Below are positions 1-64,000 of a stretch of DNA of 64,000 nt, one piece after another. The position numbers and the translations under genes are program-made. Source of the DNA: Chrysophaeum taylorii (taxonomy: Eukaryota; Sar; Pelagophyceae; Pelagomonadales; Pelagomonadaceae); contig JAQMWT010000005.1 in the NCBI GenBank assembly GCA_029834535.1, forward strand, positions 248,001-312,000, in the 5' to 3' direction. How positions within the stretch are numbered: the first letter of the stretch is position 1; every line of letters begins with the position of its first letter. The notes under the pieces were generated by a model that was given only the letters and a program-made list of their open reading frames with translations, made no database searches and had not been told where the DNA came from.

Positions 1-3000
1 CCGTAACGCGTCGAGCTGCCGCGCCTTACCCGGGTCCGCCTCAAGCGGGCTCGCAAAGTCCTTGAAGACCAATGCCCATTCGTAGCCGTGAGCCCAGCCG
101 AAGGCCGTGGCGCCCTCGACCTCAACGGAGAATTTACCGGAAATCTTCACCGTCGCCAACGCAACCGAGACAACAGTATATTCAATGCCACCCACCCAGA
201 ATGGTGCTTCTGGGGTCAAACTGGCCCGAAGGTCGGCGGTGGTCACGGCAGTGACCGTCGCTAAAAACACCGGTGTGTCGGGGATACCACCGTCAACATC
301 CACGTGGAGCTGCTTGTTTAGTAGGAGGCAATCAGCGCCACAGTCGAGTGGGCCGATGTCCTCGATCATGTATTCGTAACCGCCAACAAATATGACAGAG
401 CCATTAACGACAGTGGTTGCGTTGAGCAACTCTACCTCGCCCTCGCGCAGGTACACGATGCGCGAGTAGTCGAGCCCGTTGTTAGCAGCGGCACCCGGGG
501 TTGCAGTCTCGATGCGTGCTGCCGCAGTCCACGAAACGCGTCCGGGGAGTGCGGCAGTCGAACGCGTTGTCTCGCCGACATGCGCTACGAACTTGCCAAA
601 CGGCGAAGCCACCGCAGCAAGGTCCCCACTGCGGAAGGGTGATGAAAGACGAAGGACAGTGACACCACTTGATGTGTCAGCTCCTTGAAGAGTATATTCC
701 AATTCATCGTAAAGCGTCTGGTTCATCTCGGATACTCGCCCAAAGTACTCGACGTGCGTGAGACGGCGCGTTGGCCGTGAAGTGGATTTAGTAGTGTTGC
801 CAAGGCGTAGCAGGTCGCCCGTCGCGACGGCCGTGCTGAGATCGCCCAGTGCTACCACAGCATATGCTGTGCCGTTTGGCACGTAAACGCGTTCCGTGAG
901 CATATCGTCGGGAGCGCCAAGAAGCGAGACGCGGCCGATTGCGTTCAGCTTATGAAGAGCCTCGAGAACCTTGCCATGAGTTGCGCGCCACGAGAGTGGT
1001 GTTGTGACCTCGTCGCCAATGTGAAGCTCAAAGTCGCCGCGGAGGTCGTCCAGGAGAGCTGAACTGCTGACATTGACCAGAGAATAAACACTAGCGGTCG
1101 CGTCGCCACCGGTAAGGTGGCGAAACGAGACTCCGAGAAGGTCATGCTGGCCAAGGTGTCCGTCGAACGTCACTGCCCAAGCCGTTCCATGAGATTGGTC
1201 CTGGTGGTCATACTTGGTCACGCTCACAGTCTCTACACCCTCAACCGCCTTAAGCAGGGACTCGAGCTCCTCGGCACTCACGTTTACACTGACCCCACTC
1301 ACCGTTTGGCCATACAAATGGAGATCGAAGGTGCCACCCACCTCAGACGTGCCCTCGATAACGACGACTTGCACCTCAGGATAACCGCCATCGCACGGCT
1401 GGTGCTCAGCCACCAGGAGGACGGTTGCGGTCACGTTGTCAGGATTGCGAGTGGAGCCCGTCGTGGCGAGGTCCCAGTCATCGCAGCCTGTCCACGACTT
1501 TCCAAAGCTCGCGGGATCGACACGCAGTTGCGGCCACCGACCCTCGAGGTATCCCCCACGGAATACGATTCGGTATTCATAAGGGAAGCCCGTGCGATTA
1601 AGCGCCTCATAGGTTGCGACCTCAACTGAGTTGACGTATGGTAGCGACTCGAGAGCAGCCTTGAGCGAAGTCGCATTCGCGTCGTATGCGACACATGGCG
1701 TGAGGTGACCATCTAATTCCAGTCGGAACGAGCCGCCCACCGCAAAAGAACGAGCGGCGCCCGTCCCGGCCGCTGTGTCGAGCGTCAGATACTGGATCGA
1801 GTTGATGCGGTCGAGGATGCCGACATAAATGGCGCCGCAGCGGCTACGCGGCGCATCGACGCCAGCGTCTGCACGCCACGTCGCGTCGGCCGCCTCGAGT
1901 GCATCTTGTTTTGCGTAAAAGACGATGCTGCCGTAATCGCTGGGTTCGACGCCATCGCTTTCGTTTGCCGTGCTAGTCGAGATCGTTCCGTTGAGACTAA
2001 TACTCTGGAGCTCGGTCGTGTCAACGAAAAGCGCGTGCGCATCGCCGACGTCTTGAGTCAACCTCACGCGATAGGCCACCGTCTTTGACACAGCAGTAGT
2101 GTACCCAGCGGCGACCTTGACGCGCCCCAAGTTCGGTAGGAGATTCATCGCAGTCTCGATGTCGACTGCCGTCGCGTTGGGCTCGAGTGGCGCCGTCTTG
2201 AACGATCCCACGCCAATAGTCCAGCGGCCCTGGAGATCGTCGAGCCCTGCCGTGTTTGACAACTCGACTCGCCACTCCTCGGACCTCCGGTCGAAGTCAC
2301 CCTCGGTTGTCCACTCCAGTAAGTACGCGTCAATCGCCACTCTCGCTGCATCTGGCGGTGCAAAGCTAAATGCTAATTGCGACGAGGAGGCAGGCGTTAA
2401 CGCGAGGCTCGACGGCGCCACTGGCGTTGCCGCTGCAAAAAGCGAAAACGGCAAGACACCTGCGCCCTGGCCCTGCGCGAGCGGGAGAGTGCTCTTGGAT
2501 CCGCGCAGGCTCGTCGCCTCGTTGGTAAAGGGTCCGGTGCCCTCGGCAGAGATGCCGCGGACGCGTGCTGCGTAGCGCTGGCCCTCGATGAGGGGGGAGG
2601 CGGTCGCCGTCAACGTCGCGTCGACTCCCGACGCCAGCTTCGAAACGGTGAGTGCAATATCCGTCCCAGAGAGCCCGACGGCCGACACTGTCAACAATGG
2701 TAGAGCGCCGAGCTGCGACACAAAGGTCACGGTCCAATCGGCACCGTAGTAGTTCTCTTGTACAATGCTCTTGGTCACCGTCACGCTGCCAATGCTTGAG
2801 AGACTCTCCAGTTGCGACCGAAGGTCGTCGGCCGTCGCGTCGTACTCTATGACCAGGGATGACGCAGAACGGAACAGTGTTCCCGTTGTAGCGACGGTGT
2901 CCCGGAAGGATATGAAGAAGGTGCCATCAATATTGTCCTCGGTCGCCCTTAGCGAAATCCGCTGGACTTCCGATACACCTCCCGACACCGAAGCTTGAAA

Positions 3001-6000
3001 GCCGGGCATCTCGAACGAGGCAGATTGGCCCGCGCGTGTTACCTGAGCCGTCGCAAAGCACGAATGGTTCGTCGCATTTGCGAGCCAATTCCTCGTCGTA
3101 AAGGATGATGAGAGAAGAGGCGCGACGACGGCATAGTCTGGAGTTTTGACAACACATCCCACGGCGGCAGCGCCGCCAAACCGTGTCCCATTTGACGGCT
3201 CGTAAGCCGCCGTCGGTGCCGCCACGCCGAGGACAATATCGTCGTCACCAACGAGTTGCCAGGCCACACGGTTGTACTCGAGTGCGAAGGGCGTGCCAAT
3301 GAGCGCGAAGCGCGCTCTGCCGCCGACGACAGTGGTTTCGTCCACGTAGTCGCCAGTCAGGCCGGTATCGGTGCAGCCCTCGAGCGTGACAATTCGCGGC
3401 GAGGTCGCGCGCGCTTCCAGACACGGGGAGTTGGGGCAAGATGTCGCGCCATTAAGATCGACCAGTGTGATGGACCACACAAATCCTAATTGCGCGCTCG
3501 GGCCAAACCGGCTCACCTCAACGGCGCCAAGCCCAGGTAAACTCTCAAGTGCCGCCTTCATTTCGGCGGCAGACGCGTCGAACGGAACCTGCGTCGTCGC
3601 TCGCCGGTAAAGCGTTGCGTTGCCCTCGTCGCCATATCCGCTCGTCACGAAATCCACTTCGCTTGCGCGGTGCGAAAGAACGCGCTCATCATAGTCCAGA
3701 CGCGCGCTCCACTGGGCGCGTGGCTGGTCTGACCGGCCAAGCCAGGTCGTCTCGACGTAGAGCACGCAGTTCTCGCAGCCGGCAAGATGGTAATCGCTGA
3801 GAGGGAAGGCTGTCGCCGTAAAGAGCATGTCATCGTCGAGGTCGACGTAGTGGAGCTCGTCGCCAATGCGGACAGCGTCGCCGCGATTCAAGAGCCCCGT
3901 CAAATTTGCGTTGAGCGTCGATACGACGGCGCTGCCCGCAGCAACAGTGACATTGGCGATCGCATCGAGCTCTGGAACGAACAATGCGAGTCTTGTGTCC
4001 CCGGTGTAGTCCCAGCCAATTTCAAAGACGCCGTCGAGAATCCCGCCATCGGTGGAGCCAGTACTTACCGTCACGACCTCAGGCACATGACCTGCGAGCC
4101 CCACGACTACTTCCGACTGCACGTTGATCGCGACAACCGCAGAGGCGTAGCTGCACGCGCTCTGGGTTGTCGGAATTGCAACGAGCGGGTCGACAATGCC
4201 ATTCGACTCGTAGTCGCCATCGAAAACCACAGCGTACTCGCGCCGCATCGAAGTGGCTTTCTCGAGCGTGACAGCGACACCGTCAATGCCCTGGACCTCT
4301 TCGAGACGCAGTTCAAGCGTCTCGGCCGGAGCATCGAGACGGAGACAAGCGGTCGTTGAGTTTGCGTAGGCGAGCTGATACCGCCCGGCGCCGACTTCGT
4401 CGAACTCGGCGTCGCTACTGAGCGCGATCAAGATCCGCTGGACCGCAGGCGTCCGCGTGGCGACCTCGAATTCGTACGTGGATACAGGTGCACCGTTGTT
4501 TCCTTCGGGGTACGCTGACTGACGTGGTGGCCGCCAGTCGAGGCGGAGCTGCGAGCCTGCCGCACCTGGTGTGAGCTTTGCAATTTCCACGACGTCCGGG
4601 GCATCGGCAGCGCGCGCTGTCGCGCGGCGCATTGTCCATGGGCCCTGAAGGTATGTATCGCCATCAGAAAATGTGCTTGGCTCAGTGCGGGCGGCGACGC
4701 GGAAAAAGTACTGGATGCCGGATTTCAAGTCGGTCACCTCGTACGAGTACACTGCGCCAATTGTCACACCGGAAAAGACATGAACGACTGGCGACGAAGC
4801 GTTCACCGTGGGGCCAACGTAGGCTGTTTCGAGCTCGACACACATCACCACCGAGCCACATTTCAAAGCACCACCAAACTGGACATAGGCAAAATACATG
4901 GGCTTATTGATCGTCTTGACAGTGTACACCTCGTCCCCGGCATTGATAACGTCGCCAGCCTCGACGAACGCCGACACCGGCAACGCGATATGCTTTCGGA
5001 TGGACGCGTCCTCGTGGTCGGGCAAGGCATACGAAACCTTGGCAACCGTGTTGTCTGCCCGCGCCTCTGAGACTACGGTCGAGCTAAGCGGTCCGACATC
5101 GGTGCATGCAAAGCCGCCGTTGCGGACACACTGGCTCTTGAAGCTCGGGACAGTGTCCCACTCGATCACATAGTCAACGACGTCCGAGCCGCCGTCGCTC
5201 ACAGGTGGGTCCCAGCTGACCAGAATCTCGTGGTTGCCGGCGCGTGCTGCGGTGATATGCAGCGGCTCTCGGGGTGCCAGGACGGCCGGTCGAAGACGTG
5301 CGAGTAGCGGAGCGACGCTTGCCTCACCAAGGCCGATCGATGAGTACGCCGACACTCGGACGTAGTACGCTTCAGCGTGCGTGACACCCTCAGACACGAT
5401 GATCGAGTACGGGAGCCGGCCCACCACTTCCTGTGGCAGGCCCTTGACGTCCTCGGTCGCATACCGGATTGCAGTTCGAGATGCCGACCAGATCTCGATC
5501 GGTGGGAGGTCGCCACGTGCCGACACAAACTCTACGGTCACGTTCTGGCCGTCGCACGGTAGCCATGTTACATTGACGCCGTTGTATTGAACCGTCTCCT
5601 CACAGTCTACACAGCTCAAGGTGATGTCACCCACAATCGCTTCGATGGCTTCCTCGAGCGACAGCTCCTCGTCGTCGGCGCCGATACCACCGCGGGTGAG
5701 CGGCAAGCCGTACGTCGCTGAGAGCGATGCCTGGAAAGTTTCGAAGATCTCGCTCGGCGTCTTCCGTCGCATTTGCTTCGTCTGTTCGCCGATGATGGCG
5801 AGCTGGAACGCGCTGTCTGGGGCTTCGGCACAATAAAATGTCTGAACTTCTTGCTTGCTCCCTGTGGTTGCGAGGACTGATGACACATTTGTCGAAAATC
5901 GAATGCACGGCGTCTCGAACTCGCCGTCTTTGCAGCTCAACAAGTGGGTACCGTCGACAGAGAGCTTATGAGCGCCGACGGTTTGGTATGCCGATTGGAA

Positions 6001-9000
6001 TCGCGTGTGCTGATCCCCAGCGTAGCGCACAGACGCGAATGTCACGAGCCACGTGTACCCTTGCGGGTCGACGCATGTCGTCGACACATCTGGCGCGGAC
6101 GAACACCGTAGCTCGCGTTCCACCGTGACGTCGTCAATCATACAGAGCCCCTCGAGCGCAGCCTCAACGGCAGCGGCCGACGCGTCGTACGGCAAGACGC
6201 GCGATCGTTGTCCATCGAACTCGAGCTGAAAGAAGCCGCCGAGATACCGGTCGCCCGTTGTCTCGGCGATGGTGAACGACTGGACATCGGCAACGGCGCC
6301 AAGATCGGTGGCCGATAGCCACGTCTCGCCCGTCGGATACCCTTCGTCACGTGAATCGAAATCTTTAGTCGGATCCCACTCGATCTTATAGCTCGTCACG
6401 GCCTGACCACCGTCATTGGCCGGAGGAAGCCATTCGACAAGAAGCTCGGTCTGCGAGACGACCTCGGAGCGAACAATCGCTGGCGACTCGGGCTTTTGCG
6501 GCGACGCCGCAAGCGCAGGAGGGGTCGAGGCGAGCCATTCGCCCTCCCCAAAAGCGTTTGTTGCGGCGACTCTCGCGTACAATGGTCCCGTGGCGGCATC
6601 AACAATGGCCTCGCGGACAGGCATGACTGAAACAGTTGGCAGCTCGGCGGCGTCTAGGATGGCGTCGTTTGCGCCAAGGCCAACAAGGGGCGTGTACGCG
6701 AACGAGTTGTCTGCACGCTCGGGAATCGCCGCCGTGAACGTAACATACCACGTGTAGCCATTCGAGCCTGTTTCGACGATGCGCCGCACGTCTACAGTGC
6801 AGACCTGCTCGAGCGCTTCTAACGCATACTTGACGTCCGCTGCCGAGGCGTCCCATGGCAACATCTCGGTGGTTTGTGCCTTCCAGACGGGAACGTGCGC
6901 TCTTTGGACGGTCTTGACCGTCGCAGACACGTTGCTCGTGAAGAGGTAAAACGAGCTCGAATCCTCAGCGTCATTGCAGCCATCCGTCCCAAGGTCGGTA
7001 ACTTCGAGCTGCGGCACGTTGCCTCGCACGAGGTCGCCAGTGAACGTGACGAGATACCGGACGCCGTTGTAGTCATCCCCATAGCTCGTCGACATGACGT
7101 GGCGGGTGACAGCAACCTTGTCGATATCGTAGAGGGTCTCAAGTTCAGCTTTGACGGCGTTGGCCGAGGCGTCCCACAAAAGACAGCCCGGGTCGCCGCC
7201 GGCCGTCGTCGTTCCAGTGACCTCATCCGCGAACACTAGTCGATAGCCAGATGCGGAGATGTCGCTCGCTGTGAGATTGCAACTGTTCCAGCCACAAAAT
7301 ACGCGAAACTCCTGAATTTCGTAGGTGGCACCGCGCAGGCCGACAGGTGTGATCGAGGCGTCGATCGATGCATCGTGGACCGATGCTAGCGGTACCGTCG
7401 ATGCCGAGAAGGTACGAGACATGTCTGTCGACACGCGGAATGTCTCGCCGGTGACTGGATGACCGACACGGATGAAGTCCCCGCGCCGTAATTTAGGCCG
7501 CCAGTCGAGCTGAGACAGACCTTTATTCGAGGCGCGTGGCGAGAGCGATGTGTCGCCTCGTGCTGGGCCGAATGCCGCACCGAGCGCTGTGTCGAGCTTG
7601 TAGAGTGGGGCTTGAAGCAGGTCGTCACCACGCGGGCCACCGTCGTATGTCGCGGGTGTCCAGGAATCCGTCGCTCTGCACAGCGGAAGCGTCGTAGAGT
7701 CGAACCGCGCACGGAAGTAGTCGTAGTTGTAACTCGTGGTGTTGTGGGCAACATCGTTGGACTGCAAGCACACAGCGAAAACCTGGCCACCCACTCGGAT
7801 GAAATCTCCACGAGCAAATGCGACGTTGAGCTCCGTTTGCTGCGAGGCGCCAGCAACTGGCGCCGACAGCGTGACAAGTGTGCCGCCATCCTCGACGTCA
7901 ACGAGTGTCTGGTTCAGAGCGCCTGCGTCAAAATCGACCCAGCTCCCCTCAAAGTCTCCAACCGAGAGCGAGAAGGCCGCTGTCGCGGCAAAGGGTCGCG
8001 TGTGGGCGTCTGTCGCCACCTTTTGCACCGTGTAGTCGAGACCGTACTCATACCGAGTCGTCGTGTTCGGCACAAAGACGGACGACGCACTGGTCTCCAC
8101 AATGTAGCCGGTGATGGTGGCGCCATTCTCGTCCGCCGCCATCTCGAAAGTCAGCTTAAGCAGGTCAGTCGCATACCGCGTGAGGCGTGCGAGACCGGGC
8201 ACAACATCTGGTGTGCCCGCTGGCGTCGCGATTGCCAGCCCTGATATGTCACCGAGGCCGCGATCCGAGTACGCCGTGACACGGAACGAGTACTCGGCAC
8301 CAGTCGTGAGCCGGCGCAATATATGCTCTGTTGCGTCTGCTGGCACGAGAACTGATGTGTAGTTATCAGGGTTGATGCCGTTGTGGACCGTAGCGACCCG
8401 GATATCGGGGTTGTGAGCACATTCCGGCAAAGCGCACAGCAAGCCCGTCGGATTGGCGACGAACGCCGGTTGGTCGCCAATGTTGGCGTCAAAGGTCACG
8501 GTCCACACGTAACCGTCGTAGTCGTCGTCGTATGACCGCGAGACATGAACGGCGCCGAGCGACGGGAGGTTCTCGATGTAGCTTTCGAGCTCTGAAGCCG
8601 TTGCATTGTACGGAACCGCAATCGTCGTGTGTGCGATATAAACGGTCTCAGCGAGCACGGTGCCTTGCGTGTATGGCTCTTCAACGTAGAGGTGCGTCGA
8701 GTTAAAGACTCGACGAGCAGAGACCGTCATCTTCTGGCCGTTGACAACGATAGCATCGCCGCGCGAAACGTAGCCCGTGAGGTCATCGGTCGTTAACATG
8801 TACTGCTTATCGTTGACCATGCGGACGGTGCCTGGAAGCGGAACATCGTAATCGCCAAAGCTCAAAGTGAACGTCCCACTTGTCGCATTGTTGTCGCGGT
8901 CCCCCTTCGGCTCCGTTCCGCTCCAATCCCAAAACGTCGCGACCTTCTGCACTTCAGCAAGGCCGTAATAGCTCCCAAGTGCCGTCGGCACAAGCGACGC

Positions 9001-12000
9001 TGTCATCGCTTCGACGCGGTACCCTTGGATCGAGCCTCCGGCGACGCTTGCGGGGGGCCATGAAACGCGAACTGAGTGGTCGTCGACAACTGTCGCCTCA
9101 ACGGTCAGCGGTGCTCGAGGGATGCCGCGCGGCTCGGCGGCCGAGGGATTGGTCGACGTAAAATCTCCGGCGCCCTTTGCCGCATTTTCGGCAGATACGC
9201 GCACGTAGTACAGAAGGCCTGGCGTGAGGTTCTTAATAAGATACGTTGCTCCAAGGACGCGCAAGCTTGACTCCATCGATGCGTAGCTCGTTACGCGTGC
9301 ATGGTCTGTCTCGACGTAAATTGTCGATTCGGTCGGCGTGTAGGCGTCGCCCGACCGCACCCTGAACATATAGCTCACGCCGTCATCCGGGAAAAGTACA
9401 TAAAAGCTGCGTCCAGAAGCAAGCTGGCGAACGTCATCAGCCGACCCCGTGTAGTTAAACGCCTGCTCATCGAGGCTGAAACTTGAGACACAAGTCTCAC
9501 AAAGCGTCTCCGCAGCAGCCGTAGTAGCGCGGCGGAGCGGCTCGCTGTTGATTCCGCCAGTAAAGTCTGCAGCAGTGTCCCACTCGATGCGGAAGTACGT
9601 CAGCGCGTCGCCGCCATCGAACTCTGGTGGGCCGATTTTGACTTCGAGTGCGGTTGGCGACGCGACCCGGAGGGTCGGTGCTGCTGAAGCGTCACCGGGC
9701 GCACTAGCGCCCGGTGTCGCTGGCGTTTGTCGAGGAACCGTCACGACGGGTGGCCGCGAAAGGCGACGCTGCCCAAACCCCAGGACATTGGCGGCCGACA
9801 TGCGAGCATAATAGTCGACTCCAGGCAGCAGTGGCGGGTGTGCGACGATATCCGCACTTCCTAGAAAGTAATTAAAATTCGCGTCGTCACCCGTCTCTAC
9901 GGGGATGATGACCTGGCGGTAGTCGGCACCAACAGGGATGGTCATATCGCGGACCTCCGTCACATTGAAGAGATTTGGGTCAAATCTTTCATCGTCTTCA
10001 TACTCAAGGCCGTCAGAGTACGGCTGGAGGAGCGTGTTGTTGCCAACAGCGGACAAAAAGGTCACGTCGTAAGTGTAGAGGTCGCCGGACGAGCTGACAG
10101 CTCGATCGACCTCGACGTCACCAATGTTCTCCATGTTTTCAAGCGCAAGCTCAACGTCGTGGGCGGACGCATTGTGAAGAAAGATCCTACTTGACCGCGT
10201 GAAACTCTTTATCGGCGCGTAGCGATCTTCGGAAGTGTTGAGACTCAGTCTGAAGGTCCCAGCGATCGCCACGCCGCCGTGATTGCCTGCTATCTGGATC
10301 CGCTGGATCTGCGGCGTGTACTCGTCAAACGATATCTTTGAATACTCGACGAGGTATGCCGTGATCTCGCTGCCGCCGTCGCCGTACAGGTCGATGCTGT
10401 CGTTCATCGGCCGCGACCATTTGAGCATTAGCCGCGAGCCAACCTCCTGGATGGTGTAGGTCCCGGTCACAGCCTCGAGTGGTTCGAGCGACGGCAGAAG
10501 CGGCGGGTCGGGACTCTTTATCGGCGTGGCCTCCAAGGCATCCGACGTGTTTGAGTAGCCAAGCGAGTTGTGCGCCGAGACTCTGACAAAATACGCGTCG
10601 CCCATGCAGTCGTCACAGGTCACGTTCAGGTATTGGGGGACATGCGGTAACCCTGTCGAGTTGGCCACAACCTCCTTGGACTGGTATGTATTCGACGCAA
10701 ACATGGCATCGGTGGCCCACTCGACCAAATATTTGTCGACCTTGTCGCCCCGACGGCCGCCGTCGTCGAATGTCACAACTAACGAGGTTGCCGTGAAGCC
10801 CTCTGGCTCATCCATACGCGGGTTTTGGGCGAGCGACACCAACGGTGGCTTGGGAGTCGCACGCGCCTTGATGTAGTACTCAGAACTCTCCTTGCACTCG
10901 ACCACGCCAGTCGAAGGACACGTGGGCGTCGCGCGTTGACGACCATACTTCACGTCAAAGTCATTCGAGTAGGAGTACCATTGTGGTGGCGACGGGCCGC
11001 GTTCGTTCACGGCACGAACACCAACGGCGTACGTCATACCAGCCGTGAGATTCCGAATAACGTGCTCTCGTGCCGTACCATCGACTACATCGTACCCAAA
11101 GAGCCCATCCCAATCCTTAGTCGAGCCCGCGGGGTACAAAGCGCTCGACTGGTTCGTGTACTCAATCCAGAAGTGTGTGATTCCTGCGCCGTTCTCAGTG
11201 TCGACATCTTTCCAGGCGACGCGCAGTGACGTTGCCGACTCCTTCTCGGCGTACACCTTGACTTGCGTCGAAAGGCCGGGCTGAGAGCGTGGTGCGAGTG
11301 CCCCATGGACACCGGGTGGCTCTTCGACAGCGACGACGGCGTAGTCGCCAACACCGACGTCGTTTGCCGCAGCAATGCGAACAAAGTATGGGGTTCCTGG
11401 TTTCAGAGCCGTCGAATCAATATCAGTCGCTACGGAATGGACGACCTGAGTTGTTCGGTAATGCTTGGTAGTGCCGTTGTTCGTCGCGGCTTTAGTGAAG
11501 TTCGTGCAGACATTCGGTAGGCCATGTACGCTTGCTGTGAGCCGCGAGACGATCTCTAGTGACGCAACCTGGTCGTGCGAGAAGGCGCCGCCAGTGAACG
11601 TTACACGGTACCGGTAGCCGTTGCCGACCGTGGTGTTGGAGTCACGCGACACGACGAGTGCCTCGTCAAAAGGCAGATTGTCGAGCTGGTCGTACAAGTG
11701 GTTCTTCATTTCGGCTGGCGTAGCATCGAAAGAGAGGCACGACTGCGGCGGCGTCACAACGTACGCCGTGACGATGAGCGTACCCGCGGTTGCGTCCACG
11801 TACGAGCCCAGTCCAGTCGTGTACTCTCGGTTCAGCGTCGCGTTGCCGACGCCCGTCGAGTTTACATAATACAGTGCGCCGTCGATGCCGCCAAGCCGGA
11901 TAAAATCACCTTCGCTCAGGACGTCGCCGGCATACTCGACATTAGAGTCGTCATCAGTTGAGACATTGACATATTCAACCCGCATCTCGCCAGGGCGCAC

Positions 12001-15000
12001 CGCGAGACGCGTGGTAGTCGAGCTCGGACCGGCGTAGAGCAGCAGATAGCTACCGTTGGAGAGCGGTGCGTCTGCGTCCGAGTAGATTCTGACACTCTGG
12101 ACTTCGGCACCAAGCGCAACATCGCACGCACTCTCGCAAAGCAAAGGAATGTCCGACTCGTCGCCCATCAGAGCTCGCCAGTCATAATTCCCGGTGGCAT
12201 CATCTGGGAACATCGAGCTCTCACTCCATTGAATCCGGTAGCCATCGGCGTATGCTGGCGTGTAGTCGTCGCCAGTACTTATCCTGAAGCCGTGCTTATC
12301 ACGAGTAGGCTGCTCGAAGAAAAGATCGAGCCGGTTGGGCATGTCCTGCCTCGAAATCGTCATGTTGGTCACGGTCGGCACGCCAAGGATCTGGTCAACA
12401 GGTTCGGCGCTCTCCGGAGATGTCGTTACGGCATCCGAATACCCGAGCGCATTCCACGCTGATACCCGCACCCAGTATGTCCTTCCCGCTTCTAGACCCG
12501 TGATTTGGTACTGGAGGTCGGCGAGAGTACTATATTTGGCCACGTTTGTCGAATTGATGACAACGGCACCAGCTGTGCTGCTTGCGACTGAACTCGCGCT
12601 CGTTCCCAAGTCGCGGAGTGTCGAGAAGTCGCTACTCGAGTCCCACTCGACGAGGTACTTCTCGACATCGTAGCCACCGGTGAGTGCCGGCGTGCTCCAG
12701 GTCACGCCTAGGTTCGTGCGGGAGACCGAGTAGAGGAAGACCTCGCGGGGCCCAGATGGCACACGGTGTGCCGGTTTGATTGCGTAGGCTCCTTCGAGCG
12801 GCATCTCGAGCTGTGTGACATTCGCCGCTACCGTGTTACTCGCTAAGCTCAGCGTCGCATCGCGGTCGTTCACAAACGTCACAGCATACTTAAACAAATA
12901 CGGATCGCCGGTGCTGATGCCGGTCGAGTCGAGCCAGGTGGAAGCGTCCCAGCGTCTCACAGCGACGGCACCGCAGTTGGGGAGCTCCATGAGCGCGGAT
13001 GCAAGGTCGGCGGCAGTCGTGCCAATCCCAAGACTTGAAGTCCACACAGCATTTAGGCGAGCCTGGAGTCTCAACTTGAACGCCCCATCAGCCTCAATGT
13101 TGAAGACGGGCGAGTCGACGCGCGACCACGCGAGTTCGGGTTCGGAATAGCCAGCGCTGTTGTATGCGAGGACCCGAACGTAGTACTTTCTTCCACTTGT
13201 GAGTGAAGTAATCATGTAGGCGAACCGACCACCGTCGAACGTCAGATCAGCGACGGCGACCCGGGAGAATCCGGCACTCTCGTCGAAGGCCATGTCAACG
13301 TCATACTGAACGAGATAGTGTGTGATCCCCATGGCGATCACTGGCTCCACCCAGCTGACCGCGAGGCTTGTGGGACCTGCAACGCTCACGAAGGCCGCAC
13401 GTGGCGGGGAAGGCGGCTTGGTTGTTGGCGAGGCTGTGAACGTCGAGTATGCAGCCGGAGACCAACCACGCGAGGTATATGCCTGGACGCGAGCGTAGTA
13501 GCTCCGCCCTTCGACGAGGCCAGATGCAGTGATAAAGTGAGGGAGGTGGCCTTTGATGGTTTCGGTTATGTTAAGGACAACGGCTGAACCCTTGAGTGCC
13601 TTGTGAGCAGCGATCCGCTCCGTCGTCTCGCCGGTGTACGCGAGTAACAACGGAACGTCGCCATCTCTTGCCGGGAAGGTGACGGCCCAGGTCGTGCCAT
13701 TCCGCCGGATCGGCTCGGTTGTGCGCTTAGATGTCTCTAAGCGGGACACGCCTACCGGCGTCAATGTCTTGATGGAGTCGAGCGCGTACGCAACCTCAGC
13801 AGCTGTTGCCTCGTGGCCGATAGCTGGGCTGTATTCGTCTCCGTAACTCAAGTAGAAGTCGCCTTGCGAGTCCTGTGCAGCCGTCACAACCTCGATCGTC
13901 TGGACTTCAGATGCTCGCTCAATGGTGGCAGACCCTAGCGGCAGCGTATAGATGCCGATGGTGCCCTCGTCAAACGGCGGCAGGTTACCCTTAACAACTT
14001 CAGCCACGGTGGTGGCGACATCACCACCGGTGACGCTCGCAAGCGCCTCGGTCGACAAAACCAACAGGGGAAGGTCACCCACGTTGGTGGCGAAGCTCAC
14101 AGAGTAAGACACAAAGGAGTCGTCGTCGGCACGCTCAACTGTGACATCACCTATCGTCGGCAACGTCTCAAGCGATTTCTCCACTCGCGCCGCTGAGGCG
14201 CCGGCCGGGATCGGTGACGTCGAAGAGCCGCGAAATTCGAGCGAAAAGCTACCTGCAACGTTGGCCGACACTTCGACACGCTGGACCTCGTGCGTGGCAG
14301 GTGTCGAGTCCCACTCGACGCGGTATGCGATGACAGTAGCACCGCCGTCGTCGACGGGTGCCGTCCAGGAGACGTTGAGGTCAGCATCCGATAGCGGGAT
14401 TATCGATACAGAACGAGGTGCTCCGGGTATTGCGGCAGGCGCGAGGCTCGCCGGAGTTGAGTACATATGCAACCCGTAGTCCGACCGGACACCATTCCAG
14501 AGACTTACCGAGACGTGGTACGGTTCACCCGGATAATAGAGATCCTCAAGCGTATAAACATAGGCGCCGTCGTCGTCTACTCCGAGGTCGTTGACGTCAA
14601 CCACCGCAACTCGGCGCAGTGGAGAGTCCATGGCCGGTAGACGACCAGCCACTTCGATCGAGACTTCGATCCCGACAGTCGCCGTGTTGTCGACACCGTA
14701 CAAGAACCGCGCATCGTACTGAAGCGGAGGTACCGTGCCGAGCAGTTCGAGGAAGACCACGGTGTACAACTTGCCAAGAGCCGTCTGCGAGGCGCCAACC
14801 TGGACGTCGCCTGTCCCGACGGCCTCAAGTGAGAGCTCGACTTCGAGGGCCGTCGCACCAGCATCCAGCTGTTGCGTGGCGACGAGGCCGGTGGCGCCAG
14901 TGTCGAACTTGAGTGCCCAGGTTCCAAGGAGTGTGGTGTTGAGCGCGTATGTCTCGACTGTCTGGATCGCATAGCCGCTGTATCGGTCTACGAGTGTCGA

Positions 15001-18000
15001 GACAGCCACGTACGCCGAGCTTCCAGTGAGCGTCGTGCCTGACATACCAGTGGCCGGATTCGCGACTTGTGCCGTCGCGTTTTTTACAAAGTCTTTTGCA
15101 AGTGCCGTCGAATTCGTGCTGACCTTGAGCGTGTCAACGTCGCCAAACCAGTCGTTGGCGCCCGCTGCGGTCATAAAGGTTATGGTCCACGCGTGGCCGT
15201 AGCCAACTTCAGAACGATGGACATCAACGTCGCCGACAGGTGCGAGCGCCTCAAGCGCGATCTCCATCACCGCCGCCGAGACGTCGTGCGCAAGTTCAAC
15301 TGTCGTATGCTCGCCAAACGCAAGCCGAAACGTTCCGTCAAGATCGCGCGCGGTAGATAATGTTCGGACCTCCTGAATCTCGACAGGAGAATAGAGGCTC
15401 GAAGTCCCCCCCGTCGATGTGGCGACAGCGCCAACGGCATCGTACTCGATGCGCGCATGCGTCACGGGTGCGCCGCCATCATCCCCGGGCAAAAAAGTGA
15501 CTACCAGTGAGTCGCGAGAGAACGGTGTGAGTTTGACCAAGGTGGGCGCGTCCGGCGGCCGCTTAGGCGCTTCGAAAGTGGGCGTGGTTGTCGTGGCAAG
15601 AGCACTGTAGCCATAGGCATTTGCAGCAAAGACACGCGCCGTGTAGTTGACACCCGTGTCGAGGCTAGCGATCGTATAGCCACAGTATTGGTAAACACAC
15701 TCCGTGTACGACCCCGTGGCAGCGTCGACAAGGACTGTGTTCGAGCCCATCGGGCTGCCTTCGTTCGAGTCGAAGTCGGATGACGTGTCCCACTCGATGC
15801 GGTACCGAGTAATATCTGAACCGCCGTCTGAATCCGGATGGTTGAAGAGCACGCGGAGCGACGTCCCACCATACACCAACAGTGCCACGTTGAGTGGAGG
15901 GGAGGGCGACTGCCGCGGAGGGGCGAGGCTCGAAGGCTGTGTCATACGAGGCTGTGCGGTGCCGAGGCTGTTTGCGGCGCTCACACGAACAGAATAAGCC
16001 TTCCCAGAAATGAGTTCAGAAATTGTGTAGGTATACTTGCCGCTTGAACCCGGAGCGCCCGGTGTGACAGTGGTCGAATCGTACGATTCCGGAATCGACC
16101 CAGGGACCGTGATGCCAACAAGGACGCCGGACAGGGCACCTGATGTTCCGGACGTGTATTGCTCGGTCAGTATGATGCGGTTCGTGACCACCTCGGCGAC
16201 CTGATATGGGTCGCCGTTAAGCAGGAGCCAGTCGTATACCTCGACGCGCGACGCTTCGTATGTCCGGACCCTCGTCGAGCCCGAGACGACCGTCACGTTT
16301 GAGAGCGTCGTCTTCCAACCTGGGAGTTTGGCTTGGAGCTGGTAGCCCACACGGGCGCGGACCGACGAATTTGTCGCCGAAAGACCAGAGCCGTCGATGT
16401 TGAGGTATGCGTCGACCGTTGCCGGCCACTCGGTCAAAAACGTCACCGTCCAGCTCATGTTCGAAGCTGACGGGGCGGAACGCTCAACATGGACGTCGCG
16501 TAAAGTCGGTAATGCCTCTAGCGCGTCCTCCATTGCGCTCGCCGAGACGTCGGCTACCAAATGAATTGTCTGCGCGCCGCGGTACTCCAGCTGGAAGGTC
16601 CCAGAGATGTTGGTTGCCTCCGCATCGATAGAGACGACCTCGACTTCGTCGCGGCCAGCCTCATGCCACCATTCGATGTCGTAGGTCTCAATGTCGTAGC
16701 CATTCTCCGATAATGGCGGGGCCCATGCAACTAAGAGCGAAGTCGAGGCTGCGCCGACGCTTACCGCGTCATCGCCATGCGAGAGCGTCGCGAGCGTTGC
16801 CGTCCCGTCGACAAGCTTGTCTGGCTGCGAGGCCGGCGTCTCTGAACGCTCCGCAAATACCCCGAGACCGGCGTCGTTGAACCCGGCGACGTGGACGTTG
16901 TATTCGACGCCGGGTTCAAGATTGGAAAGCGTCGTCTCATACCACTTGTTGGGGACACCGTCGAGAAGGCGTGGCGAGGCCGCTGCTGCGAGGCTCAGAT
17001 TCAAGAACCTTGCGCTTTCATCAGGTATCGAGGAGTTGCACACCACGATGAACCGAGTCACGAGGCTCTGGCGGTCTTCCGGCCAGCGCGTGATGGTCCA
17101 GTAGACCTTCAAGGCTGTTTCGACGTCAGGCACACGTTCGATTTCGATAGCCGCAGGCGCATCTGGGGGGCCCCACGGCTTGAGAGCAAGCGAGGTCGAC
17201 GGATTGCCATAACCAGCCGAATTACGGGCACTCACGCGGACACCGAATCCTGCCAACTGGCTTGATTGCTGTAGGAGATTGGGGATGGTGTACGTGTACG
17301 TGTTGCCTGGGTCGACGTCAAGGTCGATTCCAGTGACTACCGCTGACCCTAGGATGCTGGCGTTGCCGACGAAACTCAGATTGTTGGCGACGCAATATGA
17401 GTCGCTGGTGCCGTGGCAGATCATCGCCGACATCGACGATGGTTCGACTACGAGCGGCCCCAAGTATCCAACATTTGTATCGAAGGTGATACGGTACGCG
17501 CGGTAGCCATCGTTCGTCACATAAGGCTGGTCGACCGTGACGTCTCCGATGTCGTACAAAAATTCTAAAGCAAGTTCAAGCTCATAGAAGTCAACGTTGT
17601 ACGGCAGGGCCCACGGGTAGCGCCAGCCCGATGGAGAGACGAGAGCAAAGGTCCCAGAGGTGTGGTGCGTTGGGATGAGAAGCGTCTGAACGTTTGGCTT
17701 GCCGTACACACCATCAACCTTGCTCCACCATTCGACCTTGTAAGACTCGACGGGCTCACCGCCATCGTTTTCCGGCGTCACCCACGAGAGCACTAACTCA
17801 TCCCAGGCTCCTCTCTCAAGCTGCACGTCAAGCGGCGTTGTCGGCTTAATGGCAGAGGGGACGAAAAAATGCGGCGAGCCGATGACATCGAGATTGCTAT
17901 GGTGGAAGAGCCGGCTTGCGGGGACGAGACCGTAGGGCTGACTTTTCGATGACCACAGCAGCCGCAACACAGCAGATCCCGTTGTCTCGCGCCACTCGAG

Positions 18001-21000
18001 GGTGATGTCCACCAGCGCACCCTTGGCGAGAGCATGTGGTGTCACACCACGGAACTCGGCGAACCCCCCGTCTATGACCTCGTTCTCGAAAGCATCGAAG
18101 ACCAGTTCGTGGTCGACAAAGAGACGAGCACCGTCATTACACTGGACGTGGAACGTGAAGACCTCGTCAAACGAGGGCCGGACATAGCCGGTCCAGCGTG
18201 CCGAAACATGGTCCTTGCCAGTCGGGGTGATGGTGTCGTCTGCAGCGAACTCAAAATCGATGCTGTGGTCGACACGCGTCATAATACTCTCGCCGTATAG
18301 CCACCGATTGTTGTAATATTCGCCGACAAGCCCGCCGCGCTTCGTAGCGCTGGTGCGGAGCTCGTAAGTCCCAACACGCGGAGTGAGATACGTGGCGGTA
18401 TAGAGCCCTGCCCCATCGTAGGACACATTGGCTGAAACGCTCTCAGGACCTGCGAGACGTGCGACGAATTGTGTGCCAAGACGCCCAGCGACAGAGTCTG
18501 CGCGACCGCCGGCTACGCTCTTCCGCGCGACGGGGCACGTATCGTCGCGCACGGTGACCTTGGCATCGGTACCCTCGAGTTGGTAGCCTTCGGCATACAG
18601 GAGTTCGAGGTCGTCACCCTCGACACTGTCAAGGCGGATGAGCCACCGCATCGCGCCGTGAGCGTAAGGCCCGTCGCGGTCTAGGACACTTGCTGCGTAG
18701 ATTGCCGGGAGATCCTCGTCTAGTGCTGCCTGGAGGTTTGCCGCAGTGATATCATGTGCAAGCTGGCGAGTACGAGCACCACGGTACTCGAGGTAAAACG
18801 TCCCACCAATATCGGATTTGCTCTGGAACCAGCCCGACGTCGCGTTAACAGACCGCACATACGTCCTGATCTCCTGGTAGCGGAAGCGCTCGCAGTAGGT
18901 CACGAAAACCTCGAACCGTGTGTCGACGGCAGTCGCAACGAGCGACGGCAGATTGCCGAGGAGCGTGTCGAACTCGACGACATACCGATATCCCGCGCGC
19001 TGTTTCTTGAGGCCCGCCCCGTGCTCGTATAGTTGGAGGTCGGTAGCCGATTTGCCCAAATATTGCGACGAAAGTGTTACTGAATATGGTGCGATCTCCG
19101 CAAGGTGCGCAATTGTGAAGACAGCCGTGTCAGATGTGTTTGGCGCGCCTATGCGGATCCAATCCCCGACTTCAAAATACTGAGAAAGGTCGCAAAGCGT
19201 ATTGACAACTGCGAGGCCACGTGTTGCGCTAGCGTTGCAGCCCGAGATGGGATCTACTGCAGAAGTTGTCGTGACCGTCACCGCACCGACCTCGGCAAGG
19301 CTCTCGAGCGCGATTTTCAAGTCGGCGATGCCAGCGCCATAGGGAACATCGACGCTTTCGCCGAACATAGAGATAATCATGGCGGTTGTCGTTATATTGT
19401 AGCCCGGGTTCGACGAGTTCGAGATGATGTCCACGATTTGAACTTCAGAGAGTGGACCGTCGGGGTTGATATTGGCGAAGGGGTCGCGAGCCTCTATGGT
19501 GAAGCTCGTTTCGCGTTCAAAGTACCCTGTTGAGAGGCCGTTGGCTCCGGCGACGCCGGTCTCGTCACGTACTGTGCAGTTGGACGCTGCGACCTTGGTC
19601 GGCTCGACGACGGCGACAAAAGGGCTGATTCCGTCGACGGCGGCGATTCCACCGGGGCTTCGGCTGGAGGTGCCCGCATACACAGTGAGCTTTGCAGAGC
19701 TCCCGGATAGCGTGCGGTTGTGCGCAACAAGGCGCGGCTGGTCACCGAGGTTCGTTAAGTATGTTTCAGTGCATTTCGACTCGGCGATGCCAAACGTCAC
19801 CGCCCACTCGTAACCGTTGGGCGACGTTTGCCCGTGACGATTCACATTGACATTCTCGACAGTCTCGAGCGTTTCAAGCGCAGCCTTGAGCTCGGCCGCT
19901 GTCGCGTTGTGGTTGAGCAAAGTCGTCTCGGCGCCCTTAAATTCCAGTGAGAATCTTCCCTCGAGTTCGTTGCCCGCTACAAGCCGGATGATTTGGATCT
20001 CTTCGACCAGCTTCTCATTGTGCCACGGCGCGGTGCCGTTGACATCGTGTCGAGACGCTTTGACGACGCCAAATGTTCCACGGACGATCTCCGCTACCTT
20101 GACGGTTTCCGCGATAATGGGCACCGCCGTGTTTTCGATCTCGATCGCCGGCACGTCGCCAACATATTCGTGGAAGGTTGCGCTGTAAACGTAATTGGCT
20201 GAACCCAGCTGGTAATCGCGGAGCATTGCTATGTCGTATGCCGAGAGCGTGTCGGTGCCATGCACGATCCCACGGCTCACCTCGACTGTACCGTAACCGA
20301 GGGCCCCAAGCGCCGCGCTCATGTCGTCAGCCGTCGCGTCCCAGCTCAAAGGCGCAGTCTTGTGCCCGCTTAAACTCAAAACAACGCTGCCTCCGCCATC
20401 ATTGACAGTTGTCGCGTTCCACGAGACCACCTGTTCCTCAATCGCTCCCTGCATCACAACAGCGACAGTTGTCATCCCCGCAGCGAAGGGCGTGAAGATG
20501 ACGTCGTACTCGCCTTCACCAACGTATGTCACGGTGCCATTTACTGCCAAGGGCGTGTCGCTGACAACGCCAGCCGAGTTCTTGCGGAACCACAGCACAT
20601 TGGTCGGGCCCGCCGCCACAAAAGCGAGGACGCGAAACCGCGAGCGTTCCTGACTGTCGGTGCGCGTATTACCCCACGCATCCTTTGCAACGATGCGGAA
20701 TCTCGATTTTTCTCCGGCGACGCCGACCACCAGGCCCTTACCGTACGCCGTCGACCACTCGGCGACGGGCTCGTTCGGCGCGACGTACGGTGAGAACGGC
20801 GCACCGGCGATGCTCTCAGCTGCGGCACCAGCGACAAGCTCCTCGACAGATACCTGCCCTCGACTGCCGTGCAGCGCGTCGATATTGGCCGTCATCAGTT
20901 TGAGGTCACCCTCTTGGTACGTCTCGGTGAATTCGACGCGCCAGCTTGTACCTGATGCTGGGTCGCTGTCGAAGCCAGTTACGTTGCACGCGATGACCGG

Positions 21001-24000
21001 ACGGAGCGCATTGAGGCGGTCCTCGAGTTCCTGAGGCGTCGCGTCGAAGGGGATGGGCAAAGTCGTGTCCAAGACTACGCTGCCGGAGAAGTCGAGCGCC
21101 TCGAGCGATAACGTGAAATTCCCCGAGAGGTGACGGCCCGTACCGACGGTCGTCACCACTTGCTGGACCTCGTTAATTTTCGGGATTTTGACATGAAGCT
21201 TATAGACGCCACGGACAAGCGGCGTGTATTTGACAATGTGGCGCGCCGTGTCGCCGCCCGCGACACCACGGTACACGGGGACTTTGTCAGCATCAGTGCC
21301 TCGGAACACATCCGTCAGAGGAACAGTCCGGTTGGTCGCTCCAGAAACTAATTCAAACTTGCCGTCGTCTGCTAGGGTGAACACTTCGGGCGAGCCCAAT
21401 CCAACAGCCAACATGTCACCACGCAGAAGGTCATAAAAACCCACGCCACTGACGTTAAACAGCGCGGACTTGTTGAAGTAGACCGAGGCCGTGCCGATGT
21501 ACTCCCAAGCTATGGGCGCCTGAGATACGTTTGTCACGACGATCGAGGCGTTGCCGATGTAGTCGTTCGTCCTGCCCTCACCAGCCCAGTCGGACTCGCC
21601 AACGAACGAGACATCGAACATGTCGGCCCCAGAGTTGAACCGGAAATTGCCGTCACCGTCCGTCGCCGTTACGACAAACTCGCATTCAGTCATAGCTACG
21701 CACGCGGTGAGCCCACCTCCAACGGCGCTTGTGGTACGCGAGTCGATGCTGTTCGGGTACACGTAGACGGACTCCTTCGACAGCATGATGTGGCGCGTGT
21801 AGAAAAGCGCCGATGCGGGAACGATCGCGGGCTTCTTATCGCCGTACGCCCACGACAACGAGAAGCGCGCGGCGTCGATCTCCTCGATGTACTCGAGGAC
21901 GATTGGGTAGAGTCGGCCAGCCTCGAGAGTAGCGTTTGCGTTGAGAATGTCAGAGTCTGCCCCCCCAAGAGCATCGATGAGGACGACACCATCGATCATC
22001 ATGCGCGCACCACCATCCGTCTCGATGCTGAAGATCACGACGCCGGACGTGGGCGAAAGCACATCACCGACCCACCGCGTGGAAAAGTAGTCGGCGGGAA
22101 AGTTGTCCCACTCAACCGCGTCTAGCGGGGGGCTAGTTCCCCAGTCAAAGGCCAGTGGGCCGTCAAGTCGCGTCGAGTCGCACACTGTCAATGACTCGGG
22201 TACGCACCACTTGGGCTCGTGGAAAGGCCAACGTCGCCATTCAGTGGCGCCGAGCGATGGCTCCGTGAAGTCACGGCGCGCATAGTACGTCGCAAGGAGG
22301 CCGCCAGGTTGTCGCAGCAGGATAGAAAGTTCGTGTGGACCGGCAAGGCTTGGTACATAACGGACCTCGTAGAGGCCTTCGGTGTTTGGTACGTGGAGGT
22401 CGTCGACGGTCCCATCGACAATGCTTCGGTCCGTTTCACGACCTCCCGCTGATGACCCAGTTCCGTTGAGAAAGGCGAAAAAAGTGCCTACGTCGACCTG
22501 ACGACCAAGACGGTTTCCAAATCGATCCCGCGCCTGCACTTTAAATGACGACTCGGCTCCCGCAATGGCTCGCATGGATGCAGTGTGGTGAGAGTGTGGC
22601 GCCGAAGCCATTGCTGGCGAGACGACGAGGCCTGCCGAGAGTTCGGTCGCCACCGCCGATGTCGAGTTATCGCCGCCAGCGCTCGTCGAACCAATCGAAA
22701 GTGACCACGTGTAATTGCCGTCCATCGTCGGCGTGTAGACGAGCAGGTAGTGGCCCGCTCCGACGTAGCTCAGAGTGTCGATGCCTTTAGTGACCTCAGC
22801 GACCTCGACGTGGATGTCGACCTCGTTGCTAATCTCAAGTGTCGGCTGTGTGCCGAAGAGCGATATGAAGTCAACGTAGATCCACTCGCAGCCCACAACG
22901 CGGTCAGCGTTGCAGCAGATGGAACCCTGGCCACTCGAGTCGCGGACGGTTACCTCATCGATGCTGGGGAGGGACTCGAGTGCGATCTTAAGGTTCGAAG
23001 GTGCAGAAGACCCCGTCAAATTTGACGCCATCTCCCAGAGTCCGGTCTTATTGTTCAGCATTGACACTGAGAAGGTGCCGTTGAGGCCTGAGCACCGCAG
23101 TTTCTGAGTTTCGTACATCCCGACCGAGACGTCGTCGAGCTGAAGGTGATTGACACTCAGCTCGATGACCTCACCACCCTTGGAAGAGGTAAGAAGGTTG
23201 CCCGTGGTTCCCTTGACAGCCTCCGACACCTCGATGCGCGGAGCGACCTGGCGTTCGTACGGCGAAAGACGGTAATCGAGGCCCGAGTCGTCAACGATGA
23301 GCGCCTCGACGTCGCCCAGCGCGTCCGGACAAAAGCTCCAGCCGCGCGTCGCACATCGACCATTGAAGCTGATTTGCCACACGGAAAGCCTGGAAGTGTT
23401 GGGGAAAATTTGTTCAGAGGAGGCTCCCAGGCACTGGCCGACCTTTGTGGCGATGACGGTCACGTCGCCAACGCTCGGGAGGTGTTCCAGAGCGGCCTCG
23501 ACTTCAGCGGCCGACGCATCGGCGCGGATCATTGCGGTTGTGTTGCCTGCATACGTCAGCGTGAATACGCCCCACACTGGATGAACGCCGTCGACCGCTC
23601 CATACGCAGACGTTTGGTACTGGGTAATGGCCGAAGTCGACGACGCATTGAAGTCGAGCAAAGGTAGATCACCCGTCGCTTCGAGGAACTCGACGTAAAC
23701 ACGATGTGTCGCGTTAAATTCCGAACCACACAAGGCCGCGCTCACCTCGTCGGGCTCGTCGCGCCTAAACACGCTCACCGGTGTGATGGCCGAGAGCTCT
23801 TGTTCGAAGTCGCCGACGGTGGCCGTCGCAGCGCTCAGACTCGAGGTCGTCTCACCACGGAACTTTGCGGCGACAGTGCCACTTGTTGCCGAGCAACTAA
23901 AGGTCTGAACTTCGCGCACGTATGGTGCGTCGCCCTTGACAGTCTCTGCAACATCGACGCTCGAGTCCGACGCCACAAGCAGTGGCACATCGCCGTAGAC

Positions 24001-27000
24001 TTTAGTGAATGTCACCATGAACGCCTCGGATGCCGCAATAGTTTCGTCTCCGTCATAGTCTATGACGTTTACCTCCGAACGAATGGTTGCAAGCGCCTGG
24101 AGGGAGCTTCGAAGTGTCGAAATGTCTGTGATTCCCGGAGTCACCGCGGCGGTCTTCTCACCGCGAAACTCGAGCTGGAAGTCGCTCATCCCCGCGGTCA
24201 CAGTCTGAACTTCCGCGGTGATCCGGACCTCCTCGGCGATAACCGACACAATTTGTGTCTCGACCGCCCGAGCGTCCCGAGCAGAGATATCCAAGATCAC
24301 TGGCTCGCCAGCGACGACTTCAGTGAGCTGCTCCGAGGTAACCGTGGTTGACCGCGAACTCACGATGCCATGGGTTACCGTCACCTCGAAAGGCGATCCC
24401 TCGATGTGCCGGTTATCAGATGTGATGCTCAGCTCGTACTCGCCATCATACCAAAGCGTATACTGCACCGGGTAGATCCCACCGCCTGCGGGACGGGTAA
24501 TATTCACTTCTGACAGTGCGTTGATGTTGTTGTCCGGCGGCGCCTTGACGACGAGGGAGGCTTCGGCCCATGCTCGTAAATTACTTAAGAACGTGACCGT
24601 GTACTCGTGGTCGTATCCCACCTCGACTGCTTCCTTCCGCGTTACGCTCACATCAAAAGTAATCTCTGCGTGTGCATGCTCGAGGGCCGACTCGACGGCG
24701 GCGGCCGTTGCGTTGAGCGGGATGCCTATACAACAAGAGATGCTCATGAAAACGTCACAAGGACCAACTCCCTCAACAGAGAATCAGAAGAGACAGACAA
24801 GCAGGAACGCACTTAGCGTGGTTGCGCCTGCGAAACTGAGCCGGAAGCTACCGGTCAAACTCGCGTCGCGAATCTTGATAGTCTCTATCGCAGTCGACGT
24901 CGTCACAGAATAGTCGCGTGTCGCGTGCTCGAAGACAATCAAAAAGTAGTCGGACGCGCCAGCTTTATCTTTTTCGCCGCCGTAGTAGCCATACTTGAAA
25001 TGTGGGGTGTCTTCGCCCGACCGCAGGTTGCCAAAGGCGTCATTGGCCAGAACGTCGAAGGTCCTGGGGATGCCAACTGTGGCAGTGGATATGCCCGAAC
25101 CCAAGGCCTGCGAGGCAGGCGCATGAAGCGGTCCATGGACCACTTGGAGCGTCGGGGCGTCGTGGTCGCAGAACTGAGGTGCTTTGTACACATCGAGACC
25201 ATCATACTCTCGGACCCACCAGAACGGCGCCGTCGGGCCGACACACGTAAGGAGCGAGTCGTCATTGTGCTTGACGAGCACGTCGTAGTTGCCAGCCAGC
25301 GGGATCGTATAGGTGGCGAGATAGCTGCCGTTGTTGTAGTCGTGAACGTGAGCGCGGTACTGAACGTCCGTGTTGTCTTGGTTCGCGAAAAGCACGTCGA
25401 ATATGTCGCCGCCCTCGCGAAGATTGTTGCTGTACGCATCTTTGGCAGCGATGGCGAAGGCGCCGGTGTCCCCGGCCGCTGCCTCAACGAGTGAGTCCAT
25501 GCCAGGCGCTGGCGCCGACTCGACCTCTGATGTTGCTGCTGTGGCGGCGCCCGGTTCGACGTCCAGGGAAAATGGCGAGCACTTCAGGAGGTCACCGAGG
25601 CCACATTGAATGTCTGTGCCGCCAGTGCGGACGAAGATCAAGTAGTCGCCGGCCTTGAGAGGCGTGTAAGAAACATCGTACTCGCCGTTTCCAAGATATA
25701 CGATGTGTCCAGCAAGGCGCGTCGGGCCGAGGACCTCAACTGCGAGCTTGTCACTGAAGTCGTCTTCCTCGGCCTCTGTGATTCGCGTATTGTTGTTGGC
25801 GTCCTTGGAGACGATACGAAATTTCGCGAGGACGCCGGCGGTCGCGTGGTTGAGCGCGTCGCCGTTGGCCACTGTATACGGGTAGTCCGCGCGACCGGGC
25901 AACACGACCACGTCGCGGAATGGCGACATGGCAATGTGCTCTGCGTGAAATAGATTCAAAGAGGGCACAGGCTGACGCGCTATAGAGAAGCACGACCACT
26001 CGAGTACGATGGAGGCCAGGCCCGTGATCTCCTTGTACTCGACCACGAGGTCGTGGTACGCACCTGCTTCAAGCAGTTTGGAGTGCCGATGGCCCTTGAC
26101 AATGTCGACATCCCACTCGTCGATGATAAGTTCATGGTCAAGATAGATGCGAACGCCGTCGTCTGCACGCGCGTAAAACGTGTACAACTCGTCGTATTCA
26201 GCAAGGACCTTGCCGCTCCAACGGATCGAGACGTAGTCACGGCCATACTGCGTGATCGTGCCAACACCCCAGTCAAAGTTGATGGCGGCGTCGATGCGTT
26301 CGACCGTCGGGTCGCCCTGGAGCCACTGGTTGTCAAAGTAACTCGCGGCAAGACCGCCGGGGACTAGCTGGCGCACAAAAACGTCGTATGTTCCTGTCGC
26401 ATTCGGCACGTAGCGGCCAGTGTACGACGGCAACCCGGCGACCTTCTCGAAGGTGTCCACCGCGGGCGTACTGCCGGTGAGCGAAGCGTCGTCGCCAGCA
26501 ACGATCTCCGAGATTGTGACACTGGCGTCGGTACCGGTGAGCCGATCAGTGTTCACAGTCATGAGTTCGAGGTCACCAAGCTCGGACCGGAAGGTCACGC
26601 TCCACGTTGCGCAGTTGTTGTCAAGTTCCACCTTGTCGACGTCGACCCGCTCGACGGTCGGGAGCGACATGAGAGCATTCTGCATCGCCGCCGCAGTGGC
26701 ATCAAACGCGATGTCCGTCGTCGAGACGCTGCCGTATGCCAATACGAAGGAACCGCCCAGTGGCGTTGGGTCACCACCCGTAGTCGTGACTTCCTGAACC
26801 TCGTACGAGTACGGTGAAGCCTGCATTGTCCGCAGGTTGCCAAGCTGCTTAGTGAAAGTGACAGTGTACCGGATCGAAGCCCCGAGGACCTCTTTCATCA
26901 CGTCAACCTCGTCGACGGTCGGCAAGTTTTCGAGGGCCTCCTTGACGTCCTTCGCGCTTGCCTGAAAGCTAATGTCGTCGGAGTAAGCGTCTTCATATGC

Positions 27001-30000
27001 CATGGTATAGGTCCCCCCCAATCCGCTGACTCCCTTGACGGTTTCGACAACGTTCGTAGTGCCGAGACCCTCTCCCGATGAATCCAGGACCTGCAAGTTC
27101 GCAACGTCGCCCACGGGAGAGTGGAATGTCACATCCCAGCTTGGGCCTGATGACCCCAAATTACCGTCGGTCACCGTGACATCCTCAATGTCGTCGAGCA
27201 TTTCTAGAGCCTCCTCTATTTCTTCCGCCGTTGCTGATACCAAGAGAGAGTTGGTCGTGTCCGTGGCATAACCGAGCCGGAGCTTGAAGAGGCCATCTGT
27301 CGTGCTCATCACGTTGATTGACTGTTCGTCTTCCACGAACTCAGTGTCGCAGCTGAGGACGATGGTCTGGATCTCTGTCACGCCTTGTTGTAAACGCGTG
27401 ACGTAGGCAAGCGGAGTGTCCACAAGCAAGAGCGGCCGCTGGCCAAGATCATGAGTAAAGGTGACATCGTAGGTGAATCCATCAGACTTCGAGCCTGATC
27501 GGCTCACATCGACGGCCTCAACGCTATCCAGATCCTCGAGCGCAATCTTTACCTTATATGCCGATGCACCGGCCGAGATCGGCGACGTGGTGTCGCTGAC
27601 ACCATCGACACGATTCGTCTCGTTTAAAGTCAGCTGGAAATCCCCGTTGAGGCTGGAGTCAGTCACGAGGCGCTGAATCTCGTAAATTGCCGCATTGTAG
27701 GGGGCGACGCCTCCATCGTTGTACCAGACGTGCTCTCCTGAGTCGCTGTCGATGCGCCAAAGCTCGGTGAAAAACACATCGAGGCCTGCTCTTTTCTTTG
27801 CTGCTGTCAGGTCGCGGAGAGGCGCGCCCGAGGCCTTCTTCGGTTCGATCGTGAACTCATTGGCGCACCCCTTGAGGAATTCGGTTGCGTTCGTGCCGTC
27901 GGCGTCGACAGCACTTCCATTCAATTGAAGCAACGCCACGTCTCCAATCAGCTCGACGAAGGTAATGGTATATGACGCAATTGAATGCCCCGAATATGAC
28001 GTGTTCTGGCGCGTTACGTGGACCTTACCGATTTTCTCGAGGGCCTCGAGGGCCTCTTCCCAGGTCTCGACGTCATCCTCAGCGTCGAGGGGTATGGACC
28101 ACGAGGATGTTCCCGGCATACGCAGCGAGACATCGCCGCTGCCCATCTCGACGTTGACGATTTGCTGTTCGTAAATGACGCCGGCCATTCCGACCTCTAG
28201 TGACCCCCCGCTTGCCGTCGTCTGCGACGCCGCCGCGCCCCCCCGCGCGATTACAGTGACGGACGCTCGTGAAAGGACGCCTTCGCCAACGAGGTTGATT
28301 GGGGCCACTTTGAACGCGTAGGGCGCATCGGGTGTGAGGCCGGTCGCCTTGAAATTATAGACATCGGGCATGTTAGAGCCATCGTAGACGAGCAGCGCGG
28401 CCGTACCTGGCAGAACGGTCTCGACGTAAGCTTCTGGCATATTGGCATCGTAACTCAACCGCCCCGCTGTCGCAACCATGAGCGGAAGATCACCTGCCTC
28501 TGAATCGAAAGTAACCAACCACTCGCGTGATCCCCACGCCGTTGTCGTGTTGGCCATCACAGTAACGATCGAAATCGTGTCGAGGTCCTCGAGTGCGAGC
28601 TTAACGTCGTCTGCACTTCCGTCGCTCGCAATCGGCGTGGTTTCGGCTCCGCGAAACCTTAGAGTGAACGTTCCACTGAGCTCAGTCGTTCCAGCCAGAA
28701 TCCGCGACACGCTAACATTCGAGTCCCTCGAGTCGTCGATGGCCTCCAGATTGCTTTCGTCAACAGCAACGAGGTCGAGGCCGATGTAGTTGACGAATGT
28801 GATCGTTTTATTTGCCGAGCTTGAGTCCACTTTGGCCCTCGACGCGCACGCACGAGGTGCAACCTAATGCTGACTGGATGGCTGCTGCCCACACGTTGTT
28901 GTTTGCACCCGGTTTGAGGCTGACGGTCCAGTTACCATCAACTTTGAGCCGCACCGTCGAGGCGTCGGAGTCGACGTTAGCGAAAAGAAGGCGCTGCTGT
29001 TCGTCTGTCGGGACTTTGGAGGTGACAACGACGCGCTGGACCTCCTGTTTAACAGGATCCGGGTCGGCGACCGTGTTGAGTGCCACACCTGGGTACATGT
29101 ACAATTTGTAGCCCACAATCGCAGAACCGCCGGTCGAGTTGAGCGCAGGCGCCTGCCATTTAACGTGGATGGACGTCTCGCCGACGTCGATCGTCTTCGG
29201 GCGGTACCACGCATAGGTGTGGTTTAACGTCGCATCGCGGCCTGGCACAGTCGCAGCAAGCGTCGACATCAAAGGCGACTTGGCCGAGCGGCCCTTGGAA
29301 TTGACGGCTTGAACATAGAAACGGTACATCTCGCCCTCGTCAAGCCCCTCAACGACGTGGCGCATCAGGAGGGAACGTCCGGGCAGCCTGTCGAACAGCG
29401 GTCCCGTGAGCTGCACTTTTTGAAACTCGCGGCCTGGCTGAGCCATCCAAAGTTGGTATTCGGTGATGTTCGCGCCGCCATTGTCGTCAGGAGCGTTCCA
29501 GCGCACGTCGATTGAGGCATCGCCCGGCAAGACGCTACCGATGCCGCTCGCCGAGCCGCCATAGGGCGCGCGTGGCGGCAGCGGGGTTCGCGGTGCGCGG
29601 ACAGTGAACACAGCGTGTGGTGAGAAGGCACCATAGCAGAGTAGATCGGTGTCCCTAGCCGAGCAAAAGTTGACAGCGCGCACTGTAAACCGGTACTGAC
29701 GGCCTGACTCGACGCCGATCGACGTGCTCGTGCGGATGGTGAACTCGGTCGTGTCGGGTTGGTCGCTGCCGTCAAAAACCATCCGCGGATTGCCACCACT
29801 CCAGTCGTCCATCCACAGCTCGTAACCCATCACCGGTGAGCCGCCGTCGACAGTCGGACGATCCCACTCGACGGAGATGCTTGTCGCCGTCGAGCTCACG
29901 AGCCGCACGGGCGGGCATGCCCCAGGTGCGTTGTACGACGGAATCTCGTATTCAGGCTGGGTCAAACTGTACGGACCAAAGCCTTCATTGTTGTGGAATC

Positions 30001-33000
30001 GGACACGTGCGTATGTGCGCTCGCCCGTCGCAATGTCGACAATGTCGTGCGCGTACAAATCATTGCCTGTGATGTCGAGCTTCGTTATGGGCTTGTGAGC
30101 TTGGCACGTGCCGCCCTCCTCAATATTGTCGTCGCAGTCATTGCTAGGGCCGACTCCCTTTTCAACCTCGGTAATCGTGACATTCGGCTTCGAACCGCCT
30201 CCCGTCAGAGTCGAGTTTTCTGTTACCCAGATGAGAGGAGCCACATCGCCGTTGTTGCAGACGTCGTTTCCGCCGTCAGCGACGCCGCAGCCTCCAAACG
30301 TTACATACCAAGTGTACCCGTCAAAGTTGGTAACACGCGAGACAGCGATATCTCCAACAGAGTCAAGCGCTTCGAGCAACACCTCGAACTCGGCAGCCAA
30401 GAGGTCGCTCTCGATGGCATCCGTTGTAGCGCAGGTTGCATGGGCATAGGAACTGTTGCAAAATTGAAGCTGAAAGGATCCCTTCAGCGGGTCTGAACCC
30501 TGCTGGATTGTGGTTGCCAGAACTACCGCACCAAGACCGGTGAGCTCGCTGGCATCGCCATAGAGAAGGTCAACGTTTCGCGATTCCGGCGGGAAATAGC
30601 CCGGGTTTGCGACGAAACTGATCTTCCAAGAGTACTCACGTCTCGGGCCCGGGGCAGACCGCGTCACGTCGACCACGCCAATATTTGGCATGCCCTCAAG
30701 CCTTGCTTTCATAGTCGACGCGGCCGCGTTATACTCGATCGGATCAGTCGTGTGGCCGCGGAGGGTCAACGTGAATGTACCGCCAAGCTGGTTGCCGGCG
30801 TTGCTCCCCGTGGTAGCTCCGCGGCGATTACCGCTTGACTCCTCGCCATCGGCGTATATCTTCAGAGCGGCACCAGTTCCGGTAAGCTTGTTGTCGTACG
30901 ACTTGAATGAGAGCGACTCAACATCGCCGCCGACACCCGACCCGACGAAGGTCACTGCCCATAGATTCTCAGTGAGATTGTACGGATTCATCATTGTCGC
31001 CGACAACTTGCTGACCACTACGCCCCCAGCTTGGATTGTGTCGAGAGCTACGAGTTCGGTCTCGATGTCAGAGGCGGATGCCAAGGGAGTGAGTTCGTTG
31101 GTGGTAGCGCCTCGAAACGTGAGCCGAAATGTGCCGCCCAAACCCCAATCACCGTCCTCCTCGGTGATCGTCACGCGCCGTAATCCATCGAGATTGTTTG
31201 TATTTGGGACGAGCTCGGGTACATCACCTTTGTAACCATCGACAGAAGAAAATGTGATGTTTGCGCCAGCCGTGGCCGAGCTCCCAGCGTCCGTGTACGA
31301 GGCACGTGACGAGCCACCATCGACACAAACAGTCGAGACATCGTTGTCCATCAGGAGACCAACACCGAAAAACACAACGTTGACCGAATTTACGTTTGTC
31401 AACTCCTCGAGGGCCGCCTTGAGAGTGCTGGCCGACGCATCATAGTCGATAGAGCGCGTCGTCAAACCGTCGAATGTAAGGGTGAACGAGCCACCAGTCG
31501 CGTCACATTCCAGAATCTGGTATTCGTACGCCTGACGGCCGGCGTAGTCGTCGGCCAGTTTTGCATGGATCAGCTGGACCTCGTTTACATCCGTGACGTT
31601 CGTGTACACCTCCTGGATCTCCATGCTGGTGTTGACCGAAATGCGGACAGCTTGGATTTCATCGGCAAAGGCCTCATCGGCATACTCAACTTTGTATGCG
31701 TCGAGGGACTCGCCGCCATCGCTAAGTGGCGATTGGAACCGCACGCGCAGGCTTGTGGCCCCAAGTACCGTCAATGAGACATTTGTCGGAGACGAGGGTT
31801 GCTTCGGTACAGGCGCTTCGTATGGGGGAGAAGGTACGCCGGCAGGACCCTGGCCAATGGCGTTCACGGCGATGATCCTGAAGTAGTATGGTATGTTGCG
31901 TTCAAGGCCGGTCACGTGGAGCCGGAGATCAGCCAAGTCGGTTATGGCGGCTGATCCCAGCGGCAAACCGTTTGCTTCGTCCAGGGAGTCGAAAGGCGGG
32001 AAAACGCCCTGTGTTACCAAGTACGAGGTCGCTGTGACTGCAGTGCCGCTTAAGTCCAGGTCGTCGGTAATCAGCATTGGGACATCTCCGAGCTCAGTAA
32101 GGAAAGTTATCGACCACGTCGCGCCCCCGTTCTCCTGAAATGACATGCGTATCACAACAAAGCACAAAACCGAACGCTCACATCCAAGCCAGTCCGTGTA
32201 ACAGCAACGTTGCCGATCGTGGAGAGAGATTCGAGAGCCCTTTCCACTTCGTATGCCGACGAGTCTGATATGAGATAACCCGTGCGCTGGCCTCGGAATT
32301 CGAGGGTGTAGTCGCCGGAAACAGCTGTCGATGTGCTGTTGATGAGTCTGGACACCATGACCGTGACGTTCTCGTCCGCGTAAGATGTCGTGCCGCTGAG
32401 GTCCCATGTATTATTCGTGACTTTGAGCAGCGGCACGGTACCGGCGTTGGTGTCGAACGTGATGCGGTAGAGGCATACCTGGCTCGGCGCCCCTTCATCA
32501 ACATTTGAGACGGTGACGCGACCTATTGTCGTCAACGCTTCGAGTTCAGTCTCGATGATGTCCGCGTCGCCATTGACAAGCGTGGTCACGGTAAGAGTAT
32601 CGTCTCCAATCGATGCTGAAGAAGACGGCCCGTCCTCAGCCCCAGCGGCATCGTAGCTCGCGGCGACGGTGAGTGGGTCGAGGTTCCCACTTTCGGAAAT
32701 GAAGGTTATGTCCCAATCACACTCCTCGGAGGCAATAGTCGAAGAAGAAGAGACGCGGACCTGGTAAATCGTCGAGAAGGCCTCGAGCTCCTCTTTGATT
32801 GCTGAGGCCACCGGCGTGCAATCACCGATGCTGGGGTTGGCGTAGATGTAGTCGGTCACTGCATCGCCGAACGTCAGACGGAACGTCGTGCGTGGGGAGA
32901 CGGTGGCATCGCCACCCTCAGACGTCATGTCGTTTGTAGTCGAAGAGAGACGCTGCACCTCCCAAGTTTCTTTGGCGCACGCGCCGTTGTAGTTTGGACC

Positions 33001-34892
33001 TGCCCTGATCGCACCAGTGGTCGCGCCTCGGAAATTCAGATGAAATACGGCTGGCGATGGCGAAGTTGATGTGACGTTCAACAGCTGCACCTCCTTGATG
33101 GTACCTTTTCGTAGCTCAGTAACAGTCACGTCTGCGCCTTCGCCATACAAAAAATCTGTCGAAGCCAACGAGATTAGCTGAACATCCCCTATAAGTGCCG
33201 CTCACATTGAACAGGACTCGGCGGAACACGAACCTTCGAATGTGCGATTTATGTCGTCGAGGAAGCTGACGGTCCACGTGTAGCCCCGTTCGAAGTCAGG
33301 ACCACTCCGCGAAACGGCAACAGTACCCGCGGGAATCTCGTCCAAACTCTCAAGGCTCGAGATCATGTCCGCTGCCGAGGCGTCGTAGGCAACACGAGCG
33401 CTCGTCGTGCCATTAGCAAACGAAATGTTGAACGAGCCCGAGAGCTCGTTGCCGTCGGTTGCGTTGACCGTGATGTAAGGGTCCGCGCTTTTTCCGACAA
33501 GAGTCTCATCGTAGATAGCCTCGATGAGCGGGATGTCGCCGCCGTTGTCGTCGTGCGTGAACGTGACGAGCCATGTGTATCCTCCAAAGGCCTGTGGATA
33601 TCGGCGCTCAACAACGACGTCTGTCACCGAGTCGAGGGCCTCGAGCGCTTTCTCGACCTGTGCCGCCGTCGCGTCGGAAGGGATCGACGCCGTCGTGTCG
33701 CCCATGAAAGTAAGTCGGAACGTGCCTGCGAGAAGACATGGACGTGAGAAAACTCGACTCTCGCGCACCCGAAATGACGTTGCCCTCGACCAACGTGGCG
33801 AGAGTGACAGTCGAGCCGAGCGTCAGCCCGGACGCGTCGAGAAGCTGGAGTTGGGGCACGTCGCTCAGTGTGGCCGCGAACGTCACCGTCCACATGTACC
33901 CGACGTGGCCGTCGAACTCGACATCGACTCGCGTCACGTTATCGATGCCGCCCGATCCGACGTTTTGCAGCGCCTCGAGGATGGTCGATACCGACAATCG
34001 TCCGCAGCACGCATCCGCGTCCGCGGAAATGGCGCCCGAATACTGGAGCGAGCCTCCAGTACTGCGCGTATCAAGCGCCAATGAGAAAGTCCCAGCGAGG
34101 GTCCCGCCCACTGGAGCTGTGGCTGTGACAGTTTGGACTTCTCTCACCGCGCTTGCCTTGGTCGAAATTTCTTGAACCTCATCGATATCATCAGCTGTCG
34201 TTTGAATGGTTTGGAGTTCGTTCGCCCCAATGTAAGTGCTCGTTGTTATACCTGCACAAAAGAGGATGCGAGTTGATGCGGGACGCGCAGTTTCACGCGC
34301 TTGAACCACGCTCGCAGGCAGCGCGAGATTACAAGACACAACGACAGTACCGCGCGTTCGCGTTTCGTATTCAAATACATCGGTGGGCTTCTATGGCTAC
34401 AGCTTCATGAAGCAATTTTGCGCTGGTGTATGCTCTGGACTTCGGCGACGCCAGGATTCGTGTCCCACTCGACCTGTATCGCGGCGCAGTGTGTGGCTGG
34501 TTGGGTACGGTGGCACGAGGCGCCGGAAATGTGCTTGGTATGACTGAACCACGGCGCCCCCGTCCGTTGCCGGGGGATTCCAACTTATCTCGAGCGCATC
34601 TCCCGAGACAACCTGATGCCAAAAACGCAGATCATCGTCGAGCAACACAGGTACAGCGAGAGAGGGCCACTTTTACAAGCGCAAAGAGCACTTTGACGAC
34701 AACACCTTTCGCGCGAATGCGAAGCCCGATCAAGCCATGGAGGTTGCCCATCCATGGAAACCCCAATCGCGAACGTACCTCGAGGATTGCATCTGTTGGT
34801 GCTCCAGGTGCGCGCAAATCACCAGCGCATCGAAGCGGCATCGCGATGAGCGCTGCCGCCCAGACGCCGACCCCGTTGCGGCGTGCGCGCAT
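1..34892 (-). CDS. Giant secreted multidomain repeat protein (Fn3, PA14, filamin-type Ig), 3' end outside window
   Basis: The gene starts at ATG 34892 with an N-terminal signal peptide, so the product should enter the secretory pathway. Joining the exons gives about 11,443 codons down to base 1, where the frame is still open. Exon phases agree at every junction if one base is dropped near 28831. The N-terminal arm (28.8-34.9 kb) mixes fibronectin III repeats with a ~75-residue repeat. The core (17.9-26.4 kb) has three PA14 domains set among filamin-type Ig repeats. The C-terminal arm (1-17.8 kb) returns to Fn3 plus ~75-residue repeats. N-x-S/T sites are abundant. No catalytic motif is seen, and no membrane anchor is visible because the C-terminus lies outside. 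PA14 and Fn3 modules commonly mediate carbohydrate or protein contacts, so a cell-surface, matrix or adhesion scaffold is inferred. The 5' end could instead extend into the signal-peptide gene at 37832. Confidence 0.9.
17885..18340 (-). other. PA14 domain 3 of the giant protein
   Basis: It runs from GGLVGEYYNNRW through VSARWTGYV, FTFHVQCNDGARLFVD and ITLEWRE to LVPASRLFHH. An Fn3 domain follows at once (TTPLDVQLER and DELVLSWVTP), marking the switch from the PA14/filamin core to the C-terminal arm. Confidence 0.85.
21785..22310 (-). other. PA14 domain 2 of the giant protein
   Basis: It runs from GGLLATYYAR through FSTRWVGDV, FSIETDGGARMMIDG and IVLEYIEE to ALFYTRHI. It is about 175 residues, slightly longer than the other two because of a Cys-bearing insertion near the start. 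The filamin-type repeat before it reads FKVQARDRFGN and ends GPHELSILLRQ. Confidence 0.85.
24726..24812 (-). other. Intron 8 (last visible) of the giant gene, 87 nt
   Basis: Donor ctaa|gtgcgt and acceptor ttgttgtatag|GC, phase 1. It removes an in-frame TGA at 24784 and joins FAGATTL to IPLNATAAAVESAL, an exact repeat continuation. Confidence 0.85.
24940..25905 (-). other. Filamin-type Ig repeats after PA14 domain 1
   Basis: At least two repeats are seen. Key strings are FRIVSKDANNN, GNGEYDVSYTPLKAGDY, FAIAAKDAYSNN, NGSYLATYTIPLAGNYDV and FDVLANDAFGN. This is the filamin/ABP280 pattern of a 'DxxGN' strand followed by 'G.Y.v.YtP..aG.y'. Similar strands flank the other two PA14 domains. Confidence 0.75.
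25930..26362 (-). other. PA14 domain 1 of the giant protein
   Basis: The stretch opens with GGLAASYFDNQW, has the typical middle (VSIRWSGKV, YTFYARADDGVRIYLD, LVVEYKE) and ends with a Trp and Phe-His cap. These are hallmarks of the PA14 beta-barrel of bacterial toxins, glycosidases and adhesins. A filamin-type strand (GTYDVFVRQL) precedes it directly. Confidence 0.85.
32135..32181 (-). other. Intron 7 of the giant gene, 47 nt
   Basis: Donor ggat|gtgagc and acceptor tcatttcag|GAG, phase 0. It joins TRTGLD to ENGGATWSITF, a standard repeat core. Confidence 0.85.
33189..33233 (-). other. Intron 6 of the giant gene, 45 nt
   Basis: Donor gaag|gttcgt and acceptor cacttatag|GG, phase 1. It removes an in-frame TGA and joins RTFEG to DVQLISL, the usual end of the repeat. 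Confidence 0.75.
33726..33768 (-). other. Intron 5 of the giant gene, 43 nt
   Basis: Donor tcgg|gtgcgc and acceptor cttctcgcag|GC, phase 1. It restores GTFRLTF, the opening of the ~75-residue repeat. Confidence 0.75.
34252..34332 (-). other. Intron 4 of the giant gene, 81 nt
   Basis: Donor tctt|gtaatc and acceptor cttttgtgcag|GT, phase 1. It joins TVVVSC to ITTSTYIGANEL. The length is a multiple of three, so the unspliced frame also stays open. Confidence 0.6.
34391..34440 (-). other. Intron 3 of the giant gene, 50 nt
   Basis: Donor gaa|gtccag is weak; acceptor is gccatag|AAG, phase 0. It joins NPGVAE to KPTDVFEYETR and removes an in-frame stop. Confidence 0.5.
34474..34516 (-). other. Intron 2 of the giant gene, 43 nt (donor uncertain)
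   Basis: A GT-AG choice (ctc|gtgcca to atacag|gtcgag) gives a 43-nt intron, in the size class of its neighbours. A GC-AG choice with the donor at 34534 (tac caa|gcacat) gives 61 nt and a cleaner Fn3 join, SYQ to VEWDTNPG. Both are phase 0. Confidence 0.45.
34613..34778 (-). other. Intron 1 of the giant gene, 166 nt
   Basis: Donor GAG|gtacgt and acceptor gcatcag|GTT, phase 0. Splicing joins DAILE to VVSGDALEISW, restoring an Fn3 A/B-strand. Confidence 0.6.
34779..34892 (-). other. First coding exon with signal peptide of the giant gene
   Basis: This exon encodes 38 residues: a basic start (MRARRN), a hydrophobic core (VGVWAAALIAMPL) and RCAG as a likely cleavage region. The first Fn3 strand follows (PGAPTDAILE). 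It ends in a good donor, GAG|gtacgt. The ATG context is aagaATGcg. This is the best start seen, because the next exon continues the same Fn3 domain in phase (SGDALEISW and DGGAVVQSY). Confidence 0.7.
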
Positions 34893-35566
34893 TCTTAGCT
34901 CTTGTGGAACAACTCAATCCGCGAGGCGGCGGAGCTCTTGCACAAGATGCGCGCAATCCTGGCGACAACTGCTAAGACCAGCAACAGCGCGCTCGATCTC
35001 CTCGCGAAGGCACCATGTCCCTCGCAGCTCGTTAGCGCCCTATACGAAGACACTGGTTCAACTGCTCAAGTACCAACGGAAAGAAACACATAACGATTGT
35101 ACCGTTGAGAATCGTAAGGTTGCGAACACCGCAGCCTTTAAAACCCTGCGGCGCGAGGCTGCTCCCCTCTTCTCCTGCCCCACGGCTCGGCGATGACCCC
35201 GATTAAGTCGTGGGGCACATTCGCCTTCCAGGTTTCACCCACTTGGAACCTGTGTCCCTGACCTCTCCAGCTACTCACACCTCCTCGAGCCCCTGGCTTG
35301 ACTCACGGCATCCCGCCCTTTATAGCATCCGCCTAAAAAAAAACACCCTGAACGCTCGTGCTCCCGTCCGCGCCCCCCTCTTAGCAGTCGAGTTTTAGAA
35401 ACACTGTCGTGCCCCCTTCCCTCTTGTTTACTCCTCCTCCCCCCTTCTGAGGACCCACCTACAAAAAAACTGCCCTCCTACCAGGCTACCCTAAAATCGC
35501 CTTAGTAGTGGCCCTTACAACCCCCAAATCAGGGCCCTCATGTTCCCACACGACGCACCAAAACCC
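34893..35566. other. Gap upstream of the giant gene, C-rich with short repeats
   Basis: No convincing coding segment is seen on either strand. The plus strand from about 35200 is rich in C and CT runs. Copies of a TTAGCAGTCG-type repeat begin at 35381. A TTTTAAA box lies about 250 bp upstream of ATG 34892 on the minus strand; whether it is a promoter element is not known. Confidence 0.5.
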
Positions 35567-35704
35567 TCAAGCCCCCACGCGCGCCCCCCTTCTTAGCAGC
35601 CGACCTTCAAAAGCCCCCAGTGCAGCCTCCACGTCTATGCCCCCAACGCACCCCGCCTCTCTCCCTCCCTTGAAGCAGTCGCCCTTCAAAAAACCCCAAA
35701 TCAG
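35381..35704 (+). repeat. Degenerate short repeat, four copies
   Basis: Copies start at 35381 (ttagcagtcgagtttta), 35502 (ttagtagtggcccttac), 35593 (ttagcagccgaccttc) and 35672 (gaagcagtcgcccttc). They share an approximate core TTAGCAGTCGcCCTTCaaa, and two continue into CCCCAAATCAG. A fifth copy is at 44151. Confidence 0.55.
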
Positions 35705-37832
35705 TCGACAATTGAAAAAAACCCAAATCAAGGCGACGTACCCAGGTGAGGTTGTGGACAAGACAAAGCTCGCCAACGCGCCAAGCTGCGAGTCGTCGGG
35801 GATTTCATGGTCAAGCATCTTCGGCTGCTTTCCTGGATGGCCGACGTCCGCACCAACGTAACAATAACCTCCGGGGTGAACGGGGTCTCCTCGGCGTCGG
35901 TAGTCGGGTCCACGCCCACAATAATGCAGCCGATATCGCTTGCCGGACGTGGTGCACACGTTGAATGAAAGTCGTCGAAGGCGCGGTGGCAGTCTGTGGC
36001 GTCAGCCTCGGCGTCAGAGACAAGAGCGACAATTATCCCGCTCGGCGTTGTGAATGACCGTGGCGAAGAGCTTCCGCTACGACGGGTTGCAGACACGAGG
36101 TCGCGCAGCGGAGCGATTCGCGTCGAGTCGTGCCAGTCGATGGAGGTTCCCAGGCCTCCTCTACGTACAGTGCTGAGGCCGCCGTGCGAGCTGCTTGCGC
36201 CGTTCTTTTCTGGCGGCATCGTTGATTGCGAACTGTGCGGCGACGTTATGCAATTTGCCACACAAAACTCAGCCATTAGCAGCCATGCGAAGGGCGGGCT
36301 CGTTGCCACGCGAAAGGACCACGTGATCCGGCGCCCTAGGCTTGCGCTTGCATAGCACGGCCACGACGGCTCCCTTAATCACGACTTTTCGCGTGCCTCC
36401 CCTCCGATTCCGAGGAGTTTAACTAGCAAGTTGAGCTCACTTCACCGCCTGGGTCCTGCTTGTGGACTCTGGATTTCGACCTGAAAATCGACGAGCACTT
36501 GCGAGCGCGCAGTGTCTTTGCGCGTCAGAATGGTTGAGGCATCGTCTCTGGCAAGAGGCATCGTCTCAGGCACTCCTCATATGGTTGCGTTGTCTCCTCA
36601 TTAATACGCCCAAGATATCCAATCTGGCTTCAAGGAAATCCGCTTTCACAAGTTCGTGGCATTCCATCTGACTCTCGGAAAAGGTCTTCAGCACCATGCC
36701 GATGTCCAACACCTTATCAAAAGTGTCCCTGATAGGCACGCACACCCTCGTTGGCGCCCCTGTTAGTACCAACTGCCGCATTGTCTACGGAGTGCCCTCG
36801 GACCTGGTACGGACGCTTATGTCGCCTTCTAATTGCATAGCGTGTCTGGCGCTACGGTCATATAATTACATATACATTCACGAGCCCTCTCCGCACCAAG
36901 GACCAGCACGTCTTCATCCAGTTCAGGTTTGTCCTGGCCGAGTAACTCTTCTGCTACGCGTATGGACTACATCGCACAGTACAGCTCCCCGTCGACAGCT
37001 GAGGATGAGTTCCGCCCGCTTCGTTGGCACCGCGCTTCATCGTCACCGCGCTCGGGACTGATGCAGTAGGATTTTAACGGCAACGAGAGTTTCCTCAAGC
37101 GCCGCTTCTCGGTCTGCACGACGCCGGTATCTTTACTCTCGCGACCTTACCTCATCTGTCTTTGTCGAACTAGGCCCTCCCTGGCTTTGTTGACCGCCGA
37201 AACCATGGCGGGCGCCGTCTTAGTCCTAGGTTCCCTTCTGGAATTCGCGGCTGACGTTGGTGTTAGCTTCTTCTGTGTGGCAAGAAACACTAGTGGCGAG
37301 CAATTATCCATTTCCAGGCCACACGTCCTCGAGTGTCCAAGAAGTGTGCCCGTCCGACTCAACAATTGCACATAACGACGCAGATCACCTGGCACGAAGA
37401 CGTAGTCCACCGCGTCGTCAATACGCTGGGAAAGAAAGGTATCCACGTCCGCGACGAGGTCTTGTCGTCTTCGAGATACTGCGATCCGAGCGCAGTTCTT
37501 TGGACGGTACCTACGCAAACTCGCGTCTTGGCTCACAGCCTCGTACCACTTTCCCCCTCAACTTCATCAACGACGTCAAGACGCTAACCTCGGGCTCTAA
37601 ATACACAGCCGCGGCTCTCGACCGTTCCGTCGACCGGGTCGATGCGGACTTGGACGGCGAGCACGTTGGCCACACGTGCGAATTAGGCGGCGTCATCTCC
37701 TCAATGACCCCGTGTGCTCCGCCGCGGCCGCATCTCGTCGGGGTCCATGCCGAGCAGGGCTGCAGCGAAAAAAATACTGCAAATGATCTCCCGCGTGTTG
37801 GCGACTTTGATCAGGCTAAAGAAGCAAGCCAT
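35567..37832 (-). CDS. Putative multi-exon secreted protein with a von Willebrand A-like stretch
   Basis: The gene is read in pieces. ATG 37832 opens a signal-peptide-like start (MACFFSLIK, then IICSIFFAAALLG). Later pieces read VRIDPVDGTVESRGCVF, an exon near 37.15-37.5 kb with DVDTFLSQRIDDAVDYVF, a Cys-containing piece near 37.0 kb (SYCISPERGDDEARC), and KVLDIGMVLKTFSES near 36.6-36.7 kb. The last piece (35.75-36.2 kb) reads GIIVALVSDAEAD, DIGCIIVGVDP and DDSQLGALASFV, which resembles the second half of a vWFA fold. A ~41-nt intron (gttatt to ggaaag) is needed before QPKMLDHEI. A gtaagg donor near 37144 and a tgcag acceptor near 37112 are clear. The full exon chain is not resolved and the end is set at the stop of the last open frame. 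It may instead form the 5' part of the giant gene. Confidence 0.45.
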
Positions 37833-38170
37833 TAGCTCGCCCGAATGTATGCGGGGCGGAAAGTGGAGCGAACTTGGGCTGCGCCACCGTCGATGAGGTC
37901 CCCCCAGCCCAGCTCAGCCGCACTTACTGTGATCGATGTCTCGCTATGGGCCGTGTTGTCTGCGCTCTCTCCGCCCTCGGCCACGTACCCCCGTAAGCAG
38001 CTCGACCCTGGTCTCCCGCGCGAGCGGATGTCGAGGGCCATCGCAATTTTACAGGTGGCTGGACGCTTACGCGCCTGTGGACCCATTCTCTTCTTCTGTC
38101 TCCCGAGCTTGGCGGCGAGACAGGTTGTACCAGCGACGGGTGCCTTTTCCCGAAGCCCTTTGCCGTCGCC

Positions 38171-38201
38171 TCTTTCTCTCTCTCTGTCTCTCTCTCTCTC
38201 C
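38171..38201 (+). repeat. (CT)n microsatellite
   Basis: This is an almost pure CT tract with one G interruption. Confidence 0.9.
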
Positions 38202-38757
38202 AAATGCACCGCGCCTCAGCGCGCCGTACGCCTGCTTCGTTTGTGGCTTGCGCATCCCGAATGCACCAAGCTTTTTTTTCTGTCTGCGCACTGAAAGCCG
38301 TAGACTCCCCTTCCCCCAGTCATGCCGGGGCTTTCGATCTCGCGGCGCTACGGAGATAGCGAGGGTCCCCGGCAAAAGAGCCTGCTACGAACGACGCGAG
38401 GGAGACGTATGCGCGACCTCGCGAGGTTTTGGTCGATCATTAGGTAAAATATAATCTGACGTTATTATTATGATTACTACGAGTGAACGCTGGCTAGGTA
38501 GGACGGCAGTAGTATGGTTTATTATTAATCCAAGAGACGCACGTGGTAGCCGCTACCACCAAAAGGAGATGATCCGTAAGAGGCGACTGAACATTCTGTC
38601 GTCGCGCGAGGAGGCCTCGGTGCGGCGCACAATTCGTCATCTCGCGCTGGTACGCGAGGCGAATTGACGCGCGGGCTGAGAGCAGCGTGATGGATGATGG
38701 AAGGAAAGAGCGGAGACAAACAGAAAGCAGATGCCATTTGTTAAGCTCACACAGCGA

Positions 38758-38787
38758 TTTCTTTCTTTCTTTCTTTCTTTTCTTTCT
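38758..38787 (+). repeat. (TTTC)n microsatellite
   Basis: About seven TTTC units lie in a row in the gap 3' of the tubby-like gene. Confidence 0.9.
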
Positions 38788-38846
38788 CGAAAGACGAAGA
38801 GGGGCACGACGACACTTCGCAGCAAGCAAAAAGGAAGGGGTCTTTT

Positions 38847-38874
38847 GAGGAGGAGGAGGAGGAGGAGGAGGAGG
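38847..38874 (+). repeat. (GAG)n microsatellite
   Basis: About nine GAG units lie roughly 100 bp beyond the stop codon of the tubby-like gene. Confidence 0.9.
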
Positions 38875-38973
38875 TGTGCGCCAGGCCATTAATCGTTCGG
38901 CGGCGCGATAGGTGGGGTGTCAGAGACGAGGGAGGGAGGAAGCGAGTGGGTCGTTTTTGGTAGTGGGGCTACC

Positions 38974-39930
38974 TTACCGAGTTTTGTTTGGCGAATGCTT
39001 GGCGTTGAAGGCAGTCAGAGCGATGGCGAAGGCCTGGAGTGGGCTGAGGGGATAGCGGAAGTCGAGGGAGAAGGTGCGCGATCCGAGCTTGCCGAGCTGG
39101 AAGACGGCTTCGTCGGCGGAATCGAGGCGGGTTCTGTCGTCGAGAGAGTCCTCGGTGTAAACGAGGAAATTTTTCGAGGAGGAGGCTTTGACGCGCTTGC
39201 GGCCGAAGTGCAGACTGAGGCAGCCGAGTTGGGGGTTCCACTTGGGGAGTTTGTTCCGAAGTTGGATCGTGCTTTGGACGTCGTTGGATTTGAAGAAGCC
39301 GGGGTGGCTGGGTCTCTGGCTCGTAGGCGAGGCGCAGTCGTGAATGTAGTGTGCCGGAGTTTCGTTGAGCGGGGTTGGGATGCGGATTCGGAGCATGCGA
39401 AGTTCGACCTGCTGTTCGGCCGACCAGACCGACGACGGCCAGACCTCGATGATGGGCTTGTCGGCCTCGGAGGGCTCGACGGGCCGGGTCGCGCCGCGGC
39501 TTAGATAGAGGTGGTACGAGAGCGGTCCCTTGGTGCCGCCGTGCGGTACGAGGACGGCGCCGAAGTTGGCCTTGGGGGAGGTCGCGGTGGCCCCACCTTC
39601 GTTCGAGGCCGTGTTCTTGGGCCTCGGGGAGACTTCGAAATCTTCGTAGGTCGATATGAAAAAGTCGCCGCCAATCTTTTTTGCCGAGAACATGAACTTG
39701 CCGCCCTGCTCGTTGCACAATCGAAACTCCTCCTTTCGTGGTCTCAAGAGACGGCAGAGCTGCCACGGATCTTGCGCGCCCTCGCGGGGCACTTTTTTCG
39801 ACCGCCGAGAACTGGTCGGTGTCAGGAGCTCGGACGCGATATACTCGCGGGAGAGACCCGATTCGAGGGATTCGTAGTCTTCGAAGGCGCACACGTCGCA
39901 GGACGACGTACGCTCAAAGATCGCGGCCAT
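38974..39930 (-). CDS. Tubby-like protein (Tub C-terminal domain)
   Basis: This is a single-exon gene of 318 residues starting at ATG 39930. Almost the whole protein from about residue 55 fits the Tub beta-barrel, which binds phosphoinositides and helps carry cargo to cilia in animals. Visible signatures are GGKFMFSAKKIGGDFFIS, an FGAVLVPHGG strand, LPKWNPQLGCLSLHFGRKRV, KNFLVY, and the family's closing helix FRYPLSPLQAFAIALTAFNAK. The N-terminus is short and has a Cys pair (SSCDVC) but no F-box, so it resembles a minimal TULP. The C-terminus ends in a short basic tail. It is transcribed divergently from the gene at 40179. Confidence 0.9.
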   Translation of the reverse strand: MAAIFERTSSCDVCAFEDYESLESGLSREYIASELLTPTSSRRSKKVPREGAQDPWQLCRLLRPRKEEFRLCNEQGGKFMFSAKKIGGDFFISTYEDFEVSPRPKNTASNEGGATATSPKANFGAVLVPHGGTKGPLSYHLYLSRGATRPVEPSEADKPIIEVWPSSVWSAEQQVELRMLRIRIPTPLNETPAHYIHDCASPTSQRPSHPGFFKSNDVQSTIQLRNKLPKWNPQLGCLSLHFGRKRVKASSSKNFLVYTEDSLDDRTRLDSADEAVFQLGKLGSRTFSLDFRYPLSPLQAFAIALTAFNAKHSPNKTR

Positions 39931-40178
39931 CGCGGCGGCGCCGAGACTGGGGAGCCGCCACCGAGGCTGCTTCTTTTTGCTCGCGCTTTTCCGAAGCAGC
40001 GATAATAATATCTTCGAGTGTTAACGCCAACGACCGGAAGATCATAGAAGATCGGGGGTATCGAAGAAGATACAAGATAATAATAAGATTGGTACCCGAC
40101 GAAAAACCGCAACCTCCTCGCCAAAAAGATTTCGAGTGCGTCACACGACGTTAAGGGTTTTTTTTTTAATTATTATTA
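39931..40178. promoter_or_regulatory. Divergent intergenic region between the tubby-like gene and its plus-strand neighbour
   Basis: This 248-bp interval separates two divergent start codons, so it should hold both promoters. It contains A/T patches (gataataatatc, agataataataag) and a T-run followed by AATTATTATTA just before ATG 40179. Confidence 0.5.
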
Positions 40179-41726
40179 ATGAAGGGGTCCGAAGACGACG
40201 ACGACGACGACGGGCTTATGAGGCGGCGGCTGCCTTTGGTCGTCCTGTGGGTGGCGACGTCGTTTTCGATGGTGGTGGTGGTGTCAGCGAGCGTGTCCTC
40301 GTGGTCAAAGCCGTCGTCGCCGCCGGAGCTTGATTCAAGTCGCGCGACGTACGTGACGGAAGCGGGGTCGCACCCCCCGGGGTCTGACCTCGTCGCGCAC
40401 AGCGGGGGAGACGCGTCGCAGACGGGGAAGCACACGTGGGCTGCCTCGGATCCGGTGGGGGTGGCCGAGTGGTGGCTCGAGATGCTTCCGACGTCGGCGC
40501 GGATCGTCGGGAACGACACGTCCGACGGCGAATGCGCGACGTACGGCAAAGTTTTTGTCGGGAACGAGACGTCGACGGGGCTGCACGGCGTCAACGCGCC
40601 GTTCCAGCTCCACGCCGTGCGCGCTTGGGCGCGGCCCTCGGGTCCGCTGTCGATCTCGGAGCTCGAAGCGCGCTTCGGGCGCGCGCTCGAGCGGTGGGGC
40701 GTCGACGGCGCGGCGGCCGAGCAGCCCCTGTTCCGCCCCCCCCGGCGAAGACGTCGTCTCCGGCGAGACGACGAGGCCTACGCGCTGCACGCGCTCGCGC
40801 CGCTCGCGGAGAACCACGTCGCGCTCTACACGGAGGACCTCGCGTCGTACGCGCGAGCTTTCTCCACGGCCGGCGCCGAGTTCGGCGTTCTGGCGTGGGA
40901 CGGCGCAGTGCGCGGCGGCACGGTCGGCGAGTTCCATTCGCTCGTCGTGCACGTGCCCGACTCATTGATCGTTCTCGAGCTCGTTGGTCCAAAAATGGAG
41001 GGCAGGGCGGCCGAGCGCGCGACGCCGAGCTGGCGTCGTATCGCCGCGGCGTTGCCGCCGGCCAGCCACGTCGCCACGAGGGACCTCCGCGGCCGGCCCT
41101 CGCTCACGGTCGTCAAGCTCTCGTACGCGACGACAGACGCCGCGCGCGACGCCGCCTGGGCCGAGCAGGTCCTCTCGATGACGACGCTCGATCGGACGGT
41201 CGACTCGTACCCGCCGTCGTCGTTCGACGAGTCCGGCGGCCTCGCCGGATCCGCCGCTTTTGGCGTGGTCGCGCGCGCGCTCAGTTGGACGAACGACGTC
41301 GCCCCCGTCGAGGTCCACTACGTCCAGCCCGCCGACGCCGCGCAGAGCGTCGAGGCCGCGCTGGCCGGGCGGGGTTCCCCCGACGAGCCCGCGCTCGCCG
41401 TCGCTTCTTACGAGGCCTACGCCTCGAGCGTCCACGCGACCCACACGGGCCCCAAGTGCGACGCCTGCGACGACGTCACCGGCTTCGACCGCCTCATGGA
41501 TACCCACTTCGGCCGCCGCATCCTCACCGCTGGCGGCACCGAGGCCCGCACCTTGGACGATGCCTACGCGGCAGCCAAAAACCTCGGCGCCCCCCTCACG
41601 CTCTGGCGAAAGAATGACGCCTACTTCCTCTACGTCGCATCGCCCTCGGGCGCGGCGGCCCAGCTCACGGGAACCCTCGACGCCCCGCCCACCGGCGTTC
41701 GCGTTTTCGACACCTGCCTCGTCTAG
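40179..41726 (+). CDS. Membrane-anchored or secreted protein of unknown function, possible VOC-like fold
   Basis: The protein has 515 residues in a single exon from ATG 40179. Residues 1-12 are acidic, followed by RRR and a hydrophobic stretch (LPLVVLWVATSFSMVVVVSA). This is a signal anchor or uncleaved signal, with the rest probably lumenal or outside and bearing NDT and NET glycosylation sites. Two segments (DPVGVAEWWLEMLP and HVALYTEDLASYARAF, the latter followed by FHSLVVHVPDSLIVLEL) recall the beta-alpha-beta units of glyoxalase/VOC proteins, but metal ligands are not clear. A CxxC (CDACDD) lies in the C-terminal part. A C-run near 40735 encodes a run of arginines that looks odd for the family. 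I do not recognise the gene. Confidence 0.75.
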   Translation: MKGSEDDDDDDGLMRRRLPLVVLWVATSFSMVVVVSASVSSWSKPSSPPELDSSRATYVTEAGSHPPGSDLVAHSGGDASQTGKHTWAASDPVGVAEWWLEMLPTSARIVGNDTSDGECATYGKVFVGNETSTGLHGVNAPFQLHAVRAWARPSGPLSISELEARFGRALERWGVDGAAAEQPLFRPPRRRRRLRRDDEAYALHALAPLAENHVALYTEDLASYARAFSTAGAEFGVLAWDGAVRGGTVGEFHSLVVHVPDSLIVLELVGPKMEGRAAERATPSWRRIAAALPPASHVATRDLRGRPSLTVVKLSYATTDAARDAAWAEQVLSMTTLDRTVDSYPPSSFDESGGLAGSAAFGVVARALSWTNDVAPVEVHYVQPADAAQSVEAALAGRGSPDEPALAVASYEAYASSVHATHTGPKCDACDDVTGFDRLMDTHFGRRILTAGGTEARTLDDAYAAAKNLGAPLTLWRKNDAYFLYVASPSGAAAQLTGTLDAPPTGVRVFDTCLV

Positions 41727-42228
41727 AGAAGGAGCACAACAACCCTAATAACTCCACTCCCTAGAACTTTTTTCCGCGTTGGGAATTCACTTCAGCAAGT
41801 GAACGTGGACCACTTCACCCGCCACACGATCTCGACGGCTGGTCTGTGCTGCAGATGGCGTCCGTCGTCGAACGTGCGCATGGTGTGTTCGAGCGACTTA
41901 TAGCACCAAGCCAGCAGTGGTTGCCACGGCGAATTTCGAGGCCTTTGACAGGTCGATCAAGCAGTACGACACATTCCTGAATGCCCGGGCCAACTCAACT
42001 CGCAAGTCAGTGGACGGGACCTTGATGCTACCCTAGTGTTGCATCGCTGCGCGAACCTGGGTGGCCAGCAACTGTTGTGGATGAGAGAGAAAAGAGAGAG
42101 AGAGCTTCTTTAATCTTTAAAGCGGTACGTAACGGGATCAATTAAAGGTTAACGGCCTTGCTTTAATAAAATAACCTTGTCATAAGGATCAGCCTTAACC
42201 CTTGTGGTCGTTCCTTTGAATCTCAGAG
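41727..42228. other. Intergenic region with a possible coding relic
   Basis: Plus-strand bases 41800-42036 stay open for about 78 codons without an ATG. They read RRRTCAWCVRATYSTK and then ANFEAFDRSIKQYDTFLNAR, ending in TAG. The composition looks protein-like and the CxxC recalls a zinc ribbon, but no family is recognised. A GA-rich tract lies near 42090. The last ~100 bp are A/T rich and lead into the polymerase gene. Confidence 0.3.
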
Positions 42229-44052
42229 ATGTCGAGGTGTCGCGTGGTCGGGTTCGTGGACCTCGACTGCTTCTACGTGGCCGTGGAGCGGTCGCGCGAC
42301 CCCTCGCTCCTCGAGAAGCCAGTGGCCGTGGTCCAATACGAAACGTGGCGGCGAGACGCGCCGGACATGAAGGCCGAGAGCGACCGGAAGATAAAGACCG
42401 GCGGTGCGAGTCTGATCGCGGTGTCGTACGAGGCGCGGGCCCGCGGCGTGAAGCGGGGCATGTCGTCCTCCGAGGCGCGGAAGGTGTGCCCCGACTTGGT
42501 GACGGTGATGGTGCCTACGGAGAACTCCAAGGCGAGCCTGCGGATCTACAAGGAGGCGGGCCAGGAGGTCGTACGCGTGCTGTCCGAGTTCGCGTCGGTG
42601 GTCGAGAAGCGGTCGGTGGACGAGGTCGCGATCGACGTGACCGATGAGGCGGCGCGCGAGGAGGACTACGCCGATGCGTTGGCCGCGTCTCACCTCGCCG
42701 ACAGCGACGACTCGGTCGCCATGTCCAAGGTGTCGCATGAGGCCTCGCGCCGCGGCCACGACCTCCAGCGCGTCGCGGCGACGAGCGGCCACGCCGTCGG
42801 CGACCTGTCGCCGTACGATGTGCTGCTGCTCAAGGGCGCGGTCGTGGTCGCGCGCGCGCGTCGCGCGGTCGCGGACGCGCTGGGCTTTACGTGCTCGGCC
42901 GGCATCGCGCCCACGAAGATGTTGGCCAAAATCGGCTGCGGGCTACACAAGCCCAACCAGCAGACGGTCGTGCTGCCGCGAGCGATCGCCCGCTTGCTGC
43001 GGGACATGCCCCTCGACCGCCTGCCGGGACTGGGCGGCGCGCTCGGGGCGCGCGTCAAGCGCGACCTCGGCGTAGAGACGGCCGGCGACGTCGCCGCGCT
43101 TCCGCGGGCTGCGCTCGCCGGGTTGCCGACCGAGGATGCGGCCTGGCTCGTTGCGGTGTGCACGGGAACGCATGCCGAACCCGTCAAGGACCGCGCAATC
43201 TACCAGTCCTTTGCGAGTTCCAAGACATTTTTCCGGAACCCGCTCGCGTCCGTCGACGACTGCGATGAGTGGCTCGCTAATTTTGCCGACGAACTCTGGA
43301 CACGCATCGTCGAGGATCGCGCCGCGCACCATCGTGCGCCCACGAACGTCACCGTCTCCATCGGCGCCGACCCCAAGCCCGCGACCAGAACCGAAAAGAT
43401 CCACGTCGGAGCGACGGGGTCGGCGACGATCATCGCCAACGCCGGAAAGCGCCTCCTTCGTCGCTGGGCGAGCCACGGGGCGGCCTCCTACGAGCCGATT
43501 CTCATCAAAACCCTCGGCCTTTCTGTCTCAAACTTCGAGGACCTTCCCAAGGTCAGGCCGATCACTGGCTACTTCTTACCGAAGCCGCTTCCGCTTAAAA
43601 GTAACACCGACGCGCGACGACAACAACAACAACAACAACAACAACCACCCGCGCAAGTCTTCCACGCAACAAGCCCACAACAACACCAGGAGCAGCAAAC
43701 GTGTAGAGCTTCGAGCGACGACGACGACGACGACGCCGAGGTGCCCCCGGATGTGGACGAGGATGTCTTTCGCGCTCTTCCGCCCAACATCCAAGCCGAG
43801 CTCCGCGACGCCAACAAGCGACGATGTCTCGCGCTCGAGCGTGGTGGCGCCACCAACAACACCAATACCACGGAACACAGGCCGCCTCCGTCGTCGCCGC
43901 GGCCCAAACCCCGCAAGCGCGTGAAGGCGTCGGCGGCCTCCCAGCGCGCGGCTCAAGGGACCGCAGCAATCTCCTCGTTCTATCCCCCACAAAGACGACG
44001 GGCAACAACAACAACACACCCAACACACACCAATGATATCTTTATTGATTAA
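42229..44052 (+). CDS. DNA polymerase eta-type translesion polymerase (Y family)
   Basis: This is a single-exon gene of 607 residues from ATG 42229. It bypasses UV lesions during replication in the nucleus. Palm motif 1 is FVDLDCFYVAVE, with metal ligands D11 and D13 and steric gate F15. VVQYETW and GGASLIAVSYEARARGVKRGM are eta-type finger residues. SVDEVAIDVTD supplies D131 and E132. FTCSAGIAPTKMLAKIG and LPGLGGALGARVKRDLGV are the thumb/HhH region, and the little-finger domain extends to about residue 430. A Gln run from CAA repeats opens the disordered tail. Residues ~505-530 (VDEDVFRALPPNIQAEL) match the UBM ubiquitin-binding motif of Rev1 and Pol iota; a UBZ zinc finger is not seen. AAISSFY near the end is a PIP-box-like PCNA contact. 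Confidence 0.93.
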   Translation: MSRCRVVGFVDLDCFYVAVERSRDPSLLEKPVAVVQYETWRRDAPDMKAESDRKIKTGGASLIAVSYEARARGVKRGMSSSEARKVCPDLVTVMVPTENSKASLRIYKEAGQEVVRVLSEFASVVEKRSVDEVAIDVTDEAAREEDYADALAASHLADSDDSVAMSKVSHEASRRGHDLQRVAATSGHAVGDLSPYDVLLLKGAVVVARARRAVADALGFTCSAGIAPTKMLAKIGCGLHKPNQQTVVLPRAIARLLRDMPLDRLPGLGGALGARVKRDLGVETAGDVAALPRAALAGLPTEDAAWLVAVCTGTHAEPVKDRAIYQSFASSKTFFRNPLASVDDCDEWLANFADELWTRIVEDRAAHHRAPTNVTVSIGADPKPATRTEKIHVGATGSATIIANAGKRLLRRWASHGAASYEPILIKTLGLSVSNFEDLPKVRPITGYFLPKPLPLKSNTDARRQQQQQQQQPPAQVFHATSPQQHQEQQTCRASSDDDDDDAEVPPDVDEDVFRALPPNIQAELRDANKRRCLALERGGATNNTNTTEHRPPPSSPRPKPRKRVKASAASQRAAQGTAAISSFYPPQRRRATTTTHPTHTNDIFID

Positions 44053-44150
44053 TTAGCCTAGTCTCAACCCCAACCCCTGAACGGGATACGTACTTCCGCC
44101 TCCAAGGAATTCCTCCTCAAGTTCGCCGGCACCCGCTCGCACCCATCCCC

Positions 44151-44167
44151 TTAGCAGTCGACCTTTT
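44151..44167 (+). repeat. Fifth copy of the TTAGCAGTCG short repeat
   Basis: The sequence ttagcagtcgacctttt follows a C-rich stretch, as do the copies at 35.4-35.7 kb. It lies between the polymerase stop and the CFAP58 start. Confidence 0.5.
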
Positions 44168-44210
44168 CTTTGCCCCAGCTCGCTCACCCCCCCAGCAGGT
44201 ACCTCGTGTC

Positions 44211-44253
44211 AACGGACATCATATATATCAGGAAGAAGATGATGATGTCCGTT
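44211..44253 (+). promoter_or_regulatory. Perfect 12-bp inverted repeat upstream of CFAP58
   Basis: AACGGACATCAT (44211-44222) and ATGATGTCCGTT (44242-44253) are exact reverse complements separated by 19 bases. The hairpin ends 43 bp before ATG 44297, so it could form in the 5' UTR or be a protein-binding palindrome. No function is known. Confidence 0.5.
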
Positions 44254-44296
44254 GTCGTTGGTGGTCCATTGTAGCGGGTGCGTGCACGCGGTCCCC

Positions 44297-47074
44297 ATGG
44301 AAGAGGAGGCGGAGGACGTTGAGGCCGTAGATGAGGAGAAGGAGGAGATGGAGGTGAAGGAGGAGAAGGAGGTGAAAGAGGAGAAGGAGGATGATGATGA
44401 GGAGGAGGAGGTATCGCTGGACGACGATGCGGCGCCACTGATGGAGACGACGGCCGAGGAGTGGCAGGAGACGGAGGCGCAGCGTCAGGAGCATACCGCG
44501 CAAATCCTCGAGCATCTTGAGGAACTTGTCGTCGAGGTGCCGCAGCTCCAGCCGTTGAAGGATGAAATCGACGAGACGGTCGCGGGGGAGAAGGAGACGA
44601 ACGAATCGATCGCAGAAAGCAACGCCAAGATCGACGAGTATACGGCGGAGCTGGCGACGTTGCGCGAAACGCAGGCGTCGATGGAGCGGGAGCTCGAGGA
44701 GGTCCGAAACCAAAAAAAAACGGTCGAGGCCTCGATAGAAGAAGGGAAGCGTAAGATCGCGACGATCCAGGACGAAGAGGCGCAGCACAAGGCGCGGACG
44801 GATGAGCTCTACTCGGAGATCGACGAGCTCAAGGCGCAGCTCGAGCAAGGACCGGGTTGGACGGAGGAGCAGCTCAAAGAAAAGCAGGAGTTGCTGGAGC
44901 AGATCGAGATTACGAACCGCAGCCTCGAGAGCAAGACGAGCATGCTCGAGGGGTTGCGCGCGGACACGGCCAAGCTTCAGGCGGTCGTGGACAAGAAGGC
45001 GGCGGATATCGAGCAGGAGCGCGCCAAGGCGGCCGAATTGCGCGCGCAGACCGACGCGAAGCGCGAGGAGGCCGCGCGAGAGCATCAAAGAAAAATCGAG
45101 CTCGAGCACGAGCTGCAGCGGCTTCAGAGCGAGATGGAATCGCAGGTGGGGATCATGAACGAGCGCGAGGCGAAAGTGAAGAGCGAGGAAGCGGCGATCC
45201 AGGAGACGGAGAGGCAGCTGCGCGAGTCCAAGAAGGAGATGGAAAAGTATTTGCGAGACTACGAGAAGCTGTACCAGGAAACGCAGAAGCAGACGGAAGT
45301 GCTGGAATCGCTGATGGCTCAGAACGCGCAGACGGAGGCGGAGAATGAGCGGCGGCGCAAAGACATCGCGGCCAAGGAGAAGACCCTTGCTGCGCAAAAA
45401 GCGGAGAACGCGGCGATCGACAAGCAGAAGGAGGAATTGGCGGCGAAGATCGAGGCGGTCGATAAGCAGCGCCAGGAGTGGGAGGACGAGCGCGACCGGC
45501 TCAAGGCGCGGATCACCGAAGTTAACGACATAGAAATTCGCGCAGCGAAGCGCGAGGGCGAGATGCTCAAAAAGCAGCTCGAGGACCTCAAACGCGAGCG
45601 CGAAATATTGTCTCGTAAAATGGACGCGTCGCAGAAGACGTCGCAACTCATCTTTGATCTGACAAAGGTCAACCAGAACACAAAAAAGAATCTCCAGAAT
45701 GAGATCAACGGGTTCGCGGCGACTGTCAAGCAGCAGCGCGAGCAGATCGAGTCGCTCGTTAAGGACCGCGAGCGGCACGAGCGCGAAGCAAACGCGGCGA
45801 GCAAAAAATATTATGCGTCGCTCGAGGAGCTCAAGCTGCAGGAAGTCCAAATCAACGAGCTTCAACGGAAGATCGCCGAGAGTTCGGCGAGGCTCAAACA
45901 ACAACAAAATCTCTACGAGTCCGTGCGGTCGGACCGCAACCTCTACAGCAAGAACTTGATCAATCTTCAGGACGAGATCGGCGAAATGAAACGAAAGTTC
46001 AAGATCATAAATCACCAGATCGACCAGCTCAAGGAGGAGATCACGGCCAAGGACCACGCGCTCGTCAAGGAGCATTTCAACCACCACAATGTCGGCAAGG
46101 AACGCGAGATCCTGAAGAACGAGCTCACGAAAGTCCGCAAGCAGATCGTGAGCTCGGAGCAGATCATCGCGAATCAGCGCACCGAGATCCAAAAACTCTC
46201 CCAGATCATTCAGGAGGCCGACGAGGAGCGCCAACGGCAGCAAAAAGAGCACGACGCGGTCGTCAACGAGCGCAACATCCTCCAGGGTCAGCTCATCAAG
46301 CGAAACGAGGAGCTCGCCAAGGTCTACGAGAAGATCAAAGTCAACTGGTCTCGCCTCCGGCAGGGCGAGGCGAGGTACGCCGAATACGTCGCCGAGATCG
46401 ACTTCCTTAAAGAACAAATTCGCGAACGCGTCAAAGAGCGCGACGAATCCGCCGCCGAGGTAGAATCCATGAAGGACCTCAAGCAAACCATCATTACGCT
46501 CGAGAGCGCGATTCTGCGCGAACGGACGAAAATCAAGGCCCTCCAGGAGGAGCTCGATCGACCGCTCAACGTCCATCGCTGGCGCAAGCTCGAATCTTCC
46601 GATCCCCAGCGTTTTGAGATGATCAAGAAGATCCACCGGCTCCAGAAGCAAATTATCCAGAAGACCGAGCAGGTCAACGAAAACGAGGACAAGATCCAGG
46701 AACAGGAGAAGCTCTACATCAAATTAAAACGCATGCTCGCCCGGCAACCGGGCCCCGAGATCGCCGACCAGGTCGCCGTGTACAAAACCACCCTCAAGGA
46801 CAAACGCGCGCAGCTCGCGACAATGACGACCGAGCTGGAGATGTACAAGCAGCAGGTCACGGACTACAAGACGAAAATCGAGGACGCCGTCGCCGAGATC
46901 GACGCTATTAAGGAAGATTGGATTCAGAAGCAGCTCGCGAAGGAAAAGCAAGAGCGAAAGGAGAAGAAGGCGGCGGAACAGCGGGAGCGTGAAGATCATC
47001 TCGGGGGGGCGGCCTCGGCCCTTGCTCCCCCCTCGGCCCTTGCTCCCCCCTTCGGGCGTCGTGTAGGAATATAA
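44297..47074 (+). CDS. CFAP58: Cilia- and flagella-associated protein 58 (CFAP58/CCDC147)
   Basis: The protein has 925 residues in a single exon. I chose ATG 44297 (cccATGG context); upstream in-frame codons lack an ATG. An acidic start (EEEAEDVEAVDEEKEE) is followed by coiled coil for nearly the whole length. The conserved CFAP58 blocks are clear: QNLYESVRSDRNLYSKNL, EMKRKFKIINHQIDQLKEEI, KDHALVKEHF, PLNVHRWRKLESSDP and LARQPGPEIADQVAVYKTTL. The length is close to the animal protein (about 870). It is an axonemal or flagellar structural protein needed for motile cilia. The C-terminus has a lineage-specific tail with a duplicated ALAPP segment from a DNA repeat at about 47012-47050. Confidence 0.95.
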   Translation: MEEEAEDVEAVDEEKEEMEVKEEKEVKEEKEDDDEEEEVSLDDDAAPLMETTAEEWQETEAQRQEHTAQILEHLEELVVEVPQLQPLKDEIDETVAGEKETNESIAESNAKIDEYTAELATLRETQASMERELEEVRNQKKTVEASIEEGKRKIATIQDEEAQHKARTDELYSEIDELKAQLEQGPGWTEEQLKEKQELLEQIEITNRSLESKTSMLEGLRADTAKLQAVVDKKAADIEQERAKAAELRAQTDAKREEAAREHQRKIELEHELQRLQSEMESQVGIMNEREAKVKSEEAAIQETERQLRESKKEMEKYLRDYEKLYQETQKQTEVLESLMAQNAQTEAENERRRKDIAAKEKTLAAQKAENAAIDKQKEELAAKIEAVDKQRQEWEDERDRLKARITEVNDIEIRAAKREGEMLKKQLEDLKREREILSRKMDASQKTSQLIFDLTKVNQNTKKNLQNEINGFAATVKQQREQIESLVKDRERHEREANAASKKYYASLEELKLQEVQINELQRKIAESSARLKQQQNLYESVRSDRNLYSKNLINLQDEIGEMKRKFKIINHQIDQLKEEITAKDHALVKEHFNHHNVGKEREILKNELTKVRKQIVSSEQIIANQRTEIQKLSQIIQEADEERQRQQKEHDAVVNERNILQGQLIKRNEELAKVYEKIKVNWSRLRQGEARYAEYVAEIDFLKEQIRERVKERDESAAEVESMKDLKQTIITLESAILRERTKIKALQEELDRPLNVHRWRKLESSDPQRFEMIKKIHRLQKQIIQKTEQVNENEDKIQEQEKLYIKLKRMLARQPGPEIADQVAVYKTTLKDKRAQLATMTTELEMYKQQVTDYKTKIEDAVAEIDAIKEDWIQKQLAKEKQERKEKKAAEQREREDHLGGAASALAPPSALAPPFGRRVGI

Positions 47075-47080
47075 TAATAC

Positions 47081-47164
47081 CGGGCCAAGTAGTAGTTTCG
47101 TTAACGTCAAGATGTTTTGTGTCAGCATGGCGCTGGTCTGGGAGGGAGTTGAAGTTCGTCATTA
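47081..47164 (+). repeat. Direct repeat, copy 1
   Basis: It runs from cgggccaag through ttcgttaacgtcaag, ttgtgtcag and tctgggagg to gaagttcgtcattag. Copy 2 is at 47265 in the same order. Confidence 0.65.
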
Positions 47165-47264
47165 GAAACAACTTTTATTTATTTAACTACTAGGGTGGGG
47201 GTCAAAACATTATGACAAAAACAGGGGCAGCGTGTTGAAGCGGGGCAGGCAACCTTTGGTCACA

Positions 47265-47358
47265 CGTGCCAAGAAGGTTCGTTAACTTCAAGGTCTCTTG
47301 TGTCAGAAAAGCGTGTCAAGGAACCGGAACGTCTGTCTGGGAGGTGAAGTTCGTCATA
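47265..47358 (+). repeat. Direct repeat, copy 2
   Basis: It runs from cgtgccaag through ttcgttaacttcaag, ttgtgtcag and tctgggagg to gaagttcgtcatag. It is about 10 bp longer than copy 1. The two copies are roughly 100 bp apart in the gap after CFAP58. Confidence 0.65.
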
Positions 47359-47458
47359 GTCCCTCGTCCCGACATTAGGTGATTGATTCGGTCGTCGACC
47401 GCTTCCGACGAGAAGCGCTGCGTATCGACACCGTCGAATCTCGATCAGGAGGAGAGCG

Positions 47459-47995
47459 ATGACTATGTGCAAGGAGCACTGGATGCTGTGGTTCCTTTCG
47501 ACGACGACTTCCGCATTTCAGTCCATGTCACAGCGCGTCCTCAACCCGCGCCTCATGAAGACCTCGTTCGAGACCGTGTCGATGCGCATCGGCCAGCGCT
47601 TTGTCACGTCGCGCTGGCCGTCGGCGGCGGCGTCGGGGGCGATATCGATCGCCGACGCGCCGACGATACCCCCCGTCGCGCCCGTCGACCCGCCTTCCCC
47701 GACCCGCCGCGTCAAGCCCGTCGTCGCAGACGCTTTCGTTCCAAGCGACACCAAACCCGTCGTCGACGGCAATCCCCGTCGCCGCAAGCGCCGTGGCGAT
47801 CGCTCGGGGTCCGTTTTCATCGCGCGCATCGCGGAAGCGTGCACGGATTTTGTTGAAAACCTGACCGCCAATAAGAGTTCCGTGCACGAGCCGTTCGTCG
47901 TCACGAGGCGGAGTCGCCAGTGTCACCGGCCCCGCTGCGTCCCGATAGTGATCATGGAGAAAAACCACGTCGTTATTATCGAACGTGACGGCTGA
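47459..47995 (+). CDS. Small basic orphan protein
   Basis: The open frame has 178 codons from ATG 47459. Codon use is strongly GC at third positions, like neighbouring genes, and this decides for the frame over two overlapping alternatives on the other strand. The middle is proline and valine rich (PPVAPVDPPSP) and is followed by a basic cluster (PRRRKRRGDR) that could act as a nuclear signal. SVFIARIAEACTDFVENL is a plausible amphipathic helix. No family is recognised. It could be a taxon-restricted gene or a chance open frame. Confidence 0.45.
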   Translation: MTMCKEHWMLWFLSTTTSAFQSMSQRVLNPRLMKTSFETVSMRIGQRFVTSRWPSAAASGAISIADAPTIPPVAPVDPPSPTRRVKPVVADAFVPSDTKPVVDGNPRRRKRRGDRSGSVFIARIAEACTDFVENLTANKSSVHEPFVVTRRSRQCHRPRCVPIVIMEKNHVVIIERDG

Positions 47996-48408
47996 CACGC
48001 CGCCTTCGCCCGTCTATCTCCCTATCTCGACCGACCGCCTCGCGCGCGATTCCCGGGCTGTGCGCACCGCGCTTCTCCAAGTTCCCGCCCACGAACCCGC
48101 CCAAGACCCCGTTATTATACACCGCGGCGTCCCCTCTTATTTATTGCCACTTTATTGATTGCCACCACCACCACGTGCCAGTTTATGCCACCACGCAAGG
48201 AAGGACGAGCTTCCTCCCTTCCTCCTTCCCTCCCCTCCCCTACTGGATCGATCGATATATATCGTAGGAGCATAGCCACACAGCAGTTGTATAGTTAAGA
48301 TAATATGACTCCATGATAATTTCTCTACACTACTGTCGAGGGCATCCGGGCGATGGCTCCGCCTCTCCCTCAACTTGTTGCACCACGCGGTGCGGTGCTG
48401 CGGATATG
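47996..48408. other. Intergenic region between convergent genes
   Basis: This stretch lies between two stop codons and probably holds two 3' UTRs. It contains a (CCA)n patch near 48165, a CT-rich tract near 48205-48240 and an ATCGATCGATATATATCG palindrome-like stretch near 48246. I see no gene in it. Confidence 0.5.
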
Positions 48409-49707
48409 TCAGCGACTGCAACGCTCGTGCTGCGCTCGTGCAGCGAGGGGGTCGGTCGCCTTCTTCTTCTTTCTTCCTCGGCCTCTTCCGTCTGACCGAC
48501 GAGTCGCCGCCGTCGCGGCGGCTTCCAGGGGATGCGCGGTCGAAGGCGGGGGATTCTGCAGCAAAACGTTCTTCGGATCGATGCGCGCCGAAGTTCGCGC
48601 ATTGCTAAGCTGTTCTTCAAGCCGGTAGAGCTGGAGTTGCTTGGCGAGGCGCTCCAGTGAGCGAAGACGATGCTCGACACAAGCGACGCGAGGATCTGGC
48701 GGAGTCGGGCAGGCTTGGCCAGCGCCGAGCAAGCGGAGGCGCGGACCGGAGCGTAAGACGCGAGGTCGGCGTCTGCGCGAACATAGGCGCCACTTACCGT
48801 AGGCCCGCGCCACCGCCTTCTGGCACCAGCGCTCAAGAGCCCGGGCGCCGATCTTCGTCAGGCGCGCGACGCGAAGGACGACGCGCTTCCATTCGAGGAA
48901 GGCTGTCGCACAAAGCGCCAAGCCCGAGTTTCCAAGATGCGCGAGGACACGGCGCACGAGGAGTTCTCGCCTCGCCGCGTTCACCGCCTCGACAAAACCG
49001 AGCCACGAGCGCCAGGCGATGGAGGAAACGGCGCGGACCCAGACGCGGGCGGCGGCGGCGACGAGGGCCTCGAGGCGGCGCGCCCAGACGAAAATCTTTG
49101 TCCACGAGAGCCAGGCGGCCGCTACCCACCTGCCGTGAACGAGCCGACCCAGGACTTTGAGCTCGAGGGCCTCGCGCCGCGCGAGTTCGAGGAGCGCTCG
49201 GCACCAGGTTCGCCACGCTTTTGCGAGTTGCCCGCGCACGAGCTTCGCGATCGTCGATTGCAGAGAGAAGGCCGCGACCCCCAACGCGCGCGCGACCTCC
49301 GTCCACGTCCGGAAGGCGCGCGCAGTCTCGCGATGTCCGCGAGAGGCGCGGGCCCTCTCGAGCACCAAAACTCGGCGGCGCGCGAGGCGACCCCGCAGCA
49401 CGCGCTGCAGGTGCGAGGCCGCGGCGTCGCGGGGGGCGCGACGGAGTGCCGCGAGCGCGCTGCGCGCGAACGCATACCTGAGGCTTGCGTTGTCGTCGTC
49501 GTCGTCTTCGGAATAATCGTACCCCCGCGCGCTCGTCGGCTTGGGGTTCCAGGGACGCAGCGTCAGTGTCGCGGCGCGGATCCTATCGTCGTCGTTCGCG
49601 TAGGGTGACAACGAGTGCGTCTCCGCAAACGTGGGGGCAGGGTCCCAGGGCACGGCGCGAGCCCGCTTCTTCTTCTTTCGTCCGACGACGGAACAACAGC
49701 CGAACAT
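48409..49707 (-). CDS. Sfi1-like Trp-repeat protein (probable centrin-binding)
   Basis: The protein has 432 residues from ATG 49707; upstream in-frame sequence looks like 5' UTR. It begins MFGCCSVVG, where the Cys pair could be palmitoylated, followed by KKKKRAR. After an acidic patch come about seven repeats with a Trp in a basic helix: RAFRTWTEVA, KAWRTWCRAL, AAWLSWTKIF, IAWRSWLGFV, TAFLEWKRVV, ALERWCQKA and RAYGKWRLC. This spacing matches Sfi1 and related centrin-binding proteins at centrioles, basal bodies or striated fibres. An IQ-like stretch (SHLQRVLRGRLARRR) precedes them. The C-terminus has a short coiled coil and a basic tail. The assignment rests on the repeat pattern only. Confidence 0.65.
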   Translation of the reverse strand: MFGCCSVVGRKKKKRARAVPWDPAPTFAETHSLSPYANDDDRIRAATLTLRPWNPKPTSARGYDYSEDDDDDNASLRYAFARSALAALRRAPRDAAASHLQRVLRGRLARRRVLVLERARASRGHRETARAFRTWTEVARALGVAAFSLQSTIAKLVRGQLAKAWRTWCRALLELARREALELKVLGRLVHGRWVAAAWLSWTKIFVWARRLEALVAAAARVWVRAVSSIAWRSWLGFVEAVNAARRELLVRRVLAHLGNSGLALCATAFLEWKRVVLRVARLTKIGARALERWCQKAVARAYGKWRLCSRRRRPRVLRSGPRLRLLGAGQACPTPPDPRVACVEHRLRSLERLAKQLQLYRLEEQLSNARTSARIDPKNVLLQNPPPSTAHPLEAAATAATRRSDGRGRGRKKKKATDPLAARAQHERCSR

Positions 49708-49783
49708 CTCTACGTTAGGTAGAGCTTCTCTTAAAAACAAAAAATAACGGTGGTCGTGGTGGGAAACAACTATAATAATAATA

Positions 49784-49800
49784 AGGGATCCGTCAAGTTT
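49784..49800 (+). repeat. Left terminal inverted repeat of the element
   Basis: It reads agggatccgtcaagttt and matches the right end in 14 of 17 positions. Confidence 0.55.
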
Positions 49801-50060
49801 GGTCAAAAAGTTTGGTGAATTTCTTTCATGTTTGCTCGATTTTGATGTATGAATAAGGAAAAACTCACATGTGTGGTCACTTTCCATAGAAGTTAGGTCA
49901 GTTAAGTTTGGTCACTCCAAAGTTGCATTAAGTTTGATCAATCAACACTTCAAGTTTGAGTATTTTCCTTGTAAGTTTGGTCAACAAGTTTGATCACTAC
50001 TCCTCAAACTTCCACAGTATTGACCAAACTTCGGCTTTTTAAATCAAACTTAAGGAGGCT
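49795..50060 (+). repeat. Left subterminal motif array (AAGTTTGGTCA)
   Basis: Copies lie at about 49795, 49808, 49891, 49905, 49931, 49974 and 49987 in plus orientation, with inverted copies (ttgaccaaactt) near 50023. The block is A/T rich and clearly unlike the flanking genes. Confidence 0.7.
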
Positions 50061-50409
50061 TTTTTAAGGTGGCGCGTGAGCGCTTTTGGTGCGAAAATGC
50101 TTTAAAAACGAGAGATAGGTGCTGCAGCTACGCAGAAACTACCGCGGCGTTACACGCGCGGCATGGACACCCCCCATGACTGCCTTAGAAGGAGGTCCGT
50201 CCTAAGACAGCACGGCGATACGCAAGGAGAGCGGGCAGCGACACGCGGCCCCGAGAGCAGATTCCCACGGCTTGGCGTACTTAAGCTTGGCCCATTCTCG
50301 TACCTTCCATCGTTCGTAGAAGCCACCCAAACCGCGACTCACCACGGAGGTGTTGCCGTGGTCGTGCGTCATTCTTCAACAACAAGCGGACATAGGACAC
50401 CAGACTTAC

Positions 50410-50675
50410 ACGGTCTGCGTGAGACGGATCACCCCATTCTGCATCCCAAAACTCGAGAGGGAGCGCGTCTTTGATAATCGACTCGGGGTTGAGAACGCGA
50501 AACTCGACGACCTCGAGAAACTGCGCGAGTAACGCCCCTCGAGCACCCAAAGATTGTAGTCCCACACTTGTGCGGGACCGTACAGGACCACGTTCAGGAG
50601 TTCCTCACCGTCGCGTACCCGATCCGGAGTTAGCTGTCCAGCTTGATCATGGGACGGCAACGCGAGCACGTGCCG
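50410..50675 (-). pseudogene. Exon-like gene fragments inside the element
   Basis: Two open stretches read as protein: LTPDRVRDGEELLNVVLYGP followed by QVWDYNLW, then in another frame FLEVVEFRVLNPESIIKDAL and LEFWDAEWGDPSHADR. The second ends in a textbook donor, CGT|gtaagt, at 50409. The frame change between them would need a 26-nt intron (gtgctc to gcgcag) or is a frameshift. Further open sequence downstream (HDHGNTSVVSRGLGGFYERW near 50370-50310) may be another exon. The family is not recognised. It could be a captured or decaying gene. Confidence 0.35.
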
Positions 50676-52148
50676 TTACGCCAGCATAAACAACTCGCAC
50701 GACCGTAAGAGAACACCTCCTTATCCTCCTCCTCCTCGCGCATCTCGACAACCCCGCCCTGCCGCAAGATCTCCCCGGGAGCTGCTGCTGCACCGTCGAG
50801 CACTGTACGAGAAAGTCGGCAAATACAAGCTGCGGCGCGAAGGGATGTCAAGACGTCGACAGCCTCGTTCCGGAAGATCGCCGACACCACCCCTGGTAAT
50901 TCTAACCCAGTCATCAGTACGAGTCTAAAATATGACAAGTTTGATGTGATTGTTCGAAATTTGATCACACCAAATTGAATGCCTCCAAGTTTGACCATAC
51001 AAACGCATCAACATGCGAACACTCGCAGAACAACATATACAAACATGGCCTGCGCAAGACAACGCTGATACCACGCTGTTTCGTCGCCCAATTATTCGGA
51101 TGCGCCTTATTAGTTCGATGTTTATGACAGACTACAGCGAACGATCCCGGTTCGTCATCTCGTGCCTTTAGCGGATGACACTGTTGCAGATGTCTATCAA
51201 ACGCATATGCCGAGAAGAGCCGCCTGACAGACTGAATAACTAACTAACTAACTTCAGACCTCTCCCGAGCATGGGAGCCAGGCCGGACCGGCAGGAGCCG
51301 GTGCGGAATCACAGAGGCAAATCACGCAGTTGTGGGGCAGAGGCGAGGGACGAGGACGGACTCGTTGATGGTGGACCGCCACTGCGCGGTCTTGTGCGAG
51401 GTCGTGCAAAAGCGTCGTAGGCCGCGGACGTGTTGGTCCACGAACAATCGACCTGTCCGTCGCGCTCTGCCCAACCGAGCGAACCCCATCCCAACACGGA
51501 CTTCCGGGTGCTAACCGGCCAGCGAGCCGCCTGACTTGCCCTCCATAAAGCCCTTGATGAGGACCCACGGCCTCGCAGAAGTGCTTCGCGCGATAGCTGG
51601 ATCTTTGTCGGCAAGAAGGTTCGGAGCAGGTGTGCCTTTTAGCACACGTGACGGTATTTTCTACTTGCACATCACAACGAGCAGCACGCACATAAACGCT
51701 GCATCTTGCATATAGCACTTGAACGACAGCGCTGTTGCGCTGTAGACCATGTTGTACACACCGTCAACTTGCTGCCCGTGTCGAACATCATCTGCTGCAA
51801 GTCGGCCTCGAGAACACACCTGCTGAACTTGGCATCTTGGTCAGATCGAGTAAAGTGGAGCCTCGTATTTGCGCGCTCTGAGCTGCGACAGCGTACTCGG
51901 CGATCTCTCATAGTCGTTTACCTTCGCCTGGGCACGCGACTTCTTGTTTTCTTTCTCGGCGTCGTGGTCAACCGACGTCGGCGTGTTACCACCACGCTCC
52001 CGCTCGACCTGAGCGAAGCCCGCATCGATACCGTGTTCGTTTCGAAGTCGAAGGACGATCCGGAGTCACAGCGCGACGTGCAGAACCGCTGAAAGCTTGA
52101 TCACGGCGGGCCTTGTTTTGTCATCGAACCGTATGTTTGCTCTCTAAG
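50676..52148. other. Element interior without a recognisable gene
   Basis: Open frames are short and conflict with one another. A minus-strand stretch near 51.8 kb (KFSRCVLEADLQQMMFDTG) and a plus-strand stretch near 51.9-52.09 kb look mildly protein-like. None has a start, domain or splice structure that I can defend. Confidence 0.4.
50930..51000. repeat. Internal cluster of the same motif
   Basis: It contains gacaagtttgatgtg, aaatttgatcacacc and caagtttgaccatac. This short A/T-rich block in the middle of the element may mark a nested end or an internal repeat. Confidence 0.5.
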
Positions 52149-52242
52149 AGTACAAGTTTAGTCAACCAAGAGACGGATTGACCAAACTTAAGTGACCAAA
52201 CTTGTTGAAGGTTTACGATGACCAAACTTATATGGTGGTTGG
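52149..52242 (-). repeat. Right subterminal motif array
   Basis: Three tgaccaaactt copies lie near 52175, 52190 and 52219, with one caagtttagtca in the opposite orientation near 52150. The main orientation mirrors the left array. Confidence 0.65.
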
Positions 52243-52259
52243 AAACTTGACTTTTCCCT
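52243..52259 (-). repeat. Right terminal inverted repeat of the element
   Basis: On the minus strand it reads agggaaaagtcaagttt, the partner of 49784-49800. Confidence 0.55.
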
Positions 52260-52549
52260 AATAATAATAACAATAATAATAATAATAGAGTAATATAAGT
52301 CTCTTCCGTGACGACGCCGCCGCAAGGGCGGCGTCGAGTCGCGAGTCTGGTGGTGGTGAAGCACTTCAATGATGGGGCGCGGGCGTCTCGGTGTTGATCT
52401 GTGATTAAAAAAGTTTGCATGGATTCGGCGCCACCGCAGCGTTGGGAGGCAAAATGACGCCACGTTTCAGTCAGTTGGGATAAAGTTGAAGGGGGAAGAG
52501 TTGATAGGGGGGTCTTTCCTTTCTTGAGTTCTTCCTGGTCAACGCCGTC
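52260..52549. other. Gap upstream of the patatin gene with AAT repeat and GC hairpin
   Basis: An (AAT)n tract occupies 52260-52287. A perfect 10-bp GC-rich stem with a 5-base loop (gcaag) spans 52312-52336. The remainder is probably promoter and 5' UTR for the gene at 52550. Confidence 0.5.
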
Positions 52550-55294
52550 ATGGTGGTCGTTTTTTGCCTCCTGGCGGCTGTGGCATCCGGGTTGATTGGG
52601 ATCCGACCGGACGAGGTGAGGCGGTGTCGCGCAGCCCCCACGACGACCGCCCCGGAAATCGAGCGCAACCAGACGCGGGACTGGCAACAGATAGTCGTGG
52701 AGACTGTTCCTCGAGCGTTCGAGGAGCTGTCGTCGTCGCTGCTGGGTCGCGGGACCACGAAAGTGGAGGAGCCGGCCGTGGAAGAGGCGGCGGCGAAAAT
52801 CGAGGAGGTCGTAGTCGAAGCGAACGCGACGCGGCGATGGCCGTTCCGCGCGGTGGCAAAGTTGGTAACGGCGACGCTGAGACGTCGGCGAACGAGACGC
52901 GAGAGGCGGTCGTACTTGGTCGGCGCGCAGCGGCTGGAACGCGCGAGGCCGCCGGCGGCCGAGCCGGCCGTCGCCCCGTGGAACCCCGCCGCGCCGACGA
53001 CGACGCTCTTAGACCGCGTTTCGCCTCCGACGACAGAGGCGCTGACGCGCCTCGTCGAAGCCCTCCGCGACAACGAGCTTCTCGTCTCGGGCTCGGCGGC
53101 GCTGAGCGGGCGGCGGCGAGAGGTCCTCGAAGCCGAGATGAGCGTGGAAGAGTACGACGTGAGCGACGAGGAGGCGGCCGTCGAGCCCGTCTTCGCCGAC
53201 GAGCCGCCCGCGCCCTCGAGGCCCGAGCTCGCGATAAGCGACTCTGCCTCTTACGGCCTCGAGCGTCGCGTCGACGAGGGCCTCGCGCTCGCCGAGTCGA
53301 TCGCGCGCGAGCTCCGGTTGGGCGAGCCCGACCTGGTATTTTCGGCCGCCGCGCAGGCGGCGCTCTGCGTGCGGTCGCGCGAAGAGCTCGGCCGATTGTT
53401 CCGCGACGAGGCGCTCGCGACGGCGCTCGTCGACAAGCTCCTGGTCAGTCCCAACAAGGGAGACTCTTCCCGGGAGGCGGACGTCGAGGTCGCGGCTAAC
53501 GCGCTCGCGCACCTCGTCGCTCTCGATTCCTCGACGACGCGCGCGCCCCTCGTGCGCGGCGCCGGACTGTCGCGAAGAGATACGGACGACGACGACGACG
53601 ACGTCGCGCGGTGGCTCTGCCGGCGACCCGGCTTCGTCGAGGCCCTCGTCGCGCTCCTCGGCGACGAAAGCGTGGCAATCCGGAGGTCGGCGCTCCGCCT
53701 CGCCCTCCGGCTCGCGACGCACACGGGCGACGGCGGCGACGACGCCGCCAGGGCGCTCGGGTCGCGCCGCCGCGTCCGACGTTACCTGGCCGAGACGACG
53801 CGTCGAGCCAACGACCCGGCGCGGGTCGGGGCGCGCGTCGCCGCGGCGCGCGCCCTCTGCGCGGCGGCCGTCAGATCCTACGCGGCGAGGGACCGCGCGG
53901 CCGCGAAACGAGACGAGCCGGGCGAAAGCGACGACGACGAGGACACGCACAACTCGACGATTCTCCTGCCGCCGTTCGCGACCTCCGTCGACGCGGAAAA
54001 GCAAAGAGAGCTCGCGACCCTCGTCGAGACGGCGCCCCCCCCGCCGCCCCCGACGCCCTCGGCCGCCTATTGGCGCCGGAAGCGCGGCATGCTGTCGCCG
54101 CCCTTTTCGCCAGACGCGGCCGAGAAGGAGCTCCGCGACGCGACCAAGCTCCACGCGGCGCTCGGCCTCCGGCGCCTCTCGAGAGAGATCAACACCGCGT
54201 CGGCCGAATCGCCGAGACAAAGACGCTGGCGGTGGTGGCCGCGGGGCCTCGTCGGCGTCCGCCGGCGCGGCGTCCGCATTTTGTGCCTCGACGGCGGCGG
54301 CTCGCGCGGCGTCATCACCATCGGCCTCCTCAAGGAGCTCCAACGGCGCTGCTTCGCGGGGCTCGAGCCCCACGAAACCTTCGATATGTTTGTGGGGACC
54401 TCCACGGGCGCGATCCTCGCGGTCCTTCTGGGAATCAAGCAGTGCACGCTCGCCGAAGCGGAAGAGATGTACGACAAGCTCGTATCGCGCATCTTTGTCA
54501 AGAAGAACGTCCAGGGCAGCACGATGCTCGTGCTGCGCCGCGCCTTTTACGACGAAAAGGACATCACCGCCGTCTTCGAGGAGCTCCTCGGCGACGACGA
54601 CCTCCTCGACGGCGCCGAGCCCCCTCGCACTCCCGCCGTCGCCTGTCTTTCCACGCTCCTCTCCGTCTCGCCCGCGCGCATCTGCGTCCTCCGCAACTAC
54701 GAATATCCCCCGAGCCCGCCGCCCTCGCGTCGGCGCCGCAAGTGGCCCGCCTTCTTCCTCTTCTTCTTCCGCAACAACCTCAGGGGGCGCCGCCACTCGC
54801 GGTACGCCGGGTCCTCGCGGCTCGCGATTCGCGACGCGCTCCGCGCGGCGACGGCCGCCCCCACGCTCTTCACCCCCGTCCTCCTCCGCGACCAGCTCCT
54901 CTGCGACGGCGCGCTCATCGCCAACAACCCGAGCGCCGTGGCCGTGCACGAGGCGGCGGCCCTCTTCCCCGGCCAACCGATCGAAGCCCTCGTCTCGGTC
55001 GGCACGGGCGAGCTCGAGTCGACGGAGACCTCGAGAACCGGACTCACGTGGGAAGCCATCGTCAACCAGCTCGTCGACTCGGCGACCTCGACGAGCCTCG
55101 TCCACGACGTCTTGACCGACATCGTTCCGCCCAACCGGTACTGGCGCTTCAACCCGAACGTCGATAACGGCGCCATCGACGCGACTGACCCGGCGCAGCT
55201 CGAGTCCTTCAAGCAGATTGCGCGACGCTACTTCGACGACCCACTCCACGCCGCCAATGCCGACGGCCTCGCCAAACGCCTCCGCCTCCCAGCA

Positions 55295-55325
<31 letters not shown>

Positions 55326-55336
55326 TACTTAATTAG
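52550..55336 (+). CDS. Secreted or plastid-targeted patatin-like phospholipase (iPLA2/PNPLA type)
   Basis: The protein has 928 residues in a single exon from ATG 52550. A signal peptide (VVVFCLLAAVASGLIG) opens the protein, so it enters the ER or, in algae with secondary plastids, possibly the plastid. Residues ~150-520 are acidic and helical, with armadillo-like repeats (ALVALLGDESVAIRRSALRL). The C-terminal patatin domain is complete: oxyanion loop CLDGGGSRGV (~580), nucleophile elbow VGTSTG with Ser ~618, and catalytic Asp in CDGALIANNP (~786). It cleaves acyl chains from phospholipids or galactolipids. An unusual FFLFFF segment lies inside the domain. The ARM-plus-patatin layout resembles PNPLA8-like enzymes. 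The C-terminus ends in a Thr run encoded by ACG repeats. Confidence 0.92.
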
Positions 55337-55490
55337 ATTATCCAAAATTTGAATCACGACGACGACGGCGGCGGCGGCGGTCGAGACGCTGATGATATAT
55401 GTCACGGGACCATCGACCAAGTCTCGACGCGTCCGTTGAGACCTTCCTTCTCTTCAGAGATTATTATTTGTGCTCGGGTGAAAAATTAAC

Positions 55491-58400
55491 ATGGCTGCAA
55501 CCACTTTGGAGCTCCCCCGGCCCGACAGCAAGTATCTCGCCGAGTACGAGGAGTTGGACGACATGGATGCCGACATGGACGAGGTGGAGGACCCTCAATA
55601 TGCGGAGGAGGAAAAGTCGTTCGTCGAGGACGAGGAGTTGAACATGGCCTTCGACGTGGACCTCGACGACCCGATGCTGCTGCACCAGATGCGAAAGCGA
55701 ATCAAAGAAAGGCGAGAATCCCAAAATTTGCGGGCCCAAGACATGACCGCGCGGGACGAGTGGGCGGAGTGCTGCGAGATGGCGGTCGAGGCGGCCGCGG
55801 CGAGTTTCGCGGCGGCGAGCGCGGCGAGCGCGGCGGCGCGGGATCGCGTCGCGAGGGTGCGGAGCCTCGCGCCCAGAGAGGAACCCCCCCCCGGAAACTG
55901 CCGCATCTTGGTCAAATACCCGCTCGGGACGCGGCCGATCGAGATGTGGGTGACGTTGCCGTCGCGCCTGGACGTCCGACCGCCCGAGCTCGTGGAGTGC
56001 GTCTCGCGTCAGCTCGCGAGGACCAAGCTCGAACGGTCGCGACGTCAGCTGCGGCCGACAGGCCTCATGCTCGTCGATTTGGGTGGCGGCGTTCTGTCTG
56101 TCGCAAACACCCTCGCAATGTCCTCGGTGCGACCCGACGACGTTCTTCTCTTGCTGCCGTCGGCCGCGCGCCTCCGGTTTCTCCTCGACGAGACGGCCGA
56201 CCTCGTCGCGGAAATCGCGGCCGGCGAAAAAAAAAAGACGCCCGTCGACGACGACGACGAGCCTTCTTCTTCTTCCTCCCGAGTTCAGGAAGAAGAGGAC
56301 GACTCGTGGGGAGCGAAGAAGGACGAGGACGGCCTGAGGGTCGGCGAAGAGTGTTGGGTCGAACTGGAGGGCGGCTGGCGCCGAGCGAAAGTCGCCTCGA
56401 CGGCGCCGTTTGGCGTGCGGACCGGCGTCGTTTTGGTGCGGTGGGCGCGCACGTCGAGGACATCGATGGACGAGCCCCGGTGCGCCCAGGTCGAGGTCGA
56501 GAAGCTCCGCGCGACCTTGCCGCGCGGCGCCGTCGTCCTCGACGACGCCGGAGCCGAAGATGCCGAGTCGCCGCCCCCGAGACTAGTCGCGATCTCGTCG
56601 CCGCGCGCGCTGCGGGCCGACAACTCGCTGCGGGTCCAGATCATATGGCGACTCGGAAACCCCGCCGAGGCCCTCGCGGCCTGGCTCCGAGCGCCGCCTC
56701 CCTACGGCGACGTCGTCAAGCCTCGCGCGTTGATGCGCAAGTTCGCGCGCAAGCTCGCGTCCGAGCGCGAGAAGCTCCAGTATCGCGTCGTCGCGTCGCG
56801 CATGTGCCTCGCCACGCTCGACGGCACCCCCCTGGACGAAAGGGTGCCGGTGGCAACCTCCCTCGCAGCGATCGCGACTCGTCGCGCGCGCGCGACGCCC
56901 GAGTCGGGGACGACGACGACCGGGGACGCGTTCGAAGACGAGTGGCGCTCGCCGCCGCCCGAGGCCGAGGAGACGCTGATCGCGATGCCGCGCGTCGACG
57001 AGATCCTCGGCGTCGAAAGCCCCAACGAGAACCCCTTCCTCGACGAGGCCCACCACGCGAGGAAGGACCGCACGGGGTGGATCATCGAGCCCGACGGCAC
57101 GCTCACGGCCTGCACGCTCCTTTGCGGCAAGAGCGCGCCCGTACGGAATCGCCTCGCCTCGACGTCCTCGCCGTCGCTCCAAGTCGCGCTCGCGAGCTTG
57201 TGCGCCGCTACGGCCGACGAAGGGTCCGAGCTCGCGAATGACGACTCGACGCGCCGCTCGGCGGTTCGAATCAACGGCGGCGACGCCGTCCTCGTCGAGA
57301 CGGACCGGCGGTCGCCCGGCGCCTTCTCGCGGCTCCGCCAGGTCAAGCTCTCGCAAATCGTCTTCGCCGACGAGCTCAAAACGGGCGTCGGACCCTACGC
57401 CCGGCGACCCACCTCCGCCGACTACGACGCCGCGTCAGGCGGAAGCGGCGCCTGGTACGACGAGCGCGCGGCCGAGCGAGACGTGCGATCGATCGACGAC
57501 GTTCGCGACAAGCTCCTCCTCCAGTCGGTGCTGCCCGAGTTCCGCCGAAACGGCAAGCTCGTCGCCGGCGGCCGCAAGCGCCTGCGTCGCGGCGAGGTTG
57601 TCGACCTCGTCTTCCCCTACACGTCGCTCGGCATCTCTGTCGCTCTCGCCGAGGAAGCGAGGCCGTCGTCGTCGTCGTCGTCGTCTTCTGGATCCACCAA
57701 GAACGCCGCCAACAAGCCGCTCCGCAAGGCGATCGTCGTCGACGCCATCGGCCCGAGCTGCCCGCCGCGCGCGCAGCTCGCGCTCTCGCCGGGCGACGAA
57801 CTCGTCTACGTCGACGAGGTCCCCGTGGAGGCGACGATGGACGGCTACCAGGCGGTCGTCGCAAAGCTCCGATGCGGCGCGAGGCCGATCGCGCTCTCGT
57901 TCCGAAAGGCCAAAGACAACAAAGAGACCCTGCCGCCCGCCCCGTACCCGACCCTTTCGTCGTCGTCGCCGCCGCTTCGAGGAGAAGGCGCTGCCTCTTA
58001 TTCCGTCGAGGAAAATGGTGGATCCGTCCTCCGCGGATCGATTGCGACGACGCGCGCCGTCGAGGTCGCTGTCGTCGACCTGACCGAGGACGACTGCGTC
58101 GACGCCGACCTCGACGACGACGACGACGACGACGATTGCGAAGAGGACGTCGACAATTTCGTCAAGACCTTGACGCCGCGTACCCTCGCCCGCGAGCAGA
58201 ACAAGCTTGCCGACGCCCTCGTGCTGAGGGAGGCCGAAGAAAACGAGGAGGAGAGCTTGCACCAGATCGCCGTTGCCGACCTCGACGACGACCTCGACGA
58301 CCTCCCCGAGGCGTCGAGAGCTGACGAGCCCGCCGAGGCGGACGCCGTAGCGCCTTCTCCAGTGGCGAGCGATTTCGAGGCGGACGTCGAGGAAGAACCG

Positions 58401-59309
58401 GTTGGCAGTGCCGCGGAAGAGGGTTTCAAAAAGTCGTCGTCGTCGTCGGAGCCGCTCGCGTCGTCTGTCGACGACGCGTCGACGACGACGCGAGGCTACG
58501 CGGAGGCCGAAACGGTGGAAGCTTCCGGAGATGAAGAGGCTGCGGAGAGGACGACGCGGCCTCCTCGAGACGACGAGCCCGCCGCCGCGGCTGACCTCGA
58601 CGACTGCGGTGATGAAGAGGTGGACGACGATCACGCCCGGCACCTCGTACCGATCGCGCGAAGCGAGGATTTGATGTGTAACCTCCCCGCCGATATACCC
58701 GAGGCGCGCGCGCATCGGATCCCGTACGAACGAACCCCTCGACCCATGCAGCCGCTGTCTGCGAACGTTGACAGCAACGACGACTACACTTTAGGGGCAC
58801 TCCTCGAGCCGGCGTCCCCTCTCGAGAATCGCGTCGCACTGCGCGAAGAACCCGTCGAGTCGCCCAACGAAATTCACTTTTGCGTCTACGATCGAGAGGG
58901 TTCGTATCGTGCCTGTCTCTGCGCGGACGGCAGCGTCCGCAACAATCGCGACGAACTCCTGGGGTACTTGAATCTGGAGACGTCGCAGGCTGGGAGCGCT
59001 ACGGAAGACTTCCTGGGCGAGCTTTGCAGCGAGTCGCCAGTCGAGACCGAGCTCCATTTGCGCGGTCCGTTCGACGAGCTCTGCGGCATCGTCGACCTTT
59101 CCAAGGCCCGTCTGAAGACGCGCGAAGGCTCGACCATCATTGAACTGACGCGTTCTGGCGAGGTTATCAGCAACGATGGCATGCGCGTGGGCCGCGTCGA
59201 ACCCTTTGGCTACCGGGACCTCAAAGCCGTCGCGCTTTACGCGACGTTCCTCGACCCGGGATTTATTTCTTCGGTCGAGGTCCGAGACGAGGACCCCGCG
59301 ACCGCCTAA
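55491..59309 (+). CDS. Large acidic PDZ-domain protein of unknown function
   Basis: The protein has 1272 residues in a single exon from ATG 55491. It has no signal peptide, so it is probably cytosolic or nuclear. The N-terminus is acidic, followed by an Ala-rich helix and a possible ubiquitin-like region (residues ~140-230, with RILVKYPLGTRPIEMWVTLP and the strand PDDVLLLLPS). Residues ~280-340 (VGEECWVELEGGWRRAKV, then GVVLVRWAR) look like an SH3/Tudor-type barrel. A PDZ domain lies at ~700-806 (PYTSLGISVAL, then LSPGDELVYVDEVPV). A long Asp/Glu/Ser-rich linker follows. The last ~200 residues repeat short 'xxDGxVxNxxxxxLGxL' hairpins (CADGSVRNNRDELLGYL and LTRSGEVISNDGMRVGRV). No known protein family covers the whole length. 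It is likely a scaffold. Confidence 0.85.
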   Translation: MAATTLELPRPDSKYLAEYEELDDMDADMDEVEDPQYAEEEKSFVEDEELNMAFDVDLDDPMLLHQMRKRIKERRESQNLRAQDMTARDEWAECCEMAVEAAAASFAAASAASAAARDRVARVRSLAPREEPPPGNCRILVKYPLGTRPIEMWVTLPSRLDVRPPELVECVSRQLARTKLERSRRQLRPTGLMLVDLGGGVLSVANTLAMSSVRPDDVLLLLPSAARLRFLLDETADLVAEIAAGEKKKTPVDDDDEPSSSSSRVQEEEDDSWGAKKDEDGLRVGEECWVELEGGWRRAKVASTAPFGVRTGVVLVRWARTSRTSMDEPRCAQVEVEKLRATLPRGAVVLDDAGAEDAESPPPRLVAISSPRALRADNSLRVQIIWRLGNPAEALAAWLRAPPPYGDVVKPRALMRKFARKLASEREKLQYRVVASRMCLATLDGTPLDERVPVATSLAAIATRRARATPESGTTTTGDAFEDEWRSPPPEAEETLIAMPRVDEILGVESPNENPFLDEAHHARKDRTGWIIEPDGTLTACTLLCGKSAPVRNRLASTSSPSLQVALASLCAATADEGSELANDDSTRRSAVRINGGDAVLVETDRRSPGAFSRLRQVKLSQIVFADELKTGVGPYARRPTSADYDAASGGSGAWYDERAAERDVRSIDDVRDKLLLQSVLPEFRRNGKLVAGGRKRLRRGEVVDLVFPYTSLGISVALAEEARPSSSSSSSSGSTKNAANKPLRKAIVVDAIGPSCPPRAQLALSPGDELVYVDEVPVEATMDGYQAVVAKLRCGARPIALSFRKAKDNKETLPPAPYPTLSSSSPPLRGEGAASYSVEENGGSVLRGSIATTRAVEVAVVDLTEDDCVDADLDDDDDDDDCEEDVDNFVKTLTPRTLAREQNKLADALVLREAEENEEESLHQIAVADLDDDLDDLPEASRADEPAEADAVAPSPVASDFEADVEEEPVGSAAEEGFKKSSSSSEPLASSVDDASTTTRGYAEAETVEASGDEEAAERTTRPPRDDEPAAAADLDDCGDEEVDDDHARHLVPIARSEDLMCNLPADIPEARAHRIPYERTPRPMQPLSANVDSNDDYTLGALLEPASPLENRVALREEPVESPNEIHFCVYDREGSYRACLCADGSVRNNRDELLGYLNLETSQAGSATEDFLGELCSESPVETELHLRGPFDELCGIVDLSKARLKTREGSTIIELTRSGEVISNDGMRVGRVEPFGYRDLKAVALYATFLDPGFISSVEVRDEDPATA

Positions 59310-60071
59310 TCAAACTTCCTACAAGTAGTGGACGCGACCGCTTCCACACATCCTTCTACCGCTCCGAAAAAAAATTCTGGAGACGCGCGAAAACGTTGCT
59401 CCGCCGTACCGTCCGAGTCGGGGGCGCGCCGAGTCGGCGAGCGGCGCGCCGCCGTATATGGCTACGCGATGCGCCCAGGCTGCCGGCACTAGCCACCGGG
59501 CCGAAACTAATAGACAACGCAGTCCTAGACGGACTCGCAGCATTTTACATCCTACCCAAAGATTCGGGGCACGCGACTCCGTAGACCCCCGAAGAAAATT
59601 TCGCGAATCCAAAACCCCGGGCGGTGGGCTCTGGCGGCTGCTAGAGCGGCTCTCTTGTCATGCGGCCTCCGCCCCACCAGGGGTCTGCCAAAGCCAGGTC
59701 AACAACAACGACGAGAGCAACCAACACCTCTTATTATTCACGTAGCGACGACAACTGCTGGCGAGGGCTCGGAGGGGGGCTCGACTCCAACGCGGGATAA
59801 CACGCCGAGGAGGGTGCCGCGGCTACTACGGAGTTTTCTGAGCCAGCATGATGCGCGGTGTGCTCTTTTTTGCCCGGAGGCTTTGGAAGTTAAGTCCGTG
59901 GGATTCAACAAGCGCCTCGAGTTCGGAGCTCTCTCTCTCGATCAGCCCTGTTTCAGCATCTTACGGCGCGACTTCGGCTGTGCTTTGCGGCGGATGCTGC
60001 CAACCTTCGTAGCCTGGCGGCGCTTCCTCTTCTTGCCTTTCTTCTCGCGTCTCAGAAGCTGCGTCAGCACA
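59310..60071. other. Intergenic region without a supportable gene
   Basis: Several overlapping open frames occur on both strands but none has convincing codon use or domains. One long plus-strand frame runs through the coding strand of the neighbouring minus gene and is rejected. I see no RNA gene or repeat of note. Confidence 0.5.
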
Positions 60072-60804
60072 TCAATACCCAAGTTCGGATATGCGGCGGT
60101 CCATAATAAACCGCCGGCCCTGGAAGATGAGACCGTCGAGCTTTGTTCCGAGCACCATCTTCGCAGAGTCGCTCATTGCAGCCCGGTCGTTGGCCATCAT
60201 CGACATCAGCGAGTCCCTTTCTTCCAACGTTGCTGTATCGTATGTTTGTCGTGGCTCTTCATGTTTTTTGCTGAGACGCCGCCCAAGCTCCATGCAGCGC
60301 CCGAAAGATCCGCGTGCAGCGCGCGAAGGATTCTGGCGCACTCACGCCCGCAATCAACTCAACCGTCGCCGCCGGAGGTCCCCGCATGGGCATGAGAAAG
60401 GCGCGAGCCGGCACTGACGGAATCATGGAAGGCGGGCGAGGCATAGCGGCAGAAGATGCGGCGGGCGCATCGACAGTGTCCACTGCGGGTGCCGGAGCGA
60501 GGTCCGAGACGGGACAGTGCTGAGCTGCCCCCGCCTTTACGCGAGCCGGGTCCACTGCCACCGCCGCTGCACGTTCTCTTTTAATCTTGCCGCCGCGACC
60601 GTTGCGGAACCGCTGGTCCGCGTTTATATTTTCACCACGAACTTTGCATTCAACTGGTGGAGCTACCGTCGCTGTCGCCTCGTCCGCGATGTCGGTACCC
60701 GAGTCCTCGCCGTAGTACCCGTGCTCCACCACCGCCCACACCACAAAGTACTTGCCGAAGATGCGCACCCGGTTGGCCTGAGCTCTTCTGGTCGACTCCG
60801 ACAT
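60072..60804 (-). CDS. Two-exon orphan protein
   Basis: ATG 60804 (aaggATGTC) opens exon 1 (to 60346). A 58-nt intron (60288-60345, ggc|gtgagt to gcatggag|CTT, phase 0) leads to exon 2, ending at TGA 60072. The product is 224 residues. The N-terminus reads RVRIFGKYFVVWAVVEHGYYGEDSG. The middle is Ala/Pro rich with a basic patch (GRGGKIKRE). Exon 2 is helical (EERDSLMSMMANDRAAMSDSAKM) and ends in MDRRISELGY. Codon use in exon 2 supports the frame. No family is recognised. It is divergent from the fucosyltransferase gene 158 bp away. Confidence 0.5.
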
Positions 60805-60962
60805 CCTTGTGCTTATTTATTCTGCGATACTACGATACTCATCGTTCAATCTACCGAAACCTTTCAAAATAATTGAAAAACAAGTAGTCCTGAACGGACG
60901 GACTCAAAGCAACCTTCCCAAAAGATCCGGCGTAACCGCTCGGCGAACGACATCCGAACGAG
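60805..60962. promoter_or_regulatory. Short divergent promoter region
   Basis: This 158-bp interval lies between the ATG of the minus-strand orphan and the ATG of the GT10 gene. It is A/T rich near 60845-60890 compared with the genes on either side. Confidence 0.45.
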
Positions 60963-62582
60963 ATGAGGCGTCATCACGTGCGAAGTTTACTCCGCCCACG
61001 AAAAACAAAGGTTGGGAGGTTGCTGGCGATAGTCGCCGCCGCGGGGTATTGCGGTCTTGGCGGAGCGACGCGAGTTGTGTATTGGGTGGGTCCACGATTT
61101 ACGCTGTCGCAGATGCGCGTTGCTGGCATCGAGGCGTTGCATCAGGCTGCGTCAGCGAAGCAAATTGAGTTTCATGGACACAATTTTTGCCGAAGGCAGG
61201 GGTGTGAGTTCGTGGGCATTCGTGCCCCCAATAACGTCGAGAACGCCGTTCGCGCGTTGCAGGAGGCGGACGTCGTGGTCGTCGCCGCGCAATTGCTCGA
61301 GGGCATTCGTTCTCGCAGCGCACTCGACGCCCTCGTACCGCCGAGGGAGACCGAGGACCGACCAGTGCGTATTTTGTACTGGCGCGAAGGAGGCTGGAGC
61401 ATTCCGGAGTGGGTCCAGGAGGTGTTCGACTTTACGATGGGCGTGCACACGACGTCGTCGATCATGAACCCGTCGTTCTTTCCGAGACCGATTCTGTTCA
61501 ACGAGCTTGATCGATCGCTAGGTTTAACCAGCGGAAAGGCGCTGTCGACTCCACCCTCGTTCGAGTCGCGCAAGCACCTCGCCTACGCGATGATTACCAA
61601 CTGTAACCAGGAGCCCCGGTCGTCGTATCTGGCCGTCCTGAAGAGTCTCATCAACGTCCACGAGTACGGCAACTGCGGACCTGGGAAGGTGCCGTACGAT
61701 TCGGAAGAGAAAAAATTGCGATGGAAGCTCAAAACGGCCTCGTCGTTGTCGCGGCACGACGTCAACGCGATGGCGCACTACGCCGTGGCGAAGCACTACA
61801 AATTCTACCTCGCGTTCGAAAACACGATCGCCGAAGGCTACGTCACAGAGAAGCTCTTGTTGAGTCCCATCATGTCGGGGATCGTTCCAGTGTACATGGG
61901 CGCGCCCGACCTGCGGCAGCGGCTCCCGAGCCTCGACGGCAAAGGGCGTCCGTGGTACATCGACGTCCTGGACTACGACACGCCGCAGGAGCTCGCCGCG
62001 CATCTCCAACACGTCGCTGCGAATCGAACGTTGTGGGAGAGCTACGGTGCGTGGCGCGGCCACCTCAAGGAGATGGGAGAGGTAGCGAAGAGCGACGGCG
62101 AGCCGTCGGCATTCCCGCTGTTTCCTCGCGCGCCGCGTCCGGTGCGCGAAGCGATGAACGATAGTCTCTTGCTCTCGCACATCACGACCGGTGCGGCCCA
62201 CCGTCTCCCACTCAAACGTCGCGTTGCCACAATTTGCCGGCTCTGCGACCTCGGATACGTCCGATCTCTGCCGTCGCGGACGACGATCGCGCCGCCGATC
62301 AAGGCGATGGAGCTCGGATGCCTCTTTCAAGCGAACTGCACGTGCCGCGGTGGTCCTGATATGTGTGTCCAAACACTCAACACGACGTGGCTCAAGCGGC
62401 TGCGTTCGAGTGTTGGAGGAGCGCGGACGAGCGAATCAGCGCCGCCGCCGCCGCCGCCGCCAAAGAAGGGGGGTGATGCGAATCCGAAGAAAAAGAAGAC
62501 CAAGCCGAAAACGCCACCAAAGGCTCTGTTGGCCAAGCGCGGGACACCGCCGCGCGCAAAGCGAAGGAAGCCGGCGGCCTAG
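60963..62582 (+). CDS. Alpha-(1,3)-fucosyltransferase (glycosyltransferase family 10)
   Basis: The protein has 539 residues in a single exon from ATG 60963. A basic start (RRHHVRSLLRPRKTK) and a hydrophobic segment (RLLAIVAAAGYCGLGGA) make a type II Golgi anchor. The GT10 signature KFYLAFENTIAEGYVTEKL followed by GIVPVYMG is present at ~280-310, with the acidic and Lys residues that bind GDP-fucose. ILYWREGGW, then DFTMGVHTTSS, fits the acceptor half. It would add fucose to N-glycans or surface glycans, and the heavily glycosylatable giant protein in this window is a conceivable substrate (inference). The C-terminus is odd: a Pro run (PPPPPPPP) and a Lys/Arg-rich tail of about 50 residues. 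A Cys-rich segment (CLFQANCTCRGGPDMC) lies before it. Confidence 0.92.
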   Translation: MRRHHVRSLLRPRKTKVGRLLAIVAAAGYCGLGGATRVVYWVGPRFTLSQMRVAGIEALHQAASAKQIEFHGHNFCRRQGCEFVGIRAPNNVENAVRALQEADVVVVAAQLLEGIRSRSALDALVPPRETEDRPVRILYWREGGWSIPEWVQEVFDFTMGVHTTSSIMNPSFFPRPILFNELDRSLGLTSGKALSTPPSFESRKHLAYAMITNCNQEPRSSYLAVLKSLINVHEYGNCGPGKVPYDSEEKKLRWKLKTASSLSRHDVNAMAHYAVAKHYKFYLAFENTIAEGYVTEKLLLSPIMSGIVPVYMGAPDLRQRLPSLDGKGRPWYIDVLDYDTPQELAAHLQHVAANRTLWESYGAWRGHLKEMGEVAKSDGEPSAFPLFPRAPRPVREAMNDSLLLSHITTGAAHRLPLKRRVATICRLCDLGYVRSLPSRTTIAPPIKAMELGCLFQANCTCRGGPDMCVQTLNTTWLKRLRSSVGGARTSESAPPPPPPPKKGGDANPKKKKTKPKTPPKALLAKRGTPPRAKRRKPAA

Positions 62583-62756
62583 GTAGAGAGGAGGCCGTCG
62601 CTGCTTTCCTTTCTTTGTTTCTTTGTTCGGAAATAATAATTTCTGACGACGACGACGACGACGACGACGGTTGGCACACCACTTACCCCCCATTGGGATC
62701 AAATTTGTTGTTTTCCCGCCAGCGCGCGCGCGGTGGTGGTGGTGGTGTTGAGATAG
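62583..62756. other. Short gap with (GAC)n microsatellite
   Basis: An AATAATAATTT patch (62630) and eight or nine GAC units (62644-62669) lie between the fucosyltransferase stop and the next ATG. A GT-repeat stretch abuts the DCN1-like start. Confidence 0.6.
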
Positions 62757-63582
62757 ATGGCTCCGTCGAAGAAGCGCGGTGGGGGGAAGGGTGGGGGATC
62801 GAAGAAGAAGGCCAAAACGAGCCAGTCGTCGGGGACGCCGTTGAAGTTTGAGAAATATGCCGACGAGGACGAGGGCTGCGTGACGATGGAAGGTCTCGCT
62901 AAGCTCGCCGTCGATCTGGGGATCGACGCTGCAACCGACACGAAGCTGCTCGCGTTGTGTTGGCGGCTCGGGGCGACCAAGCCGGGGGTCATTCAAAAGG
63001 ACGAATGGGTGCGAGTGCCGTCGTGCTGCCCGGAAATCGAGTTAGCAGGCAAAATTTGAGACGTGTCCAGAGCTTCCAACATTTAGCTCGTCGTACGTGC
63101 GATTGTGTCTCGTGTTACACTCACTTAGGACCGTCGAGGCGCTCAAGAGCGGGTGGGGTCAACTTGATCCTTCGTAAGTTAATTATTTTGTGACTCGCGT
63201 CGATTCGGACGAACGCAGATTCCTCGAGAATGCCGAATTTCGGCCTTTCTACAAATTCTGCTTCGAATTCAACCGCGAAGGGACGAAAAAATTCCTCGAG
63301 CGCGACACGGCCATCGCGCTGCTTCCCTTGTGCATCGAAAACCGGTCAATCCACGCCGCGTCCTTCGTCGAGTTTCTCGAGACTAAGCCGGAAGACTTCA
63401 AACTCAACAAGGATCAATGGTGCAGCTTCCTCGACTTTTCGGTGTCTGTCGGGGTTGGGCCCAAATTCGAAGGCTGGGATGCGGAAGAGTCCTCCTGGCC
63501 CATTCTCCTGGACGAATTTGTCGAGTGGTCCAAGACGACGCACCAGCCGGCTCCGACACCTACCAAAAAGAAGAAAAAGTAA
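62757..63582 (+). CDS. DCN1-like protein (cullin neddylation co-E3), four exons
   Basis: Exons 62757-63008, 63049-63092, 63129-63173 and 63219-63582 are joined across introns of 40, 36 and 45 nt (gtgcga/ttagcag, gtacgt/cacttag, gtaagt/aacgcag). The frame closes exactly to 234 residues. A Lys/Gly-rich start precedes the potentiating-neddylation domain: FEKYADEDEG, LAVDLGI, LALCWRLGA, TVEALKSGWGQLDPSFLENAEFRPFYKFCFEFN, and the closing cullin-binding part DEFVEWSKT after SSWPILL. This family recruits Ubc12~NEDD8 to cullins. Exon 2 could start a few codons later (gag acceptor). The length is near that of human DCUN1D1 (259). The C-terminus ends in KKKKK. Confidence 0.9.
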
Positions 63583-63745
63583 GGAACCTCCTTACTTCGC
63601 CCCTATTATTAGGAGACCACCCCTCTCCTGGAGCCGACGGCAGCTCGCTCTTTCTCTCTCTTTCTCTCTCTTAGCGCCCAAGCTCCCCCCCCCCCCCTTT
63701 TAATCGCGTGGTGCCCTAGTCTATCTGCATGCCCTCGCTTCTCTC
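63583..63745. other. Gap between convergent genes, CT and C tracts
   Basis: It contains a TTTCTCTC microsatellite (63649-63670) and a run of about eleven C (63687-63697). No gene is seen. Confidence 0.7.
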
Positions 63746-64000
63746 TCACGAGCCCGAGCACAAATCGAAGACAATGGCGGTGGCTTTCGTGAGGCACTGT
63801 CTCGCGGCGGGTTGGCCCCCGCCCAAGCCGCAGAGGGCCTCGACAATAACGCCGTGCGGCACTTCGACGTAACAGCCCTGTTCGCACCACTGGGTGTTGG
63901 TGCGGTTCTGCGGACAGTCGTCGGCGTCGCAGCACCAGGTGCGACAAATATAGGGAATGCCGTGGCGGTCCCAGTGGTCAACCAGAGGATCAAGGGAGTC
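63746..64000 (-). CDS. Cysteine-rich protein, 3' end only
   Basis: From the right edge an open minus-strand frame runs 84 codons to TGA 63746. It reads DSLDPLVDHWDRHGIPYICR, then TWCCDADDCPQN and TQWCEQGCYVEVP, and ends FDLCSGS. Nine cysteines in pairs and third-position GC support real coding sequence, probably the disulfide-bonded end of a secreted or lumenal protein. The start and most of the gene lie outside, so the family is not identified. Confidence 0.6.
   Translation of the reverse strand, partial: DSLDPLVDHWDRHGIPYICRTWCCDADDCPQNRTNTQWCEQGCYVEVPHGVIVEALCGLGGGQPAARQCLTKATAIVFDLCSGS

What the first reader, a model, noticed from the sequence alone, without database searches (positions are those of the whole stretch)
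1..34892. Titin-scale secreted protein, at least ~11,440 residues, in a protist-type genome
Seen: a signal peptide at 34892, eight short introns with consistent phases, and a frame still open at base 1. The content is repeat modules of extracellular type with no catalytic motif. Inference: one of the largest predicted surface proteins in such organisms, possibly a cell covering, adhesion or self/non-self scaffold.
Basis: partly seen in the sequence, partly recalled or inferred. Interest (0 to 1): 0.88.

Follow-up and report, generated by a model that had tools for sequence, protein, structure and literature searches.

The report
Giant secreted thread of stramenopile swimmers
One gene of an alga-like protist encodes a secreted protein of about 17,600 amino acids, whose building block also occurs in relatives of the proteins that form the tiny hairs on the swimming tail of such organisms, which makes it a candidate thread of those hairs or of the swimmer's sticky coat.

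Summary
Confirmed and extended. The frame open at window base 1 runs on to a stop at C5:229311: 14,490 codons in one stop-free frame. With eight short introns the model is 17,635 aa (1.88 MDa, pI 4.5): leader-like start, no evident membrane anchor, about 75 copies of an 89-aa module that has no Pfam family, about 40 fn3, three PA14 and filamin repeats. It is no oddity: collinear relatives from diatoms, brown algae, a bolidophyte, Aureococcus and oomycetes cover 99.9% of it. In oomycetes and diatoms the proteins seen cover either an A or a B part; here both form one chain. The module is the domain of actinophage tail proteins (Bxb1 gp23) and also sits between EGF blocks of this genome's homologues of the solved tubular mastigoneme proteins (PDB 9ufe). 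Best reading: an unanchored secreted thread of the flagellate stage, most likely in or on flagellar hairs, possibly their terminal filament (inferred). Chief rival: zoospore or cyst adhesive matrix; in a published table the Saprolegnia B gene is nearly silent in mycelium and highest in cysts.

The parts
1..34892 (-). window part of the giant gene (11,406 of 17,635 residues of the model); continues leftward to the stop at G000:C5:229311 (18,690 bases left of the window)
   Evidence: open frame; spliced model; collinear relatives
34821..34892 (-). signal-peptide-like N-terminus MRARRNGVGVWAAALIAMPLRCAG (extent judged by eye; no trained predictor)
34613..34778 (-). intron 1 (GT-AG, phase 0)
34474..34534 (-). 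intron 2 (GC-AG, phase 0; placed by hand on the VEWDT fn3 motif of relatives)
34252..34421 (-). intron 3 (GC-AG, phase 1; donor placed by hand, uncertain by a few codons)
33726..33768 (-). intron 4 (43 nt, phase 1)
33189..33233 (-). intron 5 (45 nt, phase 1)
32135..32181 (-). intron 6 (47 nt, phase 0)
28838..28892 (-). intron 7 (55 nt, phase 2; least certain)
24726..24812 (-). intron 8 (87 nt, phase 1)
1..24725 (-). window part of the last exon, 43,415 nt in all (to C5:229311)
13984..14253 (-). typical copy of the 89-aa module (modelled with AlphaFold2); 75 matches in the protein
25972..26355 (-). PA14 domain 1
21841..22227 (-). PA14 domain 2 (position from an HMM trained on the other two; Pfam also counts two PA14 stretches in this 5,000-residue piece)
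17932..18336 (-). PA14 domain 3
   Evidence: solved PA14 relatives 6qe7, 6qdi
25606..25878 (-). filamin/ABP280 repeat (best of two stretches that Pfam counts in this piece)
20446..20760 (-). filamin/ABP280 repeat (best of three stretches that Pfam counts in this piece)
13138..13410 (-). one of about 40 fn3 domains
4560..4650 (-). approximate A/B border: relatives in oomycetes start a separate protein (B) here

Best explanation
The gene encodes a secreted, unanchored, thread-like structural protein of the flagellate (swimming) stage of stramenopiles. Shown: leader-like start, no evident anchor, 17,635 aa in the model, a chain of about 75 small modules (core: strands, one helix, two strands) plus fn3, PA14 and filamin domains, its order conserved across the group; the same module lies between the EGF blocks of this genome's mastigoneme-type proteins. 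Inferred: it folds in the ER into a string of some 185 domains, roughly 0.6 to 0.8 micrometre if extended, is N-glycosylated, and is carried out together with the mastigonemes, in or on whose hairs it acts as a mechanical thread, binding the EGF/module proteins of the hair through like modules and carbohydrate through PA14. The A and B proteins of oomycetes and diatoms would be two parts of one such thread system that this alga, and probably some other ochrophytes, keep in one chain.
For: A module HMM built from this protein alone finds modules in 5 of 7 distinct mastigoneme-type EGF genes fetched from the same genome at E 6e-30 to 4e-6 (Z set to 20,000) and in a sixth, L007, at 0.011; L008 none; reversed sequences 0 of 74 ORFs; the copies follow a NEVQ-like linker as in the giant. 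Two of these proteins were compared with the PDB, and both match all six chain types of the solved tubular mastigoneme 9ufe. The module segment of 9ufe chains BA and EA aligns to the module profile A2 with hhalign probability 96.7%, against a maximum of 19% in 150 column shuffles; with this genome's copy added, 96.3% against A1. Collinear relatives cover 99.9% of the protein (75 of 83 fetched used). N-glycosylation sequons 187 against 109 (s.d. 9) in shuffles and 97 for the reverse motif. The genome has radial spoke 3, IFT46 and a CFAP58-like gene 9 kb from the start. Saprolegnia B gene SPRG_03974: mycelium 0.03, sporulating mycelium 6.66, cysts 16.44, germinated cysts 8.30 (PMC5771568, passages).
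Against: The module is not confined to hair-type proteins: 23 matches lie in a 10,362-codon frame on C11 and 4 in a 4,561-codon frame on C5, and 45 in the relative P0067. The three pieces searched singly against the PDB match no 9ufe chain at E 0.1 or 0.001, so nothing shows it to be a modelled shaft subunit. The passages seen of the P. parasitica flagellar membrane proteome (PMC12223298) and of the P. infestans flagellar gene study (PMC3471859) have no occurrence of fibronectin or titin in the main text; supplements were not seen. Expression of the Saprolegnia B gene peaks in cysts, and zoospores are not in that table. The 9ufe hits by plain profile search are sub-threshold (E 0.28 to 1.3), and profile A2 scores the copy in L006 no better than its reversed control (4.3 against 4.7 bits). 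The single-sequence model of that copy is too poor to use (pLDDT 42). No localisation or RNA for this organism.
Confidence: 0.42

Rival explanations
1. Adhesive extracellular matrix of zoospores, gametes and cysts: the protein is secreted when the swimmer settles and glues cells to surfaces or to each other by fn3, PA14 and filamin modules; the module shared with mastigoneme-type proteins is only a common stramenopile extracellular module.
For: Saprolegnia B gene SPRG_03974 peaks in cysts, and its authors list it among possible components of the hooked hair bundles, while saying that their analysis is unlikely to suffice (PMC5771568, passages). fn3-type proteins are proposed for zoospore aggregation in P. 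parasitica (PMC7409359, passages). The module occurs in other large frames.
Against: The Saprolegnia gene is already about 200-fold above mycelium in sporulating mycelium (6.66 against 0.03). The order of the protein is held over its whole length across deep lineages, more like a built structure than a fast-changing glue (inference). The module is shared with the mastigoneme-type gene family.
Confidence: 0.33
2. Part of the theca or cell covering of the vegetative cell.
For: Secreted, large, sequon-rich, acidic; pelagophytes have a perforated theca (PMC12168098, start of abstract in the listing).
Against: Relatives occur in oomycetes, diatoms and brown algae, whose coverings differ (recalled); the Saprolegnia gene is nearly silent in mycelium.
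Confidence: 0.1
3. Several separate genes, or a frame that only looks like one protein.
For: The oomycete and diatom proteins seen cover A or B, not both; no RNA here.
Against: 14,490 codons without a stop while every other frame has hundreds; five relatives (P0047, P0048, P0071, P0072, P0078) run through the A/B border; a relative at 66% identity aligns in one piece over 4,707 columns.
Confidence: 0.07

Closest known systems
Uncharacterised 'titin' / 'Fibronectin type III domain' proteins of oomycetes, mostly 7,340 to 7,530 aa where complete (e.g. Phytophthora infestans P0026, Albugo P0039), and Saprolegnia SPRG_03974 (P0080, 5,297 aa)
   Same: Collinear with the giant from about q9,850; P0026 and P0039 reach its C-terminus, P0080 stops aligning at q15,672; leader-like start in those measured
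   Different: Only the B part; the A part is another protein where seen (Saprolegnia SPRG_04153 = P0065)
Diatom A proteins (Thalassiosira profunda P0003; P0054, labelled CCRYP, recalled as Cyclotella cryptica) and B proteins (Discostella P0014, Skeletonema P0079)
   Same: Collinear, 35 to 37% identity
   Different: A stops aligning at q6,422 (P0054) to q7,115 (P0003) and B starts near q11,550 to 11,580; the middle is in none of these proteins. A and B were seen in different named diatom species
Stramenopile tubular mastigoneme proteins (SIG1/OCM/MAS1; PDB 9ufe)
   Same: Share the module
   Different: Much smaller EGF-rich proteins with one or two modules per frame; the giant showed no EGF match in the pieces scanned
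Mycobacteriophage Bxb1 tail-tip protein gp23 and capsid/tail domains (9d93, 9d9w), phage Patience (8giu)
   Different: Phage virion proteins with few copies; no other shared part seen
Animal titin
   Same: Order of size (titin's size recalled) and fn3 domains
   Different: Cytosolic muscle protein with I-set Ig and kinase domains (recalled); none found here

Membership tests
Stramenopile giant A/B family | collinear alignment over the whole length | tested here: met
   75 of 83 fetched proteins used; 99.9% of residues covered by the set together, none alone covering all; 8 dropped before the count: P0015, P0081, P0082, P0083 (weak, fn3-type), P0067 and P0076 (not collinear), P0069 and P0070 (scattered pieces only)
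Stramenopile giant A/B family | secreted: leader at the N-terminus, no anchor at the C-terminus | tested here: met
   hydropathy only, no trained predictor. Of 5 A and 14 B relatives picked by hand, 4 and 12 exceed the 95% level of internal windows; P0054, P0010 and P0017 do not
Mastigoneme proteins (SIG1/OCM/MAS1) | EGF-like, cysteine-rich repeats | tested here: not met
   no EGF family (seven pieces; about the first 406 residues not scanned); cysteine 0.9%. So it is not filed as a member of this family
Mastigoneme proteins (SIG1/OCM/MAS1) | carries the module seen in 9ufe chains BA/EA and in the genome's own family members | tested here: met
   weaker or failed by plain profile search
Mastigoneme proteins (SIG1/OCM/MAS1) | located in flagellar hairs | not testable with these tools
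   needs proteomics or microscopy
Animal titin family | I-set Ig domains and a kinase domain (recalled) | tested here: not met
   none among Pfam matches; titin PDB hits are on fn3-type stretches
Actinophage virion decoration domain | module sequence profile and fold | tested here: met
   Foldseek itself ranks gp23 first but at E 0.6. tblastn of one relative's module finds 62 of 50,697 phage records, all Mycobacterium, Gordonia or Microbacterium phages
FtsQ-type POTRA domain | Pfam PF08478 above its cut-off | tested here: not met
   best 22.2 bits against cut-off 23; 2 of 26 copies match weakly

The most novel reading that the evidence does not exclude
The A and B giants are the fine terminal filaments of the stramenopile flagellar hairs, for which no protein was named in anything seen here, their length being set by the number of domains: parts of 7,100 (A) and 7,750 aa (B) would be about 0.24 to 0.37 micrometre, assuming 95 aa and 3.2 to 4.5 nm per domain, close to the 0.3 to 0.4 micrometre terminal filaments measured by electron microscopy, with one or two filaments usual per hair (PMC9310263, passages). 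In this alga the two are fused into one longer thread.
Probability: 0.16. Interest if true: 0.88.

Novelty: new variant of a known kind. Interest (0 to 1): 0.72.

Why it matters
Flagellar hairs define the stramenopiles, yet in the passages seen here only small EGF-type proteins are named for them. A conserved giant that shares their module, with a leader and no evident anchor, is a direct candidate for an unassigned part of that machine or for the glue of swimming cells, and both can be tested in laboratory algae. It also shows that one module family, without a Pfam entry, occurs in actinophage tails, stramenopile hair-type proteins and giant threads, and that one chain in one lineage is two in others, which predicts that A and B work together.

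Tried and rejected
POTRA kinship of the module: weak Pfam hits only. Titin kinship: fn3-type matches only. A viral source: one scan of viral contigs with a 1,200-aa exon found no relative. RNA families at gathering threshold and tRNAs: none in the window. The fold of the mastigoneme-type copy in L006 could not be checked: the model is too poor, so no fold search was run on it. A PDB search with the three mastigoneme-type copies (A4) did not bring up the phage proteins, so those copies are tied to the phage domain only through the giant's module. Literature (10 searches): nothing seen that describes this giant family beyond the Saprolegnia candidate list and the mention that PITG_01932 was left out of a prediction for excessive length in PMC12905231 (passage); no paper behind 9ufe was recognised in the listings, and only openly licensed papers are held.

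Family spread could not be completed: candidates in the three homologue searches were limited to about 14,456, 13,020 and 11,516 aa and to those sharing most words, so full-length orthologues would be unseen; no search of pennate diatom or downy mildew genomes was possible. Gene models at looser penalties had nine and fourteen introns; the extra ones inside stretches that are open and aligned to relatives were not taken.

Full report
THE OBSERVATION. The window lies at G000:C5:248001-312000 of an unnamed assembly of 70.8 Mb in 697 contigs, eukaryotic by its introns and genes, and nearest among named hits to Aureococcus (52% identity). Fetching the 50 kb to the left shows that the frame runs to C5:229314 and stops at 229311-229313: 14,490 codons without a stop. 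The three-frame view beyond the stop, cut in the middle of the output, shows no continuation of the fn3 array. The other five frames of the same stretch carry 241 to 580 stops.

GENE MODEL. A dynamic-programming model with codon scores gave six introns and, in a second version at three penalties, seven, nine and fourteen; the seven were kept as the base. The final model has no internal stop, 17,635 aa, 1.88 MDa, pI 4.46, and aligns with P0007 through seven of eight junctions. The last exon is 43,415 nt with the stop codon. Residue numbers q below are those of the 17,612-aa model, on which searches were run (add about 23 for the final model).

CONTENT. Pfam finds fn3 and related fn3-like families, PA14, filamin and, above its cut-off in one piece, the GEX2 N-terminal Ig-like domain; no enzyme family passes its cut-off except the fn3-like N-terminal domain of purple acid phosphatase, which overlaps fn3 stretches (seven pieces covering all but about the first 406 residues and one codon). 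NCBIfam adds only sub-threshold matches for the three pieces given. HMMs trained on the protein itself give 75 module matches, 73 above 15 bits and 59 covering over 70% of the 89-position model, 40 fn3, 3 PA14 and 2 filamin (Pfam counts five filamin stretches), together 61% of the length; the rest is unassigned. The 26 aligned copies share a median 28% identity (range 14 to 40), so this looks like an old repeat array, and the tandem repeat finder reports nothing inside the gene. Sequons are 187 against 109 expected. No 19-residue stretch looks like a firm membrane helix (highest mean hydropathy 1.83 at q12038).

RELATIVES. Three protein searches (15 hits of 579 scored candidates; 36 of 685; 41 of 824) gave 83 distinct proteins, many without a name. 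Named sources include Aureococcus, Thalassiosira, Discostella, Stephanodiscus, Skeletonema, Ectocarpus, Choristocarpus, Triparma, Saprolegnia, Aphanomyces, Phytophthora, Plasmopara, Pythium, Globisporangium, Lagenidium and Albugo. Names outside the stramenopiles are an Alexandrium label on P0060, which is 64% identical to the Thalassiosira protein (so perhaps diatom DNA, inference), and weak matches to a starfish (P0015), a bacterial MAG (P0082) and a wasp (P0083). Of the 83, 75 were used in a collinearity count; their chains together cover 99.9% of the giant at median depth 24. Off-diagonal matches are weak beside the diagonal (P0001: 137 to 171 bits against 6,267).

A AND B. Proteins of two kinds tile the giant. 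A starts with the N-terminus (q13 to q86 in seven or more) and stops aligning at q6,422 to q7,115 in the named diatom proteins P0054 and P0003; Saprolegnia A (P0065) reaches q7,670 and a partial Aphanomyces protein q9,677. B starts at q9,832 to 9,882 in the oomycete proteins with intact starts and q11,550 to 11,579 in the named diatoms Discostella and Skeletonema; 12 of 14 B proteins measured have a hydrophobic leader. Many B proteins share the C-terminus, q17,591 to 17,612. Both A and B were seen in one species only for Saprolegnia parasitica (P0065, P0080); in Phytophthora and its kin only B was seen. Five relatives run through q9,850, among them Triparma (P0071) and Choristocarpus (P0078). 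So a single chain may be ancestral in ochrophytes, or a fusion at their base; which came first was not tested by a tree.

THE MASTIGONEME LINK. The same profiles gave sub-threshold hits (E 0.28 to 1.3) to three chains of one PDB entry, 9ufe, named tubular mastigoneme protein, OCM5 and OCM6. Followed up: the 9ufe segments against module profile A2 give hhalign 96.7%, shuffles at most 19%, and against A1 95.9%. The genome encodes a 446-aa homologue of these chains and further EGF proteins (30 matches in all, itself included). In the eight loci fetched (seven distinct genes, L011 and L013 being taken as one), the HMM built only from the giant finds one or two modules per frame in five genes at E 6e-30 to 4e-6 with the database size set to 20,000, in L007 at 0.011, in L008 none, and in none of 74 reversed ORFs. 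L007, the weakest, is the one closest to the solved chains, and profile A2 does not separate it from its reverse. L010 matches all six 9ufe chain types, over its EGF part in the alignments shown. So the shared module is firm for this EGF family and good but not final for the solved chains.

FUNCTION. Homologues of SIG1 were shown to be mastigoneme proteins (PMC6678668, passage citing Honda 2007), and an Ectocarpus mas1 mutant lacks hairs and swims slowly (PMC13109109, passages). The genome has radial spoke 3 and IFT46 and, 9 kb from the gene's start, a CFAP58-like gene. The B gene of Saprolegnia parasitica (SPRG_03974 = P0080, 5,297 aa) is nearly off in mycelium and high in sporulating mycelium and cysts (PMC5771568); its authors point to adhesion and say that their analysis is unlikely to suffice. 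Both readings put the protein on the swimming or just-settled cell. A thread in or on the hairs is preferred because of the module shared with the hair gene family, the lack of an evident anchor, the conserved order, the early rise in sporulation and the list of taxa; the cyst peak and the module's presence in other giants speak for caution. The terminal filament idea rests only on length arithmetic and published dimensions.

NOVELTY. The kind, giant modular extracellular proteins, is known; databases call the relatives titin, fibronectin type III or hypothetical. In the papers found by ten searches (listed in Tried and rejected), most seen only as listings, no account of the family as such was met. 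New here: the single A+B chain of 17,635 aa with a 43-kb last exon, the module's link to mastigoneme-type proteins and phage tails, and the collinearity across stramenopiles.

Noticed in passing
window 44246-47071 (+): CFAP58-like coiled-coil protein (cilia and flagella associated), Pfam E 2.4e-72, some 9 kb from the start of the giant gene.
   Followed up: partly
window 42220-44049 (+): Y-family DNA polymerase (IMS domains; eta/Rev1-type HhH below its cut-off).
   Followed up: no
window 52508-55333 (+) and 60936-62579 (+): Patatin-like phospholipase and a family-10 fucosyltransferase.
   Followed up: no
G000:C11:64240-95325 (-), loci L016-L019: Second giant frame, 10,362 codons, with 23 matches of the same module and an N-terminus resembling IPT/TIG proteins (resemblance recalled).
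   Followed up: partly
G000:C5:321736-335418 (-), loci L020-L021: Third large frame, 4,561 codons, with four module matches, to the right of the window.
   Followed up: partly
L007-L014 and further places: Many EGF mastigoneme-type matches in this genome (30), six of the seven genes fetched with one or two giant-type modules per frame (one of them only at E 0.011); NEVQ-like linkers shared with the giant.
   Followed up: yes
window about 35200-35760: G-rich degenerate repeats just upstream of the giant gene's start on its strand, seen by eye.
   Followed up: no
protein P0067: A different 7,591-aa protein with 45 module matches and Pfam labels recalled as pentraxin and NHL types.
   Followed up: no
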